Assembly (NCBI GenBank): GCA_037951105.1
Contig: JBAMJV010003320.1
Location: 18,053 to 82,052 of the forward strand
Direction of reading: 5' to 3'
DNA length: 64,000 bases
From: Echinarachnius parma
Lineage: Eukaryota; Echinodermata; Echinoidea; Clypeasteroida; Echinarachniidae
Shown: piece after piece, positions 1 through 64,000 of the stretch
Layout: each line of letters opens with the position of its first letter
Position numbering within the stretch: position 1 is the first letter of the stretch
Notes under the pieces: model-generated
Told to the model about the DNA's origin: nothing
Seen by the model: the letters and a program-made list of their open reading frames with translations, nothing else
The model's database searches: none
Made by a program: the position numbers and the translations under genes

Positions 1-644
1 GATCTTGAGGAGCCGAGAACGGTGGCAAAGTCCGGCAGTGATCACGTGGTCATCTGCCCCCGCGCTATACATAAAATAATTACATGCACTAAGCTAGCTT
101 ACAAGTTGCTTCGTAGTCCAATATATTCAGAGATAACACTCATCTCCACTATGTCCATGTCTGGGTTTAAAAAAAAAATAATACTTTGATTAAAACAGTA
201 ATTTACATCGCAGACATTCAAATATTATAGTGTAACATATACTCTAGATTTGAATAACACAGAAATATAAGTAATTAATACAATTCATTTTATAAAAGCA
301 ATTGTCTTCTCCACTTTCTCCTAATAGATTGTCACTTTGAAAAGATTATTAAAGGATGATGATGTACGTTGACATTTTGTCAGTTAATTAAATTTTTGCC
401 ATAACAAATATAGTATTATTCATAATGGTTTTAGCTCAGGAGTCAACATCAAATAAACAGCAAATAAATAGAGAGGCGTTCTTAATCTTACCTGTGTCCG
501 CCTTTTGCAAGCCAAATTTTGGGGGTGGCGTGCTCCCCAATAATTTGACAACAAACATAAAAACTAAATCCTTAGGCTTAGAGTAAAATATGTTGCGTGC
601 CCCCTCCCCAGTCTGGTTGTCAACTATATAGACTAGAATATTTA
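1..644. other. A+T-rich sequence, no gene seen
   Basis: No open frame of useful length or coding character is visible. Two short C/G-rich patches (about 520-537 and 599-612) interrupt otherwise A+T-rich DNA. They resemble the ends of G/C-rich repeats seen elsewhere in the window, but they are too short to assign. Confidence 0.6.
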
Positions 645-735
645 AAGCCAAATATCAGTACAGTATATTGGGAAACGCCCCACACACAACAAATGAAATG
701 TACGCTTTTATCACCGACCAGATTGTGAGATACAC
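645..735 (-). repeat. Dispersed repeat, inverted partner of 17985-18062
   Basis: The core GGGAAACGCCCCACACAC and the neighbouring AAAGCCAAATA recur on the opposite strand near 18 kb with small differences. About 80-90 bp align. No terminal repeats or target duplication could be defined, so the class is unknown. Two copies 17 kb apart in inverse orientation point to an interspersed element rather than a local duplication. Confidence 0.6.
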
Positions 736-1119
736 CATAAACGTAGGTGCTCGATTGATATCGCCGACGGTTGAAATTTGAAATGTTCATTCGCACATTA
801 TTTGCAAAGCACACGCAAAGCACAGCGTGCACGAATTCGATCGGCTAGCTACAAGACTCGAGCCTGGGAGGATGGGCGGAACAAGCTGTGAACTTTTCGC
901 CCAATCTAAGCGGCGCGCATGGAACTTTCCTTATATTTCTGCATTTTAAGATGTTATGGTTCAGATGTTAGCACACAAACCCTCTTTTATACTATTTCAA
1001 CCAAGTTGATCAGTTGGTTTGGACAATAGAGTTGAGTTCCGTACAACCTGTTCCAATACCGCTCTGCATGGCTTTTATTCACAGGCTGCCTCATACTCGT
1101 TTTGATAAAGTAGCACTTG

Positions 1120-2255
1120 CTGAAATGAATACTAAGAATGACAGCATAAGTTTATTCATTTTCGCTTATTGTGGAATATAATTATTACTTAATGGTGGTA
1201 TTCAACTAATGTCGGCGGTATTCTCTCTAAATAAAACAATATGCATGGCATGTCCGAACATAAAACTAAGAATGATATCGATTGGGTTGCTTTCATTATA
1301 TTACAATTATTTGTTATCATTATGATAAACGAACTAGACGAATGGACACTATTATAGAGGGATAGTGTCTAGATTATAAAGTATACGAACTGAAAATGAA
1401 ATTGACAACACATGATTACGTCTACAATAGTATCTTTAATTATAGGATACAACTTGTTATCATTGAAACATGTACATTTATACTAAATACACACAGTATT
1501 CACGTGGGAAACGTCTTGCTGCATGCAGTATGACTGATTGCATAAAATGACACCAACATGATTATATTTACTGTTTTGATTAGACAGGATACAACTTGTT
1601 ATCATCGATACACATTTGTTTAATATAAAAATACAGTATTCTAGTGGGATGATTATGTCTTTTTTGAAGTGTGAATTATTGCATATATCACACGAATTTT
1701 AAAACTGAGAATGACAACATAATTATGTTTGTGTTTATTGGGTTGATTATAGAAAATAGCTTGTTATTATTATTACACATTTTATACTATAAAAACACAT
1801 TATTCTAAGAGAAGGACATGTCTTGTTGAAGTATGAATTATTGCATATATCACACTAATTTTTAAACTGAAAATGACAGCATATAATATGTTTGTGTTTA
1901 TTGGGTTGATTATGGAATTATAACTTGATATTATTAATACACATTTTATACTATAAAATACAATATTCTAGAGGGATACTACCTGGATACTATGTCTTGT
2001 TGAACTCATATCACACTAATTTTAAAACTGACATTGACAACATAATTATATACATTTATGTTGATTGGTTTAAATATAGGATACAACTTGATATCATCGA
2101 TACTTATTTAAACTAAAAACATAAAGTATTATACAGGGATAACGTTGTATTGTTATTGCACAATTATATCACAACCATTTTAAAACTTAGAACTACAGAC
2201 ATTACAGTGTTTGTTTTAATTATAGAATACTACACTTGATTATCATTTATATAAA
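1120..2255. repeat. Decayed tandem array, about 160-bp unit
   Basis: A block containing AAAACTGARAATGACAACAT, then TTTATTGGGTTGATTATAG, ATACAACTTGTTATCAT and a variant of AGTATTCTAGAGGGAT returns roughly every 160 bp. Anchors lie near 1391, 1544, 1702, 1863, 2024 and 2182, with poorer units further upstream. About seven or eight units can be followed. They differ by many substitutions and small indels, so the array is old. It has no coding potential and no transposon ends were seen. It could be a satellite remnant or an amplified segment of a transposon. Confidence 0.8.
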
Positions 2256-2321
2256 CCCTGCATGAACAGGGAGTAGAAATGCAATGGAAATTCGCGTAGA
2301 TTAAAGAGAATGAATGCTGAT

Positions 2322-2395
2322 GGTTCCTTAGCGTGCAATCTTGATTAGGAACGACATTTCTTGGCATAAATCCTGCGATATTATTCTCACTTCGT
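2322..2395 (+). repeat. Family H dispersed repeat, copy 1
   Basis: The sequence GGTTCCTTAGCG followed by ATTAGGAACGACATTTCTTG and ATCCTGCGAT is shared with 2918-2995 in the same orientation and with 8143-8208 on the other strand. The class is unknown. The two direct copies flank the poly-C and GGGCAAA-rich block at 2480-2915. Confidence 0.7.
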
Positions 2396-2489
2396 GTCCC
2401 TCCGGAACGCCTGCGCATGAATATTACCAAAGTGGTGTCTATTTTAATACAGTATGTAATTTGATCAAGGCTAAATTGTCATGTGTGTC

Positions 2490-2537
2490 TCCCCCCCCCC
2501 CCCCTCCAGCACCCCCCTCCCCCCCCCCCCCCCCCCC
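2490..2537. repeat. C-rich homopolymer tract
   Basis: Two runs of 14 or more C residues are separated by TCCAGCACCCCCCTCC. The open frames crossing it translate to proline runs and are not genes. Similar pure G or C runs recur at 2867, 5380, 11119, 23424, 23759, 30600, 31157, 36366, 53874 and 56092. Confidence 0.9.
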
Positions 2538-2689
2538 ACTCCGCTCTGTTTATCCTCATTTCTGCATGCGTGTGTATGTATTGTCAATATTAAACAGATG
2601 TTTTATTAATCATATTTGTCTTTAAATAAGTCAATGAGAGGGAATTTCGCGGAATTAGTATAATTATGGTTCCCATATAGAGATACGAG

Positions 2690-2915
2690 TCGGGGTGGGG
2701 GTAAGGGGGAGTGTGGGTGGGAGTTGGAGCCCCCAATAGTTTTGAAAACGGCTAAATTCGGGCAAAATGTACATCAAATCCGGGCAAAGCCATGCCATTT
2801 CGCTCAAAAGCATGTCATATTAATTTTAGGCGGTCATACTTATGTCATTTTCTTGCAAAATAACCCCCCCCCCCCCCCCCCTCCCGGCAAAAAAGTGTGT
2901 CCATCCATACGCCCA
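2690..2915 (-). repeat. Family F repeat (GGGCAAA array with C tract), copy 1
   Basis: Imperfect units with TTCGGGCAAAATG or CGGGCAAAGCCATG are followed by a run of about 17 C and then a CATACGCCCATGAG end. The same order of parts occurs at 11110-11465 and 23405-23790. Orientation is called minus because the unit reads TTGCCCGAATATGA on the other strand. No protein is encoded. Confidence 0.7.
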
Positions 2916-2917
2916 TG

Positions 2918-2995
2918 AGGATTCCTTAGCGCGTGTCGTTATTAGGAACGACATTTCTTGGCATTAATCCGAAATCTTCGTGTTCTCGATCAGCA
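2918..2995 (+). repeat. Family H dispersed repeat, copy 2
   Basis: This direct partner of 2322-2395 shares ATTAGGAACGACATTTCTTG and the preceding CCTTAGCG. The two copies bracket a family F and poly-C block. Either that block inserted next to H and H was duplicated, or unequal exchange occurred. Confidence 0.7.
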
Positions 2996-3405
2996 ATCCT
3001 TCTCAAGAAATATAGAACGCACATGATTATAAATGAGCGTTAAACAAGTTGTGCAGCTTTGAATGTTTTCGTATTTTACACTCTACCCCCAAATTAATTG
3101 ATTGTCATAGTCCGCTATTCATTTGAATGTCATAACATCCAATTTAGGAAATTGTGATCATCATCTCCGTTTCATAAAGTCTGAAAGTAATGAGAAGAGC
3201 TATTGCAAATCTTGTTTGTGTTTCTAAGTTCGAAAACAAAATGTTACTTGTTATCATATAGCGTGTTTCCGAAGAAGCTGCAGTACATGTGTTTTTCCCC
3301 ATTTCAACATCGATCACTAATCATGCCTGATTCATCCATGAACTATAAAGTATAATTATAATCTATCAGCCTGGAGACGAGGATAATTTTGCGTTATGTA
3401 TACTA

Positions 3406-3520
3406 GCATGTCTAGTGGCCAGAGCTCTGCTATTCTCACTTATCGGCCCGGGTTCGAATATTAGGCTGCGTCTCTCGGATGGTGACGATAAAGGGCGGTC
3501 CCAGAGGTAAATAATCAAAA
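3406..3520 (+). mobile_element. tRNA-derived SINE, family S1
   Basis: An A-box-like TCTAGTGGCCAGAGC is followed about 25 bp later by a good B box in GGGTTCGAATA, the internal RNA polymerase III promoter layout of tRNA-derived SINEs. After it comes GGATGGTGACGATAAAGGGC and GGTCCCAG, then an A+T-rich tail with AAATAATCA. Near-identical copies lie at 16325-16442 (plus) and 37383-37490 (minus), which supports retroposition. No clear target duplication was found. Confidence 0.85.
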
Positions 3521-3588
3521 TTGATTAAACGCGTCTGTGAAAACCATTACAAACCAACCTGTAGATAATCATTTATAGCTGTGTCTTT

Positions 3589-3896
3589 AATTGGACAAAG
3601 CTTTCGGAGTACCTTCGACAAAAGATTTATGATACTTGATTCTGATTGGACAAGAAGACTTGCTATTGCATTTCTGATTGGCTGAAAGTCCAGGAAACAT
3701 TGTCATTTGTGTAACACTGCAGTCTTAGCAAATGTTGTGTTATAGGGTCCCAATGGCATCGGTACGACGTCCATTAGTCACGATATTCTGAATTCGGTGT
3801 TTCTGATTGGCTAAGAATACCACGCAGGGTCACTTGTTTCTATAATAGTTGATGTCACTTGGTTACTAACTTCTAAATCCGCGCTTGTGATTGGCT
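3589..3896. promoter_or_regulatory. Cluster of five ATTGG boxes
   Basis: ATTGG occurs five times, in hexamers beginning at 3589, 3644, 3676, 3805 and 3889. The last three read GATTGGCT, the inverse CCAAT-box consensus bound by NF-Y, and all boxes point the same way. The surrounding units are loosely similar, so the cluster may be a decayed tandem repeat and not a promoter. No TATA box, CpG island or open frame is tied to it. Confidence 0.3.
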
Positions 3897-3899
3897 GAG

Positions 3900-4616
3900 A
3901 GTAGAAAACGGTGTCGTTTCATTACGGTTTTGTGTGTGAAAAGTACCCCTGTGGGATATCAGAAAGTCCTTCGCATCATCGCATGACAGGTTGACAGGGA
4001 TGGGGCAAAAGTGATCTATTTCCGTGGTTATTTTGGCCAAGGATTGCGTGACTTTAAAGGCGCCCAGCTAGCATGGCTAGGGGTGGCGAAATCTAGGTCA
4101 TATTCGCTACAAAACCTTCAGAGGCTAAAAAGGGCAATGCGCAACACCCGTGAAGTATGAAACCATTTAATGAATAATTCTACACAGAGGCCGCGAGTAT
4201 AACTTAAGTATGTTGTACGTTTAAAGCATGCAATCATAGTATTGTGAATAATTCGGTCGAAAACTAGAAACGTTTGTCCCCCTCTTCTGCAAGTGTGAAT
4301 CAATTATATAATAGTCTGCACCGTTGAAGTTTCGATTGGTCATTCATTGTTGGTGCTAGTTATTGTTATCACCATGGTAACGCGAATCGAGTTTGTTCCA
4401 GATTATGTGATTCACTGTCATTGTCATCTTTGGGAGCTAGTCATGAACACACTCACTCCCGAAAATGGTTGTCCCTATCATAGTTAATAAAAAAGATATA
4501 TACAATTTTATATGCAAAACCAGTAAGCGATGATTACAAAAATAAGTGAATTAAGCGGATCCATACACTGCGTAACATATTTTAAAGATAATGTAAATTT
4601 TCCTCTGAGTATGGGT
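3900..4616. other. No recognisable feature
   Basis: This is unique-looking A+T-rich sequence. A 61-residue open frame on the minus strand (4118-4303) has no features of a real protein. Another GATTGG box lies at about 4332. Confidence 0.5.
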
Positions 4617-4718
4617 CATGGGCGTCGATACTTACGTAATACCCATTCATCAGGGGGGATGGATGAATGGATCATCCCCCCCTGATCAATGGGTATCAAT
4701 GACATATCGACGCCCGTG
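4617..4718. repeat. 100-bp near-perfect hairpin
   Basis: GGGCGTCGATA (4620-4630) pairs with TATCGACGCCC (4705-4715). The inner parts ATACCCATTCATCAGGGG and the inverse at about 4674-4696 also pair, leaving a loop of roughly 14 bases. TATGGGT lies on both flanks in direct orientation and may be a target duplication. The layout suggests a tiny fold-back transposon. Confidence 0.7.
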
Positions 4719-5336
4719 GTATGGGTATTCAGAATCATAATGAAGCCAGGCGAAATAATAATATAAAGTATCATCAGCACGCAGCGACATAATCATTTCA
4801 CTGATAATCCCTTTAACTTTCCAATTGCCGGACAGTTTAATACGGCCTGTCAACACGTGTTATTAGGAAAAGTACAATAATTGAATAACTGAAGGGAATA
4901 GCCCACGTAGGGGTGTCATGTTAAATATAAGACACAGAAGATAAAACCACACACAAACCTTGTCATCTTCATTCAAAGTCATTTTATTATCAGATACGCG
5001 CCTCTGTTTTGCAAAGACCTTTTTTTTAGAGTTTTGAAAATGATATTGACCCTATATATAAACCCCAAGGGTGTGAAGCATTGAAACCCTATGTCATATC
5101 TTTTATCTTTCAGCCTCTCCAGTTTACATATAAATGTCGCCCCATACGGTGGCGTTTGCCTAAAAATGCTGTAGCGAACATTGTTTGCATAATAATGTTG
5201 ACCCCCATATTTACTTCCGGTTGTCACGGTATATCATACACTGAGGGGTAGGCTATACTTTCTGAAGGAATTGGCGTACGAAAGCGGTCCTTCAAACCCA
5301 CCATATATGGCAGTTGCCAATTATATTCCATCCATG
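4719..5336. other. No recognisable feature
   Basis: Minus-strand open frames of 73-82 codons here show no recognisable motif. One of them runs into the neighbouring poly-C tract. Confidence 0.5.
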
Positions 5337-5341
5337 CTATA

Positions 5342-5503
5342 CAGGGGCCGCGGAACCGAGGGGGCTGGGGGCTGCAGCCCCCCCCCCCCCCCCCCCCACT
5401 TTTTTTTGGCTTAAAACAAAGAAATACATAAGCATAAAATAACAATTATTATAACAATTAAAATGTGTCAGCCCCCACGTTCAAAACCTTTCCGCGGCCC
5501 CTG
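5342..5503. mobile_element. 162-bp inverted-terminal-repeat element with C tract
   Basis: The ends are CAGGGGCCGCGGAA and its exact inverse TTCCGCGGCCCCTG. CTATA flanks both sides (5337-5341 and 5504-5508). The interior holds GGGGGCTGGGGGCTGCAGCC, a run of about 20 C and an A+T-rich half. CAGGG-type ends suggest hAT superfamily ancestry. The visible duplication is 5 bp, shorter than the usual hAT 8 bp, so the superfamily is uncertain. It has no coding capacity. Confidence 0.75.
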
Positions 5504-5749
5504 CTATAGAAGATCATGAAGATATTAACTTACATAATAATCATTAGGAAATCGATTTCCCTACATTCAATAGTAAATTCGACATAATAACACTAAAAAA
5601 AACAACTGACATAATTGCATTTTCACTTTAACATTTTTGGCCTTATTATTGTAAATAATGCCCCGTTCGTATACATGTATAGGGTAACGATAGTTTTGAT
5701 TCCCGACTACATTGCACTATAAATCATAGAACTCGCTTTATCTTTGGAC

Positions 5750-5884
5750 ATTCGTCGTTTAACGCGAAGGTCTTGGATTCGAATCTCAGCCCGGAAACCA
5801 TGAAACGTGATCCAAATGTGCTGCTCTCAATTAACCCACAACATGAGACCGCGTCATCGAGCCCACGCCAATCACTTACCATGC
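5750..5884 (+). repeat. Possible tRNA-derived SINE fragment
   Basis: A B-box-like GGATTCGAATCTC occurs near 5772, followed by CTGCTCTCAATTAACCCAC. This resembles the tail of family S2 (7570-7745, 63737-63990). The upstream A box is poor. It is bounded on the right by the TTAA of a family A element. Confidence 0.4.
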
Positions 5885-5888
5885 TTAA

Positions 5889-6574
5889 ATGGAGAGTTGA
5901 GTTTTGGTAAAGAGAGCACAGTTTTTGTCAAACTGAATGTTTGTAACCAAAACGTGCACCATTACATTACAAACTAATAGTTATAACTCCAACATGCTCG
6001 AAAGGAATAACAAATTACAAATGACTAAGTAAAAAGCCTGTTGTCATTAAATAAAGGCTGTCAAAACTCAAGTGGGTGCTCTTTAAACACTCTTCGGTAT
6101 CAATCATTTTAAATAAAATATTGTGCATGTGATGTTTTGTTGAAATAGTGATCAGATAGAGGGATAATCAACAACTATTTAAAAACCTCTTTTGTAAATT
6201 TTTGAATTTTTTTTTTTTTTTTTAATGTGATTTCCATTTCTCTAAAAAAGCATCGGTTTCAACCATTTTTCATAAACGATTATGCATGTGATGTTTTTGT
6301 TGAAATAATGATTAAATAGAGAGATCATCAACAACTATTTAAAAATCTCTTTTGAATACAAAAAAAAAAAATCATCGAATAAATCTGGGCCCCAGATTTA
6401 TTCCGATCGGATATATGTATTGATATTTCAGCTGTTTCAGAACCGATTTTGATCAAATAAAGTGTATTCTGCCATTAAAATTGTATGCTCTTTCAAATAT
6501 TACACTCAATTTTTTCATTAAGTCAACAAAAAATATTTCGTGCAGCGCCCTCTATACCAAAACTGAACTACCCC
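5889..6574 (+). mobile_element. Family A TTAA-flanked MITE, copy A1
   Basis: TTAA flanks both ends (5885-5888 and 6575-6578). The left end reads GGAGAGTTGAGTTTTGGT and the right end ACCAAAACTGAACTACCCC, which are terminal inverted repeats with a few mismatches. The interior matches five other copies, with blocks such as AGTTATAACTCCA, CATGCTCGAAAGG, TTGTGCATGTGATG, GATATTTCAG and GCGCCCTCTATACC. It is the longest copy, at 686 bp. TTAA duplications with short inverted ends are typical of piggyBac-type transposons, so a non-autonomous piggyBac-like element is inferred. No transposase is encoded. Confidence 0.85.
6377..6403. repeat. Palindromic core of MITE A1
   Basis: GAATAAATCTGGG, one base, then CCCAGATTTATTC form 13-bp perfect arms. 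A palindrome sits at the equivalent place in every other family A copy, but with a different sequence. Confidence 0.85.
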
Positions 6575-6578
6575 TTAA

Positions 6579-7569
6579 ATAAATTATTATTTTATTTGGC
6601 GAGGGAAATGAAAGCGTAAGTATCGCAAAAATATGTCTTTCAAAACAATGTTTGAGCAAAATCTGTTCAGAAACGGCTGAGATGTCCACACATAAAGTAA
6701 TTCTAATACAAGACATGTGCGTTGATTTTATTCGCGATTCGACCAATATTACATTTAATCTTGATAAAACCTACACATTCGTGAAAATAACTGGAAGTGG
6801 ATTGTAAGAACAATTTTCTATTGAGCGTTCATCTTTCGCGCGTGGTACGATGGTAGGGTTAACGCGGTATAGCAATTGCATAATCAAACTTATTTTCAGA
6901 GTTGTTAGGCTTTAAAGTTCTTTAAACTTTTAAAAGCAATTGTTATCCGCAAGTTTGATTTGTCATAACAAAAATAAAATTGAAAGAACAAGGCAATAAT
7001 AAGAGTGACATTTAAGATTGCGTCGGCCATCGGTTGCCTCTGAGACAGCACGTAACTCCCACTGATGCGGCCGGAGCCAGTTTTATTGTTCTCCAACTAA
7101 TTACTCGCACCCCGAACTGCCAGAAAACACCACGATGATGCACCGTCGCGGAGAGCTGGTGTTAATTTATAATTATGATTTGAAATAAAAGACGGATAAA
7201 TTGGAGACGGAAGCGGTGCCTAGGCTGTGATGAACTCATTCACACCCCAGCTTCTAAGTTTGTCAACTTGGCCATGTTGGCGTTGGACTAATCGCATCCG
7301 TTCCGGCAACGTGATGTTGATTACGCACATTGGCTTGGTTTCCTTCGGTGTAATTTCATCTTTAAAACAATACATAAAGACATTAACTGGTTGAGGGGCA
7401 AGGACAAGCGTCACGCATGCTGACTGACATTTACGCATTAACCCTTCCGATGCCGCATACTTATGTTTAACAAAGTAACACGTCAAACCCGTGTGTAATG
7501 ATGGTGATAATGATAATAATATTATACAGTGCATTTAGTATTCAATTAATTCAAAATATTTTAAAGGAA
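6579..7569. other. No recognisable feature
   Basis: The 7000-7500 part is somewhat less A+T-rich. A 104-codon minus-strand frame (7220-7534) begins MHCIILLSLSPSLHTGLTCY. I recognise no family, and no upstream element or splice pattern supports it. Confidence 0.45.
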
Positions 7570-7745
7570 TAATTGTTCCCGTCATATCCCAATTTACCCC
7601 ACCTGGGCTGAGAGCAGCAATGCATGCATTGTTAATATATTGCTGAAGGATGTACATTAAATGCTGGGTCACAATCGGTTTCGATCCCGGAGCCTCCGCT
7701 CCTCCGATCGCACGACAACGCCTCCACCATGTCCGCCTATACTAT
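7570..7745 (-). mobile_element. tRNA-derived SINE, family S2
   Basis: On the minus strand, GGACATGGTGGAGGCG is followed by CCGGGATCGAAACC, an A/B-box-like pair. The tail then contains TTGCTGCTCTCAGCCCAGGT and GGTAAATTGGGATA. The same tail motif (TTGCTGCTCTGTACGGTGTG then AAATGGGTACC) occurs after a B box at 63737-63990. Position relative to the pol III boxes supports a SINE. Confidence 0.7.
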
Positions 7746-8142
7746 AATGGAAGCGAAACAATTAGTGGTCACTTTAGACAGGTGCATGGCCAATTTAGAC
7801 AGTTTGTTTGGGATTCATGCTGATTGGTCATTACAGGCAGGTGGCTGCTCTGTAGGGGGTTGACCACTGATTTAGACGTACATATTAAATGATGGATACA
7901 AATTATCTTTGTTGTGATGATTGTGAAAGGACTGGCCTGGACCAGCACTTTATCAGGTTCTGCTATTGCTGGCTCTTGTTTTGTTTTTGTTTTTTACCAA
8001 CTAAAATATTCTATTAATTGTGATTACTCAGTGATTTATGTTATTTTTGTAAACGATGTTGTGTTTGCTAAATACATTTCATTTTTATTTCATATCGTGT
8101 CTGGATATGCGTGCACACAGGCTTCCAAGGGGACACACAGGG
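7746..8142. other. No recognisable feature
   Basis: Overlapping plus-strand frames of 67-77 codons (7914-8259) have a hydrophobic start but no recognisable domain. They run into a dispersed repeat. Confidence 0.5.
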
Positions 8143-8208
8143 TGTGAGAAATCGCAGGATTTTTGCCAAGAAATGTCACTTCTAATAAAGGAACTCGCTA
8201 AGGAACCG
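8143..8208 (-). repeat. Family H dispersed repeat, copy 3
   Basis: The inverse strand reads GGTTCCTTAGCGAGTTCC, then ATTAGAAGTGACATTTCTTG and ATCCTGCGATTTCTCAC, matching 2322-2395. It shows that H is an interspersed family and not just a local duplication. Confidence 0.7.
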
Positions 8209-8357
8209 TCAGTATTTAATTCCCCGCCTGTCATCCACTCGTTTTTTTCTCCTTATTAGAATAACGATTCAGTCGTAAAGTAGATGTACTATCGTATGAC
8301 AAACCTTTTAACATGGCCTTTATTCCCATTTCATGATGTAAACAATACTAATTTTAG

Positions 8358-8453
8358 CTTGATATCACAAATTCAGTTCTTGATACCACAACATGAATTT
8401 CTTGAAAGCACACATTAATTTCTTGATATCACAAATTCAAATGTTGATATCAA
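8358..8453. repeat. Short tandem repeat, 21-22-bp unit
   Basis: CTTGATATCACAAATTCA-like units start at 8358, 8379, 8401, 8422 and 8443. Each contains GATATC or a variant, itself a palindrome. About four and a half units are present. Confidence 0.8.
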
Positions 8454-9602
8454 GAAGTGCCATTTGTTAAGATGGACAGTTCTCCACCAGACAATGTATG
8501 CATTGTTATATCACTGGTTGAAGATTTAGTATGTAATATATTGCTTGTCACATCAATCAAATCTAGTGATTTTGTACATCATTAAACCTCAAGGAACTCC
8601 CCGTGCGGCCCCCGATGCAATGGTACGGTTGAGCTTATTATGATAATCCCAAAGTCTCATGCGAAGCCTGTTTAATACACCAAATGTGCTTTATTCATGA
8701 TGTAATTGTGCTTATATGAACTGTGATATATTATGTATAGCATTTTAATAACAACAGCGCACCAACATATGTCTACATAATGCAGGTTATAAGGCCGGAG
8801 ACCTGTCTTTTTCGAATCATAGAGGTGTAATGGATGAAATGTGGGGTTTTATTGGCTCTCCCTGACCAACCGGAAGCGGACGTTGATGGTACAAAGCGAG
8901 GTGACCTTCAGTCGTACAGTTAGCAATATCGCCTGCCTATAGCCTGTAGCGATCTTCTTGCGTTGCTTATGATTGAGTCCCGCGCAAGGATCTTGACGCA
9001 TCGGCATGCAATGCTTTACAAACACCGATCTCCAGCAGTTCCAAGCATGGTTCCAAGTGTATAGAGCTCGTTGGCTCCAAGACGGGATGACATAAATTTC
9101 ATGCGCGACAGACCGTAACATTTTACGAATGTAATGTGATCCGCTAGTAAAATTATCCTTTTCTGGTTCTCATAAATTGTCCCATTCATTTTGAAGCTGT
9201 CGAGAAATGAATTTCCCCGGGTACTGAACGATGCATGCGAATTGAGTCGCTTTTGTTGGAATTTTTATTTTTTTATTTTTTAATATTCCTAATATTTGTT
9301 TCTGAATGTTGATATTATTCTCGATCATGCTTTGTTAATTACTATATTGGAATTAGTTGTAGGAATCGTTGACCAACTCTCATGTGTTAAGTATATAGTT
9401 GATGTCGAATTACTTGTAATCATTAATGACGATTTACTTGATTATCTGGTATTTTGCATAACATATCAGCAATTATTGGCAAATATTAGGAAGCATCTTA
9501 CATCGCTGTGATATACTGACACATCTGTTTTCTGTCCGCTATGATTTCAAATTCCTGCAAAATATAAGTAATGCGCAGAGACAAAAGACAGAACGTTATA
9601 GA
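8454..9602. other. No recognisable gene; GC-richer patch at 8850-9120
   Basis: The patch holds a 90-codon minus-strand frame (8849-9121) of near-average base composition, unlike its A+T-rich surroundings. I recognise no motif in it or in the opposite strand, which has stops. It may be a decayed exon or an unidentified repeat. Confidence 0.4.
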
Positions 9603-9694
9603 CAGAAATAACCGTCTCTTCATGGAATTTATTATATATCGGATTGTTAAAAATCCGAAATCCCATGAACATGATGAAGAGACGGTTATTTCTG
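9603..9694. repeat. Hairpin with perfect 21-bp arms
   Basis: CAGAAATAACCGTCTCTTCA and one more base (9603-9623) is repeated exactly in inverse at 9674-9694. The 50-bp spacer contains further pairing (TCGGATT with AATCCGA; CATGGAATTT with AAATCCCATG). GAACGTTA lies outside both arms, as GAACGTTATAG on the left and GAACGTTACAG on the right. The size and shape resemble a small-RNA precursor or a recent fold-back insertion. Confidence 0.75.
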
Positions 9695-9699
9695 TGTAA

Positions 9700-10060
9700 G
9701 AACGTTACAGCATTACCGGGTTCAAAATTACAAAGGATCGATATATCAGCGATTCTTGCTATCATACGATGCTTTTAAAAATGATATTTCGAAACTAAGG
9801 TGCCCATTATTTATGTCCGTCTGATGAGAAATTGTATGTATTAGTGTTTCAAGAACGACATTGGCTCAACAATGACTTTTACCCTTTCTGGGAAACCAAA
9901 ATGTCAAACTGTTATGACTCACTTTAATTTGTTGCAACTTTCGTTCTTCATAAAAAAAGGGGAAATAAAAAAGAACCCTCAATGAAGTAACGGCTAAATA
10001 TGTTATGATTTCATGATCATATGATTTGAAACGATGTGACAGAGTGACGATTGATATGCG
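9700..10060. other. No recognisable feature
   Basis: The minus-strand frame 9866-10108 starts in the neighbouring family E repeat (MEQKHSFLEALDDSA) and runs into non-homologous sequence here. It contains no known domain. Confidence 0.4.
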
Positions 10061-10345
10061 GACTGCGGAGTCATCCAATGCTTCTAAGAATGAGTGTTTT
10101 TGTTCCATATTTGTTAGTTTTCAGCAAGTAATTGATTTCGCAAAATCCTCTTTCTGAATACGTATAATTGTGTTTACAGGCTTGCATTATTTCTCCAGGT
10201 TATCCGAGTAAATGTCCGTGAAATTTCTATATTTAAAGGTACCTTTTCTTGTGGGTCAGGATTAGAATATTTCAGCCGTTTCTTATGTTCTTAGCTGATT
10301 TTCTCAAATATACTGTATTTACATTTGCATTTGTTGTTGTTTTAA
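10061..10345 (+). repeat. Family E dispersed repeat, copy 1
   Basis: This 285-bp block aligns imperfectly, in inverse orientation, to 25390-25676. Shared blocks include GACTCCGCA, ATATGGAACAAAAACAC, AATTGTGTTTACAGGCT, ATTTCAGCCGTTTCTTA and GATTTTCTC. No terminal repeats are seen. On the minus strand of this copy an ATG opens MEQKHSFLEALDDSA. The partner keeps the same frame with one codon fewer. Confidence 0.75.
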
Positions 10346-10365
10346 TTTTAAGTTTCCCCGCATTT

Positions 10366-10889
<524 letters not shown>

Positions 10890-11109
10890 TACACAATTCT
10901 TATCTAGAAGGAAGTCTCCCTCTCAATTATGCTCACACACAGCTAAACTATCTCCTTATTAATGAACCTTTAACCGTGTAACCTCTTTATAAAACGGGAA
11001 ATGTGACAACAGCATGACATCAACGCAACACACATGAATCAATAGAGACAAAACAGTAATTTGATACTCATTGTTGGACAGCGACAGAAATGAGACCGCC
11101 ACATATGCG

Positions 11110-11465
11110 TAGAAGGCTTGGGGGGGGGGGGGGGGGGGGCTGGAAGGGTACAGCCCCCTGGATTTTGTTAAAACAGCCATATTCGGGCAAAATGCACCCC
11201 AAATTCGGGCAAACCATGTCATATTCGGGCAAATCTATGTCGTTAATTCAGGCAAACTTATGTCACATTCGGGCAAAGTCATTTCATTTTATGGCAATAT
11301 AACGTCTTTGTCATTTAGGGGCAAAACCGTCATATATTCGGGCAAAATCTTTTCATTTTAGGACTAAACTATCAAAAGCATCTAAACAATTGGTTTTTGT
11401 TGCTTGTCAGATGAAAATGCGGGAAGGATAATTATTCGGGCAAAAGACCTCGGACCCCTGAGAAA
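11110..11465 (-). repeat. Family F repeat, copy 2
   Basis: A run of about 20 G at 11119 is followed by GGCTGGAAGGGTACAGCCCC and then at least seven units of the type ATTCGGGCAAAATCATGTCA. It ends in CTTGTCAGATGAAAATGCGG and GGGCAAAAGACCTCGG. The same end in inverse opens the copy at 23405 (CTGAGGTCTTTTGCCCGAAT). The shared order of end motif, unit array and G/C tract defines the family. Confidence 0.8.
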
Positions 11466-11810
11466 AATATTCTCTTTCCTTTCCAACAAGTTCAGTGACG
11501 AACTCTCAGTAAAGCCCCAAAAGGCCCGGAGGGGTAGAGGCAATTGCCCTACATAATTATTACGGAACTGACCGTGGTCAAAATGTATGTTGACCATCGA
11601 GGCCATGACTTCTGCGATGCGGCGATCTGGTCCAGATAAGATAGTCCCTTCTGATCTAGATGTATGGAAAAGCTAATCCTATCTAACTTCGACCAACGGC
11701 AAAAACTTGCAACCCTCTTTCGAAGTTTCGATGATTACGAAGGGATTATAGCCAAGATCCAAGATAGCCAATCATGATAATGCCGCGATCTATTCGCTTC
11801 CTTATAATCC
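11466..11810. other. No recognisable feature
   Basis: Unique-looking sequence without a usable open frame or repeat match within the window. Confidence 0.5.
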
Positions 11811-11814
11811 TTAA

Positions 11815-12182
11815 AGGGATACAGTAACTATGTTACCGCCATACAAAATTGACTCAGGGTTGATAACATTTATCTGAATGTAGTCTACTTATTATGACCA
11901 CTGAGTGGTGTGTCCAAGTTTCTTGATGAATAAATGTCATTATGACAAACTAATGAGCGAAAATGTCATGTAATGTTTGATGACTCATTGCCATATTGTT
12001 TGTACACACAACTGAAATAATCCTCACAATTAAACAGAAAAAAATGTATCGATAACGATGTGAACATTTGGCAAACCAAAACTGGTTTCATATTTCTACT
12101 AGTACAATGAAAACAGCACGGCGTGAAAGAACCACTATATCTGCAAATTGGTCGATGAAGACAAATTAGATACTAGATCCCT
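11815..12182 (+). mobile_element. Family B TTAA-flanked MITE, copy B1
   Basis: TTAA precedes AGGGATACAGTAACTATGT. The right end is TACTAGATCCCT followed by TTAG, a one-base change from TTAA. The 368-bp body shares with other copies the central phrase around ATGAGCGAAAATG and TCATTGCC and a flank rich in CACAACTGAAAT-like sequence. AGGGATCTAGTAACTTTGT ends with TTAA duplications suggest a second piggyBac-like non-autonomous family. It has no coding capacity. Confidence 0.8.
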
Positions 12183-12454
12183 TTAGCGTTAGCTACACAA
12201 AGCGTGCGGCTTACGTTGGATTAAACATGGAGATTTAATTTTGAACTTTGACAAACGCCCCCTATTCATGACAACAGAGTCTCTTTAATGTGCATGATTA
12301 TACGGTATATGACATCTGAAGCCACATCGCAGACATCTTTGACTTAGAAAAAACATATTCTTGGCAATGATAAGCGTTTAGATGTAATCACTTTGGTCGT
12401 TCTGCGTCGATGTCTCATACATTTTTCATGATTAAAGTCAGCGAGGTATGAACG

Positions 12455-12612
12455 ATTGCCATGCATGAGGATGTCAAAGCGGTTCGCCATTTTAAATTAG
12501 GCTAGTTTGTGCGCATAGCAAAACACTGATCCCGTTCGTATTTCGCACCGTGCGCAAGGCGTTCGCAAGATAGCACCACGCATCTAATTTACCAGTCCAA
12601 ACCGCCTCTAAC
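12455..12612 (-). repeat. Family D dispersed repeat, copy D1 (uninterrupted)
   Basis: On the minus strand it reads GAGGCGGTTTGGACTGGTAA, GCGTGGTGCTATCTTGCGAA, CGCCTTGCGCACGGTGCGAA, GCGCACAAACTAGCC and AAAATGGCGAACC. All of these recur in D2-D5. It is G+C-richer than its surroundings. This copy shows the uninterrupted sequence at the point where D2 and D4 carry insertions. No internal promoter boxes or inverted ends were recognised. Confidence 0.8.
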
Positions 12613-14943
12613 GTTCTAACTTGAGAACTACTGATGTATTAAATAGGACATACAAATGTATAGTTCAAGAAATGTACATACAATATGTATATGGTAACTT
12701 GTAAAGTTGAGAACATACCCAAACTGTTCGACTGCGAAGCCAGGAGCTAGCCCCATACATACATAATTGTGGTAGCAGCTGGATGAATGCGTCGCACCCT
12801 AATGTCTTCCCCGGACGAGATAATTGGGTTCAATTAGTTACACATTTTATGGTATTAGATTATCATCAAGTTTGGCTTATTAGATTTGTTTACTGGCCCA
12901 ATGTTTACTTTACCTGACACTGTCAGTACAAATATGCACAGTTACACAACGCGCTGGTGATTGTTCATACTAGATGATAATAATCATTTCTCGAGCAACC
13001 ACAACAAATAATAATTGAAAAAAGTTGTTCTACTCATTTTCCTTCTTCCAATAAAAGTGCAGCTAATTCAAGCTTCAAGATTACACACTTAATAGTTCGG
13101 TAGCCTGAAAATCGAAAAGCTGACTTGATAAAGCTATCAAGGATTTTGATATTTAATGATGTTGTTTTAATAATGAATGTATAGATGTATCGATGTTTGT
13201 GATAGGCATAAATATGCACCGCGAATGTCCTTAGATAAGAATGATAATGATAATATGAACAGTCTCCTTTATTTTCTTAATGACAAGAGTATTGATTATA
13301 TTGATCATTTTTACAACCATCCTTCAAACTATTATTTTGTTGATCACTACCATCACTACAGACAATCGTTGTTGCGTAATGGAGACCAATGTTCCGTTCT
13401 AGCCGACATTCGCAGACAGTGTGTCGACATTTTAAGACAATGTAAGCCTTCTGTATTTTCAAATTTTGTCAAATGTTGACTATATTACCCTATATGGCTA
13501 ACAGTAAACCTTCAACTAGCGGTTGATTACTTATAGGACAGATGATGTTGCGTAATCGAGACCGGTATCCGTTCCAGGACGTTTTGAAAGCAAAATAGGA
13601 AGTATTCTTGAATGAATCCCATCCTCTTCTATATCAATGATATCTGCATATCATCCAATAGTGTCAGACGGTCTCTTATATTGAATTAATCACATCCTTC
13701 TGTTATATAATAACATGTTTGCTCCATAATATTGTCTGATGCACGTCGACAGTTCTGATTAAACTGAAATTCAGTGACTTGAAACTTTAAAGTAAATTTG
13801 CAAAAAAAAACATGCGGTACACCGTAGAAGATGAAGAAAACTGTGTTGAAATGTCAAATTAAAGAGTTGCACATTCAATCTAAATATTTGTGACTATTGG
13901 GAAGGATACTTCGTTAACATGGTTAAGTCGCAGCCCGCTAGGACCTATATATACGACGGCCCGGCGAAGTGAAAACTGATGGCGCATTTCCTCAAAATAC
14001 GCATATTAGTACTTTCATTAGGAAGTTTATATTAAGAAAGTTCTGTAAGTCTCAGAACTAATTGCATCAAGTTATCACTTTCTCTTTAACGTTCTCTGTA
14101 AGTTAAACCATATACTTTACTTATTTATATACTTAACAATTTAAGTCAAAACATAAGTCTTTAAAATGAAACTGTTTGGTCAGTTTAAATTTTAACTTCG
14201 TTCGACTTCGTTTTTTTCGGTTTCGTTTAAAATATCAGCTTCCGTTACGCGTCTTTCATTCATATCATTAACCATTTCAATACAATTATTAAATCAATGT
14301 TGAGTGTAAAATAAAATTACATCGGTATTTCTGACACGCTATCGAGAAGGTTAAACCATGAAACGACGAGCCTTTACCAACTGTTGAGTGAAGACATTAA
14401 TGTTATGGCTCTCTCGACGATTGCGTTTGGTATCCAGGGATATTGCGGTGTCGCCAACGTAAGATTCGACCAGTGATTCATATGACTTTATCATGCACAC
14501 TCAGTCATAAGCGTGAGAAAATGTTAATAAGTAAGATATTTTTCTGAATCGAACAAAAGTTTAAATACAAAACAAAACTCGGCGCGGACAAAATAATAAA
14601 TAGGAAACATTAAAATATGTATGAACAATAGACAGGAAAGCCGACAAAACTTTGGCGCAAATTGGTTTGAACATTAAGTGACCCTTTCTCGGGCTCGCGC
14701 TTTGATTAGTCAGGGCCGTAACTAGGGAGTTTTCGATCGCTGATACGAGGACCGTTGACCTGTCGTCCCAGTGAAGTACCACATTGAGTTGACTAGGCAC
14801 GTTGACTGTTGCTATTTACCTTTTTCGATTTCATACGACGACGCGCGTTCAAGTCTCGGGATATTAACGCCATGCATTGCTCGTGCGAAGTTTGCAGAGA
14901 ATAGAAGATTAGTTTTGTAAAAAAAGGGTTTTGATATCCAATA
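12613..14943. other. No recognisable gene
   Basis: About 2.3 kb of A+T-rich sequence. A short direct repeat of GTTGCGTAATSGAGACC occurs at about 13372 and 13549. A 100-codon plus-strand frame (13177-13479), rich in Asp, Asn, His and Tyr, overlaps the first copy, ends in ordinary sequence and is not recognisable. A small GC patch lies at 13925-13985. Confidence 0.5.
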
Positions 14944-15790
14944 CAGTCAAACCTGTGTATAGTGACCACCAGATTGAAAGAAGAAAAATGGCCGCTCTTA
15001 ACAGGTGACCTTTATAGACAGGTTCTATAAAATCTTATTAAGACAAACCTCTGTATAGTGACCACTCAATGGAAACAATACAATTGACACTTAATTGCAA
15101 GTGACCTTTATAGACAGGTGCCAACATATTGTTTACAGTCAAACCTGTGTGTAATGACCACCAGATGGAATGAAGAAAAAAAAATAGCCGCTCTAAGCAG
15201 GTGACCTTTATAGACAGGTTCTATAAAATCTTATTAAGACAAACCTCTGTATAGTGACCACTCAATGGAAACAACACAATTGACACTTAATTGCAAGTGA
15301 CCTTTATAGACAGGTGCCAACATATTGTTACAGTCAAACCTGTGTATAACGACCACCAAAGGAAAATAAGAACATTTGCCGCAATAAACAGGTGCCCTTT
15401 ATAGACCTATTCCATAAAAACATAAACAGTAAACTTTGTATGGTGACCACCCAGGTGCAACAAGACATGTGGTCGCTATAAACAGGTGACCTTTATAGAC
15501 AAATTTCATAACACAGTGTACTGTCAAACCTGTGTATAGTGACCATCCAAATGAAACAATGCATGGAAGTGGGCGCTATAATCAGGTGACTTATTATTGA
15601 CAAGACTCCATAGAATTAAAATGAGATATAGTAAAACCTGTGTATAGTGACCACCCAATGCAGACAAGAAGAGTGGACGCTATAAACAGGTAACCTTTAT
15701 AGACAAGTTCATTTAAATCATATAGTTCAGTTAACCTGTTTACAGAGACCACAGCAGAGAAACAAGAAATATACAGCTATATATGACGTT
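14944..15790. repeat. Minisatellite, 95-105-bp unit with dimeric order
   Basis: Nine units begin with a variant of ACAGTCAAACCTGTGTATAG and TGACCACC, at about 14944, 15040, 15136, 15237, 15331, 15426, 15520, 15629 and 15723. Each also carries GTGACCTTTATAGACAGGT, which is partly the inverse of the unit start, so each unit is internally palindromic. The first two units form a 192-bp dimer repeated almost exactly as units three and four, a higher-order pattern. Later units are more diverged. Confidence 0.9.
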
Positions 15791-15892
15791 GTTTTTAGTA
15801 GCCAAATAGTGCTTGTCGTCACAGATCTAGACCGACGGCAAAACAGGGGTGTACACGTATTAGATATCTGGTACGAACGACGGGCACGTAGA

Positions 15893-15925
15893 TGCGCATG
15901 CGCACTGCTTCAAAAAATGACGTCA
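15893..15925. promoter_or_regulatory. NRF1-like and CRE palindromes, 13 bp apart
   Basis: TGCGCATGCGCA at 15893-15904 matches the NRF1 consensus, and TGACGTCA at 15918-15925 is a perfect cAMP-response element. Both are CpG-containing and together are typical of promoters of widely expressed genes. The surrounding 15800-16000 is G+C-richer and carries a 62-codon plus-strand frame (15809-15997) that I do not recognise. No gene is seen downstream, so promoter function is a guess. Confidence 0.35.
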
Positions 15926-15964
15926 CTGTACCAGTCCACTAGTGAACGTACAAATCGAAAAGTC

Positions 15965-16545
15965 CGTACTAGGCCTTCGACAACGCCTCGTGTCTGAATG
16001 TAATACCAAGGATACACATGATAAACGACTGGCTAGGGAGTCTATTGCAAGAGCAGTTGCAACCACGAGCCAGCCTCTTGATCGTAAATATGTGATTATT
16101 CTCTGACCAGTCGTTTCTTACATGTACGCGAAGCCGTTTCGAAAGGCATGGACCGCACTCCTGCCTCGGGTTTGGTTTGAAGATCGTGAGCAAAAGCAAG
16201 GTCTGTTGAGTCAGACTTTGGCTACTAGCTATCTTGGCCTTATTGACAAGCCTCGTGTCTAAAATTCAGAAGAAACGACTGGTGAAAGAATACAGCGCGT
16301 ATAGAGTCTGCAACTGCATGTGAGGGGTGTTCTGGTCAGAGCTCCGCTCTTCGCACTAATCGGCCCGGGTTCGAATCTAGGTCGCGTCTATCGGATGGTG
16401 ACGATAAAGGGCGGTCCCAGGCGTAAATAATCATAATTGTGATACATATGTGTTACTCGCATTTACCAGTCGTTCTTGCCATTCAAACGCGAGACCGTTT
16501 TTAAAGTCTAGGCAGCGATCGCTAGGCTCCTGCTCCCAGGGGTTT
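15965..16545. repeat. Diverged tandem duplication, about 265 bp apart
   Basis: GGCCTTCGACAACGCCTCGT at about 15972 corresponds to GGCCTTATTGACAAGCCTCG at about 16234. AAACGACTGG, GAGTCTATTGCAAGAGC and ACCAGTCGTTTCTT also correspond in order to later matches. The second copy is split by the SINE at 16325-16442. The regulatory palindromes at 15893-15925 lie upstream of the first copy only. Confidence 0.65.
16325..16442 (+). mobile_element. tRNA-derived SINE, family S1
   Basis: TGGTCAGAGCTCCGC, then CCCGGGTTCGAATCTAGG (perfect B box), then GGATGGTGACGATAAAGGGC, GGTCCCAG and AAATAATCATAATTG. It is nearly the same as 3406-3520. It inserted inside the second half of a tandem duplication, so it is younger than that duplication. 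Confidence 0.88.
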
Positions 16546-17363
16546 TACCGAAAAGGATGGATTCATATTACCAGGATATCTGGCCCTTAATTACAAAAGT
16601 AAAGGGGCAATATAGTCCAGTTTACTCAGCTAAACAAACATACAACCTCTCCGTCATATTTAAATGATCAGGCGATGAATTAGTCACGATGATCTCTCAT
16701 CCTTGCCACAAATTGCCACGTGTGATTTTCCTTCAGATCGATTTGATTGTATCTTCCGCATTTCCAGCTACATCTTTTCCCATGGTGAGAATTTTGTGTA
16801 ATGAATCCGGGTGTTATTTTTTCTTAATTCACAGATGTCATATTGAAGACATTACTAAGCACATATCATGATACATCCTTTCTGTATCGTATTCAAGCAA
16901 ACTGTATAATTTCATCCCTCCGAGATTTAGGGAGGGTATAGTATTGACATTTTTGTTTTGGACTAAGATAATAAAAGTGTCAAGTGATAATTACTATGAT
17001 TTGTTTTTTCTGAAAAAATATGATCCAAAAAATGGGAGCAGAGTTCTGGTCGAGAGTGTGCTTCATGAATTATTGTGAGCTATATAGAGCTAAGTTGTAT
17101 TCATTGAATAATAACATGATTTTCACAACAAAAACATTATGTTTGATCGAAGTCCGACAAGAAACTGGTGAAATAACCAGAAATAAATTTGAATAAAATA
17201 CTTCGCAGGCGTTTACTTTTTTTCACGATATATAATTCAATAAACAAAATTATTAAGCCTACACTCATTTACAAAACAATACCGAAGTAGCTTTGAATTG
17301 ATTCTGATAAGTCACATTCACAATCCAATCCTGCATCAGATGTCTAAGCCCGGCGCAGACAGA
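16546..17363. other. No recognisable feature
   Basis: A+T-rich sequence with short frames only and no repeat partner found in the window. Confidence 0.5.
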
Positions 17364-17436
17364 GCCGACTCGACCCAATCCGACCCGACCCGACGATCGG
17401 GCCCCAATCGGGTCGGGTCGAGTCGGGTCGAGTCGG
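17364..17436. repeat. Inverted CGACC/GGTCG pentamer repeat
   Basis: The left half is made of CGACC-type pentamers (CCGACCCGACCCGACGAT) and the right half of their inverse (ATCGGGTCGGGTCGAGTCGG), meeting at GGGCCCC. The whole 73 bp can fold into one hairpin and is strongly CpG-rich in A+T-rich DNA. Frames on both strands here (68-100 codons) are products of this repeat. Confidence 0.85.
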
Positions 17437-17984
17437 AAGAGAGGGTCAGCGCACACAGACCCGACTGGTGCCCGATCAATGCACGACGGATCAGGAACGT
17501 CTGATCTGAATAAAAACAACATCCAAACGTAACGGTTATGTATACAGATTTATGTCTACTAAGCCAAATAATAGTATTGGGAAAGTTATACCGAAAGGAC
17601 CTATATTGTCCAAAATAACTAATAAGAAAGGTAATCAATATTGTTGAAATAGTATAAAAAGGGCTTGCGTGGTAAAATCCGAAGCTTAGTATCGTTACAA
17701 TGCAGAAACATCAGTTGAAACTTTAATGCACGCCGCCAGGCACGCCGCTGAGATTGGGCCTAAATTCACCACCCATTCGCCCCTCTCCGCCCGGCTTGAT
17801 ATTGGTAGTTAGGCGGTCGACAAGCCCGCATGCCGTGCGTACGTGCGCTTGCATAGCTTTTGCATACGGCGTACATGCGATTGAATTGAGTCTATGGTAA
17901 TAAGACCTTTTTATTTCAAACATGTTATTGTTCAAATATAATTGTCAATTACAAAGCAGTTTTTGTCAAATTCTTTACACATGG
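17437..17984. other. No recognisable feature
   Basis: A GC-richer part at 17720-17880 carries CGCCGCCAGG and CGCCCCTCTCCGCC. A 70-codon minus-strand frame (17723-17935) crosses it without a recognisable motif. Confidence 0.45.
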
Positions 17985-18062
17985 TAGGTGATATAAGGGT
18001 AATTTATTGTTTGTGTGTGGGGCGTTTCCCAATACTGTTATTTGGCTTTAAAGCAAGTGAAG
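17985..18062 (+). repeat. Dispersed repeat, inverted partner of 645-735
   Basis: It contains GTGTGTGGGGCGTTTCCCAA and ATTTGGCTTTAAAG, the inverse of the copy near the window start. Its boundaries are not marked by terminal repeats. Confidence 0.6.
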
Positions 18063-19016
18063 CATACAGGGATATGGATTCACAAGAGAGGTGCTCCTTG
18101 GGCCATACCATGATGAAGGGAGGGGCAGGGGCAGAATTCGCGCCGCAATAGACTTTAAAAAAACAACAACATCAACGAAAGAGAGAAAGAGGGATAGAAA
18201 GTTCCCCCGGTATTAATTCCACCGGAAGGAACCTCCTTTTTGCAGCCCATATTGAGTTAATATTTTGATCCCCAATAGTCCCCATGTCTGTCAAGTGTAC
18301 GGTGAGGTTGTCGAGAGAAAAGAAGAAGAAACAAGAATATGGAAGGCCACGCAACAACCTACTACGCATGACATCATGCAAAAGTGTCAGAATATCCTTT
18401 TTTTCTTCCTTATGTTCCCCTATGAGTATTGATTTCCCATTGGATGCTGATACAAACAGACCTTTTGCAAGGGTTAAAGGGACATCAAATAATGACAATG
18501 TTCCCATTTGACCATTATACTCGGCCATATGACTGGTGAATCATTTTGCTTTTTTGTTTTCAGTTTTGTATTATAATCCTTTAGTTCATGTTGTCTGTTG
18601 TACAACGTATGAAAGTTTAGTATCATACCGAAATGCGAATTCTAGATCATTTGGCTCTGCACCCTATACTTGGAGAGAGACGAGACGATTTAAGAAATTA
18701 TAAGATTCCTTAACAAAAGTGATTCACAATGACTTCAAAAAAGAAAAGAAAAAAAGACAAGAAAGATGCTTGTAGTTTCGATTCGATTCACCGCGCGAGC
18801 CGTGCCAACTATATAATGACAAAACCTGCCTTTTTTGAGGAGATAACGTTCAGTTGTCAACATAGATACACCTGGTGGAATTTTGATCTGGTTTTTATCC
18901 CCCTTTCTTCTTCTGTTTCTTCCATATTCTATTGTTTCTTCTGCTAACACCATTGACTGCAGGTATCGTGAGTCATGTAGATGACTTATACCTGTGCAGT
19001 TCTCAAGAGAACAGTT
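18063..19016. other. No recognisable gene
   Basis: Overlapping open frames on both strands at 18172-18528 (118 codons minus, 75 plus) and 18729-19100 look coincidental. The minus frame of 18735-19100 runs into the hAT-like element. AAAAAGAAAAGAAAAAAAGA near 18738 gives a lysine-rich false N-terminus on the plus strand. Confidence 0.45.
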
Positions 19017-19024
19017 CCAGGGTG

Positions 19025-20107
19025 CAGGGGTGTCGATCCTGGGGGGGCAGGGGGGGCGGTCGCCCCCCCAATGAAAATATTGGGGGGGCGAACATATCAT
19101 TTCGCCCCCCCAATAATTCCGAAAATGAGGAAGAAAAAAATCGAGTGATATAATGCCAAAGAGGGGAAAGACACATTTATCAATAATTAATCTTCAAAAT
19201 AGCCTTTTTTTAGTTTGAAAAGGACTGTAAATCTATTTTTTGCCGCGCGCTTCGCGCGCATACAGTTTCTCATATTGCAAGTTTCATTTGGGTTGCGGGA
19301 ACTCACCTTTTGAAATGTGTTGGGCAGCGTAATTTCTCAAACGCACACCTCAAACGAAGTTTATTAAACCCTCATCTATAGATAGCACACCGTCACAGAA
19401 AATAAAATAATCTCGGTACATATGCGCTGAACGCAAATCAAATTGGAATATCATGTCCCCCCACATTTGAAAAAGGAGCAGATTGTCCCCCTCCCTTTGT
19501 CATTATGTATGTTTAGTTCCATACCTATATACTTCATATTACGTGAAATTTCTGTCTCAGGTGTGCACCAAATCGCACAATTTCACGCCCAAAAATACAA
19601 AGGCTCCCTATATACTGTGGGAGGGGGACACCCCCTCCCCCGCTCGGTCGCTTCGCTTCCTCGCAATGTCTCCCCTACACTTTTGAGAAATTGTTGACGC
19701 CCTTGCTTAGTTTCATGGGAGCCCAATGCCCTAGACTATATCGATGGCTCTATAGTATACATGATCACGTGGATCCATCTCATGCAAGGCTCAGTCTTTT
19801 CCTCGCTATGCCCTTTAAAAATACGTTAGGAGTAGGTTCACTATTTTATACAATTTTAACACCCATGCTAGGAGCAAATGTCTGAAATCTAAAAGCTTCC
19901 GGGGGCTCCGCCCCCTGGACCCCCATTATTGTCCCCAAATATGGCTGCCCCCAAAGTCAGGTCTTCGAGCCATCAAGACACTTTCAATGAGCGCATAATA
20001 AAACTTCCGAGCATGCCAATGTGGGGCTTTTAGCTCTCTCAGTGGTCACTCTGGAAATTTTTTTCAAATTTCGCCCCCCCAATCTCAAAAACGGATCGAC
20101 ACCCCTG
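19025..20107. mobile_element. Non-autonomous hAT-like element, 1083 bp
   Basis: The ends are CAGGGGTGTCGATCC and its exact inverse. The 8-bp sequence CCAGGGTG is directly repeated on both sides (19017-19024 and 20108-20115). CAGGG-type ends plus an 8-bp target duplication are diagnostic of hAT transposons. Subterminal GGGGGGGCG motifs lie at both ends in inverse orientation. The interior has GCGCGCTTCGCGCGC and GGGGGCTCCGCCCCCTGGAC but no transposase frame longer than about 84 codons, so it is either a decayed or an internally derived copy. The perfect duplication suggests it is not very old. Confidence 0.93.
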
Positions 20108-20115
20108 CCAGGGTG

Positions 20116-20554
20116 AATGAACCGTATCAGTTTCTCTTCAGCATGTTTCTATCAGATTATGTTCTTTTGCGCGTAGATTACAATATTTAATGTACTTTGT
20201 TGTTTGTTTTGTTGTGTATACGCCTTGAGTAAGTCGCTATAGACGTGCGCTATAAAAGTATTTATATTAATTATTTAATTTGTCAGTACGCGGGTATTTC
20301 CGTGACTACCGTATATTTTTCCAAAGGGCTAATCTGACAAACAAATCCACCATTTATATAAAAACAATTGTTTATGGCTATTTCATTTTACAGTCTAAAT
20401 GATACAAATATTGATTTGTATATGTTTTTATCGAAATTAATTAGTTGGTACTCCCTACAATCTTGAACACATAACGCATCAGAGAGATTGCTGGCCGAGG
20501 GCTTCGTGAACATAATATGGTGCAAACATATTAATGTGACCAATGTAATAAGAG
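20116..20554. other. No recognisable feature
   Basis: A+T-rich sequence with no usable frames. GACGTGCGCTATAAAAGTAT near 20245 contains a TATA-like string, but nothing follows it. Confidence 0.5.
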
Positions 20555-20953
20555 TTAAATCTAATGTAGTAACTTTGCCTGAATCAACCAACTCGCTTAT
20601 ATCTTTTCTTTCATGTATGATTATTTTGCTCTTGCTATAACTATGCTAACGAAAGCATGAAACCAACCTTTTCTTCAAATGTTCTCTTTGTTATTGAGAT
20701 ATTTATGATTACCGTAATCTAGAAGACAAACAAATTTGTGGACAATTTCAACTGTATACAAATTTATGACAATGAGTTAGCAAATAGCACTTTAATTTTT
20801 GTTCATTACTCGGCCATCAGCCGTTCAATTAATTTAACATGGACTGTTCACACATCACTGAGTAGACATGCATATCACAGAAATACATGACATGTACAAA
20901 TTTTATCAACATTTTTTTAGTTTTTGCACTTTTAAGAGAGTTACTAAATCCCT
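20555..20953 (+). mobile_element. Family B MITE, copy B10 (decayed left end)
   Basis: The right end, GAGTTACTAAATCCCT with TTAA (20954-20957), is clear. The left end is decayed, with TAGTAACTTTG near 20566. The middle keeps the family phrases GAGATATTTATGATT, ACTCGGCCAT and AATTTAACATGGA. Confidence 0.65.
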
Positions 20954-21095
20954 TTAAATGATCTACGTCGATGTGTTAGATGGCGCTTTTTAAATACTTT
21001 ATAAAAGTGTGTTCTGAATCTTCCATTATACGCTAAATAGTTGCATGGGTGTCGCGCAACACTCGATTGCGTCTCGATACTGATGCCAATCATGG

Positions 21096-21637
21096 CGCCA
21101 CCCAGAGTTTTAGGAAAGAGTACAGTTTTGGACAAACTGAATTTTAGTAAACAAAACCTTCACCATTTACAAACTAAAAGTTATAACTCCATAATGCTCG
21201 AAAGGAGTACAAAATTACAAATGACTAAGTAAAAACCCTATTATCATTCTAAAAGTGCCGTTACAACTCAAGAGGGCGCTCTCTAAAAATTAATTGGTTT
21301 CAACCATTTAAAATAAAATATTGTGCATGTGATGTTTTGTTGAAATAGTGATTAGATATAGAGAGATGATCAACAACTATTTAAAAACCTCTTTTGTAAA
21401 TTTTTGAAAAGAGGAAGCATTACAAAAAATTATTAACGGCTGGTTCAAAATTATCGAATAATTGTGGGACCCCACAATTATTACAAATGGTTATGTTTAT
21501 GGATATTTCAGACATTTCAAATAAAGTTTATTCGGTCATTAAAATAGTCTTTCAAATTTGACACTCAGTTTTTTTATTATCTCACAAAAAAAAAAAAATT
21601 CGTATAGCGCCCTCTATACCAAAACTCCTCTTTCCCT
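21096..21637 (+). mobile_element. Family A MITE, copy A2
   Basis: The right end is GCGCCCTCTATACC then AAAACTCCTCTTTCCCT and TTAA (21638-21641). The left end is decayed to CAGAGTTTTAGGAAAGAGTA. The internal order is as in A1. The palindromic core is AATAATTGTGGG, two bases, CCCACAATTATT (about 21457-21482): the same place as in A1 but with a different, still self-complementary sequence. Confidence 0.8.
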
Positions 21638-21641
21638 TTAA

Positions 21642-21998
21642 TCCCTGTTAATTATTTTTATAAGTATTTACATAACCCCCAATTATTTCTTGGACTACGA
21701 AATATTTGATCGAATTTAAATTTGGCTCCAAGGGATTTATTTGTATGATTGCGAAGTTGGCAAATATTCCTAAGACCAACATCGCTAAGTATAATTTGTC
21801 TGTTCGGACATTTCTGAGAAATTGAAAAAACAGGAAATCTTATGCATCCTCCTTACAACAAAAATAAGGGATTAACCGAAATCTGAAATAAGTTTAATTA
21901 GTTTAATAAGTTAATTACATGTATAAAGTTAAACTCAATTTGAGGTTTTTTTTCTTTTTCCAAATGAGAGAATTACAACAATGATTGTGTTTTCGGTA
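21642..21998. other. No recognisable feature
   Basis: A+T-rich spacer between a family A and a family C element. Confidence 0.5.
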
Positions 21999-22002
21999 TT
22001 AA

Positions 22003-22372
22003 AGGGAACCAACTTCCCAAAATAATATTCTTATAAATGAAAGGTAACACTTTTAGTAAATCACTTTACTAAACTTTACTAAATCATGTGTTCATGGGTA
22101 TGCAGACGAAGACTATATTATTGTGTCTAGGACGAACGCATCGTCAGTGATTATATTGTCTCCAAACGTACTCGTGAATAGAATTGGCGCACCCGCAGAC
22201 GTCTGGCGCATACGGAACCATGAGGCCATGTTGGTTGCGTAAGAGGTGGTAATTAATTGTATTGTTTATGAATTACACAACCCTTTGCAAAGTGTTTGAC
22301 ATCTAATATTTAATATCACACAACGGTACCAAAACATATAATTAAGGGTTGTTCTTTGCCTGGTGGTCCCCT
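22003..22372 (+). mobile_element. Family C TTAA-flanked MITE, copy C1
   Basis: TTAA flanks both ends (21999-22002, 22373-22376). The left end reads AGGGAACCAACTTCCCAAAA and the right end TTTGCCTGGTGGTCCCCT, a short imperfect inverted pair (AGGGRACCA with TGGTCCCCT). The body matches the outer parts of C2 at 50737, including GAATTACACAACCCTTTGCA and ACGGTACCAAAACATATAAT. It is 370 bp with no coding capacity. Confidence 0.82.
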
Positions 22373-22376
22373 TTAA

Positions 22377-22701
22377 ATAACAAACTATTATTGTACATGT
22401 TGTAGGCTTTATCACAACTTCCCGATCGAAAGGAACCGACAAAATTTATTTTTAAAAAGCTAAATATAACGTCGTGACAAAATCAGGATTGACTGATGAT
22501 TTTAGATAACACTACAAAAACTATCAAATTAAAAACAAACGAAAGATTATTTCATTGTACCAATTTCATATACAAATTTTTTTGTAAGATTCTTGAGAAT
22601 GATATGTGAGAATTTCATAGAAAAATAATAAATTTTGCCAACGGTGAAAACAGAGAAATTCAATGTCTGATTTTATCCCGATCTTTCGCGTGACGTTTCC
22701 A
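22377..22701. other. No recognisable feature
   Basis: A+T-rich spacer after the family C element. No match to other parts of the window was noted. Confidence 0.5.
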
Positions 22702-22762
22702 AATTCGGATACTATGGACGATTGAGTATCCGAATTCAGATACTACGGTCAGAAACCGTAGA
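22702..22762. repeat. Two adjacent small hairpins
   Basis: AATTCGGATACT (22702-22713) pairs exactly with AGTATCCGAATT (22725-22736). Directly after, CTACGG pairs with CCGTAG around CAGAAA (about 22743-22760). Both could form cruciforms. No terminator or other role can be assigned. Confidence 0.6.
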
Positions 22763-23404
22763 CGCTTTCAAATTCAGTCTTAAATATATCTCTGATTATG
22801 GAGACCTTTGAAAAATCAAAACCCATTCCACTCTTCTGTTACCATAAGGCAAAAATCAAGCATACTTTTCAAACTGACAAAGCTGGACCTGTACTCTGTA
22901 TTGCATGTAATATTTACTTTTATTTTGTCTACAGCTCTGTAAATGCATGAATGATTGACTGGACACGCCTACAGACAAGAAAGAAACGAGGGTAAGTTTG
23001 TTATCCTTGTCATCATTGAAAAGTTTGAACTTAGATTCTAATTCTAATAACAAATTATAAATAGTCCAGTGTTTGATTTGTGCAAAACAGCACACATGGC
23101 AAGTAAAGCAATAATTTTAAATGATATAATTATAATGTATAACTGCTATAATATTTATTATTTTACCATTCACTGAGCTAGTACTTATCCATACTACAAG
23201 CATGCTCAGTGTGCTATTGAGTCGCTGTGGAAAAAAAAACCACACATCACAAACGGACTTAAATAATGAAATGACAATATCGAAGGAGGAGATTTAAATT
23301 GTGTTTATCGTTCAAAAACATCAAACCCCTATACGGTATATCCCCTCTGGAAGTTTTGAAGGGAATGTCCGTCACTTCTTGAGATCCTCCCCATGCGCGT
23401 AGGA
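22763..23404. other. No recognisable feature
   Basis: A+T-rich with short frames only. A 79-codon minus-strand frame (22856-23095) is cysteine- and lysine-containing but unrecognised. Confidence 0.5.
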
Positions 23405-23790
23405 GCAATTTTTAGAGGGGTGTGGGGGGGGGGGGGGGGGGCTGAGGTCTTTTGCCCGAATACCATCTCCCCATTTTCACCTGACAAGCAAAAACAAAAA
23501 AGGAGACAAAAGGGTTATCACAATTTAACCGCCCGAAAATTATATAATTTGTATGAAATTTCCCAAATATGCCCTGATTTTGCCCGAATATGACATGCTT
23601 TTGCCCAAATATGATATGAGTTTGCCTGAATATGACATGCTTTTGCCTGAATATGACATGCTTTTGCCTGAATATGACGTGCTTTTCCCCGAATGTTGTG
23701 TGCTTTTTGCCCGAATATGGCCGTTTTCAAAACTACGGGGGAGGGGCTGCATCACCAGCCCCCCCCCCCCCCCCCTCTCATACGCCTATG
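23405..23790 (+). repeat. Family F repeat, copy 3
   Basis: A run of about 17 G, then CTGAGGTCTTTTGCCCGAAT, CCATTTTCACCTGACAAGC, and an array of seven or eight 21-bp units TTGCCYGAATATGACATGCT. It closes with GGAGGGGCTGCATCACCAGC, a run of about 17 C and CTCATACGCCTATGA. The right end is the founding unit of the minisatellite that follows. Confidence 0.85.
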
Positions 23791-23792
23791 AT

Positions 23793-24834
23793 CCTCCCTA
23801 AACCTCTTGCCCTTCCCTATCAACATGATAGGGGGAGGGGGCTGCAGCCCCAGCACCCACCTCCTATGCCTATGAGCCTCCCTAAACCTCTTGCCCTTCC
23901 CTATCAACATGCTAGGGGGAGGGGGCTGCAGCTCCAGCACCCACCTCCTACGCATATGAGCCTCCCTAAACCTCTTGCCCTTCCCTATCAACATGCTAGG
24001 GGGAGGCGGCTGCAGCTCCAGCACCCACCTCCTACGCATATGAGCCTCCCTAAACCTCTTGCCCTTCCCTATCAACATGCTAGGGGGAGGGGGCTGCAGC
24101 TCCAGCACCCACCTCCTACGCATATGAGCCTCCCTAAACCTCTTGCCCTTCCCTATCAACACGATAGGGGGAGGGGGCTGCAGCTCCAGCACCCACCTCC
24201 TACGCATATGAGGCTCCCTAAACCTCTTGCCCTTCCGTATCAATATGATAGGGGGAGGGGGCTGCAGCTCCAGCACCCACCTCCTACGCATATGAGCCTC
24301 CCTAAACCTCTTGCCCTTCCCTATCAACATGCTAGGGGGAGGGGGCTGCAGCTCCAGCACCCACCTCCTACGCATATGAGCCTCCCTAAACCTCTTGCCC
24401 TTCCCTATCAACATGCTAGGGGGAGGGGGCTGCAGCTCCAGCACCCACCTCCTACGCATATGAGCCTCCCTAAACCTCTTGCCCTTCCCTATCAACATGA
24501 TAGGGGGAGGCGGCTGCAGCTCCAGCACCCACCTCCTACGCATATGAGCCTCCCTAAACCTCTTGCCCTTCCCTATCAACATGCTAGGGGGAGGCGGCTG
24601 CAGCTCCAGCACCCACCTCCTACGCATATGAGCCTCCCTAAACCTCTTGCCCTTCCCTATCAACATGCTAGGGGGAGGGGGCTGCAGCTCCAGCACCCAC
24701 CTCCTACGCATATGAGCCTCCCTAAACCTCTTGCCCTTCCCTATCAACATGCTAGGGGGAGGGGGCTGCAGCTCCAGCACCCACCTCCTACGCCTATGAG
24801 CCTCCCTAAACCTCTTGCCCTTCCCTATCAACAT
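23793..24834. repeat. 84-bp minisatellite, 13 copies
   Basis: CCTCCCTAAACCTCTTGCCC recurs 13 times, from 23793 to 24801, exactly 84 bp apart on average. Units are nearly identical; single-base variants (GAGGC for GAGGG, ATGATA for ATGCTA, one ACACGATA) mark subtypes. Because 84 is divisible by three and the unit lacks stops, frames of 466 codons (plus) and 362 codons (minus) span it. They are repeat artefacts with a 28-residue period. Each unit contains GGGGCTGCAG and CAGCACCCACCTCCTACGCA, copies of the closing end of the adjoining family F element. Confidence 0.97.
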
Positions 24835-25389
24835 CATCAAAATCCAGGTGACGCGTCCGCCTCACAGGAACTTGCAGCATATATGATTATATACCTGCAA
24901 GAAAGCCGTGACTTTACACTAGTCCCGAATATATTCCAGATTGTGTTGTTTCGGAGAAGGCATTGTAATGACTTGTTTTCTTGTAATATTACGAAATCGC
25001 ATACTCATGATTTCATAATCATATTAATATAAGGGATCAAGGAGGGCGATGAGCAGAATCATCATCAAAAGTCGCGGAATTCGTTATCTTCTTAGCATAG
25101 ATCTGCCAAAATGGCCCCGGGAAATGTACCTTTTTTCCCCAAAAGAATTTTCATCAGAAACCGAACGTCAATCTATGATCTCTTTAAATGTTACATGAAT
25201 CTTGCAATAGGCCCTGATAAATGTGCTCTTTCTAAAGCATGCTTGTGGTATCGAATTACTGTTTTATATTATTGATTACTTGTGTGTTGCGTTGATTTCA
25301 TGATGTTACCTTTCTCCCTTTTTACAAAGAAGCTACACAGTTATAGTTTATTTGTAAGGAGATATAGGTCATTTGTGTTCAGTAAAAAG
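24835..25389. other. No recognisable feature
   Basis: A+T-rich sequence after the minisatellite. The open frame that continues from it to 25032 has no support of its own. Confidence 0.5.
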
Positions 25390-25676
25390 CTGGAAAATGC
25401 AAACAAAATAAAAATTGAAAGTGTAAATACATGTTATTGGAGAAAATCGGCTAAGAAACGGCTGAAATATAAATTCTAATCTTAAGCCACATGAAAACGT
25501 ACCCTTTTAAATAGAAGTTTCACGGACATTTATTCAGATAACCTGGATAAATAATACGAGCCTGTAAACACAATTATAAGTAACCAAAAGGAGAATTTGG
25601 TAAATCGATTGCACGCTGAAAACTAACAAATATGGAACAAAAACACTTCTTAAAAGCATTCGATGACTCCGCACAT
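25390..25676 (-). repeat. Family E dispersed repeat, copy 2
   Basis: This is the inverse partner of 10061-10345. On the plus strand ATATGGAACAAAAACAC opens a 28-codon frame MEQKHFLKAFDDSA, which stops after the homologous region. The other copy reads MEQKHSFLEALDDSA, so the indel between them is exactly three bases. Sequence beyond the ATG-side boundary is unrelated in the two copies. Confidence 0.75.
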
Positions 25677-26624
25677 GTATTTTCTGGTTACATGCTGAAA
25701 GGACAATCAACCATATGAGAAAATAAATAACTAAATGAATAAATGAACGAATGATTGAATGAATACATGAATGAATAAATAAATAATAAATCAATATAAA
25801 AAATACTTAAAATAAATTAATCAATACATACATTTACAAAAGCATGATAAGTACCTTATGCTCTCTGATCAACAAAATCATGTTCTGATTTATTTCTTTA
25901 TCGTTAGGCAGTCAATGTCGAGAGATGGCTGGTAGTTTAATGATGGCCCTAGCACACCTACCTATAGCGCCCCATGTTTAATGGACTTTTAAAAACTATT
26001 TTGACGGTAGTTTGTCAAACTTGTTTTCATTACTTTTTTGTATAAACACTTGTTTATATTTAATTTGTGAAACTATGATTTAGATATGAAAATAAATATA
26101 TGAAATGAAATTAAATAAAATTATCAGACAATCAACAATTTTTCGACTTCTCGCATTTACGTCAATTTGTTGGCAGAGCAGAATGATATGGATTCAATAG
26201 AATGTTCAATATCTTGAATCAAGAAAGCGAAACCTCGGAAAATATATATGCACGCAATGCCATTCCAAAATTTAAGCTCGCAAATTTTGCCATTACTGTT
26301 CCAGCACATTTAACTTTTTTTGAAATCGTAATTTTATATTTTCCGCCGTTTGGAACGCACACCATAGCCAGGTAGGCCGACCGGAACTCGTCAGTTCCAA
26401 CGTACTTTCCCCCCGGGGAAATGGGAGGTTGTCAACGGGACATTTCTGTATCGGGGAAGTTCTAGGAGTCATGAAGTCTGTTTTCTTTTCTCAGTTCTGC
26501 TTGGGAGTCTGACTTGCAAAGGGAATGACTCAGTATGTATCCGTGGAGGCCAACGACCTCGAAGCATATGGAGAGACCCCTGAAAACACACCGTGTCATT
26601 GTCCACGCATACAGCAGAGTCAAA
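25677..26624. other. A+T-rich, simple GAAT/AAAT-type sequence, no gene
   Basis: 25720-25800 is a decayed AATGAATAAATG simple repeat; the 86-codon minus-strand frame over it is an artefact. The rest is unique-looking. CGTACTTTCCCCCCGGGGAA near 26400 is a small GC patch. Confidence 0.55.
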
Positions 26625-26740
26625 GGTGGTTGGGATTCGCAAATCGGATGCGGTGCCATCTTGCGAACTCCTTGCGCAGGGTGCGTACTGCACACTGACT
26701 CAGTGTTACGCAAACTTACACAAACTAGCCTAGTTCAAAA
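26625..26740 (+). repeat. Family D repeat, copy D2, left part
   Basis: GGTGGTTGGGATTCGCAAAT, GCGGTGCCATCTTGCGAACT, CCTTGCGCAGGGTGCG and CACAAACTAGCCTAGTTCAA match D1 and D3-D5. The copy is broken after GTTCAAAA (26733-26740) by the fold-back element and resumes at 27555. Confidence 0.85.
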
Positions 26741-27554
26741 GGTTACAGTCCGTTATTCCGAAGGTTCGTTATTCAGAAGGTTCAGTTATTCCGAAGGTTC
26801 GTTATTCCGAAGGTTCGTTATTCCGAAGGTTCGTTATTCCGAAGGTTCGTTTATATTCCGAGGGTTCGTTATTCCGAAGGTTCGCTATTCCTAAAACGAA
26901 ATCGGGTTCGTTATTCCGAAGGTTCGTTTATCCGGAAAAAAAAAATCGGGTTCGTTATTCCAAAGGTTTGTTATTCCGAAGGTTCGTTATTCCGAAGGTT
27001 CATTAGTCCGAAAATAAAATAGGGTTCGTTAATCTGAAAATTAAATCGGGTTTGTTATAATACTATAATGTGTGTTTTGCTAATTTAATTTACAGCCTCC
27101 CCCTTTCCCTCCCTTGGCCAGACCAATCAAACATTTAAGTTTATTTTATCTCTTTATATGAAATTATAGCATTATAACAAACCCAAATTCATTTTCGGAT
27201 TAACGAACCCGATTTCATTTTAGGAATAGCGAACCTTCGGAATAACGAACGCTCGGAATAACGGACCTTCGGAATAACGAACCTTCGGAATAAGAACCCG
27301 ATTTTATTTTCGGACTAACGAACCTTCGGAATAACGAACCTGATTTCATTTTAGGATTAGCGAACCTTCGGAATAACGAACCCTCGGAATAACGAACCTT
27401 CGGAATAATGCAACAAATGTTCGGATTAACGAACCCTATTTCATTTTAGGATTAACGAACCCTCAGGTATACGAAATTTGCGTGTTCGGAATAACGAACC
27501 TTCGGAATAAAGAACCTTCGGAATAACGAACCTTCGGAATAACGAAGCGCACCC
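26741..27554. mobile_element. 814-bp fold-back element of 16-bp repeats
   Basis: GTTCAAAA is directly repeated at 26733-26740 and 27555-27562, an 8-bp target duplication within family D. The left arm (26741 to about 27055) is an array of GGTTCGTTATTCCGAA units, and the right arm (about 27175-27554) is the same array in inverse, TTCGGAATAACGAACC. The central 110 bp is unrelated A+T-rich sequence containing CCTCCCCCTTTCCCTCCC. Some units are replaced by TCATTTTAGGATTAACGAAC-like variants in both arms. Terminal bases are GGTTACAGTCCGTTATTC on the left and the inverse of GGGTGCGCTTCGTTATTC on the right. No protein is encoded. Confidence 0.92.
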
Positions 27555-27620
27555 GTTCAAAATGGTGATCCTCGGTGCATTAGCATCCCCACACTTGACA
27601 AACGTTAACCCATTCCACGT
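27555..27620 (+). repeat. Family D repeat, copy D2, right part
   Basis: It starts with the duplicated GTTCAAAA and continues ATGGTGATCC, TAGCATCCCCACACTTGAC and AACGTTAACCC. This corresponds to the ends of D4 (TAGCATCCCCACGCTTGA) and D5 (CTCCACGCTTGCC). Confidence 0.75.
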
Positions 27621-27704
27621 CAATCGGTTAGGGCCGTGTATTTACAGTCATGATATAAGTTGTAGGGATTAAGTCCGACTCCGAATCTCGGGTAAATCGT
27701 ACCA

Positions 27705-27860
27705 TGTGGAACTGAGGTAGAGTTTAGGACCGGGTGGTCATGGGTCCGAGCCCCCGTCGGGTCCTACCAAAGAAAGACAACATACATGATGATAATCTAC
27801 TGCCTTCTAGCCAGGCGCCAGACGGTTATATCAGGGAGCTAGTATAACTCAATGGTTATA
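27705..27860 (+). repeat. Possible tRNA-derived SINE, third type
   Basis: GGTAGAGTTTAGGACCGG is followed by ATGGGTCCGAGCCCCCG, a B-box-like string, then an ATGATGATAATC stretch and CTAGCCAGGCGCCAGACGGT. The layout suggests a SINE, but no second copy lies in the window. Confidence 0.35.
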
Positions 27861-28020
27861 GTGGAGCCGTTAAACGCATGTACTGACCATCAAAGACAAA
27901 GGCAACCTTCTTTTCGTCCAATCCTATGCTAGGACAACCCCGATCGAAAACTGTTCAGTGTTCAACGCTCGCCATTTAATAAATGCCCAACAAAACTGTC
28001 TCCTTCTATTACGAGAATCT

Positions 28021-28640
28021 CAAGAACAGTGTCCAATATCGGCATGGGAATTAAGGCGTTGCATAGGGATTGACCCTCGCCGTTTCCTCCACGCTCAAGG
28101 AAGAATAAATTAAAGAACCGTATATAGACCGCAGCGCCGTATATGTCTATATGCGGCTCTGAGCGCAAGAACATCGCTTAATGTCGACAAGGGAATAGGG
28201 CGCTGCATTTTGGATTTGACCGTCGTCGACTCCTCCACGCCCAAAGAAACTCCGCAAGAAAAAACACAAGAACTTTGTATCATGTCGACATGGGAATTAG
28301 ACGCTGCAGAGGGTTTGGCCCTCGCCGTTTCATCCACGCCCAACATGCCCCAGGAAACTGCGAAAAGAAGAAGCGCAAGAGCGGCGCCAAGTTCGGCATG
28401 CAATGGGAGAATTGAGAAAATGAATAAGTTGCAGAAGGTTCATCCCTCGCCGTTTCCTCGATGCTCAAGAAAACTACGACTAAGATAAACTCAAGAACGA
28501 TCTCTATTATCGGTATGTGAGTGGGGCGTTGGATATGGTTCAAATCTTGCCGTGTCCTCCACGTCCAAGGAACTTTGACGAAGAACGTCGTCCAACTGTG
28601 GTATAGGGATAAAGGTGTTGCAGAAGGTGCTGCGTCCAAA
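28021..28640. repeat. Decayed tandem array, about 110-bp unit
   Basis: Six units begin with a variant of CAAGAACNNTNTCCAATNTCG, at about 28021, 28165, 28267, 28375, 28492 and 28580. Each contains GGCGTTGCAGAAGG-like and CCCTCGCCGTTTCCTCCACG-like blocks. Units differ by substitutions and indels. Frames of 92-119 codons on both strands cross several units without a shared phase, which argues against coding. It is G+C-richer than its neighbours. Confidence 0.85.
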
Positions 28641-28988
28641 GGAAATCACAACGTTGTTACTGAACATGCTGAACTTTTCGGAATTTTAATTCCTTCTGGA
28701 AAGAACGTTTTCATTTTTAAATGGTGCTATCACTAGTGCACATCTTATATAGTATAGATTGATTTAAATAATGTAATAAGATGTAGGCATGTAGATGTAC
28801 AAAATTTACAAATTGCAGGTCAAAAATTTTGCTTTCATATTTTTATTATAGACAATAGAAAATATTAGTTTGATGGATTGATTAGTCTGAGTTGATGGAT
28901 TAAAACTTGGGGTAAATATTGAATGTGTTTATTATGGTTCATATCTTTACATTAATTATCAACACTAAAATAAGCAGTGTGTTATTTC
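28641..28988. other. No recognisable feature
   Basis: A+T-rich spacer before a family A element. Confidence 0.5.
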
Positions 28989-28992
28989 TTAA

Positions 28993-29380
28993 AGGGATAG
29001 TTGAGTTTTGGTATAGAGGGCGCTACACAAAATAAAATTTGTTGTGAGATGATGAAAAACCGAGTGTCAAATTTGAAAGAGCATACAACTTTAATGTCCA
29101 GAATAATTTTATTTGATCAAAAACGGTTCAGAGACGGCTGAGATAACCATAAATATAATTGTAACTATTGTGGGGCCCCACAATAATTAATTAATTTTGA
29201 ACCAGCCGGCTCTTTTTGAATGATAACCGGCTTTTTACTTAGTCATTTGTAATTTTGTTACACCTTTCGAGCATGGTGGAGTTATAACTATTAGTTTGTA
29301 ATGTAATGGTGCAGGTTTTGGTTACTAAAATTTAGTTTGACCAAAACTGTACTCTCTTATACCAAAACCCAACTATCCCT
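28993..29380 (-). mobile_element. Family A MITE, copy A3 (shortest)
   Basis: TTAA on both sides (28989-28992, 29381-29384). The ends AGGGATAGTTGAGTTTTGGT and ACCAAAACCCAACTATCCCT are nearly perfect 20-bp inverted repeats. At 388 bp it lacks the middle block with TTGTGCATGTGATG found in A1, A2 and A6, so it is an internal deletion. The core palindrome is TATTGTGGGG / CCCCACAATA, near 29164-29183. Confidence 0.92.
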
Positions 29381-29384
29381 TTAA

Positions 29385-30394
29385 AATAGTAGTAATTTGT
29401 TAATATAATATCATTTTTTTCTTGTAAGTTATTCTCAAACATCAGCCGAATGGAGTTCAATGTACGCTGCATGCTGTGTTATCATACACGGTGTACGTAA
29501 TCGTATATCTTTGTTCATACCGCCCCCGCTCATGCAATCATGTCCATATTTGTATGTGTAATTAACTCGTTAACTTCAAGATGATGTACATACCACATAG
29601 GCAATACGTGACGACCCATGTTCTCGGAAGCAATGGATTAATCGGAATGATAAAGTCTGTTAAATTACATGTACAGTACATGTGTATTAATCTCGCACAC
29701 TTTAAAAAAACAAAAACTTGTATTTAAAGGTGCAATTACATTTTTGCAATACCTCTAAAATTAACAGCCCCAAATATTCGATTCTACTGCCGACAAAATA
29801 GAATAATGTTATGCATTGTGTATGTATGGAAAGAAACAATTAATCATCCGATAATGAACCTAAAATCTGATGGACTTAAACATGATCCGAGCGCCCGACA
29901 AAGATACCAAAAGCCGACTTGGAGATGCACTAGTTAGATGACGGGCGAGGGCGATTTCTCTCAGTATGGCATAAAAAAGTGCAACATCTACGTTTTTACC
30001 AGATCATGATGGTGTTTATGCAATGTGCCCTATATATAATTTAGATGATTTGGATGGTTTCTTTTAAAATTTAGCGGATTTTTATAAAACTGTTGTATGG
30101 CTTTAAGTGCTGCAGGTACCCTTCAATGTGCGGAAGATATTGTTACGTCTGCTCATATTTCACGCAGCCAGAAATAAGACCAGAACATTAAAACATCACC
30201 TAAAGCTTTTCGGGTCCTACAATTACAAGGTAGTGAATGCGACACCCACGATAATGACGCGTTGTTATGCATAATGGTGAGGTATAAGGGGGCACTTGCC
30301 CGCCCCCACCCCTCTCTAAACGTGTGAACCTCTCACTGCGACCACCTGTATGAATTTACTAGAAGAGTGAATTCAATGTTGGTCCAGGCTGCCT
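29385..30394. other. No recognisable feature
   Basis: About 1 kb of A+T-rich sequence with short frames only. GC patches at 29885-29960 and 30290-30315 did not match other parts of the window. Confidence 0.5.
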
Positions 30395-30525
30395 GTTTCG
30401 TTAGAGGTGGTTCGAATTCATAAATCGGATGTGTGGTGCCATCTTACGAACGCATTGCAACCGATGCGAAATAGTACACTGGCTTAGTGTCATGCAGTAC
30501 GCACAAACTACAGTAGCGGTGTAGT
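30395..30525 (+). repeat. Family D repeat, copy D3
   Basis: GAGGTGGTTCGAATTCATAA, TGTGGTGCCATCTTACGAAC and GTCATGCAGTACGCACAAAC match the family. The right part after CACAAACTA is lost. Together with D2 and D4 its minus strand gives a similar short peptide around (C/V)RKMAP, but with different surrounding stops. Confidence 0.7.
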
Positions 30526-30599
30526 GTTTCAAACAGTGCCCTCTACATCTACGCATGACAGTTTTAATAATGAGAGTTTTATAAGGCCTTCTCTTTATC

Positions 30600-30619
30600 C
30601 CCCCCCCCCCCCCCCCCCC
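30600..30619. repeat. Poly-C tract
   Basis: A run of 20 C residues. The 86-codon minus-strand frame across it (30401-30661) gains a glycine run from this tract and is not supported as a gene. Confidence 0.95.
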
Positions 30620-30789
30620 TATTTCAGCATGGATGAGACCCTGGCTTGATAATGAAAACATCTTCAGTTGAACATGCTGGAAGGGGTTCTGTCTGCAGCT
30701 CTAAAAATTTCGAGTTCAAGTTACAGGTACAAGCATCATAATGGAATCCAAGAGCGGGTGCAGTAGAAAGAACATTATGTTAAAATTAC

Positions 30790-31260
30790 AATTGCAAAAA
30801 TGAGAAAGAGGATAGAGAAAGAACGATAATGGTAAAAGGAAGATAGAGGCAAGAGAGGGAGAGAGAGAGCGAGTGGGGAGAATTTAACAAATATAAATAA
30901 AGAATTGGAAAGAGAGAGAGGGAGTGATGAAAAGAAAGATGGGAAGAAAACGGGAATTGTGTGTAGGAAAGAGAGGAGACGAGAGAGGGAGGGGGAGAGA
31001 GGGAGGGGGAGAGAGGGAGGGGGAGAGGGGGGGGGGGGAGAATTTCATATAAAGTATAAATAATGAAAGAGAGAGGGAGAGGGATAGAGATGGAACGACA
31101 GGAAGAAAGATAAGTGTGTGCTAGGGAGGGGAGACAAGACAGAATTCAAAGAGATGGGGGGGGGGGGGGGGGGGGGGGGGGTGGGTTGGCTTTTGAAAAG
31201 TAGAAGTACAGTTGGGAAAGAGAGGGAAAGAGAACTAGAAAATGGACACAAACAAGCATA
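30790..31260. repeat. Long purine-rich tract with G runs
   Basis: The plus strand is almost wholly A and G, dominated by GAGAGAGGGAGGGGG-type repeats, with a pure G run of about 27 at 31157-31183. Two diverged copies of about 160 bp can be seen (from about 30880 and about 31040), each going from GAATTTMAWATAAA through GAAAGAGAGAGGGAG to GTGTGTNGGAAAGAG. Mirror-repeat purine tracts of this kind can form triplex or quadruplex DNA. Confidence 0.85.
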
Positions 31261-33190
31261 GATAGAGAGGAGAAGCTAAAACTTTAAAATTACCGAATAA
31301 TGTGTGCAGATTGTTATCAAGTGCTATATTACTGGATGCAATCAATAGATGGCGCCACACAGTTTAGCCACACACCTGTCAGTAGCGGAACCGGAATTGA
31401 AGAGACTAACATCATGTTTCATTCACCGTGTATATACTAAGTATTATATACCGTTGTATTATCCCTTGTTTGGATGTCTTTACTATAAATGTTATGCTTT
31501 CTATTTCTTTCTTCCTTTTTATTTTCATTTTCGCCTTCCTGTATCATGTTTATCATGCCAGGACGTTATTGACAAGGCGCCAGAAGCACTCAATATTAAG
31601 ATGAATATTTGATTTATACCAGCCGTAATAATTATAGGGATATTATAAGTGTATTATGGCCGATATGACATTATTTTCTACAGGAGGGGACCACTTGCTG
31701 TACAAACAAAACTTGTATGATCAAAACCAGATATATCCAATCATGGCAATGGTAGAATGAAAAGTGCAATTCCACATTCATAATCATAATCATAATGGTG
31801 AGTTTAACATTTGATTGCACTTTATTGGAAATCGTTGCCTGATAATGCTGTCGGGGCAGTACGTAATGACTGCCGCGGATAGAGAGAAAAATGTAAACAC
31901 TGCAAAATGAACTCTTTTAAATCTGGTTGCGCATCTATCTACCTCGTACAAACACAATGTCAAGAGATACGATATCACGGTACTTGAAGAGTTAATTATT
32001 ATACGTTTCCAAGCACAGCAAAGGGGCATCAATGTAGGAGCAATATGTGACCTATAAATGTATATAAGCGATGTATATACTACGACTGTGTGCATAGCGT
32101 TCGCGCCCAATTACTGCTAATTTTCCCCGTAATTATTGTGCTTGCGCCGCGCGTTCAGCGGAGGCCCCCTCCTCCAATTCATCGTTTGTCTTTTTATCAC
32201 ACGCAGAGGGTACAATGCAGTTAAAAGAATTCGAATGCAAATGTTAGTTAGCCCGTGTTCGATCGTGGCGGATCCTCCGGCGCTGCAAATAGGAGATTAA
32301 ATTACCCTTCCTTTATAGGAAATGAAAACATGGAGAATGGATGGTTGAGGACCGGATGGATGCGGGAGCGCTGGTTGCCATTGGTAACCGCGCCAGCTTC
32401 ATCCATTATAGCATTATACTTTATAGCGTGCACGACGTATAGCGCACGTACGGGATTATATGCTCTTTAAAAGATGAAATAACACCAACCAATTGGGATT
32501 CCACCCTTTTAATTGGCATGATTGGTGTGAGAAAGTGATTGCATATTTTGTATGATTCATTCATGCGCCTTTTGTCATTTATCTGGAACCAGAATGACAT
32601 TATTTTGTAAACGCCCGGCTCTAGCTGGACACGTCTAAGTAATTACTTTTTGTGTTGTGCCTTTTAATCCTTAATCGTCCAATTTGAGATAATTGCAAAA
32701 TGCGCAGTATCAAAACGAAATATTCGTACAAAAGGTATAATAATGATGCCAATTCGCTATTAGTACGCGAAACTATCCAAGCAGTAAGATCGGCTTATGT
32801 TGTTATAATTATTGTTATAATTGTTACAATATACCGTCCATGTTTTAAAGGTAAACTTGATTACAAAATTGTTAGTAGTCATCGTGGTTATGCGTGTATG
32901 TATTTCTGGATAAATATGAATGTTTCCTACCACTCGGGAAATGAAAATCAATCATTACCAAAGAATACCCCATGAGAAAGGGGTATTTCTATCTCCCTGG
33001 TCCACGCCCATATCGCCATCATAATCAGCATTATAATGGTATACTCTCATCATAACTATAATATCGTATTAATCAACTATGTACTGAACATTACAATAAT
33101 GTAAGATCATTCTAAGTAAATTCACTGATAAACAATCACTTTTATCCTTACCCCTCCTTTGATCGATGTCCTGTTCTCTTCTATACGCCA
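31261..33190. other. No recognisable gene
   Basis: Nearly 2 kb without repeats found elsewhere in the window. GC-richer points at 32140-32185 and 32255-32300 hold GCGCCGCGCGTTCAGCGG and GATCGTGGCGGATCCTCCGG. Frames of 87-106 codons (31349-31612 plus, 31790-32110 minus) are unrecognised and lack nearby support. Confidence 0.45.
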
Positions 33191-33194
33191 TTAA

Positions 33195-33817
33195 AGGGAT
33201 CCAGTAACTTTGTATGAATCGATCAAACTCACTTCACTTGGTTCTTTCTGTACTGGTTCTTTCATGACTAAGTATTGTAGGTCTATTCCTCTTACTACTG
33301 GAAGTATGACACACTTTTGTTTCCATTTGAACTTCACCGTTGAGATATTTATGATAATAATTTATGATTTCGTACGATATAAAGCAAATTAGTGATGATT
33401 ACTTCAACTGCGTATAAACCTATAACAATGAGGCAGCAAAAAACAGTTCAAGTTTTATTTTCCCATTTCCACAAAATACATTTACAATTTATACATTGTA
33501 TAATAATATAACCTTGTATAATCAATACAAAAGAAATACAAAATAACATTATTCATTTACGATATAATAATCAATTGTTGTGAAAATGTAGGGATCCACT
33601 AGAAAGCTTGTGGATTGTGGATCCCTGAAATGAGTAAGTAAAAAGTTCACATTTTCTCGCTCATTTCTTGGCAAGGTGACATTCTGTTATCATGAAACTT
33701 TCCTTTCACACACCACTCAGCGTGCATACATGTATCAGTGTACAGAAATACACATTTGATCAACCATTTGGCAGTGTTGCATGTGGCGACACATTGTATA
33801 AACACTACATAATTCCT
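33195..33817 (+). mobile_element. Family B MITE, copy B2, enlarged
   Basis: TTAA on both sides (33191-33194, 33818-33821). The left end is AGGGATCCAGTAACTTTGT; the right end is decayed to ACTACATAATTCCT. At 623 bp it is about 250 bp longer than its relatives. The extra A+T-rich middle contains AGGGATCCAC and its exact inverse GTGGATCCCT about 16 bp apart. The middle is probably a second insertion or an internal duplication. Confidence 0.75.
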
Positions 33818-33828
33818 TTAAACATTAA

Positions 33829-34172
33829 AGGGATCTAGTATCACTGTCAAATCGACAAAACCTATTTAGAACTATAGCAAATCTCATACACATTGTTGTT
33901 TCCGTATTACCAATATAAGCATGGAGTTTGTCGAGTCTATCTTTGGTTGTAAAGATATGTGTATGTCAATCATTGATTGAAATGTTTGAATTTGAAAGTC
34001 TCACTAGGAGCGTTTTAATGGTGTATGGCACTGGGATAACAAATATCACTTTGCACGTTCTCTCATTACCCAGCCGTATAACATCCATTTAAATTAGCAT
34101 ATCGGATAACAGAAATACACATTTTATCAACACTTTTATTTTTGCACATGTCAACAAAGTTACTAGATCCCT
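33829..34172 (+). mobile_element. Family B MITE, copy B3
   Basis: TTAA on both sides (33825-33828, 34173-34176). The ends are AGGGATCTAGTATCACTGT and ACAAAGTTACTAGATCCCT. It lies only a few bases after B2 in the same orientation, so two copies of the same family sit head to tail with separate TTAA sites. Confidence 0.9.
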
Positions 34173-34176
34173 TTAA

Positions 34177-35563
34177 GATCACCACCGCGAACACGCGTTG
34201 GCAGGTCACGTGATCCAGAATGGCGCCTCGATCAAGCGAACTCCAAAGACTAGTAATACGTAACAGAGGAGATGCTTCGTGTTTCTGTTCGATTAAAGAC
34301 AAGTCATGTTATACCTTCTATAATGATGTATTTAAAGAGATTAATTCGAAAACGCGACTTTAGAGAAAATCGTTTTGGAGTCAGACTTTCTACAACACGG
34401 TCTACGGAAATATGAAAATAGAATGCTCACTATCTTGCTTTTCATTGCGCAAACTGTCTTTAATTTGGATTTATAGCTGTATATCCAGCTCATTATTGCA
34501 CTTGAATTTTGTTTCGAAATTAGATATGGCGCCTTTCGGAATTAAGACCTTCAATTAGTGTTTATATATATTATACGGATTTGTAACACAAGTCGTTTTC
34601 TATTTGTTTTCGTCAAACGTTATTTTGTTCGGCACAATCATCACGATTTCATGATTGCTATATAATGACATTAATGAAATATACATACCGTCCATTTGTT
34701 TGCACAATCAACATGATCATTGATATTTCGTGATTATGTTTTCTGAACGCCATGTTTGGCCACTTTTTCCTTGGGTTCATAACAAGTTATACGTTTTTTG
34801 CTAATACATTATTACGCTTTTTTGCAATTTGTAAAGTCCGATGACCTATCAAAGTTGAAGAAATAAGGCACTAGTCATTATCTCCACTAATTTTGTTTAC
34901 CCCTCCCCTGTCCATTTTTTCCTCGATTTTATTTTGACCGTCTTCTTCCCTTTTTTGATATTATTGTAATTACGTTAATAAAAACGGAAAGTGAGCAACC
35001 GTGCATGAACAATGGGCAGATTTTATCTCTCGCATTATCTATATTGAAACTTGATGAGCAGCGCTATAGCCCTACCACCTTCCCATGAAATAGACGCCAC
35101 ATGGGAGCGACTTGTACCCCTCTTTATCTAATGGGGGACACTGCTACCCCCCTTAGGCACCATTCATTACTTAATCTTTTTACTAAGAAGTTTGTTTTAC
35201 TCCTTAACAAAGTGCATTGCATTTACTGGGTGTATCCTTCGGAGAGACGCGTGCACATGCTTGATTTCAAAACGGGTGGTTAGCGTGGTCAATTTAGTAG
35301 ATAATCATCGTGACTGCAGGGGGTTTCGATAGCCTTTTGTCAAGGCCCCCGCGCGAACACCCAACCGAGCGCGAAGCGCGAGACGTGTATACATACCCGA
35401 GCGCAGCGAGGTAGCCAATGCAATATAGTTGTACAACATGCAAGCGGCGCGGGATCTGCACAGCTCGTAATGTATGTTCGATATCCCAGCCATATAGAGC
35501 CTTGATTAAAGGCTAGGGTTTCGATGGCCCAAATAGACCATACGTTGAGTCCCCTACGTTATG
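34177..35563. other. No recognisable gene; GC-rich scrap at 35345-35410
   Basis: The scrap contains CCGAGCGCGAAGCGCGAGA and CCGAGCGCAGCGAGGTAG, a string type often found in transposon interiors, but no ends could be defined. The rest is A+T-rich. A 60-codon plus frame at 35101-35283 is unrecognised. Confidence 0.45.
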
Positions 35564-35567
35564 TTAA

Positions 35568-35979
35568 AGGGTTCTAGATGACATGACTTGATTTATGCAC
35601 TAACTGACAACATGTTGGTAAAATGTTTTTTTTCTGTTATCTGATACCGTATGTCCATACATTGACATTATATGGCCGATAAATGATCGAAAATGCAAAG
35701 TGCTATCTGCTAATTATTGCCATAATCTGTTACACGGCTAACCTATATCATCTTTAGAAATTTCTCAAATTAGATCATAATTATCTCAATAAAAAGATAA
35801 AACGAAATTTGTATCGATTTTTTTTTAAATACAGCATTAGCAAAGCCAAAGCTAAGATCAAATTTATATTAGTAATTAGTAAGCATCGGTAAGAGGACAA
35901 TAACGAGGCATGAAAGAACAATGCATGTACTAGAGCTGCACGTGAGTTTGGTCGACTCAGACAAGGGTACTAGATCCCT
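35568..35979 (+). mobile_element. Family B MITE, copy B4
   Basis: TTAA flanks 35564-35567 and 35980-35983. The ends are AGGGTTCTAGATGACATG and GGGTACTAGATCCCT. The interior has the family phrase ATATGGCCGATAAATGATCG and AAAATGCAAAGTG. It measures 412 bp. Confidence 0.85.
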
Positions 35980-35983
35980 TTAA

Positions 35984-36354
35984 TCGTGGACCCACTACCC
36001 TTGACAGTTGTAGGTCCGTCCGGCCGCATGCAGGTTAACACACCCGAGCCTTGATCCACCCTTGTTCATTCTAAATGGGTCATATATGTTGGTCAGTTGG
36101 TGGTCAGATTGAATCTAAGAAACCACTTTTCATTATTAAAATGATTAAAGTGAATTTCAGACATTTCATAAGGCGGATTGCAATGCTGTAATTTCTCTTG
36201 ATAAGTGCATGTGTTACCACGACACATGTGCGTTTGCGTTTGTTTGACAAATAATGAACAAAGTAACTTGCAAGTTGTCTGATTTTTGATCGCTGATAAC
36301 TGAAATACATAATATTAGATAGGAATAGTAGGCGGACATATATTTTTTTTTTAT
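35984..36354. other. No recognisable feature
   Basis: Mixed-composition spacer. Minus-strand frames of 68 and 130 codons enter from the G-rich tract to the right and are not credible. Confidence 0.5.
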
Positions 36355-36433
36355 GGGGGTGGTGGGGGGGGGGGGGGGGGGGGCTTTGAGGGAACGAAGC
36401 AACCGAGTAATTGGGGGGGGGGGGGGGGGGGGG
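36355..36433. repeat. Paired poly-G tracts
   Basis: Two runs of about 18 G each, separated by CTTTGAGGGAACGAAGCAAC and CGAGTAATT. The minus-strand 130-codon frame (36214-36606) owes its proline runs to them. Another G/C patch, GGGGGGTCTAGACCCCCATG, follows at about 36653. Confidence 0.92.
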
Positions 36434-37382
36434 AGGACATGGGACATGGGATGGGGTATACCTCTCCCATGGCAGGACTTTTTGGAATTTGAGCTATTGA
36501 AAACAGGTTTTAGATCATAAAGCATATGAAAAATGAAAATGAGTAACTTCACGAAATTGCGTATCAATAACCTATACTCAATAATCAATATACAATCGCA
36601 CCGCATTATTGAATTTTACTTGTTTCAGTATGATTATATATTTTTTTCTTAGGGGGGTCTAGACCCCCATGGCCCCCATCCATCTGTCAGGAGACGACGA
36701 ACATATCGAATAATGAAACAGCAACGCCGACTAACTTTGCTAGAAATTCGCCACTGAATAAAATTGGATTAAATCACAAACAATTATTCCATATTCGCCT
36801 TAAATTGTTTTGAGAATAAAGTATAATGCGTTCATATTATTTTAACAAAATTCAAGTCAATTATTGTGAACAGCGTCGTTGATATTATAAAAAAAAAAAT
36901 ATTATTTAGGACTTTCGTTCGTAGCCTCTCAGTTGGAATAATTACAAGCTCTATACAGTATAGGTAATAAATGTAGAGAATGCGAAGCAAGTGTATTTTC
37001 CATTATTTCTAAGATTGGCCTATTCCATTCAATATTATTTCGCAACAGGGAGTGTCGAGAAACCGCATTCGAACAATTCACCCGAAACAGCTTGACTCTA
37101 TAAATGACTATACTAGGGATATTCAGGCAAAATACACCTCAGTGAAAAACTGAGGTATAGGGCTAGAGTTGATCATTTTGGGTACATGTATGATATTAGA
37201 GCAAAATCAAGTCATTTTCGACAAGTTATACTTGCAAACTCAGGAGTATGCGGGCAGCAAATTATGAACAACTATCGTGCAAACACCCTTTCTTTAAAAT
37301 ACGAATTTATATAACATTTCAAAGGCCTCCAGAATCTACATAATATACATTAGGACTCTTAATTATGCATCATCTTATGATT
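36434..37382. other. No recognisable gene
   Basis: 36653-36678 is the self-complementary GGGGGTCTAGACCCCC. 37115-37250 has weak family F traces (TTCAGGCAAAATACACC, AGAGCAAAATCAAGTC). The remainder is featureless. Confidence 0.5.
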
Positions 37383-37490
37383 ACTTACGTCTGGGACCGC
37401 CCTTTATCGTCACCATCCGAGAGACGCAGCCTATAGGTTTCAAAGCCGGGCCGATTTGTGCGAAGAGCAGCTTTTTATGTGTAGAAGCAT
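37383..37490 (-). mobile_element. tRNA-derived SINE, family S1, decayed
   Basis: The minus strand reads CTGCTCTTCGCACAAATCGG, CCCGGCTTTGAAACC (B box with changes), GGCTGCGTCTCTCGGATGGT, GACGATAAAGGGCGGTCCCA and GTAAGTAATCATAA. It clearly matches 3406-3520 and 16325-16442, but the B box is altered, so it is likely inactive. Confidence 0.85.
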
Positions 37491-37794
37491 GCGACTTAAA
37501 CGAGACAATAGTCTGCAAAGAATGGATCTGTTGAACAAAAGAAGTTAAGAGCCTTTCGATGCGAATATATAGGCATGTTTAGAAGATGAAGAAAATGGTT
37601 GGAAATAGCTCTTTAAACAACGATAAAGACGATAATGTACACAAATAATTTAGTAATTATATAATTATTGTCTAACTCAGATGTCCCATGTTGTACATGA
37701 CATGTATTATGCAGCCGTAGTTGAACCCAATTTATTCTGGTGATATGCAACTTAATTCGTATTTCAAAAGAGCTTTTTGAAAATGGATTTTTTT

Positions 37795-38280
37795 TTTTTG
37801 TGTCTGCGCTTGGGAACACGTTCCCGTGAGCTCGTCCTTGAATTTCAAAGAGCGCCAAGTTCACGAGGCGTGATCCCCTGACCCCCGAACCACCTCGCCG
37901 CACGATGGAATGTCAGGCCCCCGAGGAAGACCCAGGTCACTGACGCCTCCTCTCCCCACGACCGTCGGGCTGGGAGATAGCTGACAGCCCGCTGACAGCG
38001 TGGGTTTACCACAGCTTGACTCGGTCATGTTAGTGGCGCGCCCATGGTCGGACAGACCGGGACGGGGAGGGACGGGGAGGGACGGGGGTGGAGGGGGAGG
38101 GGCAAAGTGGGGGGGGGGGGAGAATTAGGCAAATAGATACATTCGAAGGGGCAGCTTGATGCAAAGGTAAATTTAAAAGTAGTATTTTCATGTCTTTCTT
38201 TTATTTGTTGTCCGCACAAAAGAGGGTCGAAGCCCGAAGGTGAGGGGGCAAGTACCAAACGAAAAGAGCAATGCACCCCG
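37795..38280. promoter_or_regulatory. GC-rich, CpG-containing island
   Basis: This is the largest non-repetitive G+C-rich stretch of the window. It contains the palindrome GGGAACACGTTCCC, many CpG sites, GGCGCGCCCATGG and a G-rich run GGGACGGGGAGGGACGGGG that could form a quadruplex. A 96-codon minus-strand frame (37613-37903) starts inside it with MRRGGSGVRGSRLVNLALFE; I do not recognise it. It could be a promoter, a first exon or a foreign repeat. Confidence 0.3.
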
Positions 38281-38958
38281 AGGGCTACGCCAATTGTATT
38301 CCTGTTATATTACCACGGAAATGTTGTCCGTGTGATAACTGTATGACCTCTATAATGATTCGGTACTTGAACAGTTAAATAGTGTGTTTGCAGACTACAC
38401 ACACTATCCTATAGCCATGATAGCGTGGGTAGTTGTAATTCAAACATTTTAAAGGGACTTATATACTGTTATAGAGAAAAGGTTGTTAATTCAGGACCCT
38501 AACTTTCCAAATTCTAACTGCAAATTATGAAATGTAGTTTGCGGTGCTTTAGGAGACTACAAATAAGTTCCGAAGCAACTTGTCCCAGACATATCATTGT
38601 GTGTTACCTATAGCGACTTCTTTCGTGTTTTCTTTCCCAACCGTGTAATATAATGCACCGGTTGCATATATATGCCCTTTTAAAGTCACATATTTCATGA
38701 AAATATGGTTGAAATACATTACGATTATGTTATGTGTGTATAGTTTCAGCAACAGGTTGAGACATCCATTTATCCGTCCGTTGATACCGCTCCGTGTTCC
38801 ATGTTCCTCATCATCCTGTATATAAAATGATACGTGGAAACATCGTTGTGCGCAAAAGCAACTGTTTAATAGTGTTGTCTGTTCTTGTAAAATATGACAA
38901 TTACAATGGCAAACTGTTTAATTTTAAGTGTCAAGATTATGAAATATCTTAGATGTTG
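38281..38958. other. No recognisable feature
   Basis: A+T-rich spacer before a palindromic element. Confidence 0.5.
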
Positions 38959-38960
38959 TA

Positions 38961-39502
38961 TACAGGATGGCCCCCCAAAAACGGAACGGGGCATTTCCCA
39001 AAGTATAGTTACAAAATTATTATGTCCATCGGATAGGGTATCCTTTCCAATGAAAAACGATACCAAGAACAGTCATTTTGGTCGTGTAGTTTATGTATTA
39101 GGGCGCTGTGAGTGACACCATGTCAGGCACCCATTTTTGCCAATTTTTACCAAGTCAGTGCCTGATAAATCGGACTTACTGCCCGTCATAGTATCGAACA
39201 ACTATGCCCATTCTCTCGGCACACAGCTGAATGCACACTAACAATGGCGCGCGTATTGCTCGTTGTTCGATGGTATGACGGGCAGTAAGTGCGAGTATCA
39301 GACACTGACTTGGTAAAAATTGACAAAAATGGGAAGCTGACATGGTGTCACTCCCTGCGCCCTAAAACAAAAACGACACGACCAAAATTACTGTTCTTGG
39401 TATCGTTTAACATTGGAAAGGACACCCTATCCGATGGACATAATCATTTTGTTTCTATATTTTGGGAAGTGCCCCGTTCCGGTTTTTTTGGGCCACCCTG
39501 TA
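38961..39502. mobile_element. 542-bp palindromic TA-flanked element
   Basis: The ends TACAGGATGGCCCCCCAAAA and the inverse of TACAGGGTGGCCCAAAAAAA face each other, and TA lies on both sides (38959-38960, 39503-39504). The element is nearly one large palindrome: the left arm (to about 39203) matches the right arm (from about 39258) with scattered changes, around a centre near 39231. The arms share TAATGTCCATCGGATAGGG-like, GTGACACCATGTCAG-like and ACTGCCCGTCAT-like blocks. TA flanks suggest a Tc1/mariner-type fold-back MITE. The open frames 38894-39115 and 39289-39537 are the two arms read in similar frames, not genes. Confidence 0.85.
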
Positions 39503-39527
39503 TAACGCTTTCATACAACATATTAGA

Positions 39528-39589
39528 TCGGAAATAATATCGCTAGTGATATTCGTTTGTCTCGCAATGTATGGTCAAACTAGGAATCT
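39528..39589 (+). repeat. 62-bp perfect direct repeat, left copy
   Basis: The 62 bases beginning TCGGAAATAATATCGCTAGT and ending GGTCAAACTAGGAATCT occur again without a mismatch at 40019-40080. The copies are 491 bp apart. Because nearby repeats are diverged, exact identity implies a recent event. The interval holds a GC-richer segment with ACTCTCGCATAAGCGAGTGC. Confidence 0.92.
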
Positions 39590-40018
39590 AAAAGATCATG
39601 ACGTTTCGTATGCCGCTGCAATACTTTGTCAAATGAGAGAATTTAAATTTAAACTTTGTCAAATGATATAATCTAATGTAGACAATCGGTTGTTATGCTC
39701 TACCGTGGCTCCAAAACACACTCTCGCATAAGCGAGTGCGTTCCTGATAGGTCAGCAACAGACCGCGTCTATTGGCCGGTGCACACGGGCACTCAACCAA
39801 TCAACGGAACACTGGTGCGGCCCGCCTGCCGAACCAGCGTACGATACGTCGCCATGACACTACCCCGACCAAACCGGCCCCCAACGGCTGATCCCAACCC
39901 ACGGTAGAACAGAGCCACCTTCTTGCTACAACGCTCATATCTACGTATCAATTTCAGGGCAAGGCGCCCGTATGTTCAATCAATAATAGTAAATATATTA
40001 TCCATTGCGGATATAGTA

Positions 40019-40080
40019 TCGGAAATAATATCGCTAGTGATATTCGTTTGTCTCGCAATGTATGGTCAAACTAGGAATCT
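40019..40080 (+). repeat. 62-bp perfect direct repeat, right copy
   Basis: Identical to 39528-39589. Sequence just outside the two copies is different on both sides, apart from AT preceding each copy at a short distance. Confidence 0.92.
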
Positions 40081-40273
40081 TATTTCGAGGCTATTAGTCA
40101 TACATACACGTACGACTACTGAAACTACACCTCAAAAATAATTTTTTTGCAATTTGAGCGCCAACAATTTTTACCAAGTACCCGGAAAGGAACAAAATTA
40201 TACTTATACATGGTATAGCTTGGCTCGCCATGTATTGAGAAGATCATTCACATAAAGGCTGTCACCTCTTAAA

Positions 40274-40640
40274 GGCCCTGTCCCACTATCACGAATCGCC
40301 CCGATTTATAAGCCGAATCGCCACGAACTTAATGTCGTGACAATTCGTGACCAATCGGTTCTAAATAAGCCCCGCCTACCTTGTACGCAATACACATCAA
40401 GAAACTCTTACGACACCACCAAGATACCGTGACGACAACGCTGTGATTGTGCAAGATACCGTCACGACTTCATCAAGAGCAAACAAGAATCGAACAAGAA
40501 TCAGCAAGAGTCGTTAAGAATAAGCTATATACGATGCTATCAAGACGTCGCCAAGATATCATCAAGACATCACCAAGATGTCAACAAGACCTCAACAAGA
40601 CGTCGCCAAGACCTGTGTGTCACGTGGGAAAGTGTCGTAT
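40274..40640. mobile_element. Candidate TTAA-preceded element with 11-bp internal repeats
   Basis: TTAA (40270-40273) precedes AGGCCCTGTCCCACTATCACG. The right end contains TCACGTGGGAAAGTGTCG, a weak inverse of it, but without a clear second TTAA. The interior from about 40472 to 40613 is a run of 10-11-bp units of the type CAAGAYNTCRM, best preserved at 40541-40612 with starts every 11 bp. The 73-codon plus frame here is the translated array. Confidence 0.55.
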
Positions 40641-41082
40641 TTTCTTTTCCTATGAACGTTATTTGTAATTATGTATAAATGCATGAAATGTTATTAAAGG
40701 CATCTGGTAAAAGTAGGAAAATTGTACTTTGAGCTGAGGGCACATGTAGGGACAAACGAACGTATTGTTGCAGGTTGTCTGAGGGCTTTCGCCTGAATAT
40801 CTTTTCCATAATTTTACCTGAAAACAATGTGGCTGGGCCTTCACCATGTGTCCAAAGTTAGTTTTCTTCTTTCTTTTTACGAGGAAAGGAAAAAAACAAG
40901 AATCATAACGATCTGAAAATGAAAGTGCAATGAAAAGCTAGAACGCCCATGCTTTTCATACCCAATCACGCACTTCCGTCTCGCATTTCTTTCTCGAAAG
41001 GCTGTTCCCCAAACAAATCAGAAACAAATGAAAGTGAAAACAATTTGCATCTGTTTTAAGAGTGTTCTCGTATATAGGTTTT
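40641..41082. other. No gene; family F end fragment at about 40780-40832
   Basis: GTCTGAGGGCTTTCGCCTGA, ATCTTTTCCATAATTTTACC and TGAAAACAATG match the CTGAGGTCTTTTGCCCGAAT end of family F without the unit array. The rest is featureless. Confidence 0.5.
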
Positions 41083-41465
41083 AAAGGTAGTTCAGATTCG
41101 TCAAATGAGATGCGCGGCGCCATCTTGCATACGCGTTGCGCACGGTGCGTAATGCACGTTAGCTCAGTGTCATGCGGTGCGCGCAAACTAACCCAGTTCA
41201 AAATGGCGACCCACTACCGTAGAACATCATCGTCAAGCACCCCAAGCACCAATATGCATCTTGCTTTTAAAGAGCGCCCGCTCTTTGTCCAAACGGAAAA
41301 CTTTAATCAAGAATGCAACTAATGGTTAGGAATATTCATGAGGATAATAATGGAGGTGAATCTCATGGAAACGTCTTTAAATGCAAGATGCGTATAGGTG
41401 CTTGGGGGGTGCTTGACGATGGTGTTCTACGGTATGTAGCATCCCCACGCTTGATGCCCTTTAAC
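41083..41465 (+). repeat. Family D repeat, copy D4, interrupted
   Basis: The left part runs from AAAGGTAGTTCAGATTCGTC through GCGCGGCGCCATCTTGCATA to CCCAGTTCAAAATGGCGACC. The right part resumes at 41435 with GTAGCATCCCCACGCTTGAT. The break holds the inverted-repeat element at 41217-41432. Confidence 0.85.
41217..41432. mobile_element. 216-bp TA-flanked inverted-repeat element
   Basis: Arms of about 48-50 bp begin CCGTAGAACATCATCGTCAA and end with the inverse of CCGTAGAACACCATCGTCAA, with few mismatches, around a 120-bp centre. TA lies on both sides (41215-41216, 41433-41434). A Tc1/mariner-like MITE is the simplest reading. It sits in family D close to the point where D2 carries a different fold-back element. 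Confidence 0.8.
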
Positions 41466-41473
41466 GTACCCAA

Positions 41474-41650
41474 AGGGATCTAGTTACATTGCCAACATCC
41501 ACAAAACTCAAGCGGTTCTATCAAACCTCATTGCAATCGTATTACCAGTAGAAACATCGAGCAGGTTTCGATTTTCCGAATTTCTTTTTCGTTATAAAGA
41601 TATGTATGATTGAAGTGGTCAGATTTGTCACCTCTTATGTAATATTCGCA
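41474..41650 (+). mobile_element. Family B MITE, left-end fragment B11
   Basis: CAAAGGGATCTAGTTACATTG opens the piece, and the next 170 bp follow family B (TTGCAATCGTATTACCAGTA, GATATGTATGATTGAAGTG). The match then stops and no right end follows, so the copy is truncated. Confidence 0.65.
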
Positions 41651-41890
41651 GATGATTTGTGGTAAATTAAAGATTTTGTTTGATGGCTTAGTTTTGATTT
41701 AGCTTATCATGGACAAAATGCACACGCATTAAAGTTAATGGCTGCAGAGCAAACATTTAATGGCCTTCAACCACTGATGTCAATAGATATTATAGATATA
41801 TTGTTGGCCGATGGAAGTGGAGATGTGGATCCGCCATGATCTACGCCCATAACTAAATGTCGACCCATACCACACCTACGAGTGCTCATA

Positions 41891-42633
41891 ATATTAGGCT
41901 GTTTTCGCAAATGCTACGGAATTGCTGAGTACGGGGGAAGCAGTCAGCTGTGACCGTACCCGTACTCTGGCTACGTCGCGAACCGTTTGCAGTTTCGCAG
42001 TGAAGAATACGGGGAACGTCTCCTTGCTCGAGTGAACAAGCACGCTGATTGGCTTACCCATTGAGATAGTATACTTCAATGGGCTGACCATGCCGCTCCG
42101 TACTCCCTCTACACCCGACGCTAATTCAGCCGACTACCGTCGTAGTTTTCGACGGTACGGGGAAATTTTCGGATTGAGTAGTACCCCCTGCTGAGATTAG
42201 CGTCTTTTCGCTCTGCGACGCATGTGCGGCGACGGGGGATTTAAATCCGCTGTGACCGTCCCCGTACTCTGGCTACCGTCGCGATCTATTTGCAGTTTCG
42301 CAATTCTGAATACGCGGGAGGTTCAATCGTTCCATTTATCATGCATGTTGTACTATAAGCATACGGTATAGGCAGTACAAATCACAACATACTGTGCATG
42401 CAGCGCGTGTGTACGAATCAGTGCATGAAACACGTGAGGCAGCGAGCCTCGCCGTCCAAGCGCTCTGATTGGCTGATCACGTACCCGCGTAGCGGCTCTA
42501 CGACCGACGTTAATTCGGTCAAATACCGTCCTAGGTTTGGCCGCTACGCGGAAATTTTCGCTCTGAGTGCGACCCCCCGCTAAGATTAGCGTTGTAGCCA
42601 CACTCCCGTCGCAGAGCGAAAAGACGCTAATAG
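41891..42633. mobile_element. Two head-to-tail copies of a GC-rich inverted-end element
   Basis: The second copy (about 42197-42633) has ATTAGCGTCTTTTCGCTCTG at its left end and the exact 25-bp inverse, ending GAAAAGACGCTAAT, at 42607-42631. The first copy (about 41891-42223) starts with a decayed version, ATTAGGCTGTTTTCGCAAAT. Both share, in order, ACCGTACCCGTACTCTGGCT-like, TTTGCAGTTTCGCA, CTGATTGGCT, CGACGYTAATTC and GGGAAATTTTCGG-like blocks. The copies seem to overlap at the shared ATTAGCGTC. Superfamily unknown; no coding capacity. Confidence 0.75.
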
Positions 42634-42669
42634 CGTACTAGAACGGGACATACACCGACACACACTTAA

Positions 42670-43020
42670 AGGGATCTAGTAACATTGACACTGGTTATCT
42701 AATACCATGTTGTATCCGTATACAAAAAGAAGCATGTGGAACAGGTTTTGGTTTTTCAAATTTCCCCTCTGTTAAGATATTTACGATTGAAGTTTTCAGA
42801 TTTTTAAACTATCCACTGAAAAGTCATAAATGTGTACAAAGTCATTGCTGTCAGCAATGAGTCAAGGAATATCACTTTGCATTTTTGCTTATTACTTGGC
42901 CATATAACATCCATTTAACGTGAAATTTGCACACAATACTCATATTCCAAATCACAAAACTACACATTTTACCAACCAGTCATCAATGTCTGCACATGCC
43001 AACAAAGTTAATAGATCCCT
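42670..43020 (+). mobile_element. Family B MITE, copy B5
   Basis: TTAA flanks 42666-42669 and 43021-43024. The ends are AGGGATCTAGTAACATTGACA and AACAAAGTTAATAGATCCCT minus a few changes. At 351 bp it is close to the usual size. Its ends are among the best preserved, and it is useful as a reference copy. Confidence 0.9.
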
Positions 43021-43024
43021 TTAA

Positions 43025-43380
43025 ACTAAAAGTACAGAGCCTATAGCCTCTATCGAACTCCCAAACTCCCAAATTCCTCGTGTCATAAGGACGGGTGAAG
43101 GACTTATCTCTCCCTAGTTGAGGGATTAATCGGGCTTGTCTAATCCACACAGATGACGCCTTGTGACACTTTAACCCGAACTGGATACAGTAGTTGGGTT
43201 TGATTGCCAATATAGATACCAACGATGAACCCTCAGAGTATCAAATTAAATCGCAAGATCCACTTGAATTAGTTATTTAGGCAAGTTTAACATGTATATT
43301 TATTTAAAAAAAACAATACTTGAATCTTGGAAGAAGTTAGATATCCATACAAGTCATTCCACTCTTATCTATTCTGCACA
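43025..43380. other. No recognisable feature
   Basis: Spacer between a family B element and a tandem repeat. A 79-codon minus-strand frame (42983-43222) starts inside the MITE and is not credible. Confidence 0.5.
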
Positions 43381-43686
43381 TTTATGAACTTATCAACAGT
43401 TCTGATTCTATGAGTATTGTGACTATAGAGTCATTTATGAACTTATCAACAGTTCTGATTCTATGAGTATTGTGACTATAGAGTCATTTATGAACTTATC
43501 AACAGTTCTGATTCTATGCGTATTGTGACTATAGAGTAATTTATGAACTTATCAACAGTTCTGATTCTATGAGTATTGTGACTATAGAGTCATTTATGAA
43601 CCTATCAACAGTTCTGATTCTATGAGTATTGTGACTTTAGAGTCATTTATGAACTTATCAACAGTTCTGATTCTATGAGTATTGTT
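43381..43686. repeat. Tandem repeat, 53-bp unit, six copies
   Basis: TTTATGAACTTATCAACAGT then TCTGATTCTATGAGTATTGT and GACTATAGAGTCA repeats at 43381, 43434, 43487, 43540, 43593 and 43646, exactly 53 bp apart. Units differ at only one or two bases (GCG for GAG, TAA for TCA, CCT for CTT, TTT for TAT), so this is the youngest array beside the 84-bp minisatellite. Confidence 0.96.
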
Positions 43687-43689
43687 AAA

Positions 43690-44923
43690 CTTTATAGAGT
43701 CGACCATGGCAGTCAGAGGGTTGACAAATACAAAACATCATACAACTTAACCAACTATCATTTAGTAATATTTACACGCAGAGAGTGTAATTTACATCGA
43801 CATGATGAGGGGGCTAAACATCGATAGTTGGTGGTCTGTGAAAAGTTTGTAACATACATAATATAAAACAGTATAATGTATATACGTTTTTATTTTCAAG
43901 TTTTCAAGTTTTGTTTAATACAAGTGCGTCGTCTAACCAGATTCAACCATATTTCTCAATTACCTATTATCAAGGAGCTTGAAATTGAAGCTTCTTGCTA
44001 TTATAACCATCAGTGAATATTCAAATAAATTATGACTAGTTGATGTAGGCCTATTATCAGAAAATCGTATATCAGTGTTTTCAACTTGGATTCATTGTAC
44101 ACGATAAGTGACAGTAGTATTCTTTCTATCCTCATGATTTGTTTCTAACGGAAATATACGATTACTTGGCGCAAATTAGTCAATACCATGAGGGCTCTTT
44201 AAAATGTCATATTCTGTGAATGATATACAGGAGCTCAAAAGGATAACCATCCAGCATTAGTATACTGATCCGCAGACCATACGAACTTCATTTAAAAGAG
44301 AAGACAAATAATGTCGCGTTTTTATTAATCATCAACTTCGAGTTTTGTTTAACAGAAGGTATTGTTCAAGCGATAGTTGTGATAGCATTTAAAGGACCCA
44401 TCAAGCTTGTAAACGCTGGGACGGTTTACATGGTAAGATATGGCATTGCATGGCTTCTGTATAAACCTCACGGCTTGATGGTATTTTAATTAAGTGCTGC
44501 CAGTGCGTAATTTAATACACAGGCTCGTGTATTCAAAGGAGGGCTGAAACGGTGTCCCCATGTTTAATTAAGAATTATACACAAACAATGCAAACAGTAT
44601 TATGGTCATTATCATTCATATCATTATCCAGTTATACTGCCATGACTGTGGACATTTATGACGATTTGAGAGTCTGCAAATCCTCGATGGACACGTTAAA
44701 GGACAATGACACTTTGGGCAATTCTTCGTTTCATATCTATATGTTTACAGGAAGCTGATTCAAAGGAACGAACTGTACACGTTTGGTTAAAATTGGTCAA
44801 GAAATAAGAAACGCATGATATGTTCGAAATGTCCAACGGAATCACAACATTATGCATGTAGTGAACGAAATGACCTATACATCATGGTACATTACGATTT
44901 CGCCCCAATTTTTGCGCCCTCTT
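43690..44923. other. No recognisable gene
   Basis: A+T-rich sequence. A 68-codon plus-strand frame at 44552-44758 has no recognisable features. Confidence 0.5.
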
Positions 44924-45148
44924 TCATTTGACTGTGACTTCTGTTCGGCCTTCACTGCCGTATGTATAGTACAGGTACGTCCGAACAGACGTCACATTCA
45001 TCTGATAGAATTTTGAAACTTGAAAGAAAATTGTAACTTCGGTAATTCCGTCCGTTGCGGACAAACGGTCATTTCGTCCATTTTCGACAAAACTTTCTTG
45101 AGCATTTTTGCTCGGCTTGGTACCAATGACTCCTCTCACTCTGCTCAT
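44924..45148 (-). other. Unassigned 74-codon frame, possible small ORF
   Basis: It begins MSRVRGVIGTKPSKNAQESF and ends in a Thr/Val-rich tail. It lacks the compositional bias of the repeat-derived frames and diverges from a second ATG 58 bp away (45207). No family is recognised, no hydrophobic segment is seen and there is no evidence of splicing. It is a weak candidate only. Confidence 0.15.
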
Positions 45149-45206
45149 GATTTCTAAAACGACTATATGTTAGGGTCTCCGTGTCCTTTAACTTTTACAA
45201 AAAAAC

Positions 45207-45299
45207 ATGGCGGCCGTGCACAACAGTTCTCTTTCGGAACTACTTATTTCTGACTCTCTAAAACGGGCATTGTTATCTCGTCATCTTCCTGGAAATTGA
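45207..45299 (+). other. Unassigned 30-codon frame with good start context
   Basis: AAACATGGCGGCCGTG is a favourable animal initiation context. The frame reads MAAVHNSSLSELLISDSLKR and then stops after ten more residues. It could be the start of a first coding exon if a donor lies inside, but no convincing GT donor is visible. YY1-like AAAATGGCGGC strings occur by themselves in repeats, so this may be chance. Confidence 0.15.
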
Positions 45300-46392
45300 A
45301 ACTGTTTGTTCTCCTATACATTTTAAAATATTCTTTACTTTCTGTTTATTAATAAATTCATAATAGAAGCAATGATGTATAACATCGTGTGTGGTATCAG
45401 TCGAGGCCACAATACCCCTTTTATTTTCACATCCTCTGGACTTTTCGACCTTGCCCCCCTTTCCGTAAAACCTTGCTTCCACACAGCATAGCTATATACC
45501 CACCGACATAGCAGCAGACTAAAAAACAGAGGTAACCTAACCCGATTCTGTTAGTGCACGCTCAGATTATGTTTCATGGGGTACCTTTGGAAATCACAGC
45601 AGCCTCTATAGTGTTAAGTCAAAACAGATGTTAGTGTACTAAAAAACATTGATTATTTTAAATTATTATAATGAACCCCAAAAGAAAATATACGACTTGA
45701 ATTAAAAGGAACTATGCTCTGTTCAGGAACAGTTAGCAACAATACAGCGTTTGGTTCCCCGTTAATGTTAGTTAGAACTTGAGTTTGAGAAGATATTCCC
45801 GATTAACCCACGGCCACGGGTTGCGTGTTGACACGAGGAAGGTCGCTTAGGATGCGTAATCGGTGTTCGTGTTTAATTCAACCTTTCATATGCTTATTAT
45901 TTTCAATGCATTGCATTCTCCGGGGTGGATATTTCTTTCTTTCTGCCGGGGGCATTTTCCGCTTCCGGTTGTCCTTGTCCCCCCATGAAGTATACAACAT
46001 AATTTCAAACATGCGTTTTATGCTTGGAGTTTTTGTAGTCTCTATTATATGATCATGATGAGTGTGATTATGGAATAGTTTAAATGTTGTTTATCATTCA
46101 TAGTGATGAATTATGGAGCCGGAGAATGAAATATAATGTTTAGTTTCGTCACTAATTCCCTTCCCCCAGGCAGCTACAGACCTATTGTTCTTTGAGTGGT
46201 ATAACGAATGCGTGACAAGTCTGACAGGCATTGTATTTATAGTCCCCGAAGGAAGGCACGTTCTCAGCCTCGTCATAATCAGGAGTTTATAATCATAGTT
46301 CACATTAATTGCTTAAAGACAATGTGTATTCGTGCTACGGGGAGCTTTCAAACAAACTCAAAGGAAAGCGCCATATTGTGCGCGAGTATCTC
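45300..46392. other. No recognisable gene
   Basis: Mixed-composition sequence. TGCCGGGGGCATTTTCCGCT near 45945 is a small GC patch. Short frames are unremarkable. Confidence 0.5.
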
Positions 46393-46605
46393 GCTCACGC
46401 AAGATTCCGCCGGGTTACTGTGGTTTTATACACGCTAAAGATTTGCGCAAATTGTCGAGCTCACGCAAGATTTCGCCTACTAGTTCTGAAATCATGACGC
46501 GCTAATTTACATGGTTACTGTAGCATATATACACACGCGTGAGTTGCGTGAGTGTCGCGCTCACGCACAATTCCGTCTGGTTCTGCAAAAATGGCGCCGC
46601 CCTGT
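46393..46605. repeat. Short repeats around GCTCACGCAAGATTYCG
   Basis: GCTCACGCAAGATTCCGCC (46393), GCTCACGCAAGATTTCGCC (46459) and GCTCACGCACAATTCCGTC (46559) are three related units 66 and 100 bp apart, partly followed by GGTTACTGTRGNNTATAYAC. The last is followed by AAAAATGGCGCCGCCCTG. The region is CpG-rich with inverse copies such as GCGTGAGTGTCGCGCTCACG. Confidence 0.7.
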
Positions 46606-46734
46606 GCGCATTTCTAATTTGACGGCACCAGCACTTTAATGAAACGTAATTGAATGACGAATGTTGATAGGGAGGTTATGAAATAGGAGAATCCAGTTTC
46701 TTTGACAAACTCACTTTTTATGTCACGCATGAAA

Positions 46735-47665
46735 GGACATCTCCCCTCTTAAAACAAAACATATCTGGTATAAAAGTCGATGCGGATTTTTTGACACTTA
46801 CTTTTTTATTATTAGTTTGTTGAGAAAATATTATAGATTATCTCCTTTCCACTCATCGTCGGTAAATATACAAGTAAATGCGGATTTCCTAAATGATAGT
46901 TATTCTCGGTGAGAATAAAAAATAAAAGAACACTTCCTTATTTCCATTTGTCTTTAGTAATAATGAGTCGATATGGATTTTTAAAATGAATGCTTTATTA
47001 TCTCGTTGATAAACGTAAAAGAACACCATCTCCTTTCAATTAATCCCTGGTAAGAATGAGTCAATATGGATTTTTCTAAATGACTTGTATTATTTACTTT
47101 TTCCGAAAGAGACATAAAATAAGAATATCATTGTCATACATCTTTGGTAAAGTGAGACAATGTAGATAAAATCAATTATTATCTCACTCAGGAAACCTGT
47201 ACGAACATCCTATTTTGTACACATCTTGTTCCAGAAACACGAAATAACTCTCCTTTACACATTTTCAGGCATTTATCAATTTTGATCTTGTTTACATTCG
47301 TTTCCAAATAAAAGTATTTCTAACGTATTTGGTAAATTAACCAATTGGATTTTTAGGATTTGGAAAAAGTTACTATAAAGTCCCTTCAATGTAAATTGTG
47401 AAAATTATTTAATCGCATATTTTAAAGGTCTCGTAAAATTTAAAAAAACGCAATAGAGCATCTCTTTTCCCATACATCTTTGATAAAAGTGAGTGACAAT
47501 CGACTATATACACATTTAATAAAAACTAGTCAATTTAAAACGATTTGTTGTACTATTTCATTGATAAAACGCGAAAGAACATTTCATTTTCCATACATCT
47601 TTGATAAAATGAAGTCAATGTCGATTTAAAAATGATTTCTAAAGAGGTCTCCCAATATGATCCGT
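46735..47665. repeat. Decayed tandem array, about 90-115-bp unit
   Basis: Units contain GAACATCTCCTTTCCATACA, TCTTTGGTAAAATGAGTCAA, TATGGATTTTTAAATGA and TTATCTCGTTGATAAAACG. Recognisable starts lie near 46738, 46840, 46930, 47015, 47120, 47205, 47455 and 47578. The 47250-47450 part is poorly preserved. Strong divergence indicates age. No coding potential. Confidence 0.8.
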
Positions 47666-48796
47666 CTCTTTAGTCTTATCATAAGTTCACACAACCTTTT
47701 CTCCTCTCTTTAAAGGGCGTTCGATCGTCGAGGGACTAACTTCAAGATCTGGTAAGTGATTCAATGTCACATTTACCATAATTGTATTTTCCTCCTATTT
47801 TATGTTGTCATGTTTCTTCCCTATTTCTTTGGTTGACCCAGATTACCCAAATCCAAACATTGACCTAGATCCCCAGATCGAAACATCTTGCTCGTAGAGG
47901 AAATTATTGGATAATTTGTTTTCCTCTTTTTTAAAGAAATGTGTCGCGAGTGTTTATGCGCGGTTAAATTACATGTGAAAGGTGCCTTTATTAGTCATTT
48001 ATTTGGGCTTTTAGAATGACATCGATTCGTTTTCAATTGCTTACATATTTCATTTCGAAATGTTGGGATATTTGACGTTGGTGAGCGTCCTGTATTATTT
48101 CAAGACTATTGCTGGGCAGATATGTAGGCATTGATCAGAATATCATTTACTCTACGATTCGCAGTGTATAACGCTTTCGAGTCAAGCTATTTCATCACAA
48201 CCCCAATTTTAGTTTGATATGCACAGATCATAGTCATTACCCCTGTCATTTAGAAAATATGTGTGATTACTTCACGAGTAATGCATGTGGGTACGTGTGA
48301 GTAGTGTATTAAGACGATTAAACTATGTGTTTTAAATGTATATTGACAACTGCGCCAAAATGGCGCTCAAAGCAAGCAAGGGGTTAACCGAGTTATATTG
48401 CAAATATCACACGGTATATATAGCTTTAAAAATATTTGGCCTGGATCTAGTCTAGTTAATATGATTATGGATGACATAGATGATGGTAAAACTTACATGG
48501 TAATAATCATCATCATGTTGGTATTGATCATGATGAAGATGATGACAAAAGTGATAACGATCTACGACCATGACAATTATAATTAAATTAATGTGTATCT
48601 CGGTCACCCCTCTTAAAGGGCAGTCACTTAATATGACTGAACGTTTGAACTGTCGTAGAGGTTGTGTTGGAAGAATCTTATATATTCATCATGCCCGTTA
48701 GTCATACTGATGTTGTATTTCTACTGAGCCCATGACATTTTAGAAGTGTATCAGATTTGGTTGTTTCTTCATGAGATATATGGAATTAAAACACTA
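47666..48796. other. No recognisable gene
   Basis: A+T-rich. 48350-48375 holds CGCCAAAATGGCG, a small palindrome. A 62-codon plus frame (48398-48586) includes Asp/Met/Ile simple sequence. Confidence 0.5.
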
Positions 48797-48890
48797 AATT
48801 CGTCGTCATCGTCGTCATCATCATCAACATCATCTTCATCTTCATCATCATCACCATCATCATCATCATCACCATCATCATTAGCATCAC

Positions 48891-48962
<72 letters not shown>

Positions 48963-48990
48963 TATCATCATCTTCATCTTCATCATACTT
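48797..48990. repeat. TCA trinucleotide microsatellite
   Basis: About 190 bp of TCA triplets with TCG, TCT, ACC and TTA interruptions; the purest run is about 48885-48960. Ser-rich (plus) and Met-rich (minus) open frames of 80-109 codons are artefacts. Confidence 0.96.
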
Positions 48991-49213
48991 TTATAATTTC
49001 GTTGGTATTTATACACGTTTGTTCTCACGGTATGTAAGTTATTGTTTGCCCTTTCGGAATTATTTCTCCTATTAATTTTTCGTTATAATTCATTTTCGTT
49101 ATAATTTCCCTCAAATAAACTACCAATCCCTTTCCCCATTTCATATTAAATAACGCATTGTGATTCGGAGTTATAAGGCCTTTAATGTTAAATCAGTCGA
49201 ACCAAAACGTTAA

Positions 49214-49712
49214 AGGGGTAGTTTAGTTTTGGTAAGGCTGAGCTTTAGTAACCAAACCTGGACAGTAACATTCTAAAATAATAGTTATAACTCCACCATG
49301 CTCGAAAGGTATACAAAATTACAAACGACTAAGTAAAAAGCCCATTATCATTCAAAAAAGAGCCATTAAAACACAAGAGGGCGCTCTCTAAAAAGGCATT
49401 GGTTTTAACCATTTTTCATACAAAATTATGCATGTGATGTTTTATTGAAATCATTATTATTTTTTGAAAAAGTGTAAGCATTTTTTTTTTTTTTTTTAAT
49501 TATATAATGCATTTAATTATTTGGGCTCCAAATAATTATAGGTGCAGATATATTTATTGATATTTCAGCCGTTTCTGGACCGATTTTGACCAAATAAAGT
49601 TTATTCTGCCATTAAAATTGCATGTTCTCTCAAATTAGACACTTAGTTTTTCATTACCTCACAAAAAAATTGTGATATGCAGCGCCCTCTCTACCAAAAC
49701 TAAACTACCCCT
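49214..49712 (+). mobile_element. Family A MITE, copy A4
   Basis: TTAA flanks both sides (49210-49213, 49713-49716). The ends AGGGGTAGTTTAGTTTTGGT and ACCAAAACTAAACTACCCCT are perfect 20-bp inverted repeats. Both ends carry the same changes relative to A3 (GGGG, TTTAG), so the ends themselves changed in step. The core palindrome is TAATTATTTGG, three bases, CCAAATAATTA near 49513-49537. It measures 499 bp. Confidence 0.93.
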
Positions 49713-49716
49713 TTAA

Positions 49717-50194
49717 CTATTGATGTATACGTATGCGACATTCGACGGTTATATCTCGTGAATACGTGCTATAATTATTTTCTTGTGTGTCATGACTTGA
49801 TTCTCATCAGTATTTCCAATCTCTCGACTTTTTATTACTAGCCTTCTGCGTCGTTTTCGATTTTCCATACAGATCGCTATAGATTGCTCTCCGTTATTTA
49901 TTCCATCCATTCAGGCGATATTATTGCTATGAGTTGTTGCAGCGATAGAACAGACTGCTCACTCGTAAAGCACGAACAAGTGGTAAACACAATGAACAAT
50001 CATAAAAGAAAGGACTGTTTTTGTCCCCCATTTTTCTCTGATATAATGAAAGAAAAATAATCGAAACACCCCAGGCAGATTACGCTATACGCGATGGTTG
50101 TCGATAAATGCATAAGCTCCTCATCTTACATCAACCTGCTGCGCGTCACAGTTGCGTGTGACTGACTCCACCGAAGGGGTTCAAGTGGATTTTG
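49717..50194. other. No recognisable feature
   Basis: A+T-rich spacer between a family A element and a decayed array. Confidence 0.5.
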
Positions 50195-50660
50195 CCTTTT
50201 GCTTTTGTATTGATAACACAAGAAATATGAACAAAATCTGCGTATCTAGTCCAGAGAGGATTTTATTTTCTTATATTTTCGTTATTATATCCAGTCTAGA
50301 AGGCACGCTCTTTCCCTTGGTATACTCTACGTTACATAATCATCACACCAACATCTAGACTATTGTATTTCGTTATATTTCCTTTTATTTTTATTCTTTA
50401 CAAAATGACTTCGAGAAAGTCATTTGTTTCTATATTGTTTTGTCTTCACAAAAATATATGAACAGTTTGTGTATCCATTCTAGAGGATTTTGTTTTATTT
50501 CCTGTACTTTTTATTCTCCACAAAATGTGTTGTAACATATGTTTTCTTTTTCTTTTATATAATTCTTTTTGATGCAGTATTATTCTTTACAAAAATATAA
50601 ACTCGTTTTGTGAACCCTCCAGAAAGGAAGGGTTTCTATATCGAGTCCTCACGACTTTGC
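50195..50660. repeat. Decayed tandem repeat, three units
   Basis: ACAAGAAATATGAACAAAAT and CTGCGTATCTAGTCCAGAGA (about 50218), CACAAAAATATATGAACAGT and TTGTGTATCCATTCTAGAGG (about 50447), and TACAAAAATATAAACTCGTT then TTGTGAACCCTCCAGAAAGG (about 50588) are homologous blocks, each followed by T-rich sequence. Spacing is about 230 and 140 bp. An open frame at 50152-50358 covers the first unit only. Confidence 0.65.
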
Positions 50661-50910
50661 CCCACGGCATATGTACTTATACTAGTTCTGGGTTAACCCG
50701 TTCCCTACTATAGATTTGCAACCCCCATACAGTTAAAGGGTACCACCACCCAAAAATAATTTTCTTATTAAAGAAAGGTAACATCTTTAGTATTCCATTC
50801 CATCAACAAAATCACAAAAATATGTTTCCAAAAAGAAAAGAAAAATAATTGGAAACGCATTACCATTCTAAAGCATGCGTTCATGCGGTCTGAATTACGC
50901 AGTATACAAA

Positions 50911-51067
50911 TGATGCGCAGGTATGAGTGGGTCGGTAGGAATTGTTTGCACAAGGTAACTATGGAACTGTTAAACCCACGAGGCGAAGCCGAGTGGGTTT
51001 AGACTAGTTTCCATAGTTACCGCATGCAAACAATTCCACTGACCCACGAAATAAACTTGCGCATCAT
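50911..51067. repeat. 157-bp fold-back inside C2
   Basis: TGATGCGCA at 50911 pairs with TGCGCATCA at 51059-51067. Between them GTGGGTCGGTAGGAATTG, TGCACAAGGTAACTATGGAA and TAAACCCAC pair with their inverses, leaving only about a dozen loop bases (GAGGCGAAGCCG, itself self-complementary in part). Few mismatches interrupt the roughly 70-bp stem. Confidence 0.85.
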
Positions 51068-51385
51068 CTGTTTTATAGAATGGGCATTGTTACGCCCCCA
51101 AAAAAGTCAAAAAATTAAAAATTAGAAAAATTACCGGATGCATGAAATAATTTTACCGGACGCATGAAATTTTTTACCGGACGCATGATTTTTTTACCGG
51201 ACGCATGAAATTTTTTACCGGACGCATGACATTTTTACCGGACGCATGACATTTTTACCGGACGCATGATTTTTTTACCGGACGCATGACTTTTCATGCA
51301 TCCAGTACAATTAATTGTCTGCACAAATTTTGCTCTCAACCAATCAGATTGCAGGGATTTATCAACCCATTCTATAAACTGCTAT
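51068..51385. mobile_element. Nested inverted-end element with ACCGGACGCATGA array
   Basis: GTTTTATAGAATGGGCA at 51069 faces AACCCATTCTATAAAC at about 51363-51378, giving inverted ends. Inside, eight units TTTTTACCGGACGCATGA(C/A) repeat about every 20-21 bp from 51131 to 51303. The last one folds onto TCATGCATCC to make CCGGACGCATGACTTTTCAT-type hairpin ends. ACCAATCAGATTGCAGGGAT follows. Confidence 0.75.
51131..51303. repeat. 20-21-bp tandem repeat, eight units
   Basis: ACCGGAYGCATGA occurs eight times, separated by A/T runs of varying length. The only difference between most units is in the A/T spacer. It lies within the nested element of C2. Confidence 0.93.
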
Positions 51386-51655
51386 GTGTGCGGTGAATTG
51401 CAATGTGTGCAGAGCGAACGAATCGCCCGGGAATCTATTGCTTACAAACGTGCGCGTGAATAGCATTGGCGCACTCGCAAATGCTTGGCCCGTATGGAAC
51501 CAGGAAATAGCAGTGGTTCCGTAAGTGGTGGAAATTAATTGCTTCGTTTATGAATTACACAACCCTTTGCAAAATGTTGGGTATCTATTTGATATCTCAA
51601 AACGGTACCAAAACATATAATAATGTGTTGTCCTTTGCCTGGTGGTCCCCTTTAA

Positions 51656-52814
51656 ATAAGGCACAATAGTTTTGTTTAATCACTAATACCACTTCACATT
51701 GGCATACAATTCAAATACATAATAAATATATAATATAAGCTTGCATTTGTATAGCGCTTAATATTGGTTATTTGTTATGTTTCCTTTGAATAAATATAAT
51801 ACATATATTATGTACATGTTTAAAGTTAAACAAGGTTTAACTACACATCACTTCAAATAAGATAATCTTTTGAAAACTACTGACGTAAATCAGGCTGCGA
51901 GATTTATCCGGTCATGCACTTCTATTTAATTTATAGGAAATATATTTCCCCCCTAAAATAATGCTATGGCAAAAGGAATCTGAACCGGGAAGCCTGGTGG
52001 CACGCCATTAAATCTAAAATGGGTTCGTTTTTATTATATTTAAAAAATCTAAATGTTATGAATTAAAATAGAATAATATCTGAATGGAGAAAAGTGAGGC
52101 GTGGTGCCCCTTTGATGTACGCGACGGAATGATAATAAGCTGCATGCCGTTAACAGGGCGTGACCGCCACCTCGATGCGCGGCTGCCAATTCTCACGTTT
52201 TGTTTTCATTTTTACTTGTCTAAACTTTACAAAAGGGAGACAAAGTGATGATATCATATTCACGCAACCGTGTAAAAGGGAGCACCTAAAATAGGCGCTG
52301 AAGTTTGAGATCCGCGTATCGTTTTCTTTGTCCCCGACATTTTTATAGATTTTGATTTCAAAATTATAGAAGAATTTGTGTGTGGTTGTCTGGTTTTAAT
52401 ATGCTTTGTTGTTGTCCCTTGCAAACCGTGATTGTGAGTGAGAAGGACGTATGAACCAGCGACAACCTCACACGACCTTCAGTTGTTTGCATGCCCATGC
52501 AGTCGGGGCAGAAAGAAGGGCGCATCACCCCATGCACATGGTCTCGTGATCTGATTTTAACGCCACCAGTGATTATATACAATAGTCCCATATGCTTCCT
52601 TCTTCTCCGTCTGATCCAGTTTCGACGCCACAAAATATTACAACGATAGTCCCTATATATAGACGTATGCTATAATATTGTCATAATGTTTTACATTAAA
52701 ACAATTTTTTAAGTATTGTTGTTGGCATCAACGTTGTTTAGATCTGACTATATAGGTAAATCATATCATGCTCGAATGTATAGGTTATAGGCCATACAAT
52801 AGGACTTTGAAAAA
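51656..52814. other. No recognisable gene
   Basis: A+T-rich to 52080, then mixed. An 89-codon minus-strand frame (52364-52633) starts MWRRNWIRRRRRKHMGLLYI. I recognise no family; its arginine run comes from a TTCTTCTCCGTC stretch. Confidence 0.45.
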
Positions 52815-52929
52815 CGCTTATTCTAGGGAAGACCAATTTATTTAAACGCAGCCATTGTCTGTCATATCTTGACATTATATTGAAGAGTAGTTCTGATGAA
52901 TACATGATTGAGGAAAGACCTTTCTTTAA

Positions 52930-53496
52930 AGGGATAGTTGAGTTTTTATAGAGAGGGCGCTACACAAAATAATGTTTTTGTGAGATAATGAAAAAATGAG
53001 TGTCAAATTTGAAAGAGCATACAATTTTAATGGCAGAATAAACTTTATTTGATACAAATCGGTTCAGAAACGGCTGAAATATCCATAAACATAACCATTT
53101 GTAATAAATGTGGGGCCCCACAAGTATTCGATAATTTTGAACCAGCCGTTACAATTCGTTTTAAAATGCTTCCTCTTTTCAAAAATGTTCAAAAGAGGTT
53201 TGAGATAGTTGTTGATTATCTCTCTATCTAATCACTATTTCAACAAAACATCACATGCACAATATTTTATTTAAAATGGTTTAAACAAATGCGTTTTTGG
53301 AAAGCGCCCTCTTTAGTTTAAACAGCTCTTTTTGAATGATAACAGGCTTTTTACTTAGTCGTTTGCAATTTGTGTTATTCCCTTTGAGCATGGTGGAGTT
53401 ATAACTATTTGTTTGTAATGTAATGGTGCAGGTTTTGGTTACTAAAATTCAGTTTGACTAAAACTGTACTCTCTCTACCAGAACTCAACTATCCCT
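52930..53496 (-). mobile_element. Family A MITE, copy A5, inserted in a tandem array
   Basis: TTAA on both sides (52926-52929, 53497-53500). The ends are AGGGATAGTTGAGTTTTTAT and CAGAACTCAACTATCCCT. The core is ATGTGGGGCCCCACA near 53107-53123, with mismatched outer pairs, the least symmetrical core of the family. Array sequence continues on both sides (GACCTTTCTTTAA before, TTAATCATCTTCTATATGGG after), so the element is younger than the array. Confidence 0.92.
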
Positions 53497-53841
53497 TTAA
53501 TCATCTTCTATATGGGGTTCAACAAAAATGGGACATTATATACCCTCAAGTCTCACAACTACACTGACTTCCCTACATCGAAACTAAGTATATCTAGACC
53601 ATATGAGCGTGTAGACATGATACAAATACATATTTTATTAGAAGAGTATATAATAGTTCACTGATGTATGGAAAGGAAGAATGAATCAAACATCCTTCTT
53701 TGAAGTAAAACAAAACAAATGGTACAGGACTTCCCTTTCAGTCACAGTCCTCACATCTACACATCTAAAATCGAAGAGTATACCGGTATAGGTCAGAAGA
53801 TCATCTTTTATAGTTCAACAAAAAGGGACATTATTAGCTTC

Positions 53842-53996
53842 CAGTGGCGTAGCATAGTCGGTCTGATTGGGGTGGGGGGGGGGGGGGGGGATGGAGCACA
53901 CCTTATGTTTTTCATGGGACTACATTTTGTCACATCACTGATTAGCACGTGCCCCCCCCCCCCCCCCCCATGTGCCCCCGTAGCTATACACCACTG
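53842..53996. mobile_element. 155-bp hAT-like mini-element with G and C tracts
   Basis: TTAGCTTC is directly repeated at 53834-53841 and 53997-54004, an 8-bp target duplication. The ends CAGTGGCGTAGCATAG and CTATACACCACTG are imperfect inverted repeats of the CAGTGGCGTAG type common in hAT transposons. The inside has a G run of about 17 and a C run of about 18, which are complementary to each other, so the element can fold fully. Its size is close to the 162-bp element at 5342. Confidence 0.92.
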
Positions 53997-54484
53997 TTAG
54001 CTTCCCTCAAGTCGAAGGCCTCTATATACTCAACATACTTGTACCTCAAAACTAAACTTATTCAATCTAGACATAAAATGACTCAATTACTCAAGGATAA
54101 ACCAAAGACCCTTCTTTATTAATTTCTAGAATGCAAAATGGGCCATTAAGTCTCACATATACTGTACATCAAAACTATACTGTATTCTTGCTGGATTTTC
54201 TTGGAAGAGTGGTTCATATGAACCACAGACCTTTATTTTCTCATCTTTCAGAGTTCAACCTTAAATGGAGCATTATTTCCCCTCAAGTCTGAGGCCTAAG
54301 CATTTCTACATCGAAACTAGGAATTGTCTTTCTATGTTTCTTTTACCATGGCTCCATACCATAGTCTCTGCATAGGATGGCGATATTGCCCTAGCTTCCC
54401 GCGCGAAACCTCAGTGTGTATGCTTGGCGCGATATGATAATTTATGATAATTTTTTTTTTTCTTTTCTTTTTTAGTGTACATTT

Positions 54485-55110
54485 TATTTTTTAGACTCTG
54501 CAAATGAAATATTAACTCCCAGGATTTATTTAAATACCAGATTTATTCTCAACTGCCAATTTAAATGATTTATATTATATAACAGTACAATTACTCGACC
54601 GTTGATACTCACATTGTTTTAGTATATCGCCACTATTTAAAACTTTTAAGGACTATAATACAATATCAATTTGTTTTATTTTTTATTTTTTACAATTTTA
54701 ATTGTACTTGTTATTGTTGTAGTACCTCGCCATTATTTAAACTTTATTATTCAAATTTGTATTTTGATTGTACTTTTGGTTTAATAGACTCTGTAAACGA
54801 AATATTAACTTCCAGTATTTATTTAAATACTAGATTTATTCTCAATTGACAATTGAAATGATTTATAATATATAACAGTACAATTACTCGACGTTTGATT
54901 CATTGTTTTAGTATAGCGCCACTATTTTAAACTTTTAAGGACATTAATACAATATCCAAATTTTGTTTTAAATTGGACTTTTTATTTAATGGACTCGAGT
55001 TATACACATGATTTCATGAATTAATTATTCATTACTTTATTAATTTTGTTGCAATATTCGATAATCGTGATACGCTATTTAACATAAATATCAACTCCAA
55101 GTAATTACTC
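54485..55110. repeat. Direct repeats, 293 bp apart, with a third partial unit
   Basis: TAGACTCTGCAAATGAAATA at 54492 and TAGACTCTGTAAACGAAATA at 54785 start two homologous units of about 180 bp (shared ATAACAGTACAATTACTCGA, ACTTTTAAGGAC). A third unit begins TAATGGACTCGAGTTATAC near 54987, with ATATCAACTCCAAGTAATTA further on. Confidence 0.8.
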
Positions 55111-55284
55111 ATATGCCAGATTCATTATCCATGACTTTTTATCTTTTTATGCAAACGTTTCCGATTATTTCAGTGTAATAGATGTATTATTTGTCTTTAT
55201 AAAATGTACTTTATTGTTAATATGTAATTGTATTTTGTAATGGTATCTTATGCTTTATATGATTTATTTGATTGTAAAATTGTA

Positions 55285-55351
55285 TACAATTTAGCTTTCG
55301 GGCTACGATGTACAGTTATATGAATAAAACCATTTATCTATCTATCTATCT
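55285..55351 (+). mobile_element. Possible LINE 3' end
   Basis: GCTTTCGGGCTACGATGTAC is followed by ATGAATAAAACCATTTA and then TATC repeats. Non-LTR retrotransposons of the CR1 and related clades often end in a short microsatellite after an AATAAA-containing 3' untranslated region. No reverse transcriptase frame is present upstream, so this would be a 5'-truncated copy. Confidence 0.35.
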
Positions 55352-55737
55352 TATGTGATCACGGGAGTGGTACCGAGGAGAACCCCTTGGTCATGTTGGT
55401 GGTACTGAAAGTACAGTTTTGTATCTACGGATATATACCTTGATATTACTTCGCACGGGTAGAAACTTGTGGTTGTATTATTTTCATTTAAACAGCACCG
55501 TAAACAGAACATGAGAATCAATATTTCAGGCATGACTGATTATAAACAATCTGAAGTGGTACTTGTCAAAAAACATTCGTTCAAAATAATGGAGAAATTT
55601 GTTTTGAAACTTCTAGCTAGCAACCATCCACTGTCTTTGCTAACCCTATAGGTTATACTTAGACATTGTTAAATTAATTTGAATTTTGAATATATGAAGA
55701 AAAAGCATAGAATTGGTATTTGGCGAGACTTTAAACC
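55352..55737. other. No recognisable feature
   Basis: Opposed 60-codon frames (55351-55533 minus, 55469-55651 plus) are unremarkable. Confidence 0.5.
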
Positions 55738-55812
55738 GATACCTCTGTACGGGTAGACCAGTGCTCTACCAACCGAGCTACCCAGCACCTTAGCTGCTTG
55801 CTTGTCCCTGCT
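55738..55812 (-). pseudogene. tRNA pseudogene or SINE head
   Basis: The minus strand reads GCTGGGTAGCTCGGTTGGTA and GAGCACTGGTCTACCCG, with a perfect D-arm (GCTC/GAGC) and a good A box. The B-box position is altered to CGGTTTAAAGTCTCGCC, and the acceptor ends do not pair. The anticodon stem pairs in only about three positions. It is therefore not a functional tRNA. Confidence 0.7.
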
Positions 55813-56184
55813 GGGGTTAGGTAGTCTTTACCAACTAGCACATACCAGTCAGAAAAATAAAACACCTTTGCAGAGTGTGTGAAGGATCACTCAAATAAAA
55901 GGAATCTTGAACGTGCTATAAAAACAATATTATACTGACTGAGTAAGGAAGCTTTCTACAGCGAGCAACCACCACTTTCAGTGGTCTTTGCCAAATGGAT
56001 TAGTTTCCCCTCCATGTGTGTTTTACTTGGAACTGTTAAATTGCTATGACGATCCCGCGAAGAAGTTATAAACAGGGTGGATGGACGTTGCCCCCCCCCC
56101 CCCCCCCATATGTTAGACTTTATCAAGGCCCCGCACTAACAAGCAGCTTCGTTGAACAACGGGGAAAGATGTTGACCTGTTGTT
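55813..56184. other. No gene; poly-C tract at 56092-56107
   Basis: Mixed sequence, possibly including the body of a SINE belonging to the tRNA-like head. A run of about 17 C precedes ATATGTTAGAC. Confidence 0.5.
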
Positions 56185-56345
56185 GAAGGTGGTTAGGATT
56201 CGTAGATCAGATGCGCGGTGCCATCTTGCGAACGCCTTGCTGGGCACGGTGCGCAATACACAATGGCTCAGTGTAATGCAGGGCGCACAAATTATAGCCT
56301 AGTTCACGACGTAGGTCTCCACGCTTGCCCATCTTTACACCGTAT
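56185..56345 (+). repeat. Family D repeat, copy D5
   Basis: GAAGGTGGTTAGGATTCGTA, GCGCGGTGCCATCTTGCGAA, GCACGGTGCGCAATACACAA, TGGCTCAGTGTAATGCAG and AGCCTAGTTCACGACG, ending with CTCCACGCTTGCC. There is a small change where D2 and D4 carry fold-back elements (CACGACGTAGGT) but no insertion. It is the best-preserved uninterrupted copy. Confidence 0.88.
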
Positions 56346-56820
56346 ACCTGCAACTATTAAGCCAAATGCCAAGCCCACATGCGCTATCATGGCGTATTCG
56401 CACGATATTATTATATACTCCTGGTAATCGTGGCAATGGCAGCTCCCTCAATATTCAAAGCAGCCATCCCGGGCCTTGAACAAAGGCTACGCTGTATGAC
56501 TTATTGTGCCTTCACTAATCTGCCTGCCCTAATGAAGGCCAGTAATGAAGAAAGAAATACCAACATTATGTTTGCAATATAGCCGCCCTTCATTGCAATC
56601 CTCAACTGTCCTTAATTTTCCCCTTATATACTTTATTAGACTTGGTTACTAATGATGTACTTCGTATGTGAAGCTAGCGATTGTTTCTGGTCCAAGACAA
56701 TATCTCACTATCAAGACAAGTGCATATTTGCCATATGAATCTTTCAAGTTGTTCCTTCGTCATATACTTTGACACACACTGTGAATCCGTGTGTTCAGAA
56801 GATCCACGTGAAGTATTATA
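56346..56820. other. No recognised gene; 48-codon frame at 56436-56582
   Basis: ATGGCAGCTCCC opens a frame reading MAAPSIFKAAIPGLEQRLRC, which ends in NTNIMFAI. It is more protein-like than most frames here and G+C-richer, but it is short and unrecognised, with no splice evidence. Confidence 0.4.
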
Positions 56821-56824
56821 TTAA

Positions 56825-57212
56825 AGGGATCTAGTAACTTTGTTGAGATGTGCAAAAACTGATGAATGGTTGATGCAATGTATACTGTTGTTATCTCATA
56901 TGTCCTCAGGGTATTGTGTGAAAATTTCAGGTCAAATGGACAATGTATGGCCAAGTAATGAGCGAAAATGCAAAGTGATATTGGGTGATATTCACCAACT
57001 CACTGCATTCACTTTGTACAGGGATGAAAATCTCGCCCGGAGATTTTCTTATCTAAATACTTCAATCATACATATCTTTGTAATGAAAGGGAAATTTGAA
57101 AAACCGAAAGCTGTCCCATGATTTTATTGTTAATACGAATACAACAAGGTATAAAGGAACCGCTAGAATTACAATTTTATTTTGAGGATTTGGACAATGT
57201 TACTAAGTCCCT
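56825..57212 (+). mobile_element. Family B MITE, copy B6
   Basis: TTAA flanks 56821-56824 and 57213-57216. The ends are AGGGATCTAGTAACTTTGT and ACAATGTTACTAAGTCCCT. The interior runs GATGAATGGTTGATGCAATG, ATGGACAATGTATGGCCAAG, TAATGAGCGAAAATGCAAAG and TGATATTC, the clearest version of the family middle. It measures 388 bp. The 93-codon plus frame inside it is coincidental. Confidence 0.92.
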
Positions 57213-57216
57213 TTAA

Positions 57217-57755
57217 GTCGAAACTCAAAATAAAGCTTAATCTCTGTCATTTGTCACTACGCATTTTTCTTGCTTTACAATTTTTTGAACTTAAAAATAA
57301 ATAAAAGCAACATGATGATAACAGATATCATCTTTGTCAGTTTCTTGCTATCCAATTTTTACCTTGAAAACAAACACACATTGTGATAAATGATACTACT
57401 TCATGATACATGGATGGCGACGCCCTTTTAATATGCATATAGGCTATTAAATGTATTACCATGATTAACATGATTACGGCGCTTCCTTGGAATTTATGTC
57501 TGCACATTTATTATTTACGATAAAACTCCCACATTTTCTTGTCCGACTCGTTCAGCGGCCTCGATAGATTCATCCCCTGTTCACCTGTAATGGATGGCCG
57601 CGGATCAAGGTGTTTACTTTGTGTTCTGCTACTAATCCTGTCATTAACCATGGGTATCATGCATTGAGTGCATGGGCGCAACCCGGAATATAATGAACAT
57701 CCATGCACAGACTTTAACCGGAATATTACCATGATTTGTGTCTTCATCAGATTGA
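57217..57755. other. No recognisable feature
   Basis: A+T-rich; short frames only. ATGGGTATCATGCATTGAGT near 57650 contains a small palindrome. Confidence 0.5.
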
Positions 57756-57759
57756 AGAA

Positions 57760-58110
57760 AGAACTGATTTTGCTCGAAAATGTGCTGATTTGAAATTAGC
57801 CCGAATATGAGGTGATTTTTTGCCCCAAATTGGTTATGGTTTTGCCCAATATATGATGTGGTTTTGCCTAAAATTTAATATAAAATTAAGTGATTTTGCC
57901 CATACGGCGGTTTTGCCCGTATGTATGAGATGATTTTGCCCGATTATGAGATGGTTTGTCCCAAATAGTAGGCGATTTTTACTGAATGTGATAACAATAA
58001 TATAGCACAAATGTGCATTTAACTTATTTAAGTAACTTTCTGGGCACTTTTCAGTGACCGCAATGGAATTTTAATACGCCCCCACTTCGCCATGCGTGTA
58101 CTCTTGTTTG
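57760..58110 (+). repeat. Family F repeat, copy 4
   Basis: Units GATTTTGCCCGAATATGAGG and variants repeat about ten times between 57765 and 57985, with longer spacers than in other copies. ATACGCCCCCACTTCGCCAT at about 58074 may be the decayed C-tract end. No long homopolymer remains. Confidence 0.75.
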
Positions 58111-58959
58111 TTCTCCTCCACTATTAGTATAGGCCTATATGGGCTACAGACTGATTAAAGAGAAACCACACCCATTTCTTGAAGACAAAAGCAGATAATT
58201 CAGGCTAGGTAAACATTGATGAAAACAAATAAAATAAAACAAATTGAAGAATTACAATATCGCAAAATACAGGTTATGCTGGCACCTCATCTGCTTTCAA
58301 AAAGCACAGTTTAATTGCTAAAACATTTTGGAATATTTTAGAAATTAGTAATGTAATTTCATCTAAAACGTTTCCATATTGTAACGAGTATAAAATTGAG
58401 TGTATACTATACATTCTATAACCATACAAATCGACAACAACGTCAACCATATTACGCATCGAAAACGAATACATTATCCAACCTGTATTTTTGCTCGATT
58501 CCGCCTGAAATTCAAGATTATACTGATAACGCACGTACTCGCCCAATCTTGTGCATGGCTCGCTAAAGTACTTTTATAAAATGATTGCTTCTAGTTATCA
58601 GCAGTCAAAATCTTATCCCTAGGTGTTTTTCTACTGACACTTATACAGAGAAAATGCAACAAGTGATTCTGCTCTATGTAAAAGTGAACGCAAACAGTCA
58701 CAACCTCATCACTTCACTTATATTCTAGAATATTAAAGCTATAATGCAGTTAACAAAATTAACCCAAATTACCTGCCCAATTTCGCTGTCAATGCACGAG
58801 CATGTGAAGAAACATGTCGTTTATTATTATGATTATTGTACAAACACTTCAACCTTGAATTTACCGTGACCAATCACATTGTTTGCCGGGTCTTAACCCA
58901 TTCAGGACTGGTCCAGGAAATACTCGGGCTGCAGTAGTCTATGGAGAATACATGTTATA
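58111..58959. other. No recognisable feature
   Basis: A+T-rich. A 90-codon minus frame (58274-58546) is unrecognised and has ordinary A+T-rich composition. Confidence 0.5.
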
Positions 58960-59322
58960 GCAAAATCAATCAGTCCTCAATGTGCAAAAACTGGCAAATG
59001 GTTTATAAAATGTGTATTCCTCCGATCTGATGATTGCCGAGTGATGTGTGAAAATTCCATGATGGTAAATGAATGTCATATGACCAAGGAATGAGCGAAA
59101 ATGCAAAGTGATATTCGCTAACTCATTGCCCTGAATTTGTACACCATTATAATTCTCCACAAGATAATTCAAAATCTGAACACTTCAATCATACATATCT
59201 TTAAAACGGAAGAGAAATGTGAAAAACCGAAACCTGTTCCATGCTTCTATTATTAAGACGAATACGATGAGATATATGAGAACCAAGTACGTTTTGATGA
59301 GTATGACGATGTATAGTTCCCT
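58960..59322 (+). mobile_element. Family B MITE, copy B7, left end decayed
   Basis: The right end is GATGTATAGTTCCCT with TTAA at 59323-59326. The middle is well kept (ATGTGCAAAAACTGGCAAAT, TTCCTCCGATCTGATGATTG, AATGAGCGAAAATGCAAAG). The expected AGGGATCTAG start is lost, with CAATCAGTCCTCAATGTG in its place. Confidence 0.75.
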
Positions 59323-59326
59323 TTAA

Positions 59327-59786
59327 AACATATTACATCCGATAATTATCCGCAGCACTTCATTTGTTCATAGTCATAGAAAATACTGAACACGGAATTA
59401 ATGATTTACGTAAAGGACGACCTTTGCTCTATTTCTGTATTATTTCAGTTGTGCAAAGGAAACAAAATATACACAATGTTGTTAATACGTCACAGTTACA
59501 ATAATTGATACGCCGTTTCCGTATTTTTTTATAATTTGGAAGGTTTTTCCGGGATATTAATTATTAAGCAGTTTTTAAAAGCTTCCGTATATGGCGGAAA
59601 ATGGGAAAATTGCTCAGATTTATTTTTGAGAAATTGAGGGAAAGGGGGACATTCAAGCGCACTGCGTATTCTGAATAACTTTGATAACAATTGTTCCACT
59701 AAAATGATGAATGACCATTCAATATTGATGTTTTAATATCTAAATTATTACACTATTTAATGTTTTTGAAATGTGCATAAACGCAA
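59327..59786. other. No recognisable feature
   Basis: A+T-rich spacer. Confidence 0.5.
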
Positions 59787-59790
59787 CTAA

Positions 59791-60151
59791 AGGGATCTAG
59801 TAATATTGCCCGTATCCTCAACATTTGATTGGAGTTTTAGCGGTTTCCTCATATCTTGTTGTATTCGTATTAACAATAGAAGCATGGGACAGGTTTTTTT
59901 TTTTCGAATGTCCCTTTCGTTAAAAGATATTTACGATTGAAGTGTTCAGATGTTAAACTATCCACTGGATAGTCTTACACGTGTACAATGTGTTAGTTAA
60001 AATCACTTAGCATTTTGCTCATTACTCGGCCATAACGTCCATTTAACTTGAAATGTTCACACAATACCCCAGTGGACATATCAGATAACATTATACATTG
60101 TATCAACCATTTATCATTTTTTGCACATGTCAACAAAGTTACTAGATCCCT
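59791..60151 (+). mobile_element. Family B MITE, copy B8, abutting A6
   Basis: CTAA (a changed TTAA) precedes AGGGATCTAGTAATATTG. The right end ACAAAGTTACTAGATCCCT meets TTAA at 60152-60155, which is also the left flank of A6. Its interior is closest to B5 (AGAAGCATGGGACAGGTTTT, TATTTACGATTGAAGTGTTC). Confidence 0.9.
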
Positions 60152-60155
60152 TTAA

Positions 60156-60715
60156 AGGGAGAGTTGAGTTTTGGTGAAGAGAGTACAGTTTTGGTCAAAC
60201 TGAATTTTAGTAACCAAAACCTGCACCATTACATTACAAACTAATAGTTATAACTCCACCATGCTCGAAAGAAATACAAAATTACAAACGTTTAAGTCAA
60301 ACGCCTGTTATCATTTTTTTAAAGAGCCATTCAAACGCAAGAGGGCGCTCTCTAAAAACTAATTGGTTTCAACCATTTTAAATAAAATATTGTGCATGTG
60401 ATGGTTTGTTGAAATAGTGATTAGATAGAGAAATAATCAACTACTATTTAAAAACCTCTTTTGTAAATTTTTGAAAAGAGGAAGCATTACAAAATTTTTG
60501 TTAACGGCTGGTTCAAAATTATCGAATATTTGTGGGGCCCTACAATTTTTACAAATGGTTATGTTATGGATATTTCAGCCGTTTCTGAACCGATTTTGAA
60601 CAAATAAAGTTTATTCTGTCATTAAAAATGTATGCTCTTTCAATTTTCACACTCAGTTTTTCATTATCTCACAAAAAAATATTTTGTGTAGCGCCCCCTA
60701 TACCAAACTCAAACC
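60156..60715 (+). mobile_element. Family A MITE, copy A6
   Basis: It starts AGGGAGAGTTGAGTTTTGGT immediately after the TTAA that closes B8. The internal order is full length and close to A1 and A2. The right end is decayed to AGCGCCCCCTATACCAAACT without a TTAA. The core is ATTTGTGGGG then CCCTACAATT, one pair off perfect. Confidence 0.88.
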
Positions 60716-61589
60716 TCTATAGCATTAATGCACGGCGGCGTGATGTCCATGGAAATGTGTAAGTGACAAGAGCTTGACCGGTTTTAAACAGACATGTACA
60801 TACTGCATGATTGTACTGTAGTAGAATTTAAAAGAGGAAAGGACTGTTTAGTGACTTTAAATTGTCAGCGTTCTGTTCGGAATGACGACTGCTTTTTCCT
60901 CCTTTCTTCTTCAATTTCCTGCGTGCATCAACCATCCATGTTTTCCAGTGACGTTTATGGCCAGCGCCTGACTCTACGTATCACACAAACTCTCTTTCCC
61001 TTGATGTAAAAGAAAAATGTTAAAGGTCCACACATTGTTTTGCATCCTTTCAATTTAAAAGACGTATATTCATTATGATAAGACGGTTAGATGCGGTTAC
61101 AAATCATTTTGCAGACCGAAATAAACCAAACTTCAATTTGGCATTAAATAACACACATGTCCTGATGTTCCATGTGAATAAAGCATGATCTATACATTCT
61201 TTAAATTGCATGTGTTTTTATAATGTAAGATATACTTTCGCGATCACTTGATTCAAAATGTTGTATGTACGTTCAATATATAACGTGAATACTGTGATGG
61301 ATATGCAAAATCTTGTATGTCACGATGTATGTAGTATAATGATCTGATGGTGCCAAAAGTTATGACGATATGAATGCACCCCATGGATCCCCAACAAACC
61401 GACGCCCGGACAGCGCGCTGAAGTGTGCAGATACATATTGCAACCAGGTGTTCTCACCTGTAATTGTTTCTTTCGGGGGCCCTTCGATCGTGCGAGCGCA
61501 GGTGACAAGTTGACCTTGACAGAAGGACTCTGATTGATGGCACGTGATGAGGTGGAAGCAGTATAGCAGCTAGCAGCAGTCGCCGCAAA
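60716..61589. other. No recognisable feature
   Basis: Mixed-composition sequence. Overlapping minus-strand frames of 106 and 115 codons (61320-61801) owe their Cys- and Val-rich parts to the AAC/ACA repeat to the right. Confidence 0.5.
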
Positions 61590-61645
61590 ATCAACAGAAC
61601 AACAACTACAAAAACAACAACAACAACAACACAACGACAAAACCT
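61590..61645. repeat. AAC trinucleotide microsatellite
   Basis: CAACAACAACAACAAC and variants cover about 55 bp. It explains the poly-Cys and poly-Val segments of frames on the other strand. Confidence 0.9.
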
Positions 61646-61734
61646 TGTCACATCGTCATATCTGACGTGATCTTCACCAACCTCCCGCAGAAACACGCAT
61701 AACCAAGGAGGTACCTCCTTGCTAATACATACAC

Positions 61735-62015
61735 ATTCAAACACATACGCACGCACACACCAATACACACACAAATGCACCATATACACATACAAAAACA
61801 CAAAGTGACAAACACATTACGCACACAGTGACAAACACATTACGCACACACTAACACACATGCGCGCACACTTTTACACATATTATGCACACTCACTCAC
61901 CACATACCCATGAATACAGCCAAAGACACATGAGCGCACGAACGAACGAACGCGCAAACAAAAACACACATGCACACTCATTACTTACACACACACGCGC
62001 ACACAACACATACAT

Positions 62016-62064
<49 letters not shown>

Positions 62065-62160
62065 CACCCACACACACACACACACACACACGCACACACA
62101 CACACACACACACACCCACACAAACACAAACACACATTCACACATGCATTAACGCACGCA
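61735..62160. repeat. CA-rich microsatellite
   Basis: A degenerate CACA-rich region whose purest part (about 62018-62120) is CA dinucleotides with occasional CG and CC. His/Thr-rich (plus) and Cys/Val-rich (minus) frames of 60-92 codons are artefacts. Alternating CA can form Z-DNA. Confidence 0.96.
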
Positions 62161-62544
62161 TAGATTTGTTACGCCGGAAAGCTCTAGTTAGAAGTTCAGC
62201 CCCCTATTTCCTTCCCCCTGTGCTGTGAATGTAACTTGAGAAAAGAACGATTTCTTCTGGAAGTTGTAAAACAATCTCCCATATTTATCTTTCCCCCCCA
62301 AATAATATTTTTCTTCATGCGAGCTTTCAGAAAACCAGAATTACTATTTATGTATCAAGTTGCATTTTACTGGAAGGAACTGGTTTTGGTTGGCTTGTGG
62401 TTTATCATTCTAAAAGTAAAACATCTAACCACGCGATGCATAAAATGCATTTCATTTCAATTATTATGTATGTAGGCGTATGGTAATCTAGGTCTATAAG
62501 CAGCAAAATGTACAATGCTGTGATCATGGCTAGAGGCATTTTCA
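62161..62544. other. No recognisable feature
   Basis: A+T-rich spacer; a 79-codon plus frame (62236-62475) is hydrophobic but unrecognised. Confidence 0.5.
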
Positions 62545-62548
62545 TTAA

Positions 62549-62882
62549 AGGGATCTATAATAGCAAATTAAAAAACTGACTAAGTGTTGATAAAATGTGT
62601 ATTTCTGTGATCTGATTTGTACAATGAGTGATATCCATGCATGTGAAATGTATGTCACATGACCGAGAAAAGAGCTAATTTGCTATCTCATTGTTACAGT
62701 CCAAGTTTGTTCACAATTGAAACGGTCCCCAATATTGTTTTCTTCAAATTAAATCAAGTTTGAAAAGCCAAAGCCCAAATCTTACTTCTATTACCAGGAA
62801 ACAACCAGGCGGCAAAGTAAATGCAAAATAATGTATTAACTTGGTCGACTCAGACAAAGTTACTACAAACTGTGTAAACCTT
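62549..62882 (+). mobile_element. Family B MITE, copy B9, right end decayed
   Basis: TTAA (62545-62548) precedes AGGGATCTATAATAGCAAAT. The middle has GATAAAATGTGTATTTCTGT and GATCTGATTTGTAC. The right end is GACAAAGTTACTACAAACTG, no longer a good inverse; a TTAA lies at 62883-62886. Confidence 0.7.
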
Positions 62883-62886
62883 TTAA

Positions 62887-63736
62887 ACGTATGCACGTAC
62901 AAATTTAATTAGAATCCATTTATATACGGTAATATAATTTGATGTAGTCACTGACAATTAATGTTTCAGTACATTGTACATGGTAGCAAGAAAGCAATAA
63001 TGTATAGTGTCGAATACGGAAATGCTGTGTTTCATATTACAGTCCGAAGTCTGTATAAAAATCAATTCTATACAATCACTACGAACTTACTGTGTATACT
63101 ATATTTAAAGAGGAGAACAATAACATATTCAACAATTGATTGGAATAATCATGATGATAATTATGTTCTGTACTCGAAATGTTTCATGTTTTTCAATTTC
63201 TCCATTATCACAATGTTTCCTTCACAGAACTCATTTATTCAGTTAATGTTTTCTACAATAAACATTTTGAAGTCCACTCAAGTCCTGCTTATGACGGTTG
63301 GTCTTCTGCACTTGTTTATTTGATATATTTCATTGATTTACAATAACTGTTGTTGCTGTAATCGCTTTTATATTGTAGTATGTGTAACTTTTCGATGTAT
63401 TATCTTCGGTTTATAATTTGCTCAGTTTCTTGAAATAACTGCAGAAATAAATCTGCCCGAAAAAAAAATTACTGCCATTTCCATGAAAAAAAAGTCAGGT
63501 GAAAGAAGAAAGTATAATTTTGAGAAAAAAGGGAACATTACTGAAAATGTGTGCAAAATTATATGGAGAGTGGTCAACAATCTCGTCAGAGTATATAAGT
63601 TGCTATTTTGATTTTTTCCCCAAATATTTTTTGACTGATTTATAGCTCAAATTAATGAAGAGTATGCCTCATTTAGATTATTTATACGTACATGTATTAG
63701 AAAATAACTCCTGCCAGCATTGACTTCAATACTTCA
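62887..63736. other. No recognised gene; 120-codon frame at 62961-63323
   Basis: The frame begins MFQYIVHGSKKAIMYSVEYG and is hydrophobic and A+T-driven. It is the longest frame in the window not explained by a tandem repeat, palindrome or G/C tract. I see no domain, repeat or signal peptide that would identify it. Confidence 0.4.
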
Positions 63737-63990
63737 TGAAAGTTGACGTGTGTGGCGCGTGCATTCCAATCGTGAGATTCCGAGTTCGAACCCTGTGTAT
63801 GCCCACTACGTTAATTTTTCAGCAAGACATTTAATCCACAATTGCTGCTCTGTACGGTGTGTAAATGGGTACCATGGTCGGGTGTTAATTAGCCTTTGCG
63901 CCACCATCAGCGGCAGCACGGCTAGTATGCTCCCCGGGGAGTTGAGAAAGTACGCAATATCATTGTGTGGGTTTGAAGTATGCGCCTCGG
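63737..63990 (+). mobile_element. tRNA-derived SINE, family S2
   Basis: GAGTTCGAACCCTGTGTATG contains a perfect B box. It is followed by CAGCAAGACATTTAATCCAC, AATTGCTGCTCTGTACGGTG and TGTAAATGGGTACC, a tail type found in many invertebrate and deuterostome SINEs and shared with 7570-7745. The upstream A box is weak (GTGTGTGGCGCGTGCATTCC). The element may run past the window end. The 81-codon frame over it is not a gene. Confidence 0.8.
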
Positions 63991-64000
63991 AATAGGTTAC

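Follow-up and report, generated by a model that had tools for sequence, protein, structure and literature searches.

Six copies of one MITE family

The window, the whole 64,000-nucleotide stretch of Echinarachnius parma DNA analyzed here, contains six copies (A1 to A6) of one MITE family, a very common short element of T2/Kolobok-like type that targets TTAA sites and ends in AGGGR (Table 1). Both ends could be located in 27 of 29 near-full-length hits (L001–L028 and the window), and in 21 of these 27 copies TTAA flanks both; A1 and A3 are absent from this count because their hits were split. The left end reads TTAAAGGG in 21 of the same 27 copies, in agreement with the AGGRR terminal motif inside TTAA that is given as a definition in PMC6004289. 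The terminal inverted repeats of the family are AGTTTTGGTA...TACCAAAACT. No ORF of at least 110 aa lies inside the six window copies, which have no transposase of their own and are non-autonomous, and no known RNA family was found in the window at the Rfam gathering score. MITEs of the piggyBac type also use TTAA targets and have CCY termini; this assignment does not fit, as most copies end in AGGGR...YCCCT.

Table 1 Copies, core palindromes, and A1 right flank in the window; broken pairs are counted over the 12–13 compared
Feature	Position	Strand	Description
Copy A1	5885..6578	+	Type I MITE; extra internal duplication; TIRs, TTAA ends
A1 core	6378..6402	+	AATAAATCTGGG-C-CCCAGATTTATT; 12/12 pairs, 0 broken
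A1 right flank	6403..6410	+	CCGATCGG; norm of type I subfamily
Copy A2	21104..21641	+	Type II; left end eroded
A2 core	21457..21482	+	AATAATTGTGGG-AC-CCCACAATTATT; 1 pair broken
Copy A3	28989..29385	-	Type II; internal deletion
A3 core	29166..29185	-	TATTGTGGGG/CCCCACAATA; pair 4 is T-A against A-T in the type II core; 1 pair broken
Copy A4	49210..49716	+	Type III; both ends TTAA
A4 core	49514..49538	+	TAATTATTTGG-GCT-CCAAATAATTA; 1 pair broken
Copy A5	52926..53500	-	Type II; both ends TTAA
A5 core	53103..53128	-	AATACTTGTGGGG/CCCCACATTTATT; 2/13 pairs broken
Copy A6	60151..60728	+	Type II; right end eroded
A6 core	60525..60550	+	AATATTTGTGGGG/CCCTACAATTTTT; 3/13 pairs broken

The core palindromes in the window

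Each window copy carries a GC-centred core palindrome, located at the same internal place and differing in sequence from copy to copy, as the first-pass annotation had described. It is eroded in A5 and A6, the two copies for which mismatches had been reported. Exactly two arm positions, 6 and 8, distinguish A1 from A2, and at each of these both arms are altered with pairing kept, which confirms the paired changes initially read from these two copies; their centres measure one and two bases, respectively. As single-strand DNA, the cores of A1 to A4 fold better than dinucleotide shuffles, with z values of −3.6, −2.2, −2.8, and −3.6 (the folding of A2 is equalled by 8 of 200 such shuffles), and those of A5 and A6 fold no better (z +0.5 and +1.1). 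A generic inverted-repeat scan picked up the A1, A2, A3, and A5 cores and missed those of A4 and A6.

Arms change together between subfamilies

In the 1.2-Gb genome, AATAAATCTGGG has 3814 + 3856 matches against 63 + 64 for the reversed word, and AATAATTGTGGG has 4571 + 4569 against 84 + 97; since the reversed words are far rarer, the abundance of the cores is not due to chance. The cores define subfamilies of hundreds to thousands of copies, named I (AATAAATCTGGG), II (AATAATTGTGGGG), and VI (AATAAATTTGGG), and the type III core (TAATTATTTGGG) was read in two copies. Across subfamilies the two arms vary in step: C-G, G-C, and T-A all occur at pair 8, and A-T, T-A, and G-C at pair 6 (the last in two copies), and between VI and the two III copies four pairs differ, each time in both arms. 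Types I, II, III, and VI all have the GGG/CCC centre and the adjoining T-A pair. Pairing is complete in the majority core of types I, II, and VI and in one of the two III copies.

We found 165 core rows, of which 153 were labelled and used in the tree; L002 and L008 were excluded as duplicates and 11 loci without a core row were dropped (L040, L048, L057, L067, L076, L084, L085, L087, L090, L092, and L157). Most fetched copies were picked for one exact arm, and 18 of the first 20 stretches were picked at both-strand matches, that is, with perfect arms. All by-eye counts (centre base, flank M, states of pairs 6 and 8, compensation at pairs 4 and 6, and IIb versus II) extend over the 100 places that come first in contig order, or over every place where fewer were listed. 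Covariation was compared with 500 column shuffles, which ignore the relatedness of the copies, in 64 distinct arm pairs (151 rows), and two of four measures lie above all shuffles: paired cells amount to 91.8% (shuffle mean 85.2%, maximum 87.2%) and cells changed on both sides to 51 (mean 24.2, maximum 32). The other two fall inside the shuffles: 3 pairs carry a change on both sides (mean 2.9, maximum 5), and 18 additional pair types occur (mean 15.7, maximum 21). Together with the states of pairs 6 and 8, these values bear out, between subfamilies, the earlier proposal that the arms change together.

Parsimony on the flank tree, which is weakly supported, gives 16 changes for pair 8 against a shuffle mean of 67.7, and an AU test does not reject a single T-A/C-G switch (p 0.333). 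There may be few independent paired switches, some four in addition to those of III. Type V (L058, L081) combines type I arms with the even centre and the flanks of type II and could stand between II and I as an intermediate. Two copies, L109 and L110, have a rare left flank and the G-C pair in common and differ in their right flanks, and L115 carries a type I core within the VI clade. The first-pass annotation had named an origin from a few unrelated founder elements as the finding that would overturn it; this applies by half, as the cores do go back to a few founders, but those founders are related lineages of one family.

Mismatched forms multiply and dead copies lose pairing

A mismatched form of type II, named IIb, has T facing T, with no wobble pair, and accounts for 43 copies against 52 of perfect II among the first 100 listed of 1705. 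Were the arms independent, AATAAATG left arms within type II flanks would be followed by a right A and a right T at about this ratio, 52:43. Divergence looks higher in IIb (median 13.2% in 7 copies) than in perfect II (8.1% in 6 copies), and IIb may accordingly have a greater age or a mixed origin. Other mismatched groups recur as well, AATATATCTGGG/CCCAGATTTATT in three copies plus variants and AATACTTGTGGGG/CCCCACAATTATT in two copies plus variants.

Once copies are dead, their arms and the adjacent sequence decay at about the same speed, and pairing is lost at roughly the background rate. Per-site decay of the free arm is 3.7% (n = 29) and 5.9% (n = 41), compared with 3.2/6.5% and 9.2/8.7% in two flank blocks; this count used those 52 of the 54 type I rows in which one arm is exact, taken from the AATAAATCTGGG match list in contig order up to C113, with pair C54 left out. 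Single-arm changes were compensated in 0 of 44 cases at pair 4 and in 2 of 23 at pair 6, the two probably representing one lineage.

The unpaired centre base and the A1 right flank

The flank MCGATCGG stands beside the type I core in 508 copies across the genome whose arms are exact and whose centre is C, and in 336 more with another centre; the first 100 listed of the latter comprise 87 G, 9 T, and 4 A. The right flank of A1, whose complementarity to the left flank had been taken as a template-switching event in that copy, is thus typical of subfamily I, and a private switch in A1 is rejected.

At the type I centre, A and T are much rarer than C and G, and the founder events behind C and G are possibly few; the C and G sites of type I flanks show 38 transitions and 8 C/G swaps. 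The centre of subfamily VI is G in 19 of 20 copies and C in one. A C/G swap at the centre is what template switching predicts through inversion of the spacer, as described in PMC8604942. Centre states cluster somewhat on the weakly supported flank tree (24 changes; mean 32.8, minimum 28 in 50 shuffles), and a small number of founder events may account for the swap. Of 82 flank sites, 0 are linked to the centre base at p<0.001 and 2 at p<0.01, in a test of low power, since flank sites are scarcely linked to each other (1.0% of 3221 pairs at p<0.01). The M position of the flank is A in 23 of the first 100 listed copies with centre C and in 17 of 87 with centre G; in a separate listing, flank C goes with 34 centre C and 26 centre G, and flank A with 11 C and 2 G.

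Origin of the paired changes

The arms of dead copies decay, single changes mostly stay single, and mismatched IIb is abundant, which places the origin of the covariation in active founder lineages. We tentatively regard arm-to-arm copying in these lineages as the best fit and as the explanation of the covariation, although with somewhat less than even confidence. The substrate would be a non-autonomous T2/Kolobok-like MITE family with an internal palindrome of 24–26 bp. In the few lineages still transposing, a mutation would strike one arm first; the mismatched form would be viable and able to multiply, as IIb does, and one arm would later be recopied from the other, yielding a perfect but different palindrome. 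The copying route would most likely be a polymerase template switch across the hairpin, presumably during replication or repair of the excision gap. Once a copy is no longer a source, its arms would decay independently, as is seen in dead copies. Each subfamily would inherit the palindrome of its founder, and the arms would therefore seem to covary without need for a hairpin in every copy. No arm-copying event with a clear ancestor and product was caught among the copies compared.

Of the two explanations offered by the first-pass annotation, arm copying is the better; a strict requirement for the hairpin is unsupported, because IIb nearly matches perfect II in number (43 and 52, as above) and dead copies unpair freely, and unpaired forms do spread. 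Alternatively, though with lower probability, a dyad or hairpin could be under weak selection in active lineages, be it as a site for a dimeric protein, as a hairpin in the DNA that aids transposition, or as an RNA hairpin. Mutated sources would then perform slightly worse and compensated founders would win over time, with dead copies left free, so that much the same founder-level covariation and founder cores are predicted. The constant GGG/CCC centre with its T-A pair in I, II, III, and VI and the perfect pairing of the majority cores and of one III copy agree with such selection, but the near parity of T/T-mismatched IIb, though this form is perhaps older, and the recurrence of the AATATATCTGGG/CCCAGATTTATT and AATACTTGTGGGG/CCCCACAATTATT groups speak against it, and it offers no reason for the restriction of the unpaired centre to C and G.

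We consider it quite improbable that one or two old double changes were simply amplified through a few founder events and passed between subfamilies by recombination or gene conversion. Cores do track subfamilies, as the 16 changes at pair 8 indicate, a single switch is not rejected, and the shared and unshared flanks of L109 and L110 and the type I core of L115 are as such exchange would leave them. Several paired changes are nevertheless required by pairs 6 and 8, with three states at pair 8, to which III adds four more pairs and A3 one at pair 4; nor is the type V combination expected from simple transfer of a type I core, unless V is the II–I intermediate. It is very improbable that template switching repairs the arms of all copies, whatever their age, each time they are replicated: the mixed C/G centres with little flank linkage, in the low-power test, would suit such repair, but single-arm changes persist (0/44 and 2/23 compensated) and arms decay much like flanks, and frequent repair in dead copies is rejected on these grounds.

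Within arm-to-arm copying, the palindrome might itself be a self-copying site, at which excision and gap repair let a polymerase copy arm onto arm, so that the 12-bp hairpin is kept by mutation bias rather than function, and only in moving lineages. We hold this to be doubtful; if it were true, perfect arms would serve as a molecular sign that an element was recently a source. Paired changes are commonly taken to prove that a structure is under selection. In this family, the many dead copies separate founder-level change from change after insertion, and a mismatched form that has multiplied indicates that covariation need not mean requirement. The family could serve as a test bed for short hairpins persisting without selection.

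Relation to known systems

The family resembles the T2-MITE of Xenopus, of the Kolobok superfamily, in its TTAA target, AGGRR motif, TIRs, lack of autonomy, many subfamilies, and high copy number, as these are described in PMC6004289; the host is presumably other, and the abstract, outline, and Background of that paper mention no internal covarying palindrome. Our literature search found no description of a covarying palindrome in a MITE, which does not prove that none exists. Template switching between short inverted repeats predicts homogenization of the arms, according to the accounts in PMC8604942 and PMC8794818. These concern yeast coding genes and RNA genes, whereas a mobile element is the substrate here, with the paired change visible in founders, not in dead copies. 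Bacterial REPINs, as presented in PMC3116915, are likewise short mobile palindromic sequences within one genome; here, in contrast, the palindrome makes up a short internal stretch of a TTAA transposon.

Family identity and core types

The six window copies A1–A6 of the family A transposon belong to one family, because an HMM built from them retrieves further copies from the 1.2-Gb host genome (14,790 contigs) and because they share termini (TTAA-AGGGR...YCCCT-TTAA), with TTAA flanking both sides in 21 of the 27 copies with both ends located. No ORF of at least 110 aa lies within any of the six. Such ends mark T2-type MITEs, a group presumed to be non-autonomous and to belong to the Kolobok superfamily (PMC6004289).

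Core types were read off by placing the copies in register. A flank tree, from whose input the palindrome was left out, splits types II and V (53 rows) from I, VI and III (100 rows) with high support, most finer branches being weakly supported. Pair 8 (arm base pairs are numbered by position in the palindrome) requires 16 changes on this tree versus a shuffle mean of 67.7, and pair 6 requires 27 versus 51.8; the cores thus largely follow subfamilies. The 17 fetched perfect type VI copies fall into two flank backgrounds, 15 versus 2. One copy (L115) has a type I core and a flank placed within the VI clade, which may reflect reversal, exchange or a misplaced row.

Core types of family A and further repeat features
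Feature	Location	Description
Type I core	A1	ATCATCG-AATAAATCTGGG-S-CCCAGATTTATT-MCGATCGG
Type II core	A2, A3, A5, A6	TTATCG-AATAATTGTGGGG-CCCCACAATTATT-ACAAATGG
Type III core	A4, L028	TAATTATTTGGG-C-CCCAAATAATTA
Type V core	L058, L081	arms as type I; even centre and flanks as type II
Type VI core		AATAAATTTGGG-G-CCCAAATTTATT
Arm duplication	L019, about 4330-4400	left arm of core duplicated, AATAAATCTGGGGCTCGAATAAATCTGGG preceding right arm
Internal duplication	window 6135-6354	in A1, 160-bp spacing; none seen in the aligned other window copies
Inverted repeat	window 4617-4718	42-nt, imperfect, 81% complementary, 18-nt spacer
Trinucleotide array	window 10369-10891	long; TAC, then TAA
Minisatellite	window 23777-24834	84-bp, 12.6 copies, 97% matches; reading frame open on both strands
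Tandem repeat	window 43379-43685	53-bp unit, 5.8 copies, 97% matches

Arm covariation between subfamilies

Two pairs each show three states: C-G, G-C and T-A at pair 8, and A-T, T-A and G-C at pair 6. In 64 distinct arm pairs drawn from 151 rows, the paired share is 91.8% (shuffle maximum 87.2%) and the both-side-changed cells number 51 (at most 32 when shuffled), both higher than in any of 500 column shuffles, which ignore the relatedness of copies. The other two measures lie within the shuffled range: 3 pairs show both-side change (shuffles average 2.9 and reach at most 5), and further pair types number 18 (average 15.7, at most 21). The claim of the first-pass annotation that the two arms change together thus holds between subfamilies on two measures and finds no support in the other two. 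The signal is located in pairs 6 and 8, plus pair 4 in one copy (A3); arms compared in slid registers are 36-50% paired. Types III and VI differ at pairs 1, 3, 4 and 5 with both arms changed each time, though type III was read in just two copies, and in one of these a G-C pair is broken. A single T-A/C-G switch was not rejected by the AU test (p 0.333). Counted cautiously, I, II and VI would have seen about four paired switches (pair 8 twice, pair 6 twice), beyond which may come that of A3 at pair 4 and those of III.

Decay in dead copies

In copies that are no longer a source of new ones, the arms are not kept matched. Where one arm remains exact, the free arm has decayed by 3.7% per site in one set (29 copies) and by 5.9% in another (41 copies), versus 3.2/6.5% and 9.2/8.7% in two 12-base flank blocks. 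A-to-G at pair 4 is compensated in 0/44 copies, five other right-arm sites being changed in 5/220 cells, of which pair 8 accounts for 4; at pair 6 it is compensated in 2/23, against 1/46 cells at two other sites. Private arm changes therefore mostly remain single. The two compensated copies (L109, L110), in which pair 6 is G-C, have the rare left flank GTGTAGGC in common and are probably one lineage; their right flanks are unlike, a pattern that hints at exchange between copies.

Genome-wide counts and origin of the matched arms

The pair 6/8 pattern in type II flanks matches 1705 genome places; among the matches listed (first 100), 52 are perfect II and 43 are IIb, with T opposite T at pair 6; another 3 (C235, C312, C342) are perfect and combine A-T at pair 6 with G-C at pair 8, and one each has A/A at pair 6 and C/C at pair 8. 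Type I/VI flanks match 1045 places, with C-G 73, T-A 20, T/G 4 and C/A 3 among the first 100 listed. The T8 pattern without a flank condition gives 741 matches, each perfect double being counted twice, once per strand; the first 100 listed comprise 81 from perfect doubles, 16 singles and 3 doubles with an additional mismatch.

Matched arms characterise the main founders but not the dead copies, and IIb reached nearly the number of II among the matches listed. These similar numbers need not mean equal vigour, because the IIb copies read are more divergent (median pairwise mismatch over the right 150 bases 13.2% in seven copies versus 8.1% in six perfect II). Between hairpin selection and arm-to-arm copying, the alternatives originally proposed, we tentatively prefer copying of one arm onto the other within the active lineage, which could account for both the matched founders and the numerous mismatched form with few extra assumptions. 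Weak selection for a dyad, its main rival, seems somewhat less likely.

Unpaired centre base

The single unpaired centre base of type I is C in 508 copies and another base in 336, the first 100 of which listed have G 87 times, T 9 times and A 4 times; at C and G flank sites of type I, transitions number 38 and C/G swaps 8. Among the C-G copies in the first 100 of the 1045 matches, centre C to G is 34 to 26 with flank C and 11 to 2 with flank A. The 20 T-A copies in the same listing, those of type VI, all have flank A, with centre G in 19 and C in 1. This C/G pattern is what spacer inversion would produce, and it may be just a few founder events; on the flank tree the centre states show some clustering, needing 24 changes where 50 shuffles average 32.8 and never need fewer than 28.
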